NCBI GenBank assembly: GCA_030272155.1
Contig: CP126195.1
Location: 2,153,001-2,217,000 of the forward strand
DNA from: Tetradesmus obliquus
Taxonomy: Eukaryota > Chlorophyta > Chlorophyceae > Sphaeropleales > Scenedesmaceae
DNA length: 64,000 nt
Reading direction: 5' to 3'
Of this stretch, positions 1-64,000 are shown one piece after another. Position 1 is the stretch's first letter, and each line of letters begins with the position of its first letter. The notes beneath the pieces are model-generated. The model saw only the letters and a program-made list of their open reading frames with translations. It ran no database searches and was not told where the DNA came from. A program made the translations under genes and the position numbers.

Positions 1-549
1 AGGTGTGCTCAGCCAGCACCAGGATGTCGGCAGGCGCATCTGCAGCAACAGACCCAGGAGTTTTTGGCTGAAGAAAGTATTGGTGTGATGAGCATCAACA
101 TGTGTTTTCAGCCAGCACCAGGATGTCGGCAGGCGCATCTGCAACATGTACAAAGCAAGCAACAGTCCCAGGATCTTCAAAAAGACGCAGCAGATATTGA
201 TTGCTTGTACAGAGAGCAATGACAGGTGGTTGCATGCAGGTGAAATGCAGGCTGCGCCACGTTGATCTACATGATATGGTGTGACACATATGCACAGCCG
301 TCACATGCTCCTGCTAGGATGGTGATGTGGCCCAGACAGCTGCCGCAGTTATCATCCTAAAACTGCAACACCCAACACCTTGAAGATGGACTCCCCAGTG
401 CACGCACCTGCACGTGTGTTGGCTGTGATGCGTCCTGTCCTGATGTCTAGTGCTGCTTCTCCCAGCACCACAGTCCAGTCAGCCTGGATGCGCTTGCCTG
501 AGACAGCGCCTGCAGGGGGACCGCCTGCTGCAGCAGCAGCAACAGCAGC

Positions 550-589
<40 letters not shown>

Positions 590-959
590 GTGCAAGGGCA
601 TCATCAGCTACAGCAGCAGCATGCACCAACAACATCACTGCAGCAGTTGCAGAGGTGGGGCTGTCCAGGCAAGCATGGTCGTGCTGAGTTTGCAGGAACA
701 TGCACAGGGGCGTGCTGCATGCTGAGCTGCAGCCGCAGCACTGGCACTGCTACCAGTCTGCTGCACACGGGTGTGGTCAATTGCCACAGAAAACTGCACA
801 CAACGAGATGACCAACAACGTCCTGGCAGCTGCTCGCAACACAATCAGCACTGCTACTCAGTGATGGGCTACTGCCACAACACATCCGGGCACAATGCAG
901 CATAACACAACCCAGGCCCTGCGGCAGCCTGACCCCTGCAGGCACATGGGCCACACAAA

Positions 960-998
<39 letters not shown>

Positions 999-2319
999 TT
1001 GCTGCCACTCGCTGCTGCCAGATTGCTGTACTTGTACGCCACGAGCTCCAGCCCTGCAGTTGAGGTGATGAAGCTGTCTGATGCTGCTGCGTATGCCAGC
1101 GGCCCAGGCAGCAGGAAGCTAGGCAGGAAGCGGCTAAAGGCCATAGCCTCCTGCTCAAAAAAGGTGAGCTGGCCATCATATGACTGCACCACAATGTGTT
1201 CTACACCTGCACATGACACATGGGCAGGACAGGGCGGACAGGGCCCATGTTGCTGCTGCAAAGCAAGCACCAGAGGCTCAGGCTCAAAGAAGGTGAGCTG
1301 GCCATCATATGACTGCACCATGATATGCTCCATGCTTGCGCAAGCATAGCGCAAGCGGCACAGGGCAGTCAGGAAAACTCATTGCACATGGTGCACTGTT
1401 GCGACATAGCAGGTTTCTGAAGTCTGTAGAAGACTGGAACAGCTGCTGCCATGTATCCCTTGCTCACCAGCAATGCCCCCGAAAGGCCCTGTAGCCATAT
1501 TGGCTGCTGTGTGCTCCAGATAGTGCTCGTAGATCTTGCTGTGCTGCAGGTAGCTGCTGCCGACTGCCTGCAGGGCGTACACTGCCAGCTTGCGTGGGTG
1601 CAGCACAGCCAGGCAGATGCTGCTGCTCCTGCAGGAACCAGTGCCAGTGCCAGGGAGCAGGGCAGCAGGCAGCAGGCGCAGTTGCTGAGCCCAGTCGCAC
1701 TGTCTTGGCAGAGCTTCCTGCTCAAACATTGTAGGTTTGGCAATACGCATGCTGCAGGCCATGTAACACCCTGGAACTATAATTGCTGTTGCTGAGGCAG
1801 TACACTTGCCGCAGCGGTACATACAACCACAGCTGCCACGCCTGCTGAAAGCACCGCTTGAAATGTCATGCAGATATCTCTAACTTGTTGATAGAATCTC
1901 AATATAATGTTGCGGCTACCATCAGCAGATGCGCTTGCAGGGTGGCCCTATTGGCCCAGTACCAGGCTCACCCCAGAAAGTTTCCTGCAGCCAGCTGCAG
2001 TATGCTGCCCTCGAGTTCTGTCTCCAGCAGCATATCCTCAACATGATAGCCACGCTGGTGCGGCAGGTGCACGCGCAGCACACCCTGCAGGCTGCCTGTG
2101 ATGACTTTGGCTGCAGAGCAGAACATGGCAGCAAAACAGTGGTGATGCTCTGGCACCTTGAACGCTGTGCGGCAGCCCTGCTGGGTGAATATTGCAGCGT
2201 AACTCACCGTTTCCATTGGGATCGTTGTCTATGTTTGCTATTGCGATGCTACCCTGGTCGAACTCTTCTGCTGTACCTAGCCTGGTGGACCACCACTCCC
2301 TGCTGCTGAACAGGGACAT
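1..2319 (-). CDS. BBS9: BBS9 (PTHB1), BBSome subunit, 5' part only
   Basis: BBS9 is a core subunit of the BBSome, the coat-like complex that carries membrane proteins through cilia with IFT trains. The protein opens MSLFSSREWWSTRLG at 2319, followed by EEFDQGSIAIANID, the family's characteristic start. Later conserved blocks are YEHYLEHTAANM, the FGGIAG turn, SRFLPSFLLPGPLAY and ADWTVVLGEAALDI, all from the N-terminal beta-propeller. Exons that keep frame across GT/AG junctions are 2319-2208, 2110-1972, 1628-1468, 1206-961, 509-408 and 39-1, where the gene leaves the window. Exon 4 ends in an in-frame poly-Gln run fed by a CAG tract directly before the donor. Exon 4 and the last exon each have an upstream decoy copy of their 5' edge. 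Assignment rests on recalled similarity to animal PTHB1 in collinear order, and I consider it secure. Confidence 0.9.
39..150 (-). repeat. Decoy 5' edge of BBS9 exon 6
   Basis: The exon start encoding ADAPADILVLAE occurs twice, each time directly after a TGCAG acceptor. The copy starting at 39 runs off the window in frame. The copy starting at 138 soon reaches a stop codon. The latter is therefore the decoy, lying about 100 bp upstream of the true exon in gene sense. Confidence 0.75.
528..590. repeat. CAG/CTG trinucleotide tract in BBS9 intron 4
   Basis: An interrupted then pure CAG run lies just before the acceptor of BBS9 exon 5. In gene sense it reads (CTG)n followed by a CTGCAG acceptor. 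It therefore sits where a polypyrimidine tract would normally be. Confidence 0.85.
1283..1333 (-). repeat. Decoy 5' edge of BBS9 exon 4
   Basis: About 50 bp encoding EHIMVQSYDGQLTFFE is a near copy of the true exon start EHIVVQSYDGQLTFFE at 1206-1156. It lies upstream in the preceding intron. Similarity stops inside the exon, so only the edge is duplicated. Confidence 0.8.
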
Positions 2320-3131
2320 GCTGCCACAGCCGAAGCTTCACGGCATGTAAAACAGCCGTTGACAGTTATTGATAACACATTATAAGTTTTTACATGAAAT
2401 CGCAGTGGCCTGCCTTGCTGACTGTTGATGCGGAGACCTGAAAGTTTGCTGTTCGAGCTAAACGAAGCGATCCTTGAGCTCTGACACCAACATACCAATC
2501 TTGATCATCCTTTCACACGTTTGAACGGTGTCTGAGTCGGATGGTTGGCCGGGCAGCTTGCCGAGACCTGGACCCGCCAAAACAACTGTCGTATGGCAGC
2601 AGTGCTCAGCAGGTACTACATGCCTTTTACTCCAACGGCAAAGCATTCAAGATAATAAAAAGCAGCACTCAGCACCATCACAGCTGTGCTGCATCAACAA
2701 GTTGAGGCACAGATGGTGTTGTGCACAGTGCAGTCTCAATGCATTGTTTGGCCCATACTTGTGGAAATGCATCTCCAATGCCTAATGCATGTGACGTGCG
2801 CGTTTGCTTCCGTCACCTGATGGCCAGGGTAATCGACGCATGCAGCCGTATGCTCTGTCACCTGCTGTCAAGCTGTTGTCTAGAAGAATGTTGCGCGCCC
2901 CGCTCAACCACTGAGCAGATGTACAAGAGCAAATATGCAACATTGCAGCTGACCGTTAGCAAACTTCCAGTCACAAAAGTGAAGGTGGGGAACGACACAT
3001 CATATTCAAAAGTGCACTGTGGATGACGCTATCAAATCATCACAGAATTGGATGCTCCGGCAGCGCTAGCCATGCTGCATGCAAGTGCTTCTGTCAAGAG
3101 CCGCGCTGTGCCACAATCAAATGCCACAAGC
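2320..3131. other. Interval between BBS9 start and aldose epimerase 3' end
   Basis: This holds the upstream region of BBS9 and the 3' flank of the epimerase. I see no conserved coding block, RNA gene or clear TATA box here. Confidence 0.5.
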
Positions 3132-3136
3132 TTACA
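3132..3136 (-). terminator. Candidate TGTAA poly(A) signal of the aldose epimerase gene
   Basis: TGTAA on the minus strand lies about 115 bp beyond the epimerase stop codon. TGTAA is the usual green-algal polyadenylation signal. The assignment is inferred from position and motif only. Confidence 0.4.
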
Positions 3137-3248
3137 TGCTCTACAACATGAAACAGGGCACATAACAGCCCATATGCCATGAAAAATGGAAGGCAAGCGC
3201 ATGCTGTATGATCTAGCAAGCTACCTTTGTAACTGCCTTGCTGCCGCT

Positions 3249-3875
3249 TCAAGGTGCTGCACCACCACCACCCGCAGCTGCATTGCCTGCTGTCGCATTC
3301 TGCACCACCGTCACATTGCCTCCAGCCACATCAGGTGCAACCACCACTGCAGGCGTGGCATTCTCCGGCACAGTGGCATTCGCCACAACTGGGGCAGTGG
3401 TGTTGTCCAACCCTATCTCCGTAGCACTCCCGACAATCGGACCAGCAGCAGGCGCTGCAGTGGCATTGGCAGCAGATGCCGTTGCATTGCCTGCTGTAGC
3501 ATTGCCAGCAGCAGGCACCTCAGTAGCGTTGGCAGCAGGCGTCGATGCATTCGCTGCCGTCTCGTTGCCAGTCGCAGCCGCCCCAGTGGCATTTGCAGCA
3601 GGCGCCGTCGCATTTGTTGCCGTGCCATTGCCTGCCGTTGCATTGCCACCCTGCACTCCAAACTCCCACACCAGCTGCTGCTCGTAGATCTGGCCAGGGT
3701 TCACAATGACGCTCGGGAAGTTAGGGTTTTGCACCGCATTTGGCCAGCCCTGGGGTTCAACGGCAAAACCGCCGCGCCTGGTGTACTGCACGCCTCCCTT
3801 GCCAGTGATCTGCGGCTCTCCTGGGCCTGGCAGATGGTTGCCGCTGTACCACTGGAAGCCTGCAGCGGCAGCAGC

Positions 3876-3911
<36 letters not shown>

Positions 3912-6900
3912 GGCAGCAGCCATATGATTTGACATGCGCAGCTACACTTCGATGGCGTAGCTGTTGCACCTCTGAGGAACCCGCGAAACTCTCCAGTCCA
4001 ACCTTGCAGACCCAATGCAGGCAGAATGATGCAGGCCGTCTGCGACTTCTAGCTGCATCCCTAATGCAGGGCAGGCAGTGCTCTGCTGCTGCTAGCTCCT
4101 CAAGGCGGCAGGTGCAGCATGCTGTGCACACCACCAGCTGCGCCAAGCAGCATACATTACATCATTTTAACACCCAGCTGTTGCAACATGCAATGTGCAT
4201 CAATTAGCTGCACTGAAAACAGGAGAGGGGACCGCAGTCAACCTGATACTGAGGACATTTTATGTAATACGTATTTGTCTTCGTGTAATATTTATGTTAT
4301 CCTTGCCTGGCGCGTTGGTGAGGATGCCCATGGTGATGCCGGTGAGGGGAGCAGAGATGTTGGCCACAAGCACAGGCCTGCCAGCAGCAGCAGCAGCAGC
4401 AGCATGCAGCGCGAGTGTGTCAGCGGCTTTCAAAACAAATAGCCGCAAATGCATCGCCACTGTAGCCGCAGCTGTATCACCCATGAATGAATAGTATTCA
4501 CAAGTGAGTTGGCAGCATGTGCCGTTTGGCCTGTGCAGTTGCCGGCTGCATGCACTGCCAGCAAGTCCACGTCTTCAAATCACCACCCATCTGCCTTTGT
4601 CAGCACCGATATTGGCGCCGGTGTTGGTGCTCGTGTGAAAAGCAGCTGCACTGCGTGCTGCGATCTGCAGGCACTTGTGCTGCTGCTTGCATGCGCACAC
4701 ATCACATGCCACTGGCAATGGCGCTGGCCCTGCCACGATGATTGCAGGTTCATGTGCAGCAGCAACATGCACATGCACATGTGCATGTGCATGTGCATGT
4801 GCATGTGCATGTGCATGTGCATGTGCATGTGCATGTGCATGCACATGTGCATGTGCATGTGCATGTGCATGTGCATGTGCATGTGCATGTGCATGTGCAT
4901 GTGCATGTGCATGTGCATGTGCATGTGCATGTGCATGTGCATGTGCATGTGCATGTGCATGTGCATGTGCATGTGCATGTGCATGTGCATGTGCATGTGC
5001 ATGTGCATGTGCATGTGCATGTGCATGTGCATGTGCATGTGCATGTGCTGCTGCATGCATGCGCAGTTGCAGCAGCCGTGTCACCTGGGCGAGGGCTGTG
5101 TGAGGTTTGTGGCGTTGGGGTAGCCCAGGGGGGTGATCATGTTGATGTCATAGCCGGGAGGCACGTCAGGGCCGGGCACCTGCAGCGGCAGCAACAGCAG
5201 CAGCAGCACAACGTGAGTCCACAATCCACCAACACAAGGCCAAGTGGGCCCCTGTTGACAAAGCTCACAAATAGGTCGATGTGTTTCGGTAAAACTTGAC
5301 GCTTGGTCCATACCTTCTCAGTGACGTGTACAGACGCGGTTGAGCAGGGTTGGCTTCTGCGGGTCAAATGGTGTGCTAACAGAGGGACCACTCAACCAAT
5401 GTAAGTTCACACTCTAGTCCGCACCTTCTCTATGACGGTGCTGAGCAGGGTTGGTTGCCGCAGGTCGAATGGCGTCCCAGCCACGGGTGCAATCTCGCCT
5501 GTGGGCACGATGGTGTTGTTGAAGACTGGCGTGTAGTAGCTGGAGTGCAGCTGCACGGTGTGGTCTGTGATGTTGGTGCTGCTGTTGTGGCCGTTGAGGT
5601 TGAAGTAGGCGTGAGTCGTCATGGAGACTGCAGCAGTGGCAAGGCAGTGAGGCAGCAGTGAGTGCAGAAGAGTTGCCGCAACCATGTAGTGCAAAGGCAA
5701 TCGGAGACTGCAGCAGTCAGTGGCAAGCAGCAGTGTAGCAGCAGTAAATGCAACCGATCTGCTGCACCATAAAGTGCTGAGGAAGCAGACAGTAGCAAGG
5801 AGAGCTACCAGATGCTGGTGGTCACCCTGACAGACTCCGCTCTGCGCGGCGCCCTGTTCTCGGTGGCCAAGCAGCTCAAGGAGGTCTACAAGATCACCTT
5901 CACCACAGAATGGACACGTGAGGAGAAGGAGGCGCGCCGCCGCATTGAGGCCTCCCCGGCCTTCCAGCGCGCACTCAAGCAGGCCAGCAACAGGGGCCTC
6001 AAGCCATACTGGGACTTCGGCACCTGCACCTTTGGCCGCCGCACAGCCGACTCCACAGTGTGGAGCGTGGACTACCTCAACAAGCTGGTGGATGGTGGGG
6101 AGCAGGTCGTCGTGCAGTAGAGGTGCGGGGGCCAGCGGCAGGTTGGGGGAGTTAGTGTGTCTCGGAGTGTCTCTAACTCAGCAGTTGATGAAAACCTTAC
6201 TGTTTCCAGCGATGATGAGGATGGCTACAGTGAAAATGTGCGGCGGATGGCAGCCCGTGGGGTGACACGCGCTGCGTGTGAGCGCCCTCTCAACATATGT
6301 TTTTGGAACGCTGACGTGCTCAGCCCTAGTAAGCTTGCCCAGGTGTCGCAGCGCTGCAGCAACTTTTGGATGTTTGATGTTGTGCTGATGGTTGAAGTGG
6401 GCCGTGAAGAGCTGCCTGATGTCTTTCCTGGCTTCCAGACATTTTCCGGACTGCCCCGCGTGAACCGCTCAGAGCGTGGTGCTGGCAAGGGCCAGGGCAT
6501 GTTGGCCTTAGTCAAGCAAAAATGGGCTCAGCGCTGCTCAGTGGTGAAGAGATCCGAGTATGTTATGTGGCTACGAGTTGATTGCCCTGGGCGTGTGTCG
6601 CTGTTCATTGCGTGTGTGTATTTCCCACCGCTTGTGTCTGTTGAGTGGCAGCAGCTGGGTGCTGAGGCCTGGCAGGCGGCGTACAGCGACCTGCAGGCTG
6701 ACATTGCTGCGTACCAGGCGCTTGGTGAGGTGTGTCTTTTTGGTGATTTCAATGCTCATACTTCAACAGCTGATGACTCAGGCAGTGCTGCCCAGCAACT
6801 GCTGGACTCCATGGGTGTGTTGGCAGGGCAAGTGGCGCCTGTGGCGCTGCGCCAGCGGAGGAACACTGATCAGCGGCCTGTGTGTAACTTTGGTGAGCAG

Positions 6901-9900
6901 CTCCTGGCTCTGTGTGCAGCTACAAACAGCGTCATTCTTAATGGCCGGACAGCAGGCGATCCTACAGGTGCTGCTACTTTTCAATCTGCGCAGTCAGCTG
7001 CTGTTAATGGCTGCCCTGGCAGCAGCAGTGGTGCAAAGCGGGCAAAGAAAAGAGCAGTCAGCAAAAGTGTGATTGATTATGGCGTTGTCTCACGCACTCT
7101 GCTACCCCGAGTCGATAACTTTGCTGTGGTGTCATCAGGCGGTTTGTCGGATCATAATATGCTGGTGTGTGCGCTGAGTGTACCTGAACCTCCTGTGGAG
7201 GAGCTGCAGCCCTTTGCAGATCTGCCATTTGTGCGGTGCATTAGGTGGGATCCCTGCAAAAGGACACAGTACGTGAGGGCGCTGGAGGCAGATGCATGTG
7301 TTTCAAAGCGGGAGGCAGCTCTACAGCGCCTGAGTGCTCCTACTGCGACAACTGAGCAAGTTTTTGATGCGTGTGAGGCGTGGTGTGATGCTATCCGACA
7401 GGCTGCAGAGCCTATCTTTGGTGTGAGTGGCAATGGTCGGTGCAAGCGTGCTCAGGATGGTCGTGTGGCAAAGCGGTGGTTTGTCCACTGCAAGCAGGAG
7501 TGGGCAGCATTACGTGCGGCAGTGCGCAGCCAGAACTCGCATGCAGCAGCAGCAGCGCGCAGGGTTTTCAATGCTGCTAAGCGCAGGGCCAAGCGGCATT
7601 GTGAGAAGCAGTGGCAGGCGCGTTTGGCAGATGATTTGAAGCACAATCCCAGGCGTTTTTGGACGGCGTACAGGGGTCGGCGGATGGCGTGCATGCTTCA
7701 GGACATGAGCGCTGTTGACAGACATTGGCGTGCCCTCTATGGGTCCCCTGGGCAGCACAGTTTACCTGAGGAGGGCGCAAGCCCTACCTCTTTTATGGCG
7801 AAATTGTTGTCACAGTGCCAGGACGGCCCAGCTGTGGCTGCTGCATCGCACCTGAATGATCCTTTTTCAGCGGGTGAGATGGAGACTGTGTTGCTGCGAA
7901 TGCATAATGGGCGGATGCCAGGGCCAGATGGGCTGCGTGGTGAGCTGTTCAAGGGTGCATATAATGTTTATGTCACGAGTCGAGGTTACAAAAAACACCT
8001 GTATGTCCTGCATGAGGACTTGAGTGCAATTTTCACAGCAGTCATGAAGTGTGGTCAGGTGCCTGGAGTGTGGTGTTCTGCTTACCTGTCAGCAGTGTTC
8101 AAAAAGGGTGACCCCAGTGACCTGGATAACTACCGTGGTATAGCTGTTGGCTCAGTCATGGGCAAAATGTTCAGTATGTTGATCGAGAAGCGTTTGGCAG
8201 CCTACTGTGAAGAGCGTGGTTACAGGGCGTGGGGACAGGCTGGTTTTAGGGATAGGCACAGGACGTGTGACCATGTTTTTGTGCTGAAGCACCTTGTGGA
8301 TCGCAGCCGTTTGGGTCACGGTCGCTTGTTTGCTTGCTTTGTGGATTTCAGGAAGGCGTATGACCTGGTTCGACGCGACCTGCTTATGCGGTGCCTGGCA
8401 GACATTGGCTTGCGGGGCAATGTGCTTGCATCTATCGTTTCTATGTACTGGAATGCGCCTATGATCACTAAGTTGTCAGGCAGAGTTGGGCAGCCCTTTG
8501 ACAGTACTCGTGGTGTGAAGCAAGGCGATCCACTATCGCCTCTGCTGTTTGGCATATTCATCGATCGAGTGGAGCAATGGCTAGCCGACCGCTGTGGTGC
8601 GTGTGGCACGGCTCTGGGCAGCAGAATGGTGAGACTGCTGCTGTATGCTGATGACCTGGTGCTACTAGCAGAAACAGCCGGCAAACTACAGCAGCTGCTG
8701 GATGCCCTGCAATCATTTTGTAGCGAGTATGACATGCAGGTTAATGTAGGCAAGACAGAAGTAGTTGTGTTTGACAGGAAGCGCTACAGCGGTGCAGCAG
8801 TGTGGCAGTACCAGGGGCAGCAGGTTCCGGTGTCACAGCAGTTCAGGTACTTGGGCGTCCAGTTCCATTCCACTCAGGGTGTGTTTGTCTGCACTGATGC
8901 TCTGGCTGCAGCTGGTAGTAGAGCGATGTGGGCTATGCTGGCCAGATGCAAGGAGCATGGCATTCGCAGTTTGTCAATGCAGGTGCAGCTGTTCAACTCT
9001 CTTGTGTCTCCAATTCTGTGCTACTGTTCCGAAGTGTGGGGTCCAGCCCTGCTGAGCCAGGCGGGCTCGGGTGCTGCTTTGGTCAGCAAGTTGCAGAACA
9101 ATGTCATCAGCAGGGTGCATTTCACGTTTCTGCGTACACTTGCAGGACGCGTCCGCAAGTCCACTGCTCGCTTGCTTCTGTCAAGAGAATTTGGGGCCCA
9201 GCCTTTGGTCAGTTTGTGGCTTCGTGCGGCAGTGAGCATGTGGAATAGGGTTGTGGATATGGATGCGTCCTCCCTTTTGGTCTGTGCTATGCGTGACAAC
9301 TTACGGCTATCCACTGTTTCCAGCAGCGGCGCAGTGTGGTGCACACAGTTGCGACGTGTACTTGAATATGTGTATGCCCACTCACAGCAGCTGGGAGATG
9401 CCGTGCAAAGGCTGCAAAACTTCCAGTCTCTGGATCTGAAAACCATAGCGCGTGCTTTTGATGGCGTCTTGTATCAGCAGTGGCAGGGGTGCCCTGTCAA
9501 CCCGCGTGATGCTGCTAGTGGTCATGGTGTCTACAGTACTTATGAGCGGTGGTTTGCGGCATGCTCTTCTGCTGACATGCTGTCTGTGAGCCCAGCTTTA
9601 TGGTGCCCAGATTATGTCTCTCAAACTGCTGGGATCAACAGAGAGCATCTGGGGTCCTTGACCCGTTTCCGTTTGGGTGCTCATGATTTACGTGTCTGCA
9701 GTGGCAGGTGGCAGCGACCACCTGTGCCGCGAAGTGACAGGGTGTGCCTACGCCCTGGCTGCCAGTCTGAGGTTGTTGAGGATGAGTTTCATATGGTCTT
9801 TGAGTGCCCTTTCTATGCACCAGTCCGCGAGCGATTTGCTATGTTGTTCGAACCCTTCGGGGACTCGTCACAAACATGGGCTACTATTGCTGGTTGCCAC

Positions 9901-11953
9901 CCAGCAGGCGATGACATGATCACTTTTATGAAGCAGGCACCTGCTTTGGTGGCCGCTTTTGTGCACTGCTGCTATCTGATGCGGTGTCACCCGGACACTG
10001 ATCCTGAGGTCCTTCTGTCCTCTCAGGCTATTGCTCAAGCTATTGATGATGCTGATGAGTTTTTTTCTGCGTTTTCGTCTGACGGTTTGGACGATGATGA
10101 GTTGTTCTTCGATGTTTCCTCCCCCTATGAGCCTCTCGTTGGCTCCTGACTGGGGTTCCCACTCCTCGTTGAGTGGAGCATGTAATGTAATGTAATGTAT
10201 GAAAAAGGAGACTGGCACAGGCAGTGGCAAGACAGCAGGATCGCAGCGTTACGTGCAAAAGAGTTGCCAGCAACCATAAAGTGCCAAGGCAATTGGTGCT
10301 GACTGAGCAGGCTCAAGTGCCAAAGCAGGTCAGTAATCTAGAGGCCAGCAGCCGCCAGCAGTGATACCAAGCGGCAGCAGAGACAGCCAGTGTCATCCTT
10401 GTGAGTCAAGCAGCATGGCGCGTCCCACCACCCAGCAATAATAACTGTTGCCACTGTCGTGAGGCCATGCACAGCGCAACATGACACGGCACTATCTCAC
10501 CGCTTCAACAATGAGGCACAGCTGCATGTAATGTAATGTAATGTATTGTATTGTAATGTAATGTAATGTAATGTAATGTATGCACGGTTATGGTCACTGG
10601 GCGCATGCATGTCTGTGGTGTCCACGGCTGCCAGACACATGCTGCACCGTGCAGCTGCCCCCACACTGCGGCATGCATGCTGCATGCTGCATGCTGCTGC
10701 TGCAGCGCACTCACTGGGTGTGGGCCTGTCTGTGGTTGCCAGCCAGGTAGTGTGCAGCTGCCAGCACTGCCAGCACTGCTACTAGGTTGATGATCAAGCA
10801 GCAACACCTAGCATGTCCTGTGAGCATCATGCAGCGCGACAGCGTTACCTGCACAGCAACACAGGCTGCTGCCTCTGTCATAATGCCATGCACCACGCGA
10901 CACGACATGGCACTGTCGCGCCGCTCCAACCTGTTGAACACATCACTCACAGCGGAACACAGCTGCCGCCAAGCAATACTCACTGGGTGTGGGCCTGTCT
11001 GTGGTGGCCAGCCAGGTGGTCTGCAGCCTGTTGGTGTCGTTCCACAGCTTGTAGATCACCCAGGCATGCACAGTGCCGGGGAAGCCCTGCAGCATGAAAA
11101 AGGCAGCATATGATCTAGATCAGACTACCAGCAGCAGCTGTCAGCACGGTGTACAAGCAAGGTAAGCCCTGCAGGCGCGCGCGGCAGCAACTAAAAGCAT
11201 CATGTGCAGCAACTAAAAGCATCATGTGCAGCAACTAAAAGCATCATGTGCAGCAACTAAAAGCATCATGTGCAGCAACTAAAAGCATCATGTGCAGCTC
11301 AGACAGCAGCAGCACCTTCAGAATACCAACCAGTCTGACAAACACTGAATGTGATATCATAGTGAACAAAACATCAGTAAGTTGGCAGCTGCCGGAGGGC
11401 TGACCTGGTCCCCATCAGGGCTGAGTACGTGCAGCACCGCCGCCTCCCCGTCAATCTGTCCCAGATTAATTCACTTGCATAGCAAGCCTGAGGCCTTGCA
11501 GAACCCCTTTCCACCTGACCTCAACAGCGCACTCTCACCTGGTCTCCATCAGGGCTGAGCAGGTGCAGCACCGCCGCCTCCCCGTCAACCAGCTCCACCT
11601 TGCGCGCATCCCACACCCGGCTGGTGAAGCCACCGGCACCACCTGGCCAGCAGCAGCAGCAGCAGCAACCGTTTTTACAATGCCAGTGTTGAAGATGCTT
11701 TGACAACCTTGTAAGTTTGCAGAGCAAATGACAAGCGTGTTAAGCACAGGAACAAGCGCTCACTGCACGTCGTAACCCTCACCATGGATGGTGTCATTGA
11801 GTGTAGGTGTGGTGCTGTTGAGGCCGGGGACTGGGATCCTGTCGTTGACGCTGGTGCTGTAGGTGACGCCATCAAGCGTGAAGTTGGCGCCAGGGATGCG
11901 GTTGGACACGCGCCCGATGACGGCCCCCAGGTACGGGTTGGGATCCAGCGTCT

Positions 11954-12046
<93 letters not shown>

Positions 12047-13719
12047 GCAGCAGCAGCAGCAGCGGCATCAGCAGTAGCAGCAGTTGGTTGAAGCTCTCAC
12101 GGTAGCCCAAGCATGGCACCGCGCCATAGTACACACTATGCCTGGCAGCAATGTTACAGCTCAGCTTTGGCACTGCTGCTGCCAGCGCTAAGCCACTGGG
12201 TGCCAGGTTTGAGCATGCCCTGGCAGCCCACACAAGCGTTGCTGATTTGGTGTGATAGGCGTCTTACAGGCTGCTGCTGATGTGCCAGGCCTTACCAGAT
12301 ACTCAGTGGCAGTGTCCATGCCAAGGGCAACATCCACACCATTACCGTCCCTGCAGGCGATGACAGCAGCAGGCAAACATATTTCTCACACTGGTGCAAT
12401 TACCATGACCAGAATGCTGCCTGGGGCGCGAGCAAGCACTGGAGCTGATGCATTGCGCTGTGATGTCGGTAGCACGGATGCGGTGCCCACCAATGCAGCT
12501 TCCTGCAAACCATCTGGAACTTCCACGCATCCTTGCGTTTGAAACACGCAACCTTTCAAAACCCCAGCCCCAGAGCAACATATGCATAGCAGCTGCCTTC
12601 AGTCTTTACGTAATACCCAGATGCACATACACTGTATGTCATAATGGCACCGTGACAACCAGCTCACTTGTCCGGCACGATCAGCCGCTGGATGATGGCC
12701 CCCAGCGGCAGCACCACCACGCTCATGCCCTTGCTGCTTTGCGTGAGTAGCACGCGTGCGGCGTTCACAATGCAGCTCATCTGCCAAGTGTCTGGTATGC
12801 ATGCATCCCTCTACACCCTCAGCTGGTGCGCACACAGCTCTAGGGTATGTCATGCACAGCCGTTGCTTTTACTCTTTACAGGCAGCCCAAATGCACACAC
12901 ACCAGCCGGCTCACTTGTCTGGCACGATCAGCCGCTGGATGATGGCCCCCAGCGGCAGCACCACCTCTAGGACAAGCCATGTACAACAGCTTTTACTGTT
13001 CACATATCGTTCATATGCACACACATCAGTCGGCTCACCTGTCCGGCATGATCAGCCGCTGGATGATGGCTCCCATATTCATGCATCATCATGATGCAGC
13101 GTCCTGTAGCTGAGGCTGTGTATTGACACTGTGCAAGTTGCACAGTGCGAACACACAGCCTCAGCTACAGGACGATCCATGAGCAGCAGTTGAGTTGTTG
13201 TTTCCATATAACCCAAATGCAACCGACACACCAGCCAGCTCACTTGTCTGGCACGATCAGCCGCTGGATGATGGCCCCCAGCGGCAGCACCACCACACTC
13301 ATGCCCTTGCTGTTGCGCAGCGTGATGTACTCGGCCAGCGCATCCGTGCCATTGCTGCTGCCATTTGCACTGGCATTGCTGCTGCCGTTGACACCAGCCA
13401 GCTGTCCTACCCACGGCTGCGGTACAGGGACAGCGCTGGCATTGCTGCTGCTGCCAGTGGCATTAGCTTCGGGTGAAGGCTGGATGCTTGTCACATTCAC
13501 AGGGGGAGCTGGGCTACTGGTGGTATCTGCTGCAGCAGGATTGGATTCGTTGCCTGCCGGGCTTGCAGGTGGCAGCACTACAGTGGTGATGTTGGTGCTG
13601 CTGCTGTTGAGGGCGGCCAGTGCTCCAGGCAGAGCAGGTGCCTCTGCCTGGCCTGCAGCAAGCCTGAGCAGAATGCAGCTGGCACAAAGAACAGCTACTG
13701 CAAGCGAAGACCTCGGCAT
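3249..13719 (-). CDS. GALM: Secreted aldose 1-epimerase with sequon-rich extensions
   Basis: Aldose 1-epimerase (mutarotase) interconverts the alpha and beta anomers of sugars such as glucose and galactose. Exons in frame are 13719-13244, 12350-12296, 11951-11783, 11642-11539, 11086-10984, 5627-5425, 5179-5085, about 4480-4307, and 3859-3249. Family blocks occur in order: YLGAVIGRVSNRI, GGFTSRVWDARKVEL with LLSPDG, FPGTVHAWVIYKL, THAYFNLNGH with the catalytic His, PTGEIAPVAGTPFD, and FAVEPQGWPNAV with the catalytic Glu, then NPNFPS. A signal-peptide-like start precedes about 10 N-X-S/T sequons, and the tail after the fold carries about 15 more. The predicted product is roughly twice the usual 340 residues. 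It is probably periplasmic, vacuolar or extracellular. One intron has a GC donor and another carries a retrotransposon. Family is certain; the start of exon 8 is approximate. Confidence 0.9.
4765..5048. repeat. (GTGCAT)n hexanucleotide satellite in an epimerase intron
   Basis: About 284 bp consists of GTGCAT repeats with one phase change near 4840. Every step alternates purine and pyrimidine. It lies in the intron between exons 7 and 8 of the epimerase gene. The long Met-His or Cys-Thr reading frames through it are artefacts of the repeat. Confidence 0.97.
5313..5380 (-). repeat. Decoy 3' edge of epimerase exon 6
   Basis: A diverged copy of the exon end at 5425-5490 is followed by a GTATGG donor-like site, as the real exon end is followed by GTGCGG. 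It lies downstream of the true exon in gene sense, inside the intron. Confidence 0.7.
5621..5780. repeat. Tandem intron repeat around the epimerase exon 6 acceptor
   Basis: Two related units of about 75 bp share GGAGACTG, GTGGCAAG and AACCAT(G/A)...GTGC blocks. A third related unit lies at 10208-10290, on the far side of the retrotransposon. The array probably existed before the insertion and was split by it. Confidence 0.55.
5785..6120 (+). CDS. C-terminal fragment of retrotransposon ORF1-like protein
   Basis: An open frame without an obvious own start continues from about 5785 to a stop at 6120, with the first ATG at 5812. It encodes LTDSALRGALFSVAKQL, then a charged stretch, then RGLKPYWDFGTCTFG. 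It lies directly upstream of ORF2 on the same strand and is GC-rich like a coding region. I read it as the end of the element's ORF1, truncated with the element. I recognise no domain. It could instead be captured host sequence. Confidence 0.5.
   Translation, partial: ADSSKESYQMLVVTLTDSALRGALFSVAKQLKEVYKITFTTEWTREEKEARRRIEASPAFQRALKQASNRGLKPYWDFGTCTFGRRTADSTVWSVDYLNKLVDGGEQVVVQ
6157..10149 (+). CDS. Retrotransposon ORF2: endonuclease and reverse transcriptase
   Basis: The frame is open for 1330 codons; the first in-frame ATG is at 6247. An apurinic-type endonuclease domain comes first, with LNICFWNADVLSP, LIACVYFPP, LFGDFNAHT and a late SDHNML motif. The reverse transcriptase follows: GRMPGPDGL, VFKKGDPSDLDNYRGI, ACFVDFRKAYD, GVKQGDPLSPLLF and the catalytic LLLYADDLVLL. 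A cysteine-histidine cluster near the C-terminus, CLRPGCQS then EFHMVFECPF, matches the zinc-binding tail of many LINE ORF2 proteins. There is no internal stop or frameshift, so the copy is young and may be active if a complete sister element supplies ORF1. Product: target-primed reverse transcription machinery. Confidence 0.93.
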   Translation: MSRSVSNSAVDENLTVSSDDEDGYSENVRRMAARGVTRAACERPLNICFWNADVLSPSKLAQVSQRCSNFWMFDVVLMVEVGREELPDVFPGFQTFSGLPRVNRSERGAGKGQGMLALVKQKWAQRCSVVKRSEYVMWLRVDCPGRVSLFIACVYFPPLVSVEWQQLGAEAWQAAYSDLQADIAAYQALGEVCLFGDFNAHTSTADDSGSAAQQLLDSMGVLAGQVAPVALRQRRNTDQRPVCNFGEQLLALCAATNSVILNGRTAGDPTGAATFQSAQSAAVNGCPGSSSGAKRAKKRAVSKSVIDYGVVSRTLLPRVDNFAVVSSGGLSDHNMLVCALSVPEPPVEELQPFADLPFVRCIRWDPCKRTQYVRALEADACVSKREAALQRLSAPTATTEQVFDACEAWCDAIRQAAEPIFGVSGNGRCKRAQDGRVAKRWFVHCKQEWAALRAAVRSQNSHAAAAARRVFNAAKRRAKRHCEKQWQARLADDLKHNPRRFWTAYRGRRMACMLQDMSAVDRHWRALYGSPGQHSLPEEGASPTSFMAKLLSQCQDGPAVAAASHLNDPFSAGEMETVLLRMHNGRMPGPDGLRGELFKGAYNVYVTSRGYKKHLYVLHEDLSAIFTAVMKCGQVPGVWCSAYLSAVFKKGDPSDLDNYRGIAVGSVMGKMFSMLIEKRLAAYCEERGYRAWGQAGFRDRHRTCDHVFVLKHLVDRSRLGHGRLFACFVDFRKAYDLVRRDLLMRCLADIGLRGNVLASIVSMYWNAPMITKLSGRVGQPFDSTRGVKQGDPLSPLLFGIFIDRVEQWLADRCGACGTALGSRMVRLLLYADDLVLLAETAGKLQQLLDALQSFCSEYDMQVNVGKTEVVVFDRKRYSGAAVWQYQGQQVPVSQQFRYLGVQFHSTQGVFVCTDALAAAGSRAMWAMLARCKEHGIRSLSMQVQLFNSLVSPILCYCSEVWGPALLSQAGSGAALVSKLQNNVISRVHFTFLRTLAGRVRKSTARLLLSREFGAQPLVSLWLRAAVSMWNRVVDMDASSLLVCAMRDNLRLSTVSSSGAVWCTQLRRVLEYVYAHSQQLGDAVQRLQNFQSLDLKTIARAFDGVLYQQWQGCPVNPRDAASGHGVYSTYERWFAACSSADMLSVSPALWCPDYVSQTAGINREHLGSLTRFRLGAHDLRVCSGRWQRPPVPRSDRVCLRPGCQSEVVEDEFHMVFECPFYAPVRERFAMLFEPFGDSSQTWATIAGCHPAGDDMITFMKQAPALVAAFVHCCYLMRCHPDTDPEVLLSSQAIAQAIDDADEFFSAFSSDGLDDDELFFDVSSPYEPLVGS
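10180..10200 (+). repeat. (TGTAA)n tail of the LINE
   Basis: Three to four TGTAA units follow the ORF2 stop by about 35 bp. Many LINEs carry a short tandem repeat at their 3' end. These units also match the algal poly(A) signal. Confidence 0.7.
10526..10580 (+). repeat. Second, longer (TGTAA)n array
   Basis: About eleven TGTAA/TGTAT units lie 330 bp beyond the first tail, in the same epimerase intron and the same orientation. The array may be the 3' remnant of another, almost fully truncated insertion of the same family. A plain microsatellite is the alternative. Confidence 0.7.
10715..10757 (-). repeat. Decoy 3' edge of epimerase exon 5
   Basis: The last 40 or so bases of exon 5 (10984-11030), including the GTGAGT donor, are repeated here in the following intron with few differences. 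Confidence 0.8.
11184..11297. repeat. Five-unit 22-bp minisatellite
   Basis: Five perfect units, each containing CAACTAAAAGCATCATG, lie in epimerase intron 4 between exons 4 and 5. Perfect identity suggests recent expansion. Confidence 0.97.
11401..11456 (-). repeat. Decoy 3' edge of epimerase exon 4
   Basis: About 55 bp repeats the end of exon 4 at 11539-11600 and keeps a CAG/GT junction. It lies downstream of the true exon in the intron. Confidence 0.8.
11953..12078. repeat. Long CAG/CTG tract before epimerase exon 3
   Basis: More than thirty near-perfect CAG units lie on the + strand, read as CTG in gene sense. They end directly at the CTGCAG acceptor of exon 3 (11951). The tract is intronic and stands in for a polypyrimidine tract. 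Confidence 0.95.
12668..13073 (-). repeat. Three decoy 3' edges of epimerase exon 1
   Basis: Copies of the exon 1 end, encoding LGAIIQRLIVPDK plus a GTGAGC donor, lie at 13073-13039, 12965-12915 and 12742-12668. The true edge is 13310-13244. All copies have the same phase at the donor. Copy lengths differ, and the longest extends into the preceding codons VVVLP. Confidence 0.9.
13100..13174. other. 75-bp near-perfect hairpin
   Basis: Arms 13100-13121 and 13153-13174 are perfect 22-bp reverse complements. Between them a second perfect 10-bp inverted repeat (13127-13136 and 13138-13147) sits around a single base. The whole can fold into one long stem. It lies in epimerase intron 1 between exon 1 and its first decoy. 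A small-RNA precursor or a MITE remnant are both possible. Confidence 0.8.
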
Positions 13720-15162
13720 CTTTGACGGTGATATTCGGGCTGAAGGTTACTGCTGCTGTCGTTGTGCGGAAAGCAGCCAGAAAAGCAGGCGTGCTCTTGC
13801 TATACTGTTCTGCAGATGAAAGCCTCCGAAACCGGCCTCGGCTTGAAAGACACGCAGCTTCGTCCTGCAAGCACTCTGCGAATCATCGTTCCGTAATGTC
13901 AGCGGTGGCAGCTTCTCCGCGGCCGACCGTTGCTGATTGCAATACATTGGACGGGCGCGTACGGGATCAGGTACGGTTGCCCCAAGCAAGGTCGACAGCA
14001 GCGACGCTGCGCTGTTCTGATGTTTATATGTTTGAACCCAGTTCAACTCATAGGCGAGAGGGTGATGCTCAAAGTACAGGTGCAAGGCCAGGGTGCGTAC
14101 GTGCTGGAGCAACGGGTAAGGGCGCTGCAAAGCACAATAAGCAACAATGGACGTGTAAACAATTGCACAATCCTTGGTTTTACAGCCAAAAGGTCCAGAT
14201 AGCCGCAACACTGTAAAATGACTCTCAAAGAGCTCATGCTGCAGCACTGCAGTGTATGGTGTGCCCACCAGCCTCTCAGCTGCGCTGTGCATGACATGTC
14301 ATGAATTGCACGGCCGCGGCTGCTGCGGCAGCACTGCTAGCGCCGGCGCCGAGCATGCATACCAATGAGCAGCTCAGCTGCTTAAGTATACCGGCTACAC
14401 TTGGCTGCACTGCTTGTCCAGCCACAGCACTGCTTCAGCCACCCTCCGCATGCACCTCAACCCCTCCAACGCCTCATGCACACCTACTAAGTACTTGTGC
14501 AAGCACTAGTGCAAGAAGAGCTACTCAGCTGCACTTGACAATTGTCTGTTCCGCAACCGCCATTAGCCAGGTGCAGCCGCTATGCTGCTTGGCAGCAACT
14601 TGAAGGATGCTGGCTACCATGTGCATGGCACCGGGGCATGAGCAGAGCTCTCTGGACCGGTACGGTACGGCAACCAGGTCATGTGCTGCAGCTACTGTAC
14701 TGTGGTATCTACTATAGTAGACAGCAGGACGGGGGTGCTGCCATACATTAAGAAGTCACAGGCACGCAGCACTCACCAGCGTGTTTTGCAAATGCAATAG
14801 CAGACGTGTACAAGACGCAACATCAGCAAAACTGGTCTAGTCATCATGCAACCTGCACATCCCTCACCATGTTAACATGCCAGACCTGACAGAGGGGTCC
14901 ATTATCGAGGCCGACATTTATAGAAGGGCCACCCAAGTGCCAAGCGCTAAGACAGCCAGCACTCAAGGCATATGACAGAGTGGCGGCATCACACCAAGAT
15001 CAAGACACCACCAAACAGGCTGCGACTCAGAGCAGCCTTGAGGGGCTGGCTAGCAGGCCAAAAGAAACAACCCTGTCTGTGACACGACATACGCCTGACA
15101 GCTGCTGCAAACACTGACGCATACCGCTCGATGTGCTTGCTTTTTAAACCCCCAAAACCAAC
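13720..15162. other. Upstream region of the epimerase, no gene recognised
   Basis: This should contain the epimerase promoter. Only short frames without conserved motifs are present. I find no tRNA, rRNA or transposon signature. Confidence 0.4.
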
Positions 15163-15569
15163 ATGAGGACCGCTGTCACAACCGCCAACTTAAGCAGCGT
15201 GCATGCCTCGGCCCTGATTTATAAGGTAAGGAGGCAGCACAACCGGTACACCCCCCCTGCTGTTTCATCTAACCGCGCAACTTCTAGGTGACTGTCAGTG
15301 CTGCTGACATCACCATGAGTAACAGCATCAGCAGCTTGCATGTTGAGAGCGCCACATCAGTGGTTGACAGCACTACATCGGTGATGAACATACACACAAT
15401 CGCGGGGCCAGGCGCAATGGTGCTGTCAGCGCCGGTATCAGGCAAGCCTGCAAGCAGCAGCAAGGGCACCATCAGCTACATCAGCACTGTGCACAAATAC
15501 AACACGCGCCTGTCTCAAAGCCTGCTATACAGCACAGCAATCCTGCAAGCATGGCGTCCCACAGCCTGA
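15163..15569 (+). CDS. Possible two-exon hypothetical protein
   Basis: An ATG at 15163 opens a short Ala/Thr/Ser-rich frame that reaches a GTAAGG donor near 15226. A CTTCTAG acceptor near 15287 leads to a frame, VTVSAADITMSNS..., ending at 15569. The product would be about 115 residues, Ser/Thr/Val-rich, with no domain I recognise. Frame and splice consensus are the only support. It may be spurious. Confidence 0.25.
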
Positions 15570-15658
15570 TTTCAACCGCCGGCATAGGGCAACTCAAACA
15601 GCAATACTGTCAAAAGCAATACTGCTACTAGCGTGGCCAATATCTGCAGTGCAGTTTT

Positions 15659-15897
15659 TCATAGGACCATACCGTCAGCTGTTTTGTCATGGGTCTCACC
15701 TGGCGGGTATGCTTGCTCCCGCAAGAAATTGACTGGCAGCTGAGCTACCGCTGCTATTGCCGCCAATGTTGCTAGTACTGCTACATCTTTATATTCGAAT
15801 GGGTTATCTTTCATCAGGGGCGACCATCTGTTGAGCGCGGCAGCATCATCCATGGTGTCTGCTGCTGGATCGCCTGGCAGTCCTGCAGAGACACAGC
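15659..15897 (-). CDS. Exon of a small single-span membrane protein, unidentified
   Basis: After a CTGCAG acceptor near 15893 an ATG opens MDDAAALNRWSPLMKDN. An acidic/polar head is followed by the hydrophobic segment VAVLATLAAIAAVAQLPVNF and then LREQAYPP. A GTGAGA donor follows near 15697; without splicing the frame stops at 15659. The clean exon borders and the membrane segment support a real gene with a 5'UTR intron upstream. Diverged copies of the 5' edge of this exon lie upstream at 16123-16262, as in the well-identified genes here. I do not recognise the family, and the downstream exon is not located. Confidence 0.45.
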
Positions 15898-16122
15898 AAG
15901 GTGAGCGTAGTACAGTACAACAGTGTCAGGTGTGGCCTGCAGGGTTTCAATATGCTCTGCCTTCCTGCAAAAGGCCCTGCCTGCATGACTCGCCACAACT
16001 GCCTCATATATCCTGTTACAGAGCATGCAAATCAACAAAGCTACAGCTGCTGTGCACTGCAAGTCACTATTTGACAAGACGGACTGGGCGAGGTTCCCAG
16101 GTTCTCAGATTCCCTTCTCATC

Positions 16123-16262
16123 CCTGCATGCTGTACAGCCTGGCTGTCCTGCAGGCCAATCCCTGCATGCTGTACAGCCAGGATGTCCTGCAAGCCAATT
16201 CCTGCATGCTGCACAGCCTGGCTGTCCTGCAGGCTGATTCCTGCATGCTGCACAGCCTGGCA
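16123..16262 (-). repeat. Three tandem decoy copies of an exon 5' edge
   Basis: Three units of about 42 bp, in minus sense CTGCAGGACAGCCAGGC then TGTACAGCATGCAGG, resemble the acceptor and exon start CTGCAGGACTGCCAGGC at 15897-15870. They lie upstream of that exon in gene sense. Confidence 0.65.
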
Positions 16263-16999
16263 CAGCACTGCCCCAGCTGCTGGCACTGATGTTTGCATGA
16301 ACCAGAGCCTTGTTGTGCACTCGGGCGCACACATACATGCTTCATCCTGGAATGGAGGAACAAATAGTACTGACAGCCCTGCTCTGCTGCGTTGTGCGGA
16401 AATTTGATGCAATGAGCTGCAGCAGGCTGGTTTACCTTGTGCTCGTGACCGTGAGCCTGGGTGACTTGGCCCAGGAAGCTTCAAAACACAACTTCAAGGA
16501 CCTTCATATGCGAAGTGGCTGCAGGTGTGTCTCACGATCGCAACAGGTGCTTGCAGGACTCGTGAGGTCTTGGCTGGGACGGTTTCAGCAGATACGATGC
16601 GACTCAAGTTTGGCTTAAAAGCATTCAGTGGTGTTTAAAAGAACAGGATCGAGGTCATGTTATTCGCACTCGTGTTACCTGCGTACTACATTTCAAATGG
16701 TAACACAGGTGTTACACCGGGTTTACCGGCATTCGTAGCAAGATGCTGCGAAAGGTGCTGAGAACAGAATATGCAGGAGCAGATGTGTTTCCTTATGTAT
16801 CAACAATTTACTCATGTCCAGCAGCACACTGATTTGTGGCAAGGTGAGCTGCCTCTTGACACTTTCTGTGCAAATTTGCAAAAACCAGAACTCTGCAGAT
16901 CGAGCCAAGGGTGCCGTAGAGCACGTATGCCATTAGTTCATTAGCATGCACACAGCATCAGTGCATGATCGCATGCCACAAAAAAGTTTTAGAGCGGCT
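16263..16999. other. No feature recognised
   Basis: AT-richer sequence around 16600-16950 with short frames only. It probably separates the small membrane-protein gene from the EMC3 3' end. Confidence 0.4.
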
Positions 17000-17004
17000 T
17001 ACAG
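17000..17004 (-). terminator. Candidate TGTAA poly(A) signal for EMC3
   Basis: Minus-strand TGTAA lies just beyond the last EMC3 tail copy. If used, all four tail copies lie in the 3'UTR. Confidence 0.35.
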
Positions 17005-17099
17005 CTCATAGCCTTTGGCCCCCAGCAGCGTCCACACTTCCACACAGCCGCATGGGCCGACAAAAGGCTAGGCACAGACCAGCCAGTCACACAACATGC

Positions 17100-17545
17100 A
17101 CAAACAAGCACTCAGTTGCGCTGCGCGTTGGCCTTGAGCACTGCCAGCGCCGCCGCAGCCCCAGATAGCATCCTGACTGCCTCCTACAACCACATGCACA
17201 CACACCAGCTGTGCACAACTGCGCCCTCGAATGCCGATTCGGCTGCGCTGCGCATTGGCCGTGAGCACTGCCAGCGCTGCATCCTCCGCCCCAAGCAGCC
17301 CTGACTGCCTGCCAAACCAAGAGCACACACACCAGCTCGGTACAACTTGCTTCGCATTCAGCTGCGCTGCGCGTTGGCCTTCAGCACTGCCAGCGCCGCG
17401 TCCTCAGCCCCTATTAGCCCTGACTGCCAGCCAAAACCACATGCACACACACCAGCTCGGCACAACTTGCTTCGCATTCAGCTGTGCTGCGCCTTGGCCT
17501 TCAGCATTGCCAGCGCCGCCTCTTCAGCCGCAAGCAGCTTCTTAA
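17100..17545 (-). repeat. Four tandem copies of the EMC3 C-terminal coding segment
   Basis: Units at a spacing of about 117-130 bp each re-encode the end of EMC3 (GAEDAALAVLKANAQRS and stop, with variations). They are followed by a CA-rich spacer containing CACACACCAGCT. They lie directly after the true stop codon at 17608. Some copies have lost the stop or changed the frame. Confidence 0.9.
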
Positions 17546-17607
17546 TTGCCTCCCACAACCAGATGCACACACACCAGCTGTACACAATTACGCCCTCAAA
17601 AGCCGAT

Positions 17608-18984
17608 TCAGCTGCGCTGCGCGTTGGCTTTTAGCACTGCCAGCGCTGCATCTTCAGCCCCCAGCAGCGTCCACTCGTGCTCGCCTGCGCCCCAGCCCTG
17701 CAGCTCCGTCTTGAACGCCGCCTTCGCGTCGAACCCTGCGCCGCCGGCCATGGGGTTCATCTGCCTCTTCATCATCTCCGTCTCGTCCAGCGTGTTCTCC
17801 CTGAACACTAGGCTGAAAGGGCCTCGGCTTGCAAACAGCAGCGCAAAGTAGTAGGAGAGGCTGGTGAAGTAAGAGACGTCGAGTGAGGACAGGTCCACGC
17901 CGCGCTGCAGCATGGGCCGGAAGCGAGGGGACAGCCCGAAGGGCACCTTGCCCATCACGAAGCCGGAGAAGAAGAAGGACACGGCGGCGCCCATCACAAT
18001 CTGCGGCAGCATGCCTGCAAGGATAGATGAGAGAGGAAGCCAGCGGTGACAATGCGGTGGTGGCGGAGGTGGCAAGGGTTAGCAGTGGCTGCGCACTACA
18101 GGCAAGCAAGATTGGGTGGGGGTAGGGGAGGGTTGGGTGGGGTGAGCAAAATCAGCTACGTGCATGCTCATGTATGCAAGGATTCAGGCACCATATCGAT
18201 AGGAATAGTCCGAAGGGCACCTTGACCATCACATGGCGCCAGTGGTCTGTTGCTGCATGAAAGTTGACTCTCACCCGTGAGGTTCTTCTTCATCATGTCA
18301 ACCATGAAGGAGGGGTCGGTGGCCATGGTCTCGTGCATAGGCCGCGTGCACGGCTCCTTGTTGAACACGCCGCTCTCCTTTTCAGTGAAAAACTCCCTGC
18401 AGCAGCGGCAACGGCGCAGCAGCAGCAGTTCAATGCGTACAGGCCCTGGTCACTGCTGTCGGCAGCTGTGCAGCTTCAGGGCATTCGGGTACGCAGGGGT
18501 AGCCGGCTGGCGTCATCAGGCGAGCTTAATATTTGCAGCGCAAGACGTGCATCAGCAGGAGACATCCCATGGCAAATGCACTGCTGACAGCTGCACACTG
18601 CTGGCACAGCGCTGGCAGCAGGTGCTGCTGAACAAGCATAGGAAGCTGGGGCTGCTGTTCTCCTGCAACTGCCGCACTGCACTCCAGCGCACAATAGCGG
18701 CAGCAGCACACATGCTCAATCATATCAATCTTCACACCCCGAACTCACTTGCGCATGCGGAAGGCGCTCTCAGGGAGCCAGTTGGCTGCTGCGCGAATGC
18801 GCTGGCTGCGTGTCACGCCCTGCTGCTCCTGGATCTCCGCCAGCACCTTGGTGGTGACGGGTGCTGCTGATGTCATCTGGTGTGCGTACTGCATCAGCAG
18901 CTTCATAAGCACGATGAACAGCGTGAGAGGGATGAACACCCAGTCGCGCACATTGCTGTCTAGCACGAGCTCGTGGTAGCCCAT
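17608..18984 (-). CDS. EMC3: EMC3, ER membrane protein complex subunit 3
   Basis: EMC3 is the Oxa1/YidC-type insertase subunit of the ER membrane complex, which inserts tail-anchored and some multispan proteins. Exons are 18984-18749, 18396-18275 and 18014-17608, joined in frame. Exon 1 gives MGYHELVLDSNVRDWV and the first membrane segment. Exon 2 gives FFTEKESGVFNKEP and DPSFMVDMMKKNLTG. Exon 3 gives the central membrane block with FFFSGFVMGKVPFGL and RFRPMLQRGVDLSSLDVSY, then RENTLDE and a conserved ending AFKTELQGWGAGEHEW. Length, about 254 residues, matches the family. A scrap of exon 3 lies in intron 2, and the C-terminal segment is repeated after the stop. The upstream interval is shared with a + strand gene. 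Confidence 0.95.
18188..18235 (-). repeat. Decoy fragment of EMC3 exon 3 in intron 2
   Basis: The stretch encodes VMVKVPFGLF and copies VMGKVPFGLS of exon 3 (near 17955). It lies in the intron upstream of that exon. Here an internal piece, not the exact edge, is kept. Confidence 0.65.
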
Positions 18985-20052
18985 GATGCTGCTGCTGCTG
19001 CTGCTGGTGTTGAGGCGCTGATGCTGCTGTTACTGTTCGGCTGCCGCCGCTGCTCGGTCCTGCAGTTGCAGTGCTGCTGTGCTGTTGCCGCTGGTGTGTG
19101 TCCCTGGCAGTGAGTGCTGTGGAAGTATGGTGTTGCAGACTTGCACTAGCCTGCAGCACAGCGGCAACACAGGATGGCGTAATTTTCGGGGGACAGTGAA
19201 GGTAAGGATGTGATCCTGTTACATGCATTAGCACTGCTGCAGCCGGTTGCGTGCTGTTGGCATAGCTGCTGCTGTGGCGGTTTACGCTGCTGCTGCTGTG
19301 GTTCTCCCAGTGCAGCTGCTTGCGCTGCTGTCCAGTAGCACAACGGAGTATGTTGATAGATAGCACAGTCATACTGGACAGAAGCACGTGAAGCATGTCC
19401 GCCCCTGGCATGCTGCTGCACTACTGCCATGCAGAGGAGACAAGGTGATGGCGTTTGCACTCCCTGCCCACCGGTCACGCGCGGTCTTGAAGCCTCAACC
19501 GACCAGATAAATAAACCATCTTACCTCAAGGTTGATCCCAGCTCCTGCTGCTGTGCTAGAAAGTGCTCACACAGCTGAAGGGTACCCAACCAGGGCAAAC
19601 GTGTATGAGCCGTTTGCTGCCTTGATTGAAATATATCTCATGTACAATGTCGTTTTTCAGCGGTGCAAGCATGAATCGGCGCCTCCAGAAGTGTGGAGGT
19701 GTCACAAGGGTTTGTCAGGCATCGTTTACGCCTCATTCGCGAGTGCAGAGACGCTGGACCTGCTTGCAACAAAACTAACTTGTCGTTTAGTCGAATCCTG
19801 TCAGCTGCGTATGCGATGGTACATCCCAGAGCCTTTGAGCTTTTTGAGTCAACACATGCAAGATTGATGGCTCACTTGCTGCCTACTCATTGAGGCTGCT
19901 CTGAACTAAGGAAACTGAAACTGACACAACACTGCATCCGATTGAACTCTGCCGTTGCGCCAGCCACCAGCTTGCGTACGTCAGGCTGCAGCATACTGCA
20001 AGTGTACTGCTATGTAGTACTACACAAGCTTGCTGGACACTGACCCGACAGC
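18985..20052. promoter_or_regulatory. Divergent interval between EMC3 and the Gln-rich protein gene
   Basis: The two genes start in opposite directions about 1.07 kb apart. I see CTG/CAG-rich sequence at 18985-19330 but no convincing TATA box. A + strand frame at 19532-19867 has no recognisable motif. Confidence 0.4.
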
Positions 20053-21586
20053 ATGTCGTATCATCAGCTACATAGCCCGTTGCAGCGCCAACTTGAGCGT
20101 GTAAGGCACACCCGGCGTCTACTTGCTGCCGAGGATGACTTGCTGCCATCAACACGTGTGGGCATCAAGCAGATGCAGGTGAGCACAAGCAGCAGGTGTA
20201 CAGCAAGTGACTGGTCAACAGACACCACGCAAACAGCGCACAGCCAGGAAGCGTGCACCAAGCAACAGCGCCTGCTGCTCGGCTGTGCAACAATGAGTGG
20301 TCTTGCTGCTTAGCTGCACAGGGTACTTCTGCATGTGTGCACAACTTGGGAGAGCGGTCCTTCTGGCAAAAACGCTGGACTATGCTACGCTGAAGACCGT
20401 GTACCTTGCTTGCCGTTTGCAGCAACGGCTTGCAGCAGCAGCTGCTGCCTCCAAGGAGCGCAACAGCCTGCTCTTGCAGGAACTTGAGGACACTGCGCAG
20501 CCTGATGCATCCTGCAGCCCTGCAGCAAACGTGCAGGTGTGCAACACGTGAATCCTGCAAGCCGCTGCCATGCTGTGTATGTGTCGCGGCACAACCGAAA
20601 TAGCAACTTGACCAGCAGGTGTTATGCACACATCAGCTGCCCCTCATCGTCTTATTGCAAAAGCCAAATTCGTGTGTATCCTGCAACTCTTTGCATAGAT
20701 AACACTGGTGCCTCTGCTGCCACTGCTGCCGCTGCTGCTGCGCAGCTGTGGGCGCTGCGTGCTGCCTACCAAGCTCTTGTGGCGCGCAGCTTCCCTCATT
20801 GGTACGAATCTGCAGCTCAGCAACTGGCAGAGGAGCAAGCAGTCCAACAGTGAGTATGCCACAAAGCAGAGCAGCAGCCCTGGCAGTGGCAGCAGCTTTT
20901 GTGTGGACACCATGCAGCAAGCAGGCTAACGTGTAGGCAAGCACTTGCATGCACAGAAACACGGGATGCCGTCTGCAGCATACGTGCTGGCCTAGGTGCA
21001 GGCCTACTGTGAGTGATTGTATTGAGCCACTGCAGCTGTGTTGGGCACCCAGCAGATAACAACATCCAGGATGCTGGGGCCATGTTCAAGCTGCTCCTGG
21101 TTTCTCGGCTGTAGCTGCGCGCGCTTTTGTCCTTAACTTTGAGTTGTGTGTGCTGCACGTGACAGGGGTCAGCACCAGAGGCCTGCAGCGGCACAGCCCC
21201 CCAACTGCAGCCCTAGCCGGCTGGCAGCAGGCAGGGAAGCGCAGCCGGCGACAGCCGGCCAGTCCTGCAGCCAGCAACATGCTTGGCTCACCCAGATTAG
21301 ACAGCAGCAGCAGCAAACGCAACAGAGGCACTTGAAGCAAGGTGATGACGGGCTTGATAGCTTACGCAACCTGCTGCACAGCCGCACACAGCAGCAGCCC
21401 ACAACAAGTTGCAGCAGCAGCAGAGCCTGCGGCAAGGACTTCCTGCAGCAGGCTGCAGCACTGCAAGGTGCAGGTGCTGCTGCTTTGCAGCCGGAGGTGC
21501 TGCAGCAGCTGACACAGACACTGGCTGAGCAGCTCAGCCTGCTGCAGCAGATGGTGCAACTGCAGCAACAGCAACCCCATCATGCT

Positions 21587-21624
<38 letters not shown>

Positions 21625-22464
21625 TCATACGCCAGCTGGAGGGGTTCTGGCGCCGCAGCAAACAAGCCAGCGGCAACAGCAGAACGAGCTGCCGCAGCAG
21701 CAACAGCGGCAGGAGCCACAGCACCCGCAATGGCCGGCGGCAGTGCTGGATGACCTGTCATCTGAACATGCAGCAGCACCACAAGAAATTGCTGCGCCAG
21801 TGGAGCAGAATGCCAGAAGAGACCAACAGCAACAGCAGCAGCAGCAAGCGCAGCAGCAGCAGGGTGCAGTACCCCAGGCCACACAGCTGTTAACAGTAGA
21901 ACAACTAGAGGCGCAGCAGCAGCAGCATCAGTCGAGTAGGCAGCATCAGTCAGTGAATCTCACAAGCCAGCAAGCAGCAGCTGCAGCAGCAACCAGCGAG
22001 ACGGCAACCTGTACGCCCAATGTTCATGACTGGATTGGTTCAAGCGCGCCAGCGGCTGCCGTCGAAGCACAGGAGCCGCAGCATGCTGCAGCTGCTCTGA
22101 GTAGTTCAAGCACGCAGCAAGTGACGCCGGCGGCAGGCACACCAGTGTCACCTGCTGCCAGCGCTGATGTTGGGCAGGCAGCGAGCAAGCTGCAGTCACA
22201 GCTGCCGCAAGTCGCTGCTGTGCTTGCCGGGAGCGAGCCGCAGCTGCTGGACAGTGAGCGAGCTGGGGCTGAGGAAGCGCTGCGTGCCACAAGTTCTGCT
22301 GGCTTGCCTGACAGAGATGACGCGCAACAGCATTCAGCGCTGCACCTGCAGTACAGCAACCCCATGTTTGATGAGGAAGAGCCTGCTGCAGCTGCAGCAG
22401 CAACAGGGGGAGCAGCAGCACTGCAGCTCTGCGTGCCAGACCTGCAGTTGACGCCTGTGAAAGG

Positions 22465-22495
<31 letters not shown>

Positions 22496-23994
22496 TTGTG
22501 GTTGGGTATCTGTTCCAGCACTTCATCGTCGCTGCCATCTCCCATGTCCTCATCTGAGCTGAGCTTCTCAGAAGAGTCGTACGAGGAGGGCTACACACCG
22601 TCTTCTGCCAAGCCAGCAGGCGCCAGCCTGCTGCCTGAGGCTGCAGCAGGCGAGCCAGTCGGTGTTGCTGCAGTCCACACAGAAGCAGCAGCAGCAGCAG
22701 CAGCAGCAGCTGTTTACCCGGCAGCTGCCTCACCGTCTGCTGAGGCGGGCGCAAGCACTGCAGCTGCAATTACTAAGCATGATGCACAGGAAGAGGATGC
22801 AGCAAAGACGAAAGCAGCAGCAGCGCCAGCAGCAGCACCAGCAGCAGCACCAGCAGCAGCACCAGCAGCAGCACCAGCAGCAGGAGCTGGGCAGAGGAAG
22901 CCAGCCTCCATCCCACCCCCACCTCCCTTGCCACCTTGGCTGGCAGCTGCCAGAGGGGCGGCAAGCCCAGCAGCAGCAAGCAGTGCTGCTGCTGCAGCCG
23001 CGGCACACACAACACCGGCTGGCTGTGAGCCGGCGCAGGCCACAGCAGCAGCTCCAGCAGGGACCCCTTCACTGGCCCAGCTGCTGACAGGCAGTAACAG
23101 TACCGGCGCATCTAGTCCTGCTAAGCGGCTCAGCACAACCAACAGCAGCGACGGCACGCCAGCAGCTTTCTTGCAAAGCAGCGGCAGCATAACTTCTGCA
23201 TCTTCTGGCAAGCTTGGCACCAGTTTGGCTCTTGGTTTGGCAGCCAGCAACACCACTGCAGCAGCAGCAGCAGCGAGGGCATCCTCGTTCTCATCTGTGG
23301 GCCCTTTGACGGCTGCGAGGCGCTCACTGAGTGGCAATGTCGCCTCCCGATCAGGATCACTCAGCAGGGCTACCAGCAGCAGCGCCGCTGCAGCAGCAAC
23401 TCAGAACCAGCCAACCGACAGTGCTGCAACTGCAACAGCAGCTCAGTTGGACTATGCGCAAACCAGCAGCAGTGAGCTGGCGCGTGCTGCTGCCATCGCT
23501 GCACAGCAGGCAGCTGCTGCTGGTGTTGCAAGTGCTGATGAGCTGGGCCAGGGTCCCTTGGCAGCTCAGCTGAGCATGGCACGTGCACAGCAGCAGCACA
23601 TGACACACAGCCATGGTGCGCTGCTGTCGCCTGCCACGCGCCTGAGCTTGGGTGCTGCCGGCAATGACAGCAATGCCTCAAGCGGGCGGCCCTCGCTGTC
23701 ATCTGAGAGCGAGGCAGCCCCAGATGCTGCTGCTGCTGGTGGAGGTAACAGCAGGTGGTCGCTTGGCGCAGCCAGCAACAGCAGCAGCACTGGCGTGCCA
23801 GCAGTGCTGGCGCGGCTGCAGCCGCCGCTGCGTGTGCCTGCAGGAGCCGGAGTGCCAAGGCGCAGCAGCAGCGACGCTGGTGGCAGCGGCAGCGGCAGTG
23901 CAGCGGCTTTTGCTGCCCGCACTGTGACTATACCGGCAGCAATGGAAAGCCAGCAGCAGCACCATCAGCAGCAGCACCATCAGCATCAGCAGGC

Positions 23995-24056
<62 letters not shown>

Positions 24057-24592
24057 GATCTGCTGGAGGGCCAGCAGCAGTGCACACAGCCAAAGTGCCG
24101 CTGCTGTCGCTCGGGCAGCTGCTGAGCCGGCAGCCTGCAGGCCCAGCACCTGCAGCATCACAGGCAGCAGCAGCAGCAGCAGCAGCATCGGCACTATCAG
24201 CTGCAGCCAGAGAAGCAGCAACTGCACCGGAATCTGAGCGGCCGCAACTGGGGCGACAGATACAACAGGATGTGCAGCAGCAGTTTGTGCGAGGCGCTGC
24301 AACCAGCAGTGGTGGAGCCAGCGCATCTGCCAGCCCCAGCAAGCAGCAGCTTGTCAGCAAGGTGTTGGCCACAGGGCTAACAGACTTCGATGATGACAGC
24401 GATCCGTTTGACGAGCAGCAGCAGCAGCAGCACACTGGGCTGTATGGCCCGGTGGTGAGTGGTGTGGGTCGACAGAGTGCTGCTGGACAGGCAGGGCTGC
24501 AGCAAGGCGGCGGTGTTGCAGCCAGCCCTGGTGTTGCAGTACAGCGGAAAGCGCCACAGCAGGGAGAGGAGTCGGATGAGTTTGACTTTTGA
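20053..24592 (+). CDS. Giant Gln/Ala-rich protein, possibly Kizuna-like (centrosomal)
   Basis: Exon 1 (20053-20178) gives MSYHQLHSPLQRQLERVRHT and ends at a GTGAGC donor. A middle exon around 20370-20540 encodes LDYATLKTVYLACRLQQ then SKERNSLLLQELED, predicted helical. Another around 20700-20847 ends LVARSFPHWYESAAQQL at a GTGAGT donor. The last exon, from an acceptor near 21165 to the stop at 24592, encodes over 1100 residues of poly-Gln, Ala and Ser. Islands include TDFDDDSDPFDE and a final acidic GEESDEFDF. A short N-terminal coiled coil with LKY.KLK..L-like spacing, a long disordered body and an acidic end resemble animal Kizuna. This similarity is weak and recalled, not computed. Middle-exon borders are uncertain. 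Confidence 0.55.
23996..24055 (+). repeat. CAG tract encoding poly-Gln
   Basis: About twenty CAG units code for Gln within the large protein. Near-perfect purity indicates recent expansion. Confidence 0.95.
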
Positions 24593-24801
24593 GCCAACAG
24601 CAGTTTGACGGATGGCTGGCATCATAAGCAGTAGATGTCACATCTACCCAACACGGTGTTGGGTACTTTGAGATGCTGTCATGGCTGGGATGCTGCTGTT
24701 CTGCTGGGCATGTTGCTTTGTTTGCTTGCTCTGCAGTGATCACAATGTCCAGGCTTCTGGTGGGCTCAAGGTAACTCTGACACCCCTACATTGATACAGG
24801 C

Positions 24802-24806
24802 TGTAA
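24802..24806 (+). terminator. Candidate TGTAA poly(A) signal
   Basis: TGTAA lies about 210 bp after the stop of the Gln-rich protein, in the same sense. The motif is right for green algae; position only. Confidence 0.4.
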
Positions 24807-27800
24807 GTTGAGTAAGCGATGAGCTAAGGCAAGTACCCGTAGGCCATCTAGGTGTATGGCAGGCGTCTCATTGCACTAAGGGGAGCCATTCTACGCGAGC
24901 AAGCATGCAACCGGCGGGGCGGCCGCTCTTTGGTTTTGGAAGTGCCACTTCTGGAATTATTCAAGGAGTGCACCTGCCAGCGTGGACCGTGCGTCCTCTA
25001 GTTGCAGATAGTTCAACACGTGTCACTGCACTGACAGCAGGCGGAGGCGACAGTAAGGCTGGGCGGGTTACACACTAAGCTGTGCCAAGTTTGATTACTA
25101 CCCTGCATCCCCACACCCCATCACACCCACGACACTTTATCATTGCGGCCTCCAGGCTGACGCAGCATGCATCACAACCATTGTGGTAGTTCCAAAATCA
25201 AATGTGAAGACCAGTCAGTGCCTGAGCCTAACTGCCGTACACGGACCTGACAAGTGAACACTGAAGACAAGGGGGCAACCTGGATTGGGCAAGAAACATG
25301 CCTACTCTGCGTGACAGAAGGCACACTCAATGATGCTCCTGCTGCTGCTGTTTAGAGACCATGGCGGCGCTCTGTGCCAGTCACAGATACACTGGGTCAT
25401 GCAGCCGGACACTCCTGCCTAAACCACACTGCTCGCTGCTGTTGGTGACAGGCCCTGATCGTGCGTCACTGCCTATGCCAAAAGTGAAAGGAGTCATCGG
25501 GTCGGGTGACCAGGCTCAAGTCCACAACACACACTGTTCATAACACGCTACCCAACTAGCTGACTGTTGCTAGGCTGCAGCAGAGCCACTGCGACAGTGG
25601 ATGGCCGGTAGGCATTGCTGATCTGGTCAGCTGGTAACTGTAGTCGTTCATCACACACACACGCACACAGAAGCTGGTGCAAGTGCAGCACTTGCACCAC
25701 TGGAAGCCTCCGCACATCAAGTGCCCAGTCTCCACACAAGACCCCAGGTGTCAGCAGCAGGCGCACACCCACAGCACAACTGTGCTGTGCCCTGCAACCA
25801 TGATCACCAATCACCTGTCTTTACACACACCAGCAGGAGGCGCACTGTACAGCTGCCACCAAAGCAGAGAACAGTGGGGCATCAAACCACGTCAAGGTCA
25901 GTCGCAGCACGGCACATGTGGCGCCTGCAGGCGTGCATCCTCGCAAGACACAGCAAGGGACAGCCCGCACAGAAGCACACCAGGCATGCAGCAGCAGCAG
26001 GGCGCTGCCTGCAAAGGTACTGCTACATGTGCTGCTGCCAGATGCTCCATGCATCACACCAGCCAGCTGATGCTGACTGGCGACATGCGCCGTGCTGCTG
26101 GTATGTATGTATATTCAAAAGTAGCCGAGTGGCACAATAACGCTAGCCGTCAGGTAGTCAAGAGGTCAAGGCACATTTTGGGTCACCAGTCACCACCAGC
26201 AGCAGTACACCAGCTGCAGCACCTGCCCATGCAACGATACACAACCAATGGCGAGCCACAAAGATGCAGTGCGCCGCACTGCAGCCTGCTGGCTCCACCT
26301 CCCACATGGTGCACCTCACCAGTCAAGTAGTAAGCTAAGGCCAACAAGCAAACCAAGTCCTCTACACCGCCTGCAAAAGAGTGGTCAAGGTCAGAAGGGT
26401 CGTCACACACGCCTGCAAGTGCTGTCAGAGGGTCCTCGCGCTAGGTGTCACATACACAAGTCGTCAGAGGCAGCTGCAGCGGCACAAACCAGCCGGACTG
26501 CCATTCCCTCACTCCCACACACTATATAGATACGCCGCCTAAGAGCCACCAACCACACTGCTGCTGCCTGCCTTTGCCTATAAGCGGCAAAACACGGCTG
26601 CTGATAATGTCTGCTGTACCTGCTGCTGATGCTGTCGTCACTGGCTGCTGCAGCACCCAATCACACCACACCTCCTGGCCACAAAATGGTGCGGCGGGAC
26701 CGCCGTTATAAAAGGGAAAACAGAGTGTGCGCTGGCCGACCAGCTACTGTCAGCAGTCAAGGGGGCAAAGGGTGTTCGTTTCAGTGATGCGTCGGCCCGC
26801 GCAGGTTGTAGTATACAATGCGGGCCTTGGGGACGGTGCACCTGAGCAAATCGCGCGCGCACACGTGCAAAACGAGGCGCCACAAGCCAGCGCCCGGCAC
26901 ACAGTGACTCTCCCGTCCACAATGAAACCCCACGCTAACTCAGCTGAATGAAATCACACCAGACGTGACGCGGTGCTGCACACGTGCCAGCTGCACGCAA
27001 GGAAGCTGCGCCAAGCCATGCTGCTGCTGCTGCTGCTGGCCTGGCATGCTGCCCGCTGCTGGGCGTGCAGTGAGAGCGCGTGTGTGTCTGCTGCAGCAGT
27101 GCAAGGGGCCGGCGCCTGCGCCTGCCCCGCATGAGACGCCAAAGGAACCAAGAGCATAGTATGCGCTGCAGCTATCCCCCGACCTGCCCAACCTGCCAAG
27201 AAGATGAGGGCCTAACTGACCACATGAGAACAGGTATGCCATAGTTAGCAGCACCACCGCCACCTAGGCAGCAGTGCACGCGACGATAGCTACGCGCCTA
27301 GCGAGCAACCATACGTGGATGCAATGCTATGGTTCGTATATGCATTGCCGCCAGTGATCGAGCGCCCACTAGCAGTTGCAGCCAGCACAAGCACCGCGAG
27401 ATACGCAGCAGGCACACACAACAACCACACACTGCGGCCCATGCCACACACACAACAACACGTAGCTGGCCTCTGCGTCAGCGATCCACAAGCAAGGCAT
27501 TCATGCCGGCTGGTCTGCTCTAGTATGCAGCTGCCTACATGCCATGCACATGCCTACCCTGCTGGATGCCTATCATGATGAGCAGACCGCTGTCCTAGCA
27601 TTGCCATACCCGCCACTGACAACAGGCACCAGGAACCCTCCAGCATCACACGTGTACCGCCTGCACGTCAGCCAGCACGCAACTTGCAGGAAAGCTTGCA
27701 GGACAGCTTGCAGGACACTCGCAGGACACCTGCATGTGTGCGGCTGCGAAGCCATGCCCCTGGTAAATCGCCACCAGACAAGCACACTGTATGCGTTAAC

Positions 27801-29421
27801 ACGCGTGCATGCTGCAACGCCCGCACAAGCAACACAACAGCAGCAAGAGGGGCTCAAGAGCCACTGCCAGCACTGCTGTGCAGCCGTTGTGCGGTGCACA
27901 ACGCAGCTGTACCCATTGTGACATGCACGGCGAGCAACGCGTTTGCTCAGCAAGTGCGCCGGCCGCTGTTCACTGGTGGCAACGGCTGTTGATTCAGAGC
28001 TGAGTGCCACTCAGGCGCCTTGCGCATCTGCCCCTTTCCAGCTACCAACCCAGCCACACCCCGTTCCATTCCAGAACTAGTCAACACATACCCACACTAC
28101 TAGCAGCCGAGGGGGCAGTCACTACTGCGCTGCGTGCCTGCCTGACTGTGGCAAGCAGTTCCAGCAGCCACTGTGGCTCTGCATGTGCTGCATGCTGCCC
28201 GTGAGTTGCAAGCCTACAAAGCTGCTGCTGCTGCTGCTGCTGGGCCCATCTGGTAGGCTACACACACCCGTCACACCAACACACGAGAGCTCATGCTACA
28301 CGCACAGGGTTGCACCTGTGCCGTCTGCACTCAGGCATAGCCGCCACACATGCGTGGAGAGCTGACCTATGGAGACAAACAGAACGACATACACTTTTGC
28401 ACGCACGCACACACACTAAAGTAAACTGACAAGTAAGCGGGTACGCTGTCAGGGACATGTCTGGGCAAGGTGACTGCGGGGTAACAGGGTACACTACATG
28501 AGCCAGCCAGTGGCATTCAATGGCAATGCTTCAAGTCATGCTGCTGCTGGTGGCCTGCGCTACATGAAGTGCTCAGGACATTAGCGTACATACAAATCCA
28601 ATCACCTACAGAGGCAGCTCCCAGCCTGGCAGTCGCCACTGTCGCCACTATAACTACCCATAAAAAGCACAGGTGCAACGGCACAAGGTGGATAGTGATG
28701 CACACAAAACTGCCCCGCCCAGCCGCACTAATGCAGAAGCTGTCACAGCCGTAGCCCTCACCAGCACTGCACAACGCACTAACCAAGCTTCCAAACTCAA
28801 AACGGCAAACATTCGAGTAGCACCACCACAAGAGGCAGGGAGCATAGATCGCCCGTGCATAACAGCAGGCCGCCTGTGAGCCAGCCCTAGTGTGGCATGG
28901 CAGCACAGGCACAACCAACACTCAACAGGTTGGGCACACTAAGACAATCGCTCCAATGAAATCAGTGGAGGCAGTCCATCACCGCACCCAGTCAGTCGGC
29001 CCAGCCCACTGCAGCTTGAGACAAGCTGCTGGCATCGCAGCTCAGCAGCAGCCGAGTGTGTGCAGGCAACACTGGCAGCAGCAGCGCCCACCCCTGCTGC
29101 AGACTGTCCACAGGGCAGCACTGACAACACAACCCTAGCTGCTGCACTGCAACCAGCAGCAGTCACAGCAGCAGCTGCCCAGCCCACTACGCTGACGCCT
29201 ACGCTACGTGCGCTGCAGGGAGCGCACCGCACCGCGCACTGCATCCTGCCAGCAAAATTCAGCTGACTAACTAGCCAGCCCTGCCAGCCGGCAAGCCCAC
29301 TAGTCAAGCAGCGAGCAGGTGCTACTCCCTGCTGCCCAGCCCAGCCCAACCCTGGCAGCAGCCAGCCACGCGCCGCAGCAGCAGGCACTGCTGCTGCTGC
29401 CGCCGCTGCTGCTGCAGCACC
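24807..29421. other. 4.6 kb without a recognised gene
   Basis: Short frames in all phases show no conserved block. CA-rich stretches (25650-25960, 27400-27460, 28255-28410) resemble non-coding repeats. GTTATAAAAGGG at 26703-26714 looks like a TATA box on the + strand, but the frame after it (26727-26951) has no recognisable motif. Part of the interval is probably the 3' flank of the RRM gene. Confidence 0.4.
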
Positions 29422-31107
29422 CTAGCTGGCTGACCAGCCGGCAGCAGAGCCTGCGCCAAACGAGGCAAACTCTGGCGGCGTGCCCAGCGGCGACGTGCCA
29501 GGCAGGTGCGCCACTGGGTCTGCGCCGTAGCCTGCTGCTGCTGCCACCTGGTCTGCTGACTGGTAGCCGGCAGTGTCTGGCTGGTGCGCAAACTGCTGCG
29601 GCCCTGGCTGCGAGAAGTTGGGGAAGCCGCCCACGCCAGCACCCAGCCCACCACCGTAGCCTGCCTTAGCCATGGCGGCAGCAGCAGCAGCCGCCGCTGC
29701 TGCTGCGCCAGGCTGCAGGTCTGGCCGCCCTGCTGCTGCTGCTGCTGCTGCTAGCCCCAGCTTGCCGCCCATGCTCATGTCCAGCTGCCCAGGGTAGCCG
29801 TTGAGCTGCCCCTGCTGGCCGAGCTGCTGCTGCTGCTGCTGGAGCTGCTGCTGCAAGCTGTTGAGGTTGTACATGCCGCCTACTGGGCTGCTGCCTGGTT
29901 GCACTAGCCCTGCCTGCTCTGCGCCAAAGCCGAGCCCGCCATACATGCCAAACTGCTGCTGCATGCCGGGGAAGCGGCCGCCAGCAGCAGCGCCGCCGGG
30001 CGCCGGGCTGTAGCGGTTGCCGCCGGGCATCTGCTGCGAGTACTGCACTGGCAGGCCGCCGCTGTACGGCCCTCGATCCTGCGGGCTGTTGCTGCCGTAG
30101 CCGCCGACAATGGATGCGCGCGGGCTGGGGCCAGCGCCCTGGCCATAGCCGCGCGCATACGCTGCAGCTGGCAGCCCTGGCTGCCGGAAGCCATACGGCG
30201 GCGCCCGCCCTGGCGGGAAGGCAGCTGCTACTGGCATGCCAGCACCCCTGCCTGGGAAGAAAGGTGGCGCCCTGCGCGCTGCAGGTGGCATCTGATCCCT
30301 TGGCACTGCTGGCTTTATCTCAATCTGCTTGTCGTGGATGTTCTGCATGGCTCCATGGCTGAACACGTTATCAACTGAATCCTCCTCTGCGAAGGTGATG
30401 AAGCCAAAGCCCCGCGGCCGCTTGTTGTCGTGGTCATACATGACCACGGCATCATCGACCTGCCCGAACTGCTCAAAGTACTGGCGCAGCACCTGCTCAT
30501 CCACAGAGGGAGCCAAGCCCCCAACAAAGATTTTTCGTGTTTTCTGAGCTGCATCAGCTGGCTGGCTGGGCGTAGGGTTGTCCTCCTTGGGGACTGCCTT
30601 CTTGGCCTCGACCTGCGAGTGCGTGGATAAGCAAAGCGTCAGCGGAGCCCCATGCCTGCACTGCAGCATGCATAGACCCATTCATGAACAGCAGCTGCAA
30701 CCAAGTCAAGACTGTGAAGTCCTCAGGGCACATTACTCAAGCCTGGCACCACCTCACTCCAGCTGGGCCTACCTCTCTTCGGTCGATAGTGTGCTTGCTG
30801 GCCACCACCTTGTCAGCAACCTCCGAGCTTTCAAAAACTACAAAGCCGAAGCCACGCGGCCTGCCCGTGTTGCGGTCATAGCTCACAAAGGCCTCCAGCA
30901 CCGAGCCAAAATTCTCGAAGTAGCTGCGCAGCTTGGCGTCACTTGTCTGCAAGAACACAAGACAAGGAACCCGTGAGCGCCCCGACTTAGCCTGGAAGGG
31001 GCCCTACTGCCAGGCCCGGCTGTGAGCTGATTGTTGCGCCTTGCGGTCACCTCCCAAGACAGCCCTCCTATGAACACCTTGTTGGACTGTTTATTTTCAC
31101 CGCTCAT
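29422..31107 (-). CDS. Two-RRM hnRNP A/Musashi-type RNA-binding protein
   Basis: Exons 31107-31051, 30946-30773 and 30612-29422 join in frame to about 473 residues. RRM1 (residues ~8-75) has RNP2 VFIGGL and RNP1 RGFGFVVF, interrupted by the first intron after GGLSWE. RRM2 (residues ~96-170) has KIFVGGL and RGFGFITF. The linker REVEAKKAVP is typical of hnRNP A/B, DAZAP1 and plant RNP1-like proteins. The C-terminal half is a Gly/Pro/Gln/Ala-rich low-complexity tail, as expected for an hnRNP that condenses. Probable role: pre-mRNA splicing, transport or translational control in nucleus and cytoplasm. I saw no decoy exon edges. The orthologous group within the hnRNP/Musashi family cannot be fixed by eye. 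Confidence 0.92.
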
Positions 31108-34078
31108 TTTTCTAAGTGTGCTGTGGTGCTGTCCTCATCTACTGCCCCAACTGCGTTGTCTCATTGCGCGGATTTCGAGCGCTGCCAGCACAACATCCAG
31201 CACAGCCGATACAGCACATAACAACAAGCAGAGATCAAGTGCGTGCGTCCACTCGGACACAGCAGAGTGGCGCCAAAGCTGCTTCAAGTAAACCTCGCGG
31301 TCTAGGCCAGCTGCGGTGTAAGGCCCCTATTTGGCACGGCCAGCCTTCATTAGGGATCAGGCGGTCTTGTGTGCAACTAGTACCGGGGCTACAGGGTCGG
31401 GCAAGCGTTCCTGCAAGCCTGTCCGACTGGCAGTGGTGGGCGCGGCTGGCAGGGACTCTCTCGCAGGATAAAAGCATGCACAGAATAGAATGTGCGTGCT
31501 GCCACTAGCAAAACATTGGCGAGCGAAGGCCTCGCTGTGGTGCCTTCTTGGCGCCAAAATGCAAATCCGAAAACTCACAACGCAGGATGCCAGCAAAGCA
31601 AGCAAAACTTCAAAACAAGTACACCAGCAGCACTTCATCGAGCGGCATTTGAGCCATCCTGCACGTGCCCAGAAGACAGCAGCCAGCAGCAGCAGTTGCT
31701 GTCGCGCAGTGGTGCTGCCCACATGCTGACAGGTGCAGAAGCAAATCAACTGCCACAGCATTGCTGTCTCATACAAAAGTGCTGGAAAAGGCATCATATA
31801 GCAACAGCAAGCGCCAACAAATGGTACTCCAAGCCCGCTGTGCCCCAGATGCCGCCCTGTTCAACCACTGCCGTTGTTGCTGCTGTTGCCACAAGGCTGC
31901 TGCCATGTTCCTGCCCAGTTTCTGACCCGTGAAGGAAGGGCCGACACTGCTGTGCTGCGCATGTGCATTAGCTGTTCCTGTCCACTGTTGGATTGCTGCT
32001 GTTGCGGTTTGCTGGCTGCGTCTACAAGGCCGTGCACCTGTGGAACAAGCAGAAGAGGAGCATACAGACACAGTACAACACACTTCAGTAACGTCAGTGG
32101 GTGTGCGAGACGAGTGACAGAGGGGTGTCCCAGCACAGTCAAAAAAGGTTTGACACACCAAAACAGGTGCAATGCCCGTGGTCCAGCAGTCGCCGCACAA
32201 GCCAACGCTTCCAATTGCAGCGATAGCACCAGCTCCATGCATGTACAAGACCAGCTGCGCAGTACTGACAACAGATAACGTACACCCGTGTGTCGCCTGT
32301 GACACTCGGTCAACTGCTACTGCGTGGAAAGCAACGTAATGCTGTTGCGCACAGCGCACCGTATGCTTAGGCATTTGAACTGAACAGCATGTATAAACAC
32401 ACCACAAACATTGCAGTGCGATGTAGACATACTGCACAAAGTAATGCTTCTCCTATTTGCAGCAGCATGTGCACTGTGCAGCAGCACTAGCTGCACACCA
32501 TCCTATGCACTGCTGCCATGTGTGCAATCCCAGTTAGGATGCTGTTGCTTTTGTTCACTGCACTCACCTCAGTGAAGCACTGGTGCTGGTCCTGCTGCCG
32601 CACCATCATCATGAGCTCCACAAGTGCCTCAGTGCTCACATCGGCACACGGCCTTGGCAGGCTTGCATGAGGCGCTGATGACGCCGCCGCTAGAAAGCTG
32701 AGAGTGGCTGCTGCTATATGGTGATTGTTGTTGCATAGCAATATCAAGGGGAAGAGCATGTGGACTTATGGATGTTTGGCACCCGCACGCTGCATTTGTT
32801 ATCTGCTGCAGCTGTTTTCATTGATCCAGGCCAGCTGCAGCTGTTTTTATTGCTCCAGGCCAGCTGCAGCTGCTGCTGTTGCGAACGGTGCCTGTGCCAT
32901 GCCGAGACGCCCTGCGCAGCACAGTTGTGGTAAAAAGGATGAGTGGAAAACAGTGTCAGTGGATGCCGGCTCAACACACGTTTGCTTATGATCTATGTAG
33001 CTGCACAGTGTTGTTGTCGAGCTTGTCGACACCATGCATCAGCACACCAGCTGCGGCAACATGCACACAAGACTCGAACCATATTTCCTTGCTTAGCTGC
33101 TACGCTTGATCTGACGGCTGACGCTGCGTACAGCTGCAGTGCAGGCGAAGTTGTAGACAGGCATCACTGCACAGCAGCGCCCAGCACGTGCTCACCTTCC
33201 ACACGCCCGTATAGCAGACCAGGTGCAGGGTGCATGGTCTGCCTTATGGACCGTGAAGCAAGCGGTGTAAGACTTTCATGATGAATCAATTTGTGGCTGT
33301 GCTGATGTCCTTCTGCCAGTACAGCCAGCACCAACAGCAGGGGGGCGTGTTTGACCAGGACTATGAGCCCGGCTGCAGGAGGAAAGTGTGTCAGCAAGTT
33401 GTAACTTATATATGCAGTTGCTGATTGACCAACCCTCGGCCTCGTGCGCCGCGCTGGGTGAAAGCGCTCATGGCGCCCCTTCCGGCCCAAGCTTCTGAAA
33501 GGCGCCAGCGCCCTGCAGCCGGCTGGTCAGACAGCGTGCAACACGGTTGCATCATCTGCTTGGGACAAGTTGGTGCAAGCTAGCTGCGCCTGGCTGCCTC
33601 CTACAAGGCAGAGCAGGCAGAGCTCTTCTGCACACGCTGCCCGGCTGTTTGCCTGCCGACAAGGGCTCTCAGGAGGAGCCAGCCAGCACAAGCAAATTCT
33701 GATGTAAAAAAACATTGTATAGGCAACTGCTATCATCCAACAGAGAGACCAGTGGCGAGTTTCGCCTTGCAACCCCCTGGCAATCAGATGCAAGCAGCGG
33801 AACGGTGACACACATGCATGCAGCGTGCAAATGAGCGAGGTCGAGGTTAGGCCCGCTGCAAATAAGCCGCGCAGCATCGTTGCTAACTCCTAAAACCACA
33901 CCACCCCAACACACAGGTTGCTTGATCAGATCAACCAGGTGATCCCGCTTAGCCCAGCCCACTTTCGCTACTTTATTCGCATTGCAAGCAACATGCGCAA
34001 TCCATTTGAGTGCTGGGGTTCCTCAGCTGTTGGAAAGCGGCGAACAGTAATCATGACACAAAGTGTCATGGCAGCAGC
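31108..34078. other. Upstream region of the RRM gene, no gene identified
   Basis: Candidate splice-bordered frames occur on the minus strand (for example 33372-33196 and around 32640-32567, each ending at a GTGAG donor), but I could not join them into one reading frame. A hydrophobic stretch LIVLVKHAPLLLVLAVL lies in one of them. A real short gene here is possible. Confidence 0.35.
32809..32866. repeat. 29-bp tandem duplication
   Basis: Two units sharing CCAGGCCAGCTGCAGCTG and differing at two bases lie head to tail. Confidence 0.85.
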
Positions 34079-34381
34079 ATAGGGTTTCCCTTCGGCCAAA
34101 ATCCGCCATAGCGGGGATGCAACGGGGATGCAATTGCATTGCAACTGTCAAAATGGAATCTTGAGGAATTTACGGGTCTGCACCCTCTGCGAGCCGAAAA
34201 AAATCCCGGATTCGGGTTCTGCATGTTCGAAAACCTTTGTTTGCCCAGTTCCGCGGCCGGTCGCTCAATATTATGCGAGAAAACCACAAAGGAATCTTTT
34301 CAGAAATGCAACCGGAGTGCAACGGGAGTGCAATTTTGGGCCAATGGCGATGGCGGATTTTGGCCAAAGGGAAACCCTATG
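34079..34381. mobile_element. MITE-like element with 32-bp terminal inverted repeats
   Basis: Terminal inverted repeats 34079-34110 and 34350-34381 match at 31 of 32 positions and begin CATAGGGTTTCCCTT. The 303-bp body is AT-richer than its surroundings and encodes nothing. Sub-terminal GGGATGCAACGGGGATGCAA on the left and a similar GTGCAACGGGAGTGCAA on the right form further inverted similarity. I cannot define a target-site duplication longer than 2-3 bp. The transposase family is unknown. Confidence 0.85.
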
Positions 34382-34525
34382 GCCTGGACACTAGGGTTAT
34401 CACAGTGGGCAGAAAGTGGTGTTTCCCTCCTCTTGACATTTTCAGCCTTCAGACGATACCATCGCACTCAATCTGTTCTAGCACACTGGCAACACGCAGA
34501 AGCCGAGCAGTGTCTAACTGTGCAC

Positions 34526-36116
34526 TCAGGGTAAACCCTGCGCACGCCTAGCTCTCAACTTGCTTCTGGCTGACAGGCGCCCCTTCCTCCAGCCCGCCGC
34601 CGTGTGCGCTGCCACCTGCTGCCACAACCTCTGTGGCGCCCTCACGCGCCTCACCAACCTACTGCTCCCCGAACGCTGCCTGCCGCACCGCCGCAACCCC
34701 AGCCCACGCGCCCTGCCCCGGCACCACCGCAGGTACTGCACGCCGCGCTGCAAGTTGCCGGCATCGCTGACTGCAATGCGCGCAGCCCTGCTGCGCGCCA
34801 GCTGCTGCAGCCGCCGCAAAAAGGCACGCGCCCAGCCGCTACTCACTGGCAGCTCCATTTGGCCCACTGCCACTCCCACTAGCCCCAGGCAGTGGCCATT
34901 TAATGACGGCATGTGCAGCTGCAGCCGCCGCAGCAGCACCTGCAGGAACGGCCGCGGCACCCGCCAGTGCAGCAGCGCAGCAGCTGACAGCAGCCGCGAC
35001 AGCTGGCTGCCTGAGAACTGCCCCAGGCAGCGCAGCACGGCACGCCGGTAGCTGCTTAGCCAGGTGCCTGGCAGCTGCTGCGGGGCGAGCTGTGCCAGGC
35101 TGTCTAACAGGTCTGTCAGAAGTTGCGGGGACCAACCGTTGCTGCTGGTGCTGCTGCTGCTGTGTTCAGCTGGTGCTGCTGCCGTCGCAGAGTGCTCGGC
35201 AGCGCTGCTGTCACCAACAACACCTGCAGCAAGCTGCTGCTTGCTGCTGCTGCTGCCGAGCGTGCGCTCTGCTGCTGCTGCCAGCTGCTCCGTCCACTCC
35301 GGCTCCGGCTCATGGTGCAGCGCCACCACCAGCTGCAGCAGCCACACCAGCTGCTGCTCACTGCACTGCCCCTGTGCTTGCAGTGCCAGGGCAGCATCAA
35401 GCACAGCATCAATCCTGGCAGGCGCCAGCTCATGCCGCTGGTGCAGCAGGCCCCGCAGCAGCTGCTGCAGCTGCAGCATGCTGCACTGTGGCAGCTGAGC
35501 CAGCAGTGTGTCGCACAGCGCATCCATCCAAGAAAGTGACGCCTTGTAACGCAGCTGCCGCAGGCAGCGCAGTGCGGTCGTGAGCTGCGATGGCGTGCAT
35601 TGCGGCAGCAGGTCACGCAAGTGCTGCAGCAGAGCGCGGATCCAGGGCTCTTGTGGAATCGCCTGCTGCTGCTGCCGCTGCTGCTGCTGCTGCTGCTGCT
35701 GCCGAGAAGGTGACCGGCCTGCTGGTGCTGACTGAGCTACCTGCAGCTGAGGCTTTGGCAGCAGTGTTGGCTTGGAGACATCCCATCTAGTACTGCTGGT
35801 GCTGCTGTGCACTACTTGGACCTTTGCTGCTGACTGCTGCTGCAGCTGCAGCTGCCCTGCACTGACAGCACTATCAGCAACCGTATCCTCTGCTGCTGCT
35901 GCTGCTAGCACTTCTGCGGGGCTGTGCTGCTGCGCTGCCTCGGCCCATGCAGCCGCAGCACACAGTGCATCAATGGCATGTTTAGGGCTCATGTGCTGCA
36001 GCTGAGTCATCACGCAGCGCTGCCAGCTCAGCTGCCAGGCAGCAGGAGGCACCATCTGCAGCTGGGACAGCGAGTAAGCCACATTAGCAAGGAACGCTGC
36101 GGACGGCAGCTCCCGC

Positions 36117-36169
<53 letters not shown>

Positions 36170-37183
36170 GGCTGGTTGTTGGTGCACTGCTGACTCGAAT
36201 TCCTGCAATTTCTGCTGCTGCAGGGATGCCGCCCTGCTTGTACTGCTGCTGCTGCTGCTTGCATGAAGGCCCATGACAGCCGCTGTAGCCTGCAAGTATT
36301 CCTGCTGCCAGTTTGGCGGCAGCTGCGCGTGCAGCAGCGCAAGGCCAGTGCCCAGCAGCCGCAGCTGCTTTGCACTGCAGGACACCAGCCGCTGCTCAGA
36401 TGCTTGCAGGAAAGCTGTGAGCCAGGGCTTACCCGGCTGAACCCTCCACTTGACTGCAAAGACCCACAGTAAGTCAACCAGGCTGTCAGTGCTGCAGCGC
36501 GGCAGCAGCGGCAGCAGACAGGCCTGCAGCTGCAGCAGCAGCGGCACCGTGGGAGGCTGTAGGAGGCTTAGCTGGGCTAGTGCAAACACTGCATGTGCAG
36601 CTTCTGCCGCTGATGCCTGCTGCAGGATACTGCTTGTCATGCTGCTGCTGTTGTTTGCGGAGGTCGCAGCAGCAGGGTGTGTGCTCAACTGGCAGATCTG
36701 CTCTGCAAGCAGCACCTCCAGCAGCTGCTGTGTTGCGCTGCGGTTTACTGGCAGCTGCAGGCGGTACGCAGCCCACACTGCTGCCGGCAGCAGCCGCGCA
36801 GCTGCTGCGGTGCGGGTGCTGCTGCTGCTATGGCCGGCAGCAGCAACAGCGCAGGCAGCAGCAGGCAGCACCTCAGCAGCAGCGGCCCTCCAATCCTCAG
36901 GCAACAGCCCCTGCTGCTGCTGCTGTTGGGCTGCCTGCTTGCCTGCTGGCTCTGGCAGCAGCAGCAGCAGCAGCTGCAGCAGCTGCTGTGCAGGCATCAC
37001 AACCACTGCAGATGCCTGCAGGTGCCGTTGCCAGAAGCTGCGTGGCAGCTGCAGCTGCAGCTGTTGTGCTGCTGCCGCTACCTGCAGCAGCTGCTTGCTG
37101 CTGAAGGGCCCGCTGAGCTGGCAAGCAGCAGCAGCCCATGCCTGCTGCCAGGTCACGCCAGGCCATGCAGCTGCCGGCACTCC

Positions 37184-37249
<66 letters not shown>

Positions 37250-38036
37250 GCAGTACGTGGCAAGCTGCAAAAACACAACAAGCGTCTGTGCTTTGAGCGC
37301 TTGTGCTGGTGCTGCTGCTGGCGAGCCATGAGGTGCCTGCTGCTGCTGCTGCTGCTGCTGAGCTTGATGAAGGCCGTGCATGCTTGTCTGCTCAAACCAC
37401 ATCTGCCAGAGTTGACTGGGCTGCAGATGCAGCTGCATCACTGCTCTCGCAACATACCCCAGCAGCTCCGTATTGTGTAGCGAGCTGTGCTGGGCTTGCG
37501 CTGCTGCTGCTCCTGATGTACTTGACAACTGTGCTGTTTCTGCTGCCTCTCCAGCAGCTACTGGCGCATCTGCCACTCCTGCGAACCCGCAGCACATGCC
37601 ATCCAGCAACCTCTGACCCACCTCTTGCAGCTGCCGCCTGCGCCGAGCCAAGCCCAGCTGCCCATGCTGCTGCTGCTGCTGCTGCTGCGTGTGCCGGCCC
37701 TGCTGCTGGTGGTACTGCTGGTACTGCTGCACATACACATCTAGCCTGCCCACTGCTCGCAGCAGCTCCGCAGCAATAACTACATCTCCTGGGGCAATGC
37801 GCAGCGCTGCTCTGCGTGCCAGCAGCACCAGCAGCTGCTGCAGAGTGCTAGGGGGCCCTGCCCACCCTGCTGACTGCTGACGACCTGCAGCTGGCTGCAT
37901 TTGCACACCTGCCGGCTGCTGCTGCTGCTGTTGTTGTTGGTTGATGTCGGCCGCTAGTCGCACGGTATGCTGCATCACCAGCTGAGACTGGTAGCTGTTC
38001 AGCTGCTGCCACAGCGGCTTCCATGAAGTCGACTGC

Positions 38037-38090
<54 letters not shown>

Positions 38091-38710
38091 GGCTGGCTGC
38101 ACACCTGCTGCTGCAGGTAGGCTTGCAGGCTGTGCCAGCTGCTGCAGGACTGCAGAGCCTCACGCACTGCTGCATCAGTGACCCTGAACTGCTTCCTTGG
38201 CTTCTTATGCGGCTTCTGCTGCTGCTGCTGCTGCTGCTGCCGCGGTTGCTGTGGGTGTTGCTGGTGCTTGTGCAGCTGGGCTTGGCTGTCTAACCGTTGT
38301 GCAAGGGATGTGCCACCTGGCTGCTGCTGAGCTGGCTGCTGCAGCTGGTCATGCTGCTGCTGTAAGAGTGACAGATTATGCTCAGAACGCTCCTGCTGCT
38401 GCTGCTGGTGCTGCTGCTGCTGCTGCTGCTGTGCCTGCAGCTGCAGGGGCAGCTGCCGCACATGCACTTCTAGCAGTGGCTGGCTCTGCTGCCGATTCTG
38501 CTGCTCCACGCAGCTGCCAGTGTATGCACTGGAACAGCTGCCAGACAGCACATCAGCAGCTCCCAACCAGGGTGCTGCAGAGGCATGTGCAGCTTGCTGC
38601 ACATGCTGGCTGCGGTGCGCAGCTGCTGCTGAAGCTGCGGCTGTGGATTGCGCTGATGTGCAACGCTGACCAGACACTCCGGCTTTGTTGGATGCTCCAG
38701 CATGCAGCAT
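34526..38710 (-). CDS. Intronless OPR (octotricopeptide repeat) protein
   Basis: OPR proteins are helical-repeat RNA binders, greatly expanded in green algae, that stabilise, process or activate single organellar mRNAs. The single 1394-codon frame begins with an Ala/Ser/Gln-rich leader compatible with organelle targeting. It then alternates poly-Gln spacers with repeats of about 38 residues. The repeats carry the pattern S..QL..LL.ALA.L...PP..W; clear examples are LVDLLWVFAVKWRVQPGKPW, LGTGLALLHAQLPPNW, LANVAYSLSQLQMVPPAAW and LVVALHHEPEPEW. The C-terminus is Arg-rich. Long pure CTG tracts (37187-37249, 38038-38090) encode the Gln runs. It is transcribed divergently from PPCDC. I see no RAP domain. 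The RNA target cannot be predicted. Confidence 0.8.
37187..37249. repeat. CTG tract encoding poly-Gln in the OPR gene
   Basis: About twenty uninterrupted CTG units (CAG in gene sense) encode a Gln run inside the coding region, between helical repeats. Confidence 0.95.
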
Positions 38711-39321
38711 ACTAGTAGTATAGCAGCCAGGGCTAGCTGCATGTACGTCTAGACAGCTGCAGCAGCCACAGGCATTGCAGACTTGCTGCTGCTACCAATG
38801 CTGCCTGTGGTCCTGCTGCTCCTGCTGCTGGTGATGGAGCTGTTCAGCAGAAGCTTGTAAGTCACATAACAGTCGAAGTCGAGAAAAAATGAGGCTATGC
38901 TGGATTCTCCGGTTCAAGCTACCGCACAGGCCGCTGCAGCCTGTGGTGCGTCGCAACACCGTTGTCTTCTATGCTGGAAGTTCAGCGCAGAACCACAAAT
39001 GAAACAGTAAACACCACAAATCATACATACACGTGCTGAAATGTGACGACACTCCTGTCACGGTAGCAGGAACGCCTCGAAACCCTGCTGTGACAGTCAC
39101 TGCTTGGCCCTCTATTCCCGGCATATCAGCGCAGTGCTCGGCCCTTCATCGCGTTCAGACAACATCTTGAACTAAGTTGAATATCATGCGATCAGAGATA
39201 GAGGTTGCAGGCGATCGTATGAACTGTTCGTACTGCTGACTGTGGACAGTAGCACCAGCTGCATAAGCCAACAGGAAACCTGCCACACCCTTGGGAGACC
39301 AGCCGTTAGTTACATCGTCGT
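38711..39321. promoter_or_regulatory. Divergent promoter region between OPR protein and PPCDC
   Basis: The two start codons lie 611 bp apart, facing away from each other. The region is less repetitive than its flanks and contains no recognisable frame. Both promoters and 5'UTRs must lie here. No TATA box is evident. Confidence 0.55.
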
Positions 39322-39391
39322 ATGCAGCATTCTAAGGAGTTAAGGCCTCCGAGGATACTGCTAGCTGCAACAGGTGTGGGTGCACGCGTGA

Positions 39392-39464
<73 letters not shown>

Positions 39465-41319
39465 GCAGCAGCGGCAGCAGCAGCAGCAGCGTCACAAACA
39501 TGCATAACGAACATCAACCTCTGACATACGCCCTGGTTGTGGTCCTTAGCACGTCTCCACCAATTCATCAACAGCTTGACGCTAAAGCGTGCAAGCACAA
39601 GCACCAGCAGCAGCGAGTAACAGCCAGACGCCTCGTGGCAGCATCAGCAGCATGCTGTGTCTGTTGTTGTATGTGATGTGACAGCAGTAGCTGCATGCCG
39701 TCTGCAAACATTTGTTTTCTGCAGGCAGTGTAGCGGCCATCAAGGTCCCGCAGCTCTGCCAGCTGCTGCAGCAGCTGGGCGAGGTCAAGGTGGCAAGCAC
39801 CAAGTCAGCAGCATACTTCTTTTCTCAAGAGCAGCTGCCAGAAAGCTTGGGGCCGATTGCAGGTGGGCAGCACAACTTGGCTGCAGGTTGCCTAGCCAGG
39901 TACTGCGTCAGTACAGCAACACACCTGTTGGAATAGCAGCAGCAGCAGTAGCAGCAGCAGCGTTTGAGGCTGGGGCATGCAGCACAACAAGCAGCGCAAA
40001 ATGCCAGAGCAACGATGTTGGACACCAAGTGAAATGCTTCACACACGCAATTGGGCTGCCCACCTACCAACTCCGCTGAGACTCGCGTGCCATCTGCCGT
40101 AAGTACTAACCTGTGTTATGTACCATGTTGTTTGTCATGTCATTTGCCGTGTCCTGCAGGCGATGAGGCTGAGTGGCACGAGTGGTCCAAGGTGGGCGAC
40201 CCGGTCATGCACATTGAGCTGCGGCGCTGGGCTGACGTGCTTGTCATTGCACCGCTGTCAGCCAACTCGCTGGCCAAGCTGGCTAATGGCTTGTGTGACA
40301 ACCTGGTGACGTGCATTGCACGCGCGTGGGACTTCAAGCGGCCACTGCTGGTGAGCTAACAGGAAATTTTAGGATACACGCAGCAGGTTGGCAACAGGTG
40401 AGTGTGCTGCAATGGCATCATGTGGCAGTGTGGCAGTGTGTTGCATGGACAGGCAGTGTGCTGGACTGACAGCGGCAGGCGGACAGTCGGAATGATGAAC
40501 AGGCATGCCGCTGTCAGCCAACTCGCTGGCCAAGCTGGCTAATGGCTTTTGTGACAACCTGGTGACGTGCATTGCACGCGCCTGGGACTTCAAGCGGCCG
40601 CTGCTGGTGAGTGTGCGGGTGTGTGCAACACACCACTGCACGCCCTGTGCTGCTCCATGCATGCTGCAGGTGCCCCTGCGATGAACACCTTCAAGCTGCT
40701 ACAGTGCTCCTGGCACTAAGTCAACACTGATGCACGCCCTGCGGCCCACAATGTAAAATCCTAGACAAAGCCAGGATCCAAAGGACGCTGGTCATGCACA
40801 GCTGCGCACCTTCAAGCAATGCTGAGCCAGCAGACCCGCGCCAAAGTCTCCTGGCACTCCGAGTGGGGCTGTTCATGTAGGCACGGCTGCCACCATGTGC
40901 TGCAGGTGGCGCTTGCCATGGACACCTTCGACCTGGTACAGTGCTCCTGGCACTTACCAAGTGCGCGCTGCTGCACGCACCCCTTGCACTTTGTGCTGCA
41001 GGTGGCCCCAGCCATGAACACCTTCAAAGTGCTGTCCCGTTGCACACACACCAAACTATCTGTTATCACCCTACACTTCATGCTGCAGGTAGCCCCAGCC
41101 ATGAACACCTTCATGTGGGACAGCCCCTTCACTGCGCAGCACCTGTTAGCCATCCAGCAGCTGGGCGTGACTGTGGTCGACCCAGTCAGCAAGACGCTGG
41201 CCTGCGGGGACGTGGGGCAAGGCGCAATGGCATCGCCGGAGACGATTGCGGCTGCGTGCGAGGTTGCGCTGCAGGGTTTGGGGTTTGCTAAGCCGGCAGG
41301 CACTACTGCCCGGCCGTAG
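39322..41319 (+). CDS. PPCDC: Phosphopantothenoylcysteine decarboxylase (HAL3/PPCDC)
   Basis: PPCDC is an FMN enzyme that decarboxylates 4'-phosphopantothenoylcysteine to 4'-phosphopantetheine in coenzyme A synthesis. Exons 39322-39373, 39725-39862, 40160-40350 and 41089-41319 give 203 residues, the normal length for the free plant/animal-type enzyme. Motifs are RILLAATGSVAAIK for FMN binding, DPVMHIELRRWADV with the catalytic His, APLSANSLAKLANGLCDNL, the PAMNTFMW substrate clamp, and ACGDVGQGAM with the active-site Cys. Every junction is in frame. Intron 1 contains a long CAG tract. Intron 3 contains one decoy of the exon 3 end and three decoys of the exon 4 start. The small size and ATG context support the chosen start. 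Confidence 0.95.
39393..39490 (+). repeat. CAG tract in PPCDC intron 1
   Basis: About thirty GCA/CAG units begin 20 bp after the exon 1 donor. Unlike in the minus-strand genes, the sense strand here is CAG and the tract is near the donor. Confidence 0.95.
40508..40606 (+). repeat. Decoy 3' edge of PPCDC exon 3
   Basis: About 96 bp repeats the end of exon 3 (40254-40350) with only three base changes that I can see. It is followed by a GTGAGT donor. It would encode the same peptide with Cys-Asp-Asn-Leu intact and one Leu changed to Phe. It lies 157 bp downstream of the true donor. Confidence 0.93.
40669..41045 (+). repeat. Three decoy 5' edges of PPCDC exon 4
   Basis: Copies starting at 40669, 40906 and 41002, each after TGCTGCAG, re-encode V(A/P)(P/L)AM(N/D)TF, the start of the true exon 4 at 41089. 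Each runs about 30-40 bp into exon-like sequence before diverging. The frame at every acceptor is identical. Confidence 0.92.
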
Positions 41320-41476
41320 CGGGCATGTCACATTTATGGTGTGTTGTACTGTATGGTGGTACAGGGAGGGTTGTAGTTGATAGGAGAAGGTTTTTGGGTT
41401 TCAGTTTACTGTGGGTATGCAGACCATGCTAGGCAGCCACAGTGGCTGCTGACGAGGCACCCAGGTACACAAGTTG

Positions 41477-41481
41477 TGTAA
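41477..41481 (+). terminator. Candidate TGTAA poly(A) signal for PPCDC
   Basis: TGTAA lies about 160 bp past the PPCDC stop in the same sense. Motif and position are the only evidence. Confidence 0.4.
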
Positions 41482-41984
41482 CACTGCATGGGGAAGGTTC
41501 GTCTGAGATTCGAATCCAGTATAAGCCAGTACATTTCCTTCTGCAGTTCCAATTACAGTACTGGACTTATGTCCTCCGTGTGGCTCCTGCGGCACCTCTT
41601 CTTCATGCTTACTTTCCATGTTTACTTGCACAGCATCAACAGCACAATGCAACAAATGCAAGCCCGCCAGTGACCACTCATCAGCTGCTGCCCACCAGAG
41701 ACAGGCAGTTGAACTGCTGCCCACCAGAGACGCCAGCAGCTGCAGCCACGTTTAAAAGGTGTGCCACCACTTCAGCAGGGGTGCCACCGCTGACTGCACT
41801 AAACATGTATGACAGCGCCAGTTGACAGCCCCATGCCAGCAGGCTGTTCTGCCTGACCATACTTATAGCAGCGCAGTAGCCCACATTGCATACAGCAGAG
41901 CAACCACGTCTCTGTTCCTGGGGCCCTTGTTTACACGCTGCTGTTTACATCCTAGACACGGCGCCGTATCACACTGAGCACGAC

Positions 41985-42130
41985 ATGAATGGTTACACGT
42001 GTCGGAACCGACACGGCCTGACACGCCTGTGACACGGCCCCGTGTCTTGACACGGAGCCGACACGGACAAACACGGCCCGTGTCAGTGGTCACTACATGC
42101 AGCGTGTCAACACGACGCCGTGTCGAACGT
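41985..42130. repeat. Cluster of GACACGG/CCGTGTC motifs (left)
   Basis: More than ten copies of ACACGG or its reverse complement, in both orientations, lie within about 145 bp, often as short inverted pairs such as ACACGGCCCGTGT. The sequence is unlike its surroundings. A similar cluster lies 2.9 kb to the right. Confidence 0.75.
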
Positions 42131-43004
42131 GCTTTCTGCACCGATGAAGGGCATGCGGCGTGTTTCTTGCACAGGATAGCATTTCTTACGTGAGGATGCA
42201 GCATCTGCGATATGGAAGATGTTTTACACATTTGGCAGCCATATGAGGTATTGGGCAAGCCCCAGATCTCATCTGCTGCACATAACCACAGTAGCAAACT
42301 GCAACAACTTGCTGCAGACACGCGCTTCATGCTGATAGTGCCACCACTGCCAGTAATGAAGCAGCAAACTGCTACAAAGCAGGGGTTCCAGGTGGACAAG
42401 CAATCACCAGCAGTGCCAGTGGCACTGCTGCAGCACACTGTGCATCGGCAATGATGCAAGGCACACCACGTAGCACAGTGCTACTAGTAGGCTGAGACGC
42501 CATGTGAAAAAGATGCGCTGCAACAACTGGAACAACTGACACTTGGTTGAATTGAAAGTCATTTGCAAACACCAATTGGCGACAACAAAACACCTGTCGT
42601 CCCCAATCAAGAGTAGAGGCAGGTGATAGTGTGTGTTTGCTGGGTCACTGCACATGTCCGTGACTTGGTACTGCTGTTGCGTGGAACTTGGCTTGGTCAA
42701 GAAGCATAAGCAAACAGATGCTATACAGGAAAAATGCTGTCACGAATCTGATTATGGTTTCACTGGCAGTACAGCTGCTGCCAAGGCATGCACTGCTGTT
42801 CCACCTTATGCCAAGCGCCTTCAGGCTGTGACGCTCATCCTTGAGGTGTACCACATCACCTGCAATTTGCAAGGGGGCGGCGGCAAACGGATGTGCACGG
42901 CTCGAGTCAGTACACAGCTAGTCAGGCAACAGAGTTTGTAGTAACCCAACATTTGTGACTGCTTTTCAACCAGCTCAGCGTGCGGCTTGCTGCTACAGCT
43001 GTAG

Positions 43005-43150
43005 GTGTTGCTGCATACCATACTGCACACCAATACAATCAACGTGGCATGCCAGCAGTACCAGGTCTCCCTGTGTGCAAACAAGACGCTGTTGATTCGG
43101 CTGTAGGTGATGCTGCTGCACCATAACGCACATCAATACAACATCACAGC
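43005..43150. repeat. Two diverged tandem units
   Basis: Segments around 43000-43060 and 43098-43165 share CTGTAGGTG.TGCTGC and CACA.CAATACAA blocks in order. This suggests an old tandem duplication of about 100 bp. Confidence 0.6.
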
Positions 43151-43525
43151 ATGCATGCCAGCATCATCACACCTCACTGTAGGCAGGCAAAATTGTTGTA
43201 CTGTTGGAGCACGTACTAACCTTGCCGCTGATGTAGCAGCGCTGAACCCCGTGTGAGCTGGGTTACCGGAGGCAGCGCGTAGCACAACTTGTTCATGTTG
43301 CGATGAAGGATGACCCCAAACATGAGCTGCAGTCTAAGGCGCATCACCTGCGTGCCTCGCCGCCTGCTAGGAAGTACGGCAAGTCTGCAGTGCAAACTTG
43401 CACTGTTTTAAAAGAAGCAGGAATGGCAGCAACGGCAGCAGAAGGGCAGGTTGTGAGCTTCACCGCTGGCTGGTCGCTGGAACCTTAATTTTCTGGTATG
43501 CCTGCCGGCATCGACACTTGCTTGA

Positions 43526-43557
<32 letters not shown>

Positions 43558-43586
43558 CCAAACAAACTACAAGCAGATGTTACTTC

Positions 43587-43909
43587 CTGTCAAACAACCT
43601 CTCCAACGTACCTGTGATACAAGCTGGGAATGTGTACCTGACTGCCGCCTGCATACAGCAACAGCAGCACATGTGAGCAGACTGGAAACTTCATAGCTGC
43701 CAGCCAGTGGGTGGTTGCTGCAATGTCAGTCTTCTGGCCGACTGCAGCACTTACTTGAGCAGGAACAGCAGCAGCAGGAGCCACAGCAAACCAAAGTACA
43801 CGCAGTGGTTACATTGAGCCAAACAACCTCATTAACACACCTGTGATGCAACGCTGGGAGATGGGTACTTGACTGCCGCCTGCATACGGCAACAGCAGCA
43901 CATGTGACG
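43587..43909 (-). repeat. Duplicated exon-like segment with both splice sites
   Basis: Segments 43587-43677 and 43823-43909 are about 80-85% alike by eye. In minus sense each has a GTATGCAG acceptor, some 39 bases beginning GCGGCAGTCA or GGCAGTCAGG, then CACAG and a GTGTG or GTACG donor. This is the shape of a small exon and its copy in an unrecognised minus-strand gene. Confidence 0.5.
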
Positions 43910-44792
43910 CACAGCTGCAGCTCCTGGCAAACCTGCAGTCAGCCAGCTCTGAACGGATACGGTATTGCTGGCAGAGCTGACATCTTCACATGAAAAACTT
44001 GTTCTGGTGTGATCATTGTGTCCACATGGCTGCTGCGCTGCTGCGGCTGCTGAGCGCAAGCTGAACTGTTTGTGCAGGCTGGTGCTGTCCTTTCCACCGC
44101 AGCTGACCAGCGCGCAAGTGGCTCACCATGATACAGAACTTGTGAGGTACTTTGCAGCGTCAGTTGCATGAAGCAACGCACGATGAGCTGCAGAATGTTT
44201 CATGAAGCTGCCTGCTGCTGCACAACCGTCTGCTGCTCGGCCAGCAGAACACCGCGCTGATCTCGACGTGTGAGGCCTGAAAAACGTTGATAGGTGCCAT
44301 TTAACTTTATTTGACGCCAGCGAGCTGCCGGGGGACGCCCGGTGGCAGTCTGTTTCCGCAGCATCCAGCAGCAGGCTATGAGAGTCGATTGTGGCCTGCG
44401 ACTCGCATGTTATCACTGCTTCCCTTCGCAAATCGTTTCATAATACTAAGTCCATGTGTTATGGAAGTTGATGACATCCTTCATTGAGCGGAACGCCACC
44501 TGTCTATTTTGTATTGTGACACATGACAGAGCCTTCGAAGCCGCCAGAGCCACCATTCGACCAGTCTAAATCATACATGTTTACTTTAACTGCATTGCTC
44601 AGCGACAGGTGCTTGTGATCGGCCGGCCAGCTGCACAATTCACAGCAGCAATGGCTTCGCAGCGCTGCTGTGTTGACCACTGCGAAGTCATCAGATCTCG
44701 AGCCCAGGTGCTCACGCGGGCTTTCAATGCTGCTTAGAGGGCGTAGCAAGGCACAGGGCCTTTTAGATAGGAAAACAACCAAACCACACGCT

Positions 44793-45003
44793 TCTTCTCA
44801 CAGGATTCGAACTGGCGTCTATTACTTAGGACTGCGGTGCCCTAGAGGCATCAGCTGAACACGTCTCGAACACGGCCCGGTACACCGTACACGGGCTGAC
44901 ACGGTCAGCTGGGAGCCCCGGCCTGCCGTATCCTAGCGCCGTGCCTCAGCGTGTTGACACGAGCCGTGCCGCTACACGGCTGCACAAGGGCAAAACATGT
45001 GTC
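44793..45003. repeat. tRNA-like B box next to a second ACACGG cluster (right)
   Basis: On the minus strand AGTTCGAATCC near 44803-44815 fits the pol III B-box consensus. No cloverleaf can be formed around it. From 44855 to 45003 lie many ACACGG/CCGTGT motifs like those at 41985-42130. A degenerate tRNA-derived SINE or the end of a DNA transposon are possible. Confidence 0.45.
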
Positions 45004-46834
45004 GGCAAGAACAGAGACGCAGCTGATAGCCTTCCTGTAACAAGCCTCTCTCTTCGCCTTCCACAAAGCCCACCTGAAGGCTTATGCTTATGCTTAGGTG
45101 GAGCGCAGCGCCATGCAGCATGAAACGAAGGCCGAATTTGTCGCAGGCCAACTGTGAGAATGCAAGACATGCTGCTTTGTACGTTACATACAGCATCCAC
45201 ATGCAAGCCTGCCATACCACACTGATTAGTCCCCAAGACACCACATCTATGATACTTAACAACACCTGGCAGTGCGCATGCCCCTGGGCAGCAAAGCACC
45301 TGCAGGAGGACAATATTGTAGTAAACAAGGCACGCAGATGAGACACTGCCATCATGTGCCAAATAGACTATCAACAAGGTTGTACACAGCCTGCACGACT
45401 GTACGACACACAAAAGAACGACACACATTCAATGAACACGGGCAAGCGCAGTGCATGTTGTGCATTTTGCAGAATGCACAACAAATGTAACAGTAACATG
45501 TAATGCACAGCAAAGTGCTGGCGCATAGTGCAATGTTGCTGTAACAAGCCTCTCTCCCGTTGCTGCATCAGAAGCCTACAACACACAATGAAGGCTGCAA
45601 GGTCAACATGCCGGTACAGCTGCTCGTACGGCACGGCATGCGATGCAAGCATCAGCCGAACTATAAGCTCGAAGCATGCTTGCATGCATGCAAACGATGG
45701 ATGCAGACACATGCAGAAGGCACGTTGCTGCAACAGCCTACCAAGAGAAGCGCCCCATTGCATCTGCCCCAGCTGCTGTCGTTCCTCCCGGCCACCGCCA
45801 AACACAAACGAGCCTCTCACACAGTCAATTGTACACATGCATGGCATCTCCTTGCACATGTAGCTCACGGTTATGACTGTTGGTGCACGATCTCAGCCAC
45901 ATATGTAATTGCTTGTGATGTTATGTAAGTATGGCACAATGGACGCAGCTTCTCAACCACACGTGTGTGATTTGCCGTTACTCCCCTGTCGCTTTTAATC
46001 ACAAGCCACTAAAGATGCCGCTGGCACTCAGTCAAACTAACACAGCCCCCACCGGCATGTGCCGCATGCATGCAGAATTTACCACTTGCTGCCGCAACCG
46101 CAATGCAACACACGCAGCCTGCACTGCAGCAACCGGTGCTGTGCAGCTCACTGACACGGATGTGCAGAATGCAATGCATGTGTGCGTGCCATCCACAGAA
46201 GGCTGTGTCACCCTGGAGGGTTCATATCAGACAGCCCCTGGCTAGCAAAGGCACATGATACAACCAAACCATGCAACTGATGCACGAGAAGCAAGAACAC
46301 CTGCAGCCAAAGTAAGCAAGCACACCAACAGCATGAGCAGCAGCCCTGCCGGCTGTCGGCTGTAGAGTCCTAGTAAGAAGAATCACCAACCAGTAACATG
46401 CAAACCCCTAACAGATGAGCACATGCAGCAGCAACCCCCCAGGCGAGTGCATAACTGCCCCCTGCAATGCAGCAACTAATTACCCGCCATGTGTGCCGCC
46501 ACACAGCTGCTTTGATGCATACGCTGCCAAAGCTGCTGCAAGCACGTTACACAGCCAGCACCATGCACTGTGTTTCAAATGCATGGCATCACACCCTGCT
46601 GCTGCTAACTGCACTCTCAGCAGCCTCAGCAGCAGCACAAGCCACCCAAACCCCGCCCTTGAATCACCCCACAGCAGCTGCTGCACATGTCACCTGACCC
46701 ACAGCTGACTTGTGCTGGCTAACACGCAGGGTGTTTGCTCAGGCGTCTCATGAATCGTCTTGTTTTTTCCAGTCCTGCCAAGTCGATTATTTTGACGCAC
46801 ATTTTGATCGCAAGTGCTCTGGATGTCTACATGC
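45004..46834. other. No gene identified
   Basis: Copies of TGTAACAAGCCTCTCTC occur at 45038 and 45538. Frames are short and lack motifs. Confidence 0.35.
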
Positions 46835-46839
46835 TTACA
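46835..46839 (-). terminator. Candidate TGTAA poly(A) signal for the bZIP gene
   Basis: Minus-strand TGTAA lies beyond the array of bZIP tail copies, the same arrangement as in EMC3. Confidence 0.3.
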
Positions 46840-47029
46840 TGCTATATGCAAACTCTCTGTCAACAGCACATACATGCTGCTCGACTGCCTGCTGCTGCTG
46901 CTGCTGCCGCTGAAGCATCAGCAACCCAATTATTGTGGCACCGCCGCGCCCTTAGCCACTCACAGCCATTCCACTCAATGGCATCCACACGCCTATGCAT
47001 GCCCTCCGCCCCTTGAGACACCTGCCGTC

Positions 47030-47580
47030 GCCGCTGCTGCTGCTGCTGCTGGTGCACTGCCAGCCCCAGCGCTGTGCCCTCCATCACTTGCCGCGCCCCA
47101 TCAGGCAAAACCCTCCCCAGCATAAGACACCTGCGAGCGCTGCTGCTGCTGCTGCTGCTGCTGCATCGCCACCCACCGCGCTGCGCCCTCCATCGCCAGC
47201 GCAGCTACATCAGGCAAACCCTCCCCCGCCTACGACACATGCTGCCGCTGCTGCTGCTGCTGCTGCGGGTGCACTGCCAACCCACGCGCTGCGCCCTCCA
47301 TCACCCGCCGCGCCCCATCAGGCAGAACCCCCTCGCTCCGCCTGCCTAAGAAACCTGCTGGCGCTGCTGCTGCTGGTGCTGCTGCTGCTGCTGGTGCTGC
47401 TGCTGGTGCTGGTGCACCGCCAGCCTCAGCACAGCCTCCATCACCCGCGCAGCCACATCAGGCAAAATCCTCCTCCGCCTGAGACACCTGCGGGCGCTGC
47501 TGCTGCTGCTGTTGCTGCATCGCCAGCCCCCGCGCTGTGTCCTACAGCACCCGCTGCGCCCTATCAGCCACAACCCCCTC
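47030..47580 (-). repeat. Five or six tandem copies of the bZIP C-terminal segment
   Basis: Units of about 105-130 bp encode variants of LPDGARRVMEGAARVG(S/L)A followed by a CAG/CTG run and AGGCG. They resemble the true end DRAQRAMEGAARGLAVHQQQ at 47680-47600. They extend from the stop codon (47589) about 550 bp into the 3' flank. Confidence 0.88.
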
Positions 47581-47588
47581 CCCCACGC

Positions 47589-48981
47589 CTAAGACACATG
47601 CTGGCGCTGCTGCTGCTGCTGGTGCACCGCCAGCCCCCGCGCTGCGCCCTCCATCGCCCGCTGTGCCCTGTCAGGCCCATGCCGGTGCGGGAACACGAAC
47701 CGCGGCGGCAGCCCCTGCGCCGCACGCTGCGCCAGCGCATCTTTGACGAGCGTGCAGGTGATCGCGTGCATATCTGGGAACACCGGGGCACTGAAGATGA
47801 TAACCTTTGCCTTCTGCAAGCTGCTGAACACTGCGCCAAACACAAAGCTCGTGAGCATCACGCGCATCACGTGCTCCTTTTTGAGGTTTGTGGCGAGCGC
47901 GTCGAGCACTGGCTGCATGGGGGCGAGGCCGGCAGATATGAGCATGCCCTGTGCGGGGCCAGAGGCTTGCAGCTGCTGCTGCAGCGTGACGCGCTCGGCT
48001 TGCAGCTGGTGCACTGCTGGGAAGTACAGCTCAGCACACGCGGTGATGTGGCGCACCTGGACACAGGAAACAGTGTTTGCGCAGGGGCAACAGGTGCAGC
48101 AGACGAAAGAAGAAGTGTTGCTTAAGCCATGTCAAAGATTGACACTGCTACTGTGATGGTTTTGTTGGGTACTTTACATTGTAAGGCGCGGTGGATCAGT
48201 GGCATGCATGGACAGCAAAAGCAGCAAGCCAGCAACACGCAAGGCATACAGAACACAGCGCAGCAGCTGCCTCCAGTGGCAGGGCTTCACGTGCGCAACA
48301 GCTGCACCATCGCACAGAGCAGCTGCACCCCGACGACCTCATGCAGAAATCAACCCAGCATGCAGATTACTACACAGGCGATGCAGTACTCATCAAGAAT
48401 GTATCAGTTGAATAGTAATGCAAGGTGGCTCCCCAAACCCAAACCCACCTGTGGCTCGCTGAGCCCCAGGCGTGCAATGACCTGCCTCCAGTGCGAGTCA
48501 TCGTATGCGGCGGGCTGCCCAGTCTCCAGGTTCCTGCCAAACAGCTGGCAGTACGCGGCTGCAAGGGCAGGCAACACACGGCGGCATAGAGGAGGTACGT
48601 TAGGCATGTGACTGTGGAAAAACAGAATTGGGAGAAATCTGTGGGTACTGGCAGAGACTCATGCAAGCAAATGTGGAATCCGTTGCAATAACATCGTGCA
48701 GCATCACAACCCTGCCATGTGCAGTACACTTCATGCACTTGCCGTCAGCACCTGTAACATAGGCACAGCAACACAACTGCACCCAAAAGATTACAGCAAG
48801 CCCAGCAAACATTTTCATATAGAATGAACATATACCAATGCAAACATATAGCCAAAACCGATGGCCGCGCCCACCTGGGTTGAGTGTGGCTGCCAGTCTG
48901 AACATGTACCTGCAGCGCTCCGTGAGCTGCTGCAGCCGCTGCTCACTCAAGCTGCTGAAGCCCCCACTGTCCTCAGGCTTT

Positions 48982-49017
<36 letters not shown>

Positions 49018-51584
49018 GCAGCAGCACCAGGCCATGCAGCAGCACCCCCACCACCTGCCGCTGCATGTGCTGCTGCAGCTGCAGCTGCCGCAGCGCCCTT
49101 CTCCTGTTGCACTGCCACCAGCTCGTCGCTCAGCTCCTTGACAAACAGCCTGAAGTGCTGCACAATGTCTGCCACTGACATCTCCTTGATGAGCTCAGGA
49201 CAGCTTTTTGCGCGCTGCGCTGAAGGGCTGCCTGCATCTGCATGATGCCCCTTCCCAGCACTGCTGGAGCTGTGGTAATCCCCAGCAGCGGTTATGCCAG
49301 AGATGCCAGACCCTGCTGCAGCAGCGGCAGTGTGGCCGCTGCTGTCCATGCTGCTGGCTGGCGCTGCTGCTGCAGCAGCAGCAGCGACTTCGGGCACGGG
49401 TGCTGCTAAGTCATGCAGCTCCTGCAAGCTCCTGCAGCGCCTCGACAGCGCTGCTGGCTCCGCTGCTGCTGCTGCTGCTGCTGCTTGGTGGCCAGACTGT
49501 GGCAGCGCCAAGCTGCCTGTGCCTTCAAATGACTCATGAAATTGATGGTGGTGGTGGTGGTATGGGTCCTCTGACAGAGCCAGGGAGCTTGCAGAGTCAT
49601 ACACGGGCGGGCCATGCTCGCGCGTCACCTGCACCTGTGTGTTGAAGCCGCGCAGAGAAGCAAGCAGAGCATGCACTGCTGTGTCAGAGCTGTATCGCAG
49701 CAGTCTTGCAATCACTCCACCAGCAGGGCATGGCCTCACATAGGCACGGCAGCCATGTGTGCTTGTGAGACAGACAGCACTCCCAGCAGCTGCTGCCACC
49801 CCAACATGATCCCACTGCTGCTTGCAGGACAGCTGCTGCTTGCAGGACAGCCACCGACCGCTTGCAGGACTCATGGGACATGCAATACGAACCTTGTGTA
49901 AAGCAGTCGCCGGCTTCAACATCAAACAGCACAGGATGCTTGCAGAGCAAACGGCAGCAGCAGCGCTCAGCGCAACCTCACCGCATACTCCCGGCTCGCC
50001 ACTGTTGACTCCAGCACGCTCGCGCGCAGCTTCAGCATCTCATTCTCTGCAGCCAGCAGCTGCAGCTGGCCCAGCTTGCCTTCTAGCTCTGCTTCTAAGC
50101 CCGCCATGAGGCCACGCTGCCGCTGCCTGTGGTGGCAGTACACAGTGGTACGAAATCATGAGTCGTGTTACAAGAAAAATGAGCAGCTGCAGCTGGCCCA
50201 GATTGTCTTCCAACTCAGCCTCCAGGCCAGCCATCAGGCCGCGCTGTCGCTGCCTGCAGGAAAGTCAAATGTGAGTCATCTTACACTGATACCTGATGAT
50301 TACGCTAGAGCAGGTGGGGCGAAAGTTATTGAAGAGTCATTAGTACGCTGGAGGCAGCAACCTATTCTTGATAGAATGGCCAACGGATGGCGTGGCCACA
50401 CTTCTCAACTGTTGCCCCATCCCCAACCCCACCACAGCGTGCTTATCAGACGCAACAAGCTAATGCATCGCGACAAGCTAATGCATCGCGAAGGGATTTG
50501 CAGCTGCATGTAGTCTTAAAGACATAAGGGAGCTGCAGGCATACGTGCTTCACATGTCCTGCAAAGCCCTGCTGCCTGCCCGCCTCACCCACCTGTAGCG
50601 CCGCGATGCATCACCAGACTTTGTGAGCGGCTTGCCAGTAGCTGCAGACACGTTGCCGCCGTGCTTGCCGCTGCCACTGCTGCTGCGTGGCTTGCTGCGC
50701 TTCTCAGCAGCAGGGCCAACACCAGATCCAGCAGCAGCAGATGCCGCAGGTGCTGTGCTGCTGAAGTGTACGTGCACTGGCGGCGGAGACGCTACAAGCT
50801 GCGGGTGCAGCAGCTGCCCAGGTTGCGGCATGCTGCCAAAGGCCAGCGGTGCTGGTGCGCCAGGGGCGCCAAATCCAGCAGTGGTTGCTGCCGGGGAGGC
50901 TGGCAGTGGGAACTGCTGGCTCTGCTGGTGCTGGTGCTGCTGCATGAGCTGCTGCGGCAGCATGTGCGCCAGTGGCAGCTGCTGAAGTTGTTGCTGTTGC
51001 TGCCGCTGCTGCTGCTGCTGTTGTTGTTGCTGCTGTTGTTGCTCCAACAGCAGCTGAAATGACAGCTGCTGCTGCTGTTGCTGTTGCTGCAGCGGCAGCA
51101 ACAGCTGCGGCTGAGGCTGCACCTGCTGCGGTTCCTGCAGCAGGGGCATGCTCAGGCCCAGGCCCAAGTTTGACTCGTGTGCCTGCTGCAAAACACCAGC
51201 TGCTGGAGGCTGACTTGCAGCGAACAGCAGCTGCTGCTGTTGCTGAAACATCATCAGCTCCTGGTTCAGGCCATACTGGGGCATCCCAAGATTAGCTGCA
51301 TGCGCTGCTGCTTGGTTGCTGTTCCCCTGCTGCTGCCAGGCACCAGGTAGAGAGAGAAACGCGCCCGCTGGCGCAGTAGAAGCCTCCATAGTACTCATGA
51401 AGTCATGAAGTTGATTGCCAGCACCCCACGTAGCGACTTCGACCTGGTTACGTGATGTAATGTAATCCGCCTGCGGGAACACCACCCCTAAGGACCCCGC
51501 CAGTTCTGCGTCATGCGGAAAGGAGAACGCTCCGGGTCCACTTTGCACAAGACCCAACCAGCTGCTACCACCCGGGATGTCCAT
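47589..51584 (-). CDS. bZIP-type transcription factor with long disordered regions
   Basis: Exon 1 (51584-50593) starts MDIPGGSSWLGLV, is Gln/Ala/Pro-rich and ends with the basic stretch TKSGDASRRYR. Exon 2 (50126-49982) continues in frame as QRQRGLMAGLEAELEGKLG then LLAAENEMLKLRASVLES. This is a basic region with a leucine zipper, of the algal form A..RYR.RQ rather than the canonical N..AA..SR. Exon 3 (49634-48875) holds KSCPELIKEMSVADIVQHFR and YMFRLAATLNP. An exon around 48600-48449 gives LPALAAAYCQLFGRNLETG, and the last (48056-47589) gives TACAELYFPAVHQLQAERVT. The helical C-terminal half presumably serves protein interaction. The junction between exons 3 and 4 is unresolved. It is the nuclear regulator candidate of the window. 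Confidence 0.75.
50185..50253 (-). repeat. Decoy 5' edge of the bZIP exon 2
   Basis: A CTGCAG acceptor is followed by sequence encoding QRQRGLMAGLEAELEDNLGQ, nearly identical to the true exon start at 50126. It lies upstream in the intron. Similarity stops at the middle of the zipper. Confidence 0.92.
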
Positions 51585-52344
51585 CGCATATCACAAGCCT
51601 GAATACAAGGCAGCAGCGTATGCACGAATACTTCGTGTCAACTTCAAAATTCGTCATACACCTTCTACTTCAACGTAGGCACTCGTCTGCTCAGCACCTG
51701 GGTCGTAGACTGCCTCTTGCAAATGGCGACTGTAACTGTCAGTGGGGTTCAGCAGGGCTATTTCGCAAGAGCTGAACGTCCATCCGCTGCCATACAGCTG
51801 CAACAGACGCCCCTACTGTCTCTGTTTCGTGCCCGGCAAGAACGCCTGCGCTGTCTCCCTGCAGGACCCTCTTACTGAGAGCAGATGCTCTCTGTATACC
51901 GGACAGAGCCTCAGGCCAGGCCGGCCGCATCCCGAGCTGGATAACATCATTAGGAGTTCTTATGAGTTGCAAGAAAGATAGGAGTTGCAGGATAGATGAT
52001 TGGACACTAAATGCACGCATCTCTGCAATGCCGCACACCCCAACACCACCGCGGCATCCACAGCAGGGGTCGCCAGCATATGCATCACACCTGCCATGCA
52101 AGATACATGGGCGAACTCCATTGCAGGGCTGGCAACGCGTGTTAATGCCCAAAAAGCCTGTGCACATGCTTCCTCATGATGACACGGCCACTCACGGCTG
52201 CAGCCGCGGCAAGCGCGCTGGCATGCATGTTCACCAAGCTCTAGCTGTATCGACAACCGACCAACAAGATGGTGTGCACAACTGGTTCATTATACACGCC
52301 AGATGACACATCGCCAATGCCAGCTGGCATCAATCCAGCTGCGG
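51585..52344. other. bZIP upstream region and WDR75 3' flank
   Basis: No coding motif is recognisable. The bZIP promoter and the WDR75 3'UTR must share this interval. Confidence 0.45.
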
Positions 52345-54927
52345 TCAGCGCCTGTCAGCGCCAATCAGCAGCTCCAGCAGGGTCGGGCACAGCGTGCTGG
52401 GTGCAGGCAGCACATGCGACGGCGCATCAAACAGCTGCGCCACTGCTGCCTTCACCGCAGCCTCCGCTGCAGCAGCGCCAGCCGCACCGCCTGCTGCTGC
52501 TGCTGCCGGCGGCTGCTCAAACTTGCCAAACATCGCCTCAAGTGCTGACTCATCGCCCCCTGCTGCCAGCTCAGCTTCCATCGCTGCTCTTGTGCCAGAC
52601 GGCACTGCGGCATCACCTGCTGCTGCTGCTGCTGCCGCATCGCTGCTGCCAGCTTCTGCTGCTGCACTTGCTGGTATGAGCCGCGTGTACCGCCTGTCAT
52701 CTGTTAGAACCAGCAACTGTGACATGCGCTGCTGCTGCTGGGTGGCGGCTGCACCCTTGCTGCTGCTGCTGCTGCTGCTGTGTAAGAACAGCAGGCTACC
52801 AGGGCTGCTGTCTGGCACTGCTGCAGCAAACAGTGGTGAAGGGTTTGCTGGGCTAAACACCACAACCAGCCCTTGCTGCTTGACACCCTGCTGCTGCTTG
52901 TCTGCTTCCTGCTGCTGCTGCTGCTGCTTTTGCTGCTTCCCACCCCCCTGCTGCTGGTGTTGCTGGTCTTGCTGCTCAGCAGCAGCACTGCCGTCTGCTG
53001 CTGCACCTGCTGCGCTGCTGCTGCTGCTGCTGCTGGCTAGCGCTGGCACGCCTACTGCAAACAGTGGATAAGCAGGGTCTACAGCTAAGCTGCACACCGG
53101 CAGGTTGCAGTACCAGCTGACAGCACCATTCAGCAAGTCCCACACAACTACACTGCTGCCCCAGCTGCCCTGTGCCTGATCCTGCTGCTGCTGCTGAGCG
53201 CTACCATCTGCTGCTGCTGCTGCTGCCGCTGGATCGCCGCCGCCAACCAGCCCGACTAGGTGTGGGCTGTTGTGCACAAACTTCAGCTGCCGCAAGCTAC
53301 CGCCGCTGCTGCTGCATTCTGCAGGGCACACCAGCGTCCCCACCAGTGCATTCTCATATGGATCCCATAAAGTAGCTGTAGCGCCAGCTGCTACAGCCAG
53401 CAGGGACCCATCCTGGCTGAAGCTACAGCCGTTCAAACCTAAACTCTTATACCCTCCCACTGCACTGCAGCGCCAGTGCCGTGCCGGCTCTGCTGCAGCC
53501 TCACTGCTGCTGCTGCTGGGCTTGTGCTGTGCAGCAGCAGCTTTGCTACGCTGCCATACCTTGAACTCGCCTTCGCTGCCGGTAGTAACAGCCATATGCT
53601 GAGTAGGGTGGCAGCACAGGCCAGTGACGACGCCCCTGTGTGGCGCATCAGCGCTGGTGTTCAGGGAGTAAGGCACGCCGCTGCTAGCCACCTGGCTGCT
53701 GCTGCTGCAGTCCCAGAACCGCAACGTGGACTCCGCTGCTGCTGCTGCTGCTGTGCTGTGTAAGCCGCCTGTAGCTGGCCGCACATCCACTGTGATAAGG
53801 GACTGGCCATCGCCTGTGAATGCTTGCAGGACAACTGCCTGAGTGAGCTGTGCTGCTGCCGCGCCTGCTGCTGCCGCTGCTGCGTGGTTGCTTGCTGCCT
53901 CGGTGAGGCTCACAGGGTTGCGAGGTGACACCTGTGAGCCCGGAGGAAAAGCAGCAGCATTTCAGGTAAGTCCAGGGGTGCATTGATGTTTTGACCAAGG
54001 CGGGTGTGACATATCGTGCGTCTGACCTGCAAAGGCAGTGGTGTGATATGTGCGGGTATAAGACACTGCTGGAAGCATGAGACGCCAGCGACACCTGCAA
54101 TCACCGGTACTCACGCCCACAAACAAGGTACTGCAGCACACACATATACAATCAGCATCCCAGACTAGAGGCCCACACCGCCCTCACCTGCAGCCGCGCC
54201 ACATGCCTGTCCCTCGCCACGTCAAAGAACCGCAGGTTGGCGTGCTCAGCAGGCAGCACCAAGTCCCCGCTGCCAGGCTGCAGCACCACCCCAGCAGGGC
54301 TGCTGGCGGCTGCCGCACACCATCCAACAAACACCTTGCAAGCACCCCATCCACATGAAGAATGACGCCATAACAAGTACAGATCTCACATCAACTCCAC
54401 GGTCTTGAGAAACCCAAAACCGCCCCTACCTGCAGCCGCGCCACATGCCGGTCCCTCGCCACATCAAAGAACTGCAGGTTGGCATGCTCAGCCGGCAGCA
54501 CCAAATGCCCACTGCCCGGCTGCAGCACCACCCCTGCAGGGCTGCTGGCGGCTGCGCTGCAGCAGCAGCCGTAGCCGGCGGCTGCCAGTGCTGCTGCTGC
54601 TGGCGGCGGCCGCAGCCCGTGGATTGAGAGCTCCACTGACATGGCTGCTGTGTTCACCAGCCGCACTGTGTTGTCTGACTGGGCAACGAAGAACCTGTCG
54701 CGATACAAGATGACAGTTTCCAAAAGACAGAGCAGTCAGGCACAGCATGTTAGCAGCAGCTCGTGTGACTTGGAAGCAAAAGTGCATGCAGGTCGGCTGA
54801 CAGTCCAACGAAGGATTCACGCTTGCTGCTCTACAGCCAACCACAACATCAAAGACAGCCGCACAGGACATGTCATCAAAGCACAGTTTCACCATCCAGA
54901 CAGGGTTCCATGCATTATTTGAACGAG

Positions 54928-54986
<59 letters not shown>

Positions 54987-57357
54987 GCGCTCTTTCACCT
55001 TGCGGGGTCAGCCCTGCTGGTGGTGATGCCACACAGTGGGCCGCCCAGACGGGGCAGGTAGGTGCGCTTGTTGCTGGGCAGGGCCCACATCACCTGCAGC
55101 AGTAGCAGCAGCAGCACCAGGTTTGAGCCAGCATGGCAACAAGGCATCAAGACGCACGATATCATGTAACACGGGGCAACAGAGCAGGGCAGCAGTCGCG
55201 CACCTCCAGCACTACTTGTTCCTCATACACCTTGCTGATGCAGCGGTGTATAGAATGACAGCCAGCCACAGCCACCTCCACATCATCACTAAACAACAAC
55301 CAGCAAGGCAGCAGCAGGCTTGGCATCTTGCTGTCACACTCACCAGCACTCCCTCCTGGCCCCCAGACAGCAGCTGGGAGCCGTCCATACTGAAGCACAG
55401 CGCCCCCACTGCATGTGCATGCCAGTGCACAGTCGTGCAAGCAGGCAGCCGCACAGCCAGCCCATCTGCTGCAACCCCTCCTGCAAGCCCTGCTGCTTCC
55501 TCTACTGCTGCTGCTGCCAGCGCTGCTGTGGCCGAGATGGGTGCCGCACTGCTGCTGCTGCTGCTGCCGCTGGCGCTGCTGGCCCATTGCGCGAGGGCGC
55601 GTGGGAAGTCGTGCCAGATGAGGATGCGGCCTGAAGCATCACCTGCTGCGATGATGCTGTCGCTGGCGTCAAACGCTGCGCACTGCGGGAGTAAGCAGCA
55701 AAATGGTACAGCAGATGTGAGCAGGGTGACGTGTTTGGTTGTACGCAGATTTGTAACATGCCACAGCAACTCCGCGCTGGCATGTTGAATCAGCAGGCAC
55801 CAAGGACGTTGCAGGTGTTCTACGGCAGCAGCGTGCCTGCTCCGCTGTGGTGATGCAACATAACGCTACCTGACCCTCCACCCCAGCGCTTGCCTGTGCT
55901 ATCACATGCAGTATGCATCTAGTGAAGCTCAACTCACCGTGTAGGGCTTGGTGTGGGGCAGGTTGAGCGGCTTAGCGCGGCGCCCCGCTGCGCTGCTGCC
56001 TGCCGCCCACACAAATAAGCTGTTGCGGTCAACGGCTGCCACGTGTTGACCAGAAGCACTTATGACCAGCCGGCCTGCCTTGCTGACTTTGACCCGGCCT
56101 GGGGCCTCCTCGCCAGAGGGCAGCTGGTAGGGGATCACCTGTTGTGTTATAAAAGTGTTACAAAAGTGTTATATGATTTGGTACAAATGTGTTATGAGAG
56201 GTAAGGCAGCAGCAAGGTGAGCATGATTTGAATGGGCTGGCATGGGCTGGCGGTGGTTGCTGCTTTTCTACACCATAAACTGATGTACTGATACAGCCAG
56301 CAGGTTCTAGTTGACGAGCAGCTAGCCTGGTTGCGACTTTTGTGGGTCCACCAACAGGCAGAGCGCAACCAAGCAGCAAGGTAGCCGCCTTGCAGCTAGC
56401 CGCGCAGCAACACCTGCTACATGCTGTACAGGATGCGCAGCCAAGGCCCAGCATGCTACTGTAGTGCAAACAGATGTCACCAGCTGCCATCTAGTCAGTG
56501 ACACCATATCACTGAAATGTTACTGACATCGTGTCATTTCTGCTCACCCTGCCTGACTGGCCCCGCCTGTAGTGCACTGACACATACGCCAGGCCCGCCT
56601 GCTTGCTGTACACCTGCGTTTGCAGAGCAGACACCACAGTCTCAGCTCATTCTACCAATCGATTCTTGCCGCAATCGCTGCAAGAAGGCCAGCTGCAAAG
56701 CGCAGCAGCAGGAGTTCTTTGGTGTGTTTGGTGTTATGTTTTATAAGCCGCTGCTGTGGCAGCGCACCATTGACTCGATGGGCTGCCCAATGGTCCATGT
56801 CTGCAGCGAAGCGCCCTCCTGAATGTCCCACTGCCGCAGCGTGCCATCCAGCGAGCTGCTCAGCACCTGCAGATGAATGACAGACAACAAAACATGCACA
56901 GGGTTCAGATATATATGTTGAAGATACCACTGCTAGAGGACCTCTTGCTAGACTGCACTGCACGCTGTGTGTCAGGAGCCCTCAGGCATTGAAGAACATG
57001 AAATCCTTGTGGAAGAAGTGCAGCATGGCTGCCTCACAGCACCTTCCTGCATCTGCTGAAATGGCAGAAAACATCAAGTGCGTGGCTCTAAGCTGAAGAA
57101 AAAAGCGGCAGCCTGGCATGGTGGGCTTGCAGGAGCCTGCTGCTAGACTGACGACTGCTGCTCACCAGCTTGCTGCTGCCAGAGTCCATCTGGGCAACTG
57201 ACGTGACCTCCGCCTCATGGCCCCTCAGAGTAGCTATATGTTCCCCGCTCTTTGAGCTGTACACGCGGATATCGTTACCACAGGGTGCCAGCAGCAGCCT
57301 GCCATCTGCAGTGTAGCACAGCGGCCTCTTTGTAATGATGCCACCGTGCAGCGCCAT
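52345..57357 (-). CDS. WDR75: WDR75/UTP17, small-subunit processome WD40 protein
   Basis: UTP17 (Nan1) belongs to the t-UTP subcomplex that couples rRNA transcription to 18S processing in the nucleolus. Exons from the ATG at 57357: 57357-57166, 56866 to about 56730, 56138-55938, 55692-55344, 55093-54999, 54694-54430 and 53931-52345. Blocks include LCYTADGRLLLAPCGNDIRV, SGEHIATLRGHEAEVTSV, SSSLDGTLRQWDI, IIAAGDASGRILIW, MDGSQLLSGGQEGVLV, RFFVAQSDNTVRLVN and LGLNGCSFSQDGSLLAV. The end, FDAPSHVLPAPSTLCP, is the family's C-terminal signature. Two propellers are expected. Poly-Ala/Ser/Gln insertions lie in predicted loops. The exon near 56.5 kb is incompletely resolved. One exon end has a decoy copy. 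Confidence 0.9.
54188..54315 (-). repeat. Decoy 3' edge of a WDR75 exon
   Basis: About 128 bp encoding SSPAGVVLQPGSG then LVLPAEHANLRFFDV, with a GTGAGG donor, repeats the end of the exon at 54430-54560. It lies 240 bp downstream in the intron. The two copies differ at a few codons. Confidence 0.93.
54929..54987. repeat. CAG tract in a WDR75 intron
   Basis: About nineteen CAG units begin 12 bp inside the intron that follows the exon ending at 54999. Confidence 0.95.
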
Positions 57358-58617
57358 GGCAGGTGTGTTCAGGATTGTTGATCGTGTATAGTTCAACCAA
57401 AACAAAACAAAGTTGGGAAAATCGTGACTATACGCCGAGGCAAAATCATGAGCACGACACAGACGAAGCCGGCTGTTGCCTAGTCGCGTGGCAACTTCGC
57501 TCAACCCAAAAGAATCAGCACATCTTCCTGATCGTTTTCCGGCACACGACAGCTGCCTCAGCAGTTCGGCCGACATGACATGCGGAGTAACATGTCATGT
57601 AACTGCCAGGCCTGGGGGCCCCACAGGCTGTGGGCCACAGCAGCGCTGGCACAGCAAGCAACGGCGACAGCCCTGAGATCAACAGGCCCCTGCTCTTTAT
57701 TTTTTCGAATCATGTTTCCTCCATTGCACGGGGGATGCAGGCACAACAACGATGTTGAGGCTAAGGCACCAGCCGCTATGACCGCATCAGTGTCGCAGCT
57801 CCCACTGTCGCACTGCAGTATTCAAGGGTTGTAACGTGCAACCACTCCACTCTACACGCGCAAGTGGAGACTCAAGCAGCAAGTCGACAGCAACGTTTCA
57901 GCCGCCACGGACACGACAGCAAGTTACACATGCATGCACAAAGGCATGCATTGTGATGCTCAGCAGCACCGCAGCAATCACATCACAGGGCCGCTGAAGC
58001 CAGGGCAACTGGCAGGCAACAGCTCTGACACCCTCACCAAACCAGCAATAAAGACACGTCAACAAATGGATTGAGTTCCGGAACCAAGTGTTCAATCGCT
58101 ACGCTGCAGCTACATATGCCGTGGAATGAGGAGCCACACAGCCGCATGTACAACTGTGTCTGCATATACTACGGGATGGTCCTGCTGCCAGCATCATCAC
58201 ACAAGGTACAGCAGCAGTTGCACTGCATACCCCACGTTTGTGCGCGTCACGGCAGAAGACACATGTGACATATGCAATCTGCCACATGCCCTGCACGCAT
58301 CACACTTGCATGGCATCATGCACGATGCACAATCCCTCCAAGCCAAGCCAGCAATCTCTCCAAGCCAAGCCAACACTCTGTCAGCTCACGATGTACTGCT
58401 CACAGGCACAGCAACACACACACGCTGCGACCATGCAGCAGCAGCACTCTCATACACTAGCACCACACTACGCATGGTGCACACCTTGCAAACAGCCGTG
58501 CACATAACTGTCACACCACGGGCGAGCGGTGCAACCATGCCACCAAGCAGACCAAGCACCTGACATGGCGCAGGAATCAGGTGAACTGAAGCTGAGGTTA
58601 ACTGAACCCTGAAGGGT
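57358..58617. other. WDR75 upstream region and SufB 3' flank
   Basis: No conserved frame is seen. Minus-strand TGTAA at 57914-57918 is a possible SufB poly(A) signal, but it lies about 700 bp from the stop. Confidence 0.4.
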
Positions 58618-59694
58618 TTAGCCCACTGAGCCCTCCAGCTTGAGGTTCATGAGCTCATTCACCTCTGCCGCAAACTCCAGCGGCAGCTCGTTGAAGACCT
58701 CCCTGCAGAAGCCTGAGATGATCATGCCCACGGCCGCCTCCGCTGCCACGCCGCGCTGCTGGAAGTAGAAGAGCTGGTCCTCGCCGATCTTGCTGGTGGA
58801 CGCCTCGTGCTCCACAACAGCAGACGGCTCGCGCACCTACGCAATATGGTGAGGACAGAGTTTATCTGCGCAATGTGACGGGACCGTCAAGGTGCACACG
58901 CCGTGGCCAACAGAACAAGGCATGCTGGCAGCAGTGCGAACTGGGAGCCGCATGCTATGAGCACCTGGCTGCCGCTGCTTCTGCTGCTGCTGCTGCTGCT
59001 GTTGTATGTGCAAATTCCCTGTGCAAGTGCCGCCTGCCTGCCAGCCAGCCGCCGCACCTGGATGTATGGGTAGGTGTTTGCGCCGGCGTTGTCGCCAATG
59101 AGCATGCTGTCGCACTGGCTGTGGTTGCGCGCACCCTTGGCGCTCGGCTGCACCTGCGGCAGCAACAACAGAAGCGTGCCTTACAGGCTGTCAGCAGCAG
59201 CGAATATGAAGGGTGTCTGGCCATCGCCAGAGCACCAGTGCCTGAAACGTACTTGGAATGAACTGCGCACGGGCATGCGCCACTACACACAGACTGTAAA
59301 GCACACAACATCTGCAGGCGTGCAGACACCACAATGCCGCACCTGCACCAGGCCCTTGTACGCATTGACGCTGTTGCCGGCGCTGATGCTCTTGGACAGA
59401 ATGCGGCTTCAAAACCTATGTCTCATACCCTGCACGAGCTGACCCAAACTGCTGCGCAACTCGACGCAGGTGTCCATACTGCGCTAACTCAAGGCACATG
59501 CTTGACAACACAGCTACTCAGCCCCAAAAATCAGCAGGCGCACGCGAATCCTTCAAGGCGCACGCGAATCCTTCAAGGAAAAAAAACAAACAACTTGCGC
59601 AACGCGCACCTGCACCAGCCCCCTGTATGCGTTCACGCTGTTGCCGGCGCTGATGCCCTTGCTGACAATCCTGCTGCGCGTGTTCTTGCCCACA

Positions 59695-59726
<32 letters not shown>

Positions 59727-60910
59727 CATGTTGTTGGTGAGCGCGACGCTGAAGAACTCGCCCACGCTGCCGTCGCCCTTGAGCACCACGCTCGGGTACT
59801 TCCAGGTGATGGCGGAGCCGGTCTCCACCTGCAGCACATTTGTAACATAACTGTAACACTGTAACATTGTAACGTGATCTGAACGAACAAAGACATGCGA
59901 TGCCCTTCAGCACCACGTTGGGGCACTTCCAGGTGATGGCACTGCCCATCTCCACCTGCAGCAGGTATTGCAGTTGTAAACAGCTACACTGAATCATGCC
60001 AACGACAACAACGACAACCAAGGTATTGCTCCTCCAGTGAAATCCAAATGAATCGGCTGATGGCTGCTGCTGTTCAACTGCTTGCTGCTTGTATGCGTCA
60101 ATACCAGCAGCCACACTGCGCCCACCTGCGTCCAGCTGATCTTTGAGTTGTCGCCGTGGCACAGCCCGCGCTTGGTCACAAAGTTGTAGATGCCGCCGCG
60201 GCCCTCCGCATCACCAGCATACCAGTTCTGCACCGTGCTGTACTTGATCTCTGCACCAGCGCCAGCTGACAGCTCCACCACAGCCGCATGAAGCTGGTTG
60301 CTGTCATATGCTGGAGCAGTGCAGCCCTCCAGGTATGACACATACGCCTCATCCTCTGCAATGATGAGTGTACGCTCAAACTGCAGGCAGAAAGATGTGG
60401 ATTGCAGCGCGGAAATGAAGCACCAGTGGCAGTGCTGTCAGCCATGAGGGTACACCTTGAAGGCAGCCACAACACAACTGATGCCATTATATAGCTAAAG
60501 AACAACATGCACTTGGCTTGCCAAACAACCTGCCGATCTTCCAGCTGTCACAGGATGCTGCTGCTGCAAGCCTGCATGCATCAAGCAGCTTATGAACCGG
60601 CCGACACCACCACCGCTGTTGCTGCTGCCGCTGCTGCCCCGCTGCTGCCTTCCTGCTGCCAATTACTGCCCTGCTGCTGCTGACTACTGCCCTGCTGCCG
60701 CTTTGGTGCTGCTCCTGCTGCTGCCCTGCTGTTGATTTGCACTGTCTCCACAGGCTGCACCTGGCCTGTCTTGCTGAAATTGATCGTGCTGCCCTGCCCC
60801 GCTACTGCTGCAGCCCAGCCGCACCTGCCCTACTGCTGCTGCCCTGCTGCTGCTGCTGCTCTGCACTGCCACAAGTGGCCGCACCTGACCGGTCTCGCCG
60901 ACTTTGATCA

Positions 60911-60970
<60 letters not shown>

Positions 60971-62692
60971 GTATTATCGCACCAGGCCGCACCTGGCCTG
61001 TCTCGCTGGCGTTGATCCTGCTGCCCTGCCCCACTGCTGCTGCCGCCCAGTCGCACCTGACCTACTGCTGCTGCCCTGCTGCTGCTGCTGCTCTACCCCG
61101 CCTATAACCGCCCGCACCTGTCCTGTCTCGCTGGCGTTGATCCTGAAGTACGTGGACAGCTCCATGGGGCTCTTCACGCCCTTGGGCACAAACACAAAGC
61201 TGCCGTCACTGAACACCGCGCTGTTCAGCGCAGCGTAGTAGTTGTCGGCAGCAGGCACCTGCAGAGCAGGTTGCAGCAGTAGATGCAGATGCAGCACAAA
61301 CTCAGCACAGCATGGTTGTCGGCAGCAGGCACCTGGTGAAGCAGAGTAACAGAACGTGCAGACGCAGCCGACAAAACCTCAGCGTGTGGAGTGGAGATGA
61401 GGCGATAGCTGGCACTGCACAGTCACTGTTGATGGCTGCTGCTGGACAGTGGAGTTGTGATGTGCCGGGCGGGTCGTTGCACCACAGCCCTGAGCTGAGC
61501 ACAGCAACATCTGCTGCTGCTGTTTGCTCTTCGCCAGCACACCCAGCGCTGCCTGCCGCTGCTGCTGCTGCCGTCGCTCAATGTCCTGCTTGGCATTGGT
61601 GCCGCCATTACTGCCACACAGAGTGGCTTAGCAAGCCTTGGTGGTCGACGCGTCATGCACACAACAAGGTCAATTATGCACGACTGCTGCATGCATGCAA
61701 AGAGTCTGCGTGACTCATAGCAGCAACGCTAATTGCCTGACTAGTGGACAGCCCTCAAGGACCCCTGGCGGGGGCACCGCGGCACGTCAGGCTACTCTTC
61801 TGGATTTAAAGATGTACCTGATGCTGCAGTGTGAATCGGGCAGCATGCACACACCCGCTGCATGTGCAGATCTCAACAAAACACAACCCCCCAAAACCAT
61901 GCATGCGACTATCTGCTGCTGCTGTTGCTGCTGCTGCGTTGCTGGCGCCCAGCACTTCCCGCCGCCCGTTTTCCTGCAAGCCCTGCTGCAGCAGTCGCTC
62001 ACCACGCTGCCCAGGTGCTTGCGGATCAGCTCAGGGTACTCCTTGACTGCTTCGCTGATGGAGCAGAAGATGACGCCTGCCTTGCCCAGCTCCTCCCTGA
62101 AGGTGGTGGCGATGGACACTGAGTCAAAGACAGCATCCACAGCCACGTTGGCCAGGCGCTTCTGCTCGTTGAGCGGGATGCCCAGCTTGTCGAAGGTACG
62201 CAGCAGCTCTGGATCAACCTCATCCAGGCTGGCCTTCTTCTCCTTCATCTTGGGGGCAGAGTAGTAGCTGAGGTCCTGGAAGTCGATGACCGGGTAGCGG
62301 TTGTCTGACCAGTGTGGCTCCTCCATGGTCAACCATTTCTTGAATGCGCGCAGCCTGAACTCCAGCATCCACTCTGGCTCGTTCTTCTTGGCCGAGATGG
62401 CTCGCACCACGTCCTCGTTCAAGCCCTTGGGGAAAGTGTCGCTCTCAATGAACGTTTTAAAGCCATACTTGTAAGGCCGGTTCATCATCTGCGAGAGCTG
62501 CTGCTTCTCGTCCAACTCGGGCTGCTGCTGCTGCAAGTCCACTGCAGCTGCTGGCTCCGTGCTGGCTGCTGCTTGCACTCGCAGGCGCTTCTGCGATCTG
62601 CATGATGCGATCCTGCCCCATGCATGCTGCTGCTTGGCACGCTGCTGGGCTACGGCAGGCCCCAGAGGCCTGCCTGTAAGCGAGTGTTGCAT
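58618..62692 (-). CDS. SUFB: SufB, plastid Fe-S cluster scaffold subunit
   Basis: SufB forms the SufBC2D scaffold that assembles Fe-S clusters in plastids. The first ATG (62692) starts a Gln/Arg/Ser-rich leader ending near [10 protein letters not shown], a plausible transit peptide. Exons 62692-62003, 61258-61118, 60380-60126, 59828-59610, 59153-59058 and 58836-58618 join in frame to roughly 540 residues. Motifs in order are [111 protein letters not shown] with the conserved Cys, and [12 protein letters not shown]. It ends in EGSVG. Introns carry decoys of four exon edges. Family assignment is certain and plastid location is inferred from the leader. Confidence 0.97.
59343..59408 (-). repeat. 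Decoy 3' edge of SufB exon 4
   Basis: The stretch encodes [20 protein letters not shown] with a GTGCGG donor. It copies the true exon end [20 protein letters not shown] at 59610-59675 and lies about 200 bp downstream in the intron. Confidence 0.93.
59902..59955 (-). repeat. Decoy 5' edge of SufB exon 4
   Basis: After a CTGCAG acceptor, [18 protein letters not shown] repeats the true exon start [18 protein letters not shown] at 59828. It lies upstream in the intron. Confidence 0.93.
60761..61022 (-). repeat. Three decoy 3' edges of SufB exon 2
   Basis: Copies of the exon end RINASETGQ plus a GTGCGG or GTGCAG donor lie at 61022-60993, 60909-60885 and 60786-60761. The true end is 61118. They decay with distance: RINASETGQ, then IKVGETGQ, then INFSKTGQ. 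The spacers between them (61021-61093 and 60789-60862) are also copies of each other. Confidence 0.9.
60912..60969. repeat. CTG tract in SufB intron 2
   Basis: About nineteen CTG units lie between two decoy exon ends. Confidence 0.95.
61311..61331 (-). repeat. Decoy 5' edge of SufB exon 2
   Basis: Twenty-one bases encoding VPAADNH follow CCAG, repeating the true start VPAADNYY at 61258. They lie about 70 bp upstream. Confidence 0.75.
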
Positions 62693-64000
62693 GCTTGCAG
62701 TGGGCAAAGCAAAACACGCAAAGTGTACTCAGATCTTGCAGGCAAAGCACCACGGCTGCAGGAGGGCAACCTAATTGGGGCGAGACGACAGTGTCACTGT
62801 CGCGAACCTCAAAAAGTGCTACTACACAGCAACGTCACCCAAGCTCGGTACAGGTGAGGCCCATGTGACTGCCTACAGCATGATCAGAGCAACGGAGGCG
62901 TTGCTTCACTCTTCAGCCAACAGTTACCTCAAGATGCGACAGTAACAGGGGGCAGTTACCTGCCACAGGTCTGTTACAGGCCAGGGACACTGTACTGCAC
63001 CCATTGCTGCAGCAGCACCGGGCTGAAGCACTGATAAATTAGGGAGTCTCGACTCCGTATCCCGGACGATCGTTCCTTTGGTTGTGTGCGAGGCACGCGC
63101 CATTTCGCGTGCACGCATGGGTGCAAGTACTTGCTGAGCTACTCACCCCCCCTGAAGGTCCAACCCTGCCCCAGTCATATCTTTCAAATTTCTGGGCCGA
63201 TGTCTCCTAATGCTTGCTATACTATTTTCTTTGTCAAAACATTTCCGAAAGGCTTACGCCTTCTCGGTCGCAAGGCAGCTTCAACTGCAATGCTGTGATG
63301 GTCCGTTGGAAACGCTGCCATTGTTGCGGAATCTTTGGCTGTGAAGGTGCAGAAAGTACTTACCCAAAGGTTGGGCAAGGGTAGTTACAACTTGCAATGC
63401 TAGAGAGTTAGTTGCAGGTCAAGTCAGCATGTTGTGCCACCTGCAGTGGTGGGTGAAATGTTTCAGTGAGTTGCAGTGGCTCCCGCGCTGAGGAACTGTG
63501 CAAATACCTTGACCTAAATACCAAGTTCATAAATTGACATGAATTGTCGAAAGCAGGGCGCTCACAGCCCCAGCACAGCTCGCATCGTGCGATCGCAGCC
63601 GTTTTCCCCAGATGTCGGAGCTACTTGACGGAAATTGTTGTACGATTATAAAGATGTAGGTCTTTACCATAAGTGATCAAAATCTTTTCTCTGGCCACGC
63701 AGGGAAGACGACGGTATTTTCAAACAAGCACTCGTCAACACACATATGATAGCAAAAGTCCAGATGTCGGAGCCTTATCAACAAATAAAGGCGGACAATG
63801 AAACATAAGTATCTTATCTATCAACATATGTTTGCGTGTAACTGTCCATCGCGTGTGCTGCACGCAAGAGACATCGGGACTGCCAAAGTCAGGTCCTGGC
63901 CAGGACCCCCCCATGGGGGGGGACCTTCAGGGGGGGGGTGGAGCTACTGTCACAGTTGTTGCCTGGTATGAAGCCACCCGGCCACCCACCCACCCCTCCC
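62693..64000. other. SufB upstream region and right end of window
   Basis: No gene is recognised. CAGATGTCGGAGC occurs at 63611 and 63762. The last 100 bases become extremely C/G-rich, with the palindromic run CCCCCCCATGGGGGGG near 63906. Confidence 0.4.

Follow-up and report, generated by a model that had tools for sequence, protein, structure and literature searches.

The window analysed here is a 64-kb stretch of T. obliquus DNA in which the first or last ~35-140 nt of many exons, splice site included, recur in the adjoining intron. This raises the question of how exon edges come to be copied into introns, and of whether such copies are working parts of the genes or relics. A preliminary description had named BBS9, an aldose epimerase, PPCDC, bZIP, WDR75, SufB and EMC3 as carriers, and copies in all seven were recovered by our self-comparison of the window.

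Local copies of exon edges

Together with stretches sampled elsewhere, of which 18 out of 20 were usable, the window formed a data set of 244 usable kb out of 264 kb; L005, a satellite mosaic, and L006, consisting entirely of N, were left out. Self-comparison of the window yielded 48 non-self rows, 37 of them within 4 kb, and 26 of these remained after low-complexity filtering. Orientation was direct in 25 of the 26 filtered local pairs, and every listed pair of the sampled stretches outside L005 was direct as well. The blocks measure 35-137 nt, mostly end in GT(G/A).. on the donor side and mostly begin with.GCAG on the acceptor side, with one to three copies per exon edge. Pairs of the same type were also present in stretches sampled elsewhere, bearing out the proposal that the copying occurs independently in unrelated genes and extends beyond the window. 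In a genome-wide search with five regions, junction copies were located only locally, and the distant matches among those listed were a 135-bp element or CAG/CTG runs. For both SufB and PurF a single genomic location was found, which speaks against a paralogue or homeologue as the source of their copies.

For the quantitative comparisons, 13 of 84 pairs were removed as overlapping tandem arrays, and exclusion of pairs longer than 150 nt or with more than three gaps reduced the remaining 71 to 57; pairs inside one family are non-independent. L004, with two pairs of TPR-like repeats, was left out of the typing, the codon-position and GC3 figures and the final dN/dS, and 11 of 55 pairs with a coding score below 2 were dropped before typing. 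Frame choice, edge typing and splice strength relied on the coding and splice scores of a home-made gene finder, which over-split genes, called copies as exons and was trained partly on copies, which makes its splice scores in part dependent on them.

The true edges of three genes were instead fixed by their proteins, namely SufB (P0001), PPCDC (P0241, an annotated model) and PurF (P0121, an annotated model), the last lying in a sampled stretch outside the window. When their exon edges were aligned with their own introns, as the preliminary description had proposed, 15 of 40 splice junctions had a copy in the adjacent intron, two of which (SufB exon 2 start and PurF exon 12 start) each rest on one near-threshold window. 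With the 99th percentile of the control introns as threshold, copies were present at 8 of 20 acceptor and at 7 of 20 donor edges, and all 15 tracts start no more than 4 nt from the exon edge, with none being purely internal. Of 39 exon-start windows, 14 matched the upstream intron and 2 the downstream one (Fisher p=0.0014); of 23 exon-end windows, 8 matched the downstream intron and 1 the upstream one (Fisher p=0.022). These p values are approximate because windows overlap, and the exons with wrong-way matches measure 67 and 78 nt. Across the whole data set, 11 of 44 pairs could not be typed, and 32 of the 33 typable pairs (27 distinct true edges) point outward, exon starts being copied upstream and exon ends downstream, exactly the two classes that had been described.

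SufB (minus strand) is affected at both ends of exon 4. The true start at 59775..59836, through which the P0001 protein continues, has an upstream copy at 59902..59963 (distance d=127) that is 85% identical and keeps CTGCAG| at its acceptor, with an intron-side score of z=4.4 after masking of known blocks. The true end at 59605..59661, likewise placed by P0001, recurs downstream at 59338..59394 (d=267; 89% identity, CAG|GTGCG kept), the protein-level match extending to 59408. In intron 2, the end of exon 2 (RINASETGQ|) is repeated at 60692..61142 (TRF period 232), including a tblastn match at 61019-60972, above the control threshold and in a CAG-rich stretch.

In PPCDC (plus strand), the true end of exon 3 at 40252..40355 (P0241, PDB 1e20) has a downstream copy at 40508..40611 (d=256) that is 97% identical and keeps |GTGAG, the intron sides of the two being unrelated. 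The start of exon 4 at 41089..41120 (P0241; the exon extends to about 41319) is preceded by three copies: one at 41002..41028 (VAPAMNTFK), 87 nt before the true edge, a second at 40906..40935, a further 96 nt upstream, and a third at 40670..40700. This last step of 236 nt is due to the insertion of a 135-bp dispersed element in intron 3 (40757-40891), between the third and second copies.

The other window genes with copies lie on the minus strand. In the aldose epimerase, whose family assignment is supported by PDB 4rnl, the true exon end at 13232..13317, with coding continuing upstream, has three copies at 13021..13075 (87%), 12886..12965 (95%) and 12656..12743 (94%), the first two sharing a ~128-bp unit, intron included, at 78%. 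A later exon of this gene, with an upstream coding extension, ends at 11534..11588 and is copied downstream at 11400..11454 (d=134, 93%). The exon start of BBS9 (a name taken from the preliminary description) at 1141..1191, with a downstream coding extension, recurs upstream at 1270..1320 (d=129, 90%, masked intron-side z=2.4), and that of the bZIP-like gene (named likewise) at 50055..50129 recurs upstream at 50182..50256 (d=127, 84%, masked intron-side z=3.5), with differences mostly at third codon positions. WDR75, homologous to human WDR75 (7mq8), has a true exon end at 54419..54555 with a weak upstream coding extension and a copy downstream at 54177..54313 (d=242, 91%); the program left this pair untyped, and its edge and donor type were set by hand for the codon-position, GC3 and inner-end splice-site tests. 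An acceptor-type pair at 3..47 and 102-146 (d=99, 93%) is untyped because the window ends there. For EMC3 (again the preliminary name), the repeat reported as a less exact case is present, its form being an exon-end tandem array with a unit of ~120 bp at 17108..17668 (TRF 120 x 4.4, self-BLAST).

Coding character of the copies

The copies differ from one another and from the true edges in the manner of coding sequence. dN/dS was 0.145 (CI 0.106-0.196) for 39 true-copy and copy-copy pairs, 0.148 for the 32 typed true-copy pairs, 0.167 (0.113-0.237) with one pair for each of 27 edges, and 0.146 between copies (7 pairs). The 8 PurF pairs gave 0.070, a value biased toward conserved copies by their collection through protein search, with a misregistered exon 12 row left out. 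Simulated neutral copies reached 0.42-0.47, or 0.43-0.51 once the coding-score filters were applied. Differences between copies and true edges numbered 21, 29 and 98 at the three codon positions, GC3 was 0.834 in true edges and 0.826 in copies, and splice scores were 6.36 for true and 5.54 for copied donors (n=17) and 5.65 for true and 6.58 for copied acceptors, AG being found in both for 13 of 15. With differences dominated by synonymous changes, dN/dS (0.145-0.167) far below the simulated neutral values, GC3 undiminished and splice strength largely kept, the suggestion that the copies could be neutral scars since their divergence is contradicted. Coding scores were weak in 16 of the 57 pairs, many of them wrong-frame or non-coding; dN/dS in this group was 0.45, and a neutral subset is possible there.

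Selection on working alternative exon edges, spliced into some mRNAs and translated, would keep frame and splice sites in this way, and the low dN/dS both against true edges and between copies, the retained GC3 and the largely retained splice scores are all consistent with it. So is a public PPCDC model for T. obliquus, P0273, which begins at an ATG adjoining the exon-end copy, although this may be a prediction error. We nevertheless regard this explanation as unlikely. No second splice site above control level was found at the inner ends of the copies in a best-site percentile test (mean percentile 0.47 for the best acceptor in 18 pairs and 0.49 for the best donor in 15), which means that the copies are not complete mini-exons. 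Furthermore, P0001, P0121 and P0241, two of them annotated models, hold the true edges only, with no copy-derived residues in these three genes; a reservoir of alternative exons, as had been envisaged, in the form of cassettes is not borne out by either result. Some copies are also dead: the PurF exon 7-end copy contains a nonsense codon, another PurF copy a frameshifting 5-nt deletion, and one copy in the sampled stretch L020 a stop, while a further PurF copy has a 3-nt insertion. Judged by eye, there was no excess of distances that are multiples of three, as read-through would require.

Origin of the copies

With the known blocks masked, paired intron sides scored 13.6 on average compared to 9.8 for other introns (Wilcoxon p=0.0035). 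Individually clear homology (z>=2) was seen in 7 of 31 pairs; the 24 others include the 97% identical PPCDC pair, and a tandem-duplication origin is therefore inferred mainly from geometry. An earlier figure of 11 of 26 was replaced, since neighbouring exon copies had entered the intron strings. Some copy-copy pairs have whole units in common. Copy-bearing introns are longer (median 640 versus 276.5, p=0.005), though longer introns also give matches more room.

These comparisons establish that the repeats are local and direct, that the copies obey the outward rule and are anchored at junctions, that intron sides are weakly homologous at group level and that copy-bearing introns are longer. We would account for this, with a probability of about one half, by recurrent in-place tandem duplication across splice junctions, the copies being captured from or exchanged with functional edges and then drifting. 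Segments of roughly 90-270 bp spanning a junction would be duplicated in tandem, repeatedly, which would lengthen the introns. The copy attached to the exon body would remain exon, and the other would be left outward in the intron together with its splice site; the outward rule would follow from duplication in place, since one of the two copies has to remain attached to the body of the exon. Further rounds would build ladders such as E-E'-E''...S''-S'-S. The copies would come from functional edges by capture, or would trade sequence with them repeatedly; the most likely partners are divergent alleles reached through unequal exchange between homologues in which the exons alone are well matched, and captured copies would then drift, some being broken by now. 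Counted against duplication and exchange are the copy distances, which appear bimodal, with one group at about 85-150 and another at 205-275; inspection by eye revealed no copies at half the distance of the 240-nt class. In favour of the exchange, extensive heterozygosity is reported in a diploid T. obliquus (PMC12636532). Another T. obliquus contig, 6,749,178 bp long, comes close to the 6,747,500 bp of the contig analysed here; should it represent the sister haplotype, this would speak against the chromosome being strongly divergent at present. More tentatively, and with less confidence than in duplication and capture as such, the edges and their intronic copies might form one recombining pool, linked by unequal exchange within and between divergent haplotypes, with introns as a growing reservoir of spare edges.

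Anchoring of all 15 tracts at junctions agrees with the preliminary idea of a process acting there, and a mutational process targeted to splice junctions (for example linked to R-loops, the spliceosome or chromatin) could copy edges outward. It would also fit the recurrence of distances of about 100-135 and the frequent failure to detect intron homology even in pairs whose exon parts share 93-97% identity. Such targeting is not required, however, and we consider it unlikely: geometry together with purifying selection accounts for the outward rule and for much of the junction bias, as duplications within exons are purged and old intron-only ones fade and would be invisible.

Ordinary tandem duplication within one haplotype, followed ever since by neutral decay in the intron, would likewise yield direct, local and outward copies with weak group-level intron homology, and could explain the few broken copies and the weak-coding pairs at dN/dS 0.45. 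It predicts, however, a dN/dS of 0.42-0.51 under the same filters, where the observed upper bounds are 0.20-0.24, and a fall in GC3 that was not seen, which renders it improbable. An assembly artefact, with fragments of a second haplotype retained beside the first at exons, their sole alignable parts, would suit a species that can be a heterozygous diploid (PMC12636532) and copies that resemble allelic exons. Several differing copies per edge, ladders with common intron units, the outward order, 17 long contigs and the apparent inclusion of the PPCDC copy in P0273, which derives from another T. obliquus record, make it very improbable. Introner-like or other dispersed elements bearing splice sites can practically be dismissed, as the 135-bp repeat in PPCDC intron 3 is the one dispersed element in their favour and the distant matches listed for the five regions showed no other kind than this element and CAG/CTG runs.

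Relation to known systems and significance

That copying of existing junctions was undescribed proved too strong a statement, since one junction-spanning case has been published as intron gain. In the potato RdRp gene, according to that 2016 report (PMC4974935), a tandem duplication over an intron-exon boundary takes along the 3' splice site with the beginning of the exon, the sequence between the copies becomes an intron that is spliced out, and the duplicated exon sequence appears in the mRNA. The algal duplications cross the boundary in the same way, yet in the three checked genes the copies are wholly intronic, and the copying touches acceptor as well as donor edges, builds ladders and involves 15 of 40 examined junctions. 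No comparable genome-wide case was among those listed by our literature searches. Splice signals are also reused in the tandem-duplication introns of Drosophila (Lehmann et al. 2010, PMC2891723) and in Rogers-type intron gain through duplication of exonic AGGT, but those duplications, as described there, begin inside exons and add introns, whereas in the alga the duplication concerns junctions already present and makes introns longer. No new intron within formerly exonic sequence was found in P0001, P0121 and P0241.

Tandem exon duplication giving mutually exclusive exons also places coding copies under protein-level constraint next to each other, but what is copied in the alga is the edge of an exon with a single splice site and not the exon as a whole. 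Intronic minisatellites form direct tandem arrays, as does the 120-bp array of EMC3; what sets the algal units apart is their anchoring at splice junctions and the evolution of their exonic portion as coding sequence.

In gene prediction the copies can be mistaken for exons, as apparently happened in the PPCDC model P0273, and annotations of T. obliquus and of related algae therefore need checking. The length and origin of introns are open questions, and a large share of the junctions examined here seem to record growth by junction-spanning duplication. With the true edge and its copies side by side, the rates of the process, the size of its units and what becomes of spare splice sites are open to direct measurement and, if the copies are indeed captured functional alleles, they would constitute a record of past alleles and of haplotype exchange.

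Copied exon edges in the window and beyond

The window (C5:2153001-2217000) belongs to a genome of 104.66 Mb in 17 contigs; encoded proteins match Tetradesmus obliquus (Scenedesmaceae) records at 99% (P0121, P0241), and the species is accordingly taken to be this one. Comparison of the window with itself revealed 48 non-self rows, 37 of them no more than 4 kb apart; a low-complexity filter left 26 pairs, 25 of these in direct orientation. In the alignments, the copy blocks measure 35–137 nt and mostly begin with an acceptor (.GCAG|) or end with a donor (|GTGAG and similar), while their intron side is mostly unrelated. Like pairs are present in stretches sampled beyond the window. The observation of the preliminary description that exon edges are copied together with their splice sites stands. 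Two of the 20 sampled stretches, a satellite mosaic (L005) and one consisting of N throughout (L006), were left out, and the typed pairs derive from the window and eight of the 18 usable ones. L005 (C1:4500001-4510000), labelled a satellite or transposon cluster, is a mosaic of near-identical repeats that lie in both orientations and reach about 1600 bp, with a lower GC content of 49%.

Pairs were typed by whether or not in-frame coding continues in the 45 nt beyond the block. After 11 of 55 pairs had been dropped for low coding score, 17 of the remaining 44 were exon ends copied downstream and 15 exon starts copied upstream, these 32 outward pairs going back to 27 true edges; 11 could not be typed, and the single pair in the opposite direction compares copy with copy. 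The smallest typed distance, taken once per edge, was 102–149 in 10 of 14 acceptor cases; for donors it was 86–143 in five of 13 and 242–274 in another five.

Junctions were defined with the intronless SufB protein P0001 (539 aa, source "lgn"), with the PurF model P0121 for the gene in stretch L019, and with the PPCDC model P0241 together with PDB 1e20, both models being annotated rather than transcript-derived. With a copy defined as a score exceeding the control introns' 99th percentile, we found an adjacent-intron copy at eight of 20 acceptor and seven of 20 donor edges across the 20 introns of these genes, two of the 15 copied edges being supported by a single near-threshold window. Every copied tract starts within 4 nt of the exon edge, none is internal only, and non-adjacent introns of the same gene stay at background (6/525 windows). 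PurF alone carries above-threshold copies at nine of 24 junctions, with two copies at some edges. Copy-bearing introns are longer (median 640 vs 276.5 nt, p = 0.005), a difference that also gives more room for matches.

SufB and PurF are each found at a single genomic locus. The distant matches listed in a whole-genome search with five regions (aldose epimerase, PPCDC, PurF, SufB and a carrier-like gene of stretch L022) were a dispersed element or CAG/CTG runs. This element, of about 135 bp or longer, lies at window 40757-40891 in PPCDC intron 3, between two steps of a series of successive copies; it has at least 47 other matches genome-wide (40 of 455 candidates scored), and the eight copies fetched (L023–L030) show 92.8–97.1% identity and a variable 3' extent. 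CAG/CTG trinucleotide runs are extremely frequent throughout the window, in introns as well as in predicted coding frames (poly-Q/A). The window further contains, on the plus strand (6121-10149), an intact 1342-aa open frame that by eye resembles a LINE-type non-LTR retrotransposon, with an endonuclease followed by a reverse transcriptase with YADD. It also carries a (CATGTG)n array together with 22-, 63- and about 108-bp tandem arrays (4778-5057; 11184-11298; 3442-3632; 47002-47674).

Signs of coding constraint on the copies

Over 39 true-copy and copy-copy pairs with a coding score above 5, stretch L004 left out, dN/dS was 0.145 (CI 0.106–0.196); it was 0.148 over the 32 typed pairs, 0.167 (0.113–0.237) with one pair per true edge (n = 27), 0.146 (0.046–0.284) for seven copy-copy pairs, and 0.070 (0.017–0.145) for eight PurF pairs, which were partly found by protein search. 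A simulated neutral copy put through the same search gave 0.43–0.47, and simulation with constraint on both copies 0.08–0.10. In the coding-score run, neutral values were 0.42–0.47 unfiltered and 0.43–0.51 filtered, so similar that the low dN/dS was not created by the filter. The option that the copies are neutral scars, raised in the preliminary description, is thus disfavoured (0.145–0.167 vs 0.42–0.51), though 16 pairs with weak coding scores yielded 0.45, and a neutral subset may therefore exist.

The 26 typed pairs without gaps comprise 488 codons; among these, differences at codon positions 1, 2 and 3 numbered 21, 29 and 98, GC3 was 0.826 in copies and 0.834 in true edges, and third-position differences were GC-to-AT in 39 and AT-to-GC in 35 cases. 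Splice scores of the copies are largely kept, with 5.54 for copied and 6.36 for true donors (17 pairs, GT in 17/17) and 6.58 and 5.65 for acceptors (13/15 pairs). Taken together with dN/dS, these results suggest that the sequences diverged mostly while both were under coding selection.

A less favoured alternative would be that the copies are translated as alternative edges. Several features speak against full function: one stop codon turned up among the 488 codons, the SufB start copy has three replacements, and PurF copies show a nonsense codon, an insertion that keeps the frame and, in another of them, a frameshift; a search of the copies' inner ends turned up no second splice site there. 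A second T. obliquus PPCDC record, P0273 (110 aa), has a public model whose first ATG adjoins the exon-end copy in the intron; this start is either wrongly predicted or a genuine alternative one, and the model carries L at one position where the window's copy has F. In the transcript-derived P0234 of a relative, the PurF open frame stops exactly at an exon end (..KIK), as expected for a retained intron.

Origin of the copies

The duplications are direct, local and anchored at junctions, with outward placement and longer introns. A junction-specific copying process, as the preliminary description had proposed, is not needed, because in-place tandem duplication across a junction must place copies outward: whichever copy is still attached to the exon body serves as the exon, and the other lies outward. 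Tandem duplication would thus be the route of copy formation. As to whether the unit extends into the intron, with all known blocks masked the paired intron sides as a group aligned with each other better than with other introns (13.6 vs 9.8, p = 0.0035), but just seven of 31 pairs had z ≥ 2 and one scored clearly lower than the control. Some copy-copy pairs have whole units in common, e.g., 12830-12951/12958-13075 in the window and 3405-3590/3639-3833 in L019.

The duplication described for potato RdRp in PMC4974935 spans an intron-exon boundary, resembling in this respect the boundary crossing proposed here; the Drosophila cases in PMC2891723 begin inside exons. A literature search that took in few subscription journals brought up no account of such outward copies on a genome-wide scale, which is weak evidence that none exists.

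On the most likely reading, the copies would have been taken from functional sequence that by then differed from today's true edge, or would be exchanged with that edge, and would have spent only a small share of their history as passengers. Unequal exchange between divergent homologues would produce such copies in one step, since homologues match best in their exons and an exon edge is missing from the reciprocal product, and it would also account for the mostly unalignable intron sides. Heterozygosity of a diploid T. obliquus is reported in passages of PMC12636532 and PMC12899622, citing Biondi et al. 2024. Against such exchange, a T. obliquus contig recorded in the protein database measures 6,749,178 bp and C5, the contig of the window, 6,747,500 bp; should the two be sister chromosomes, they may differ little at present.
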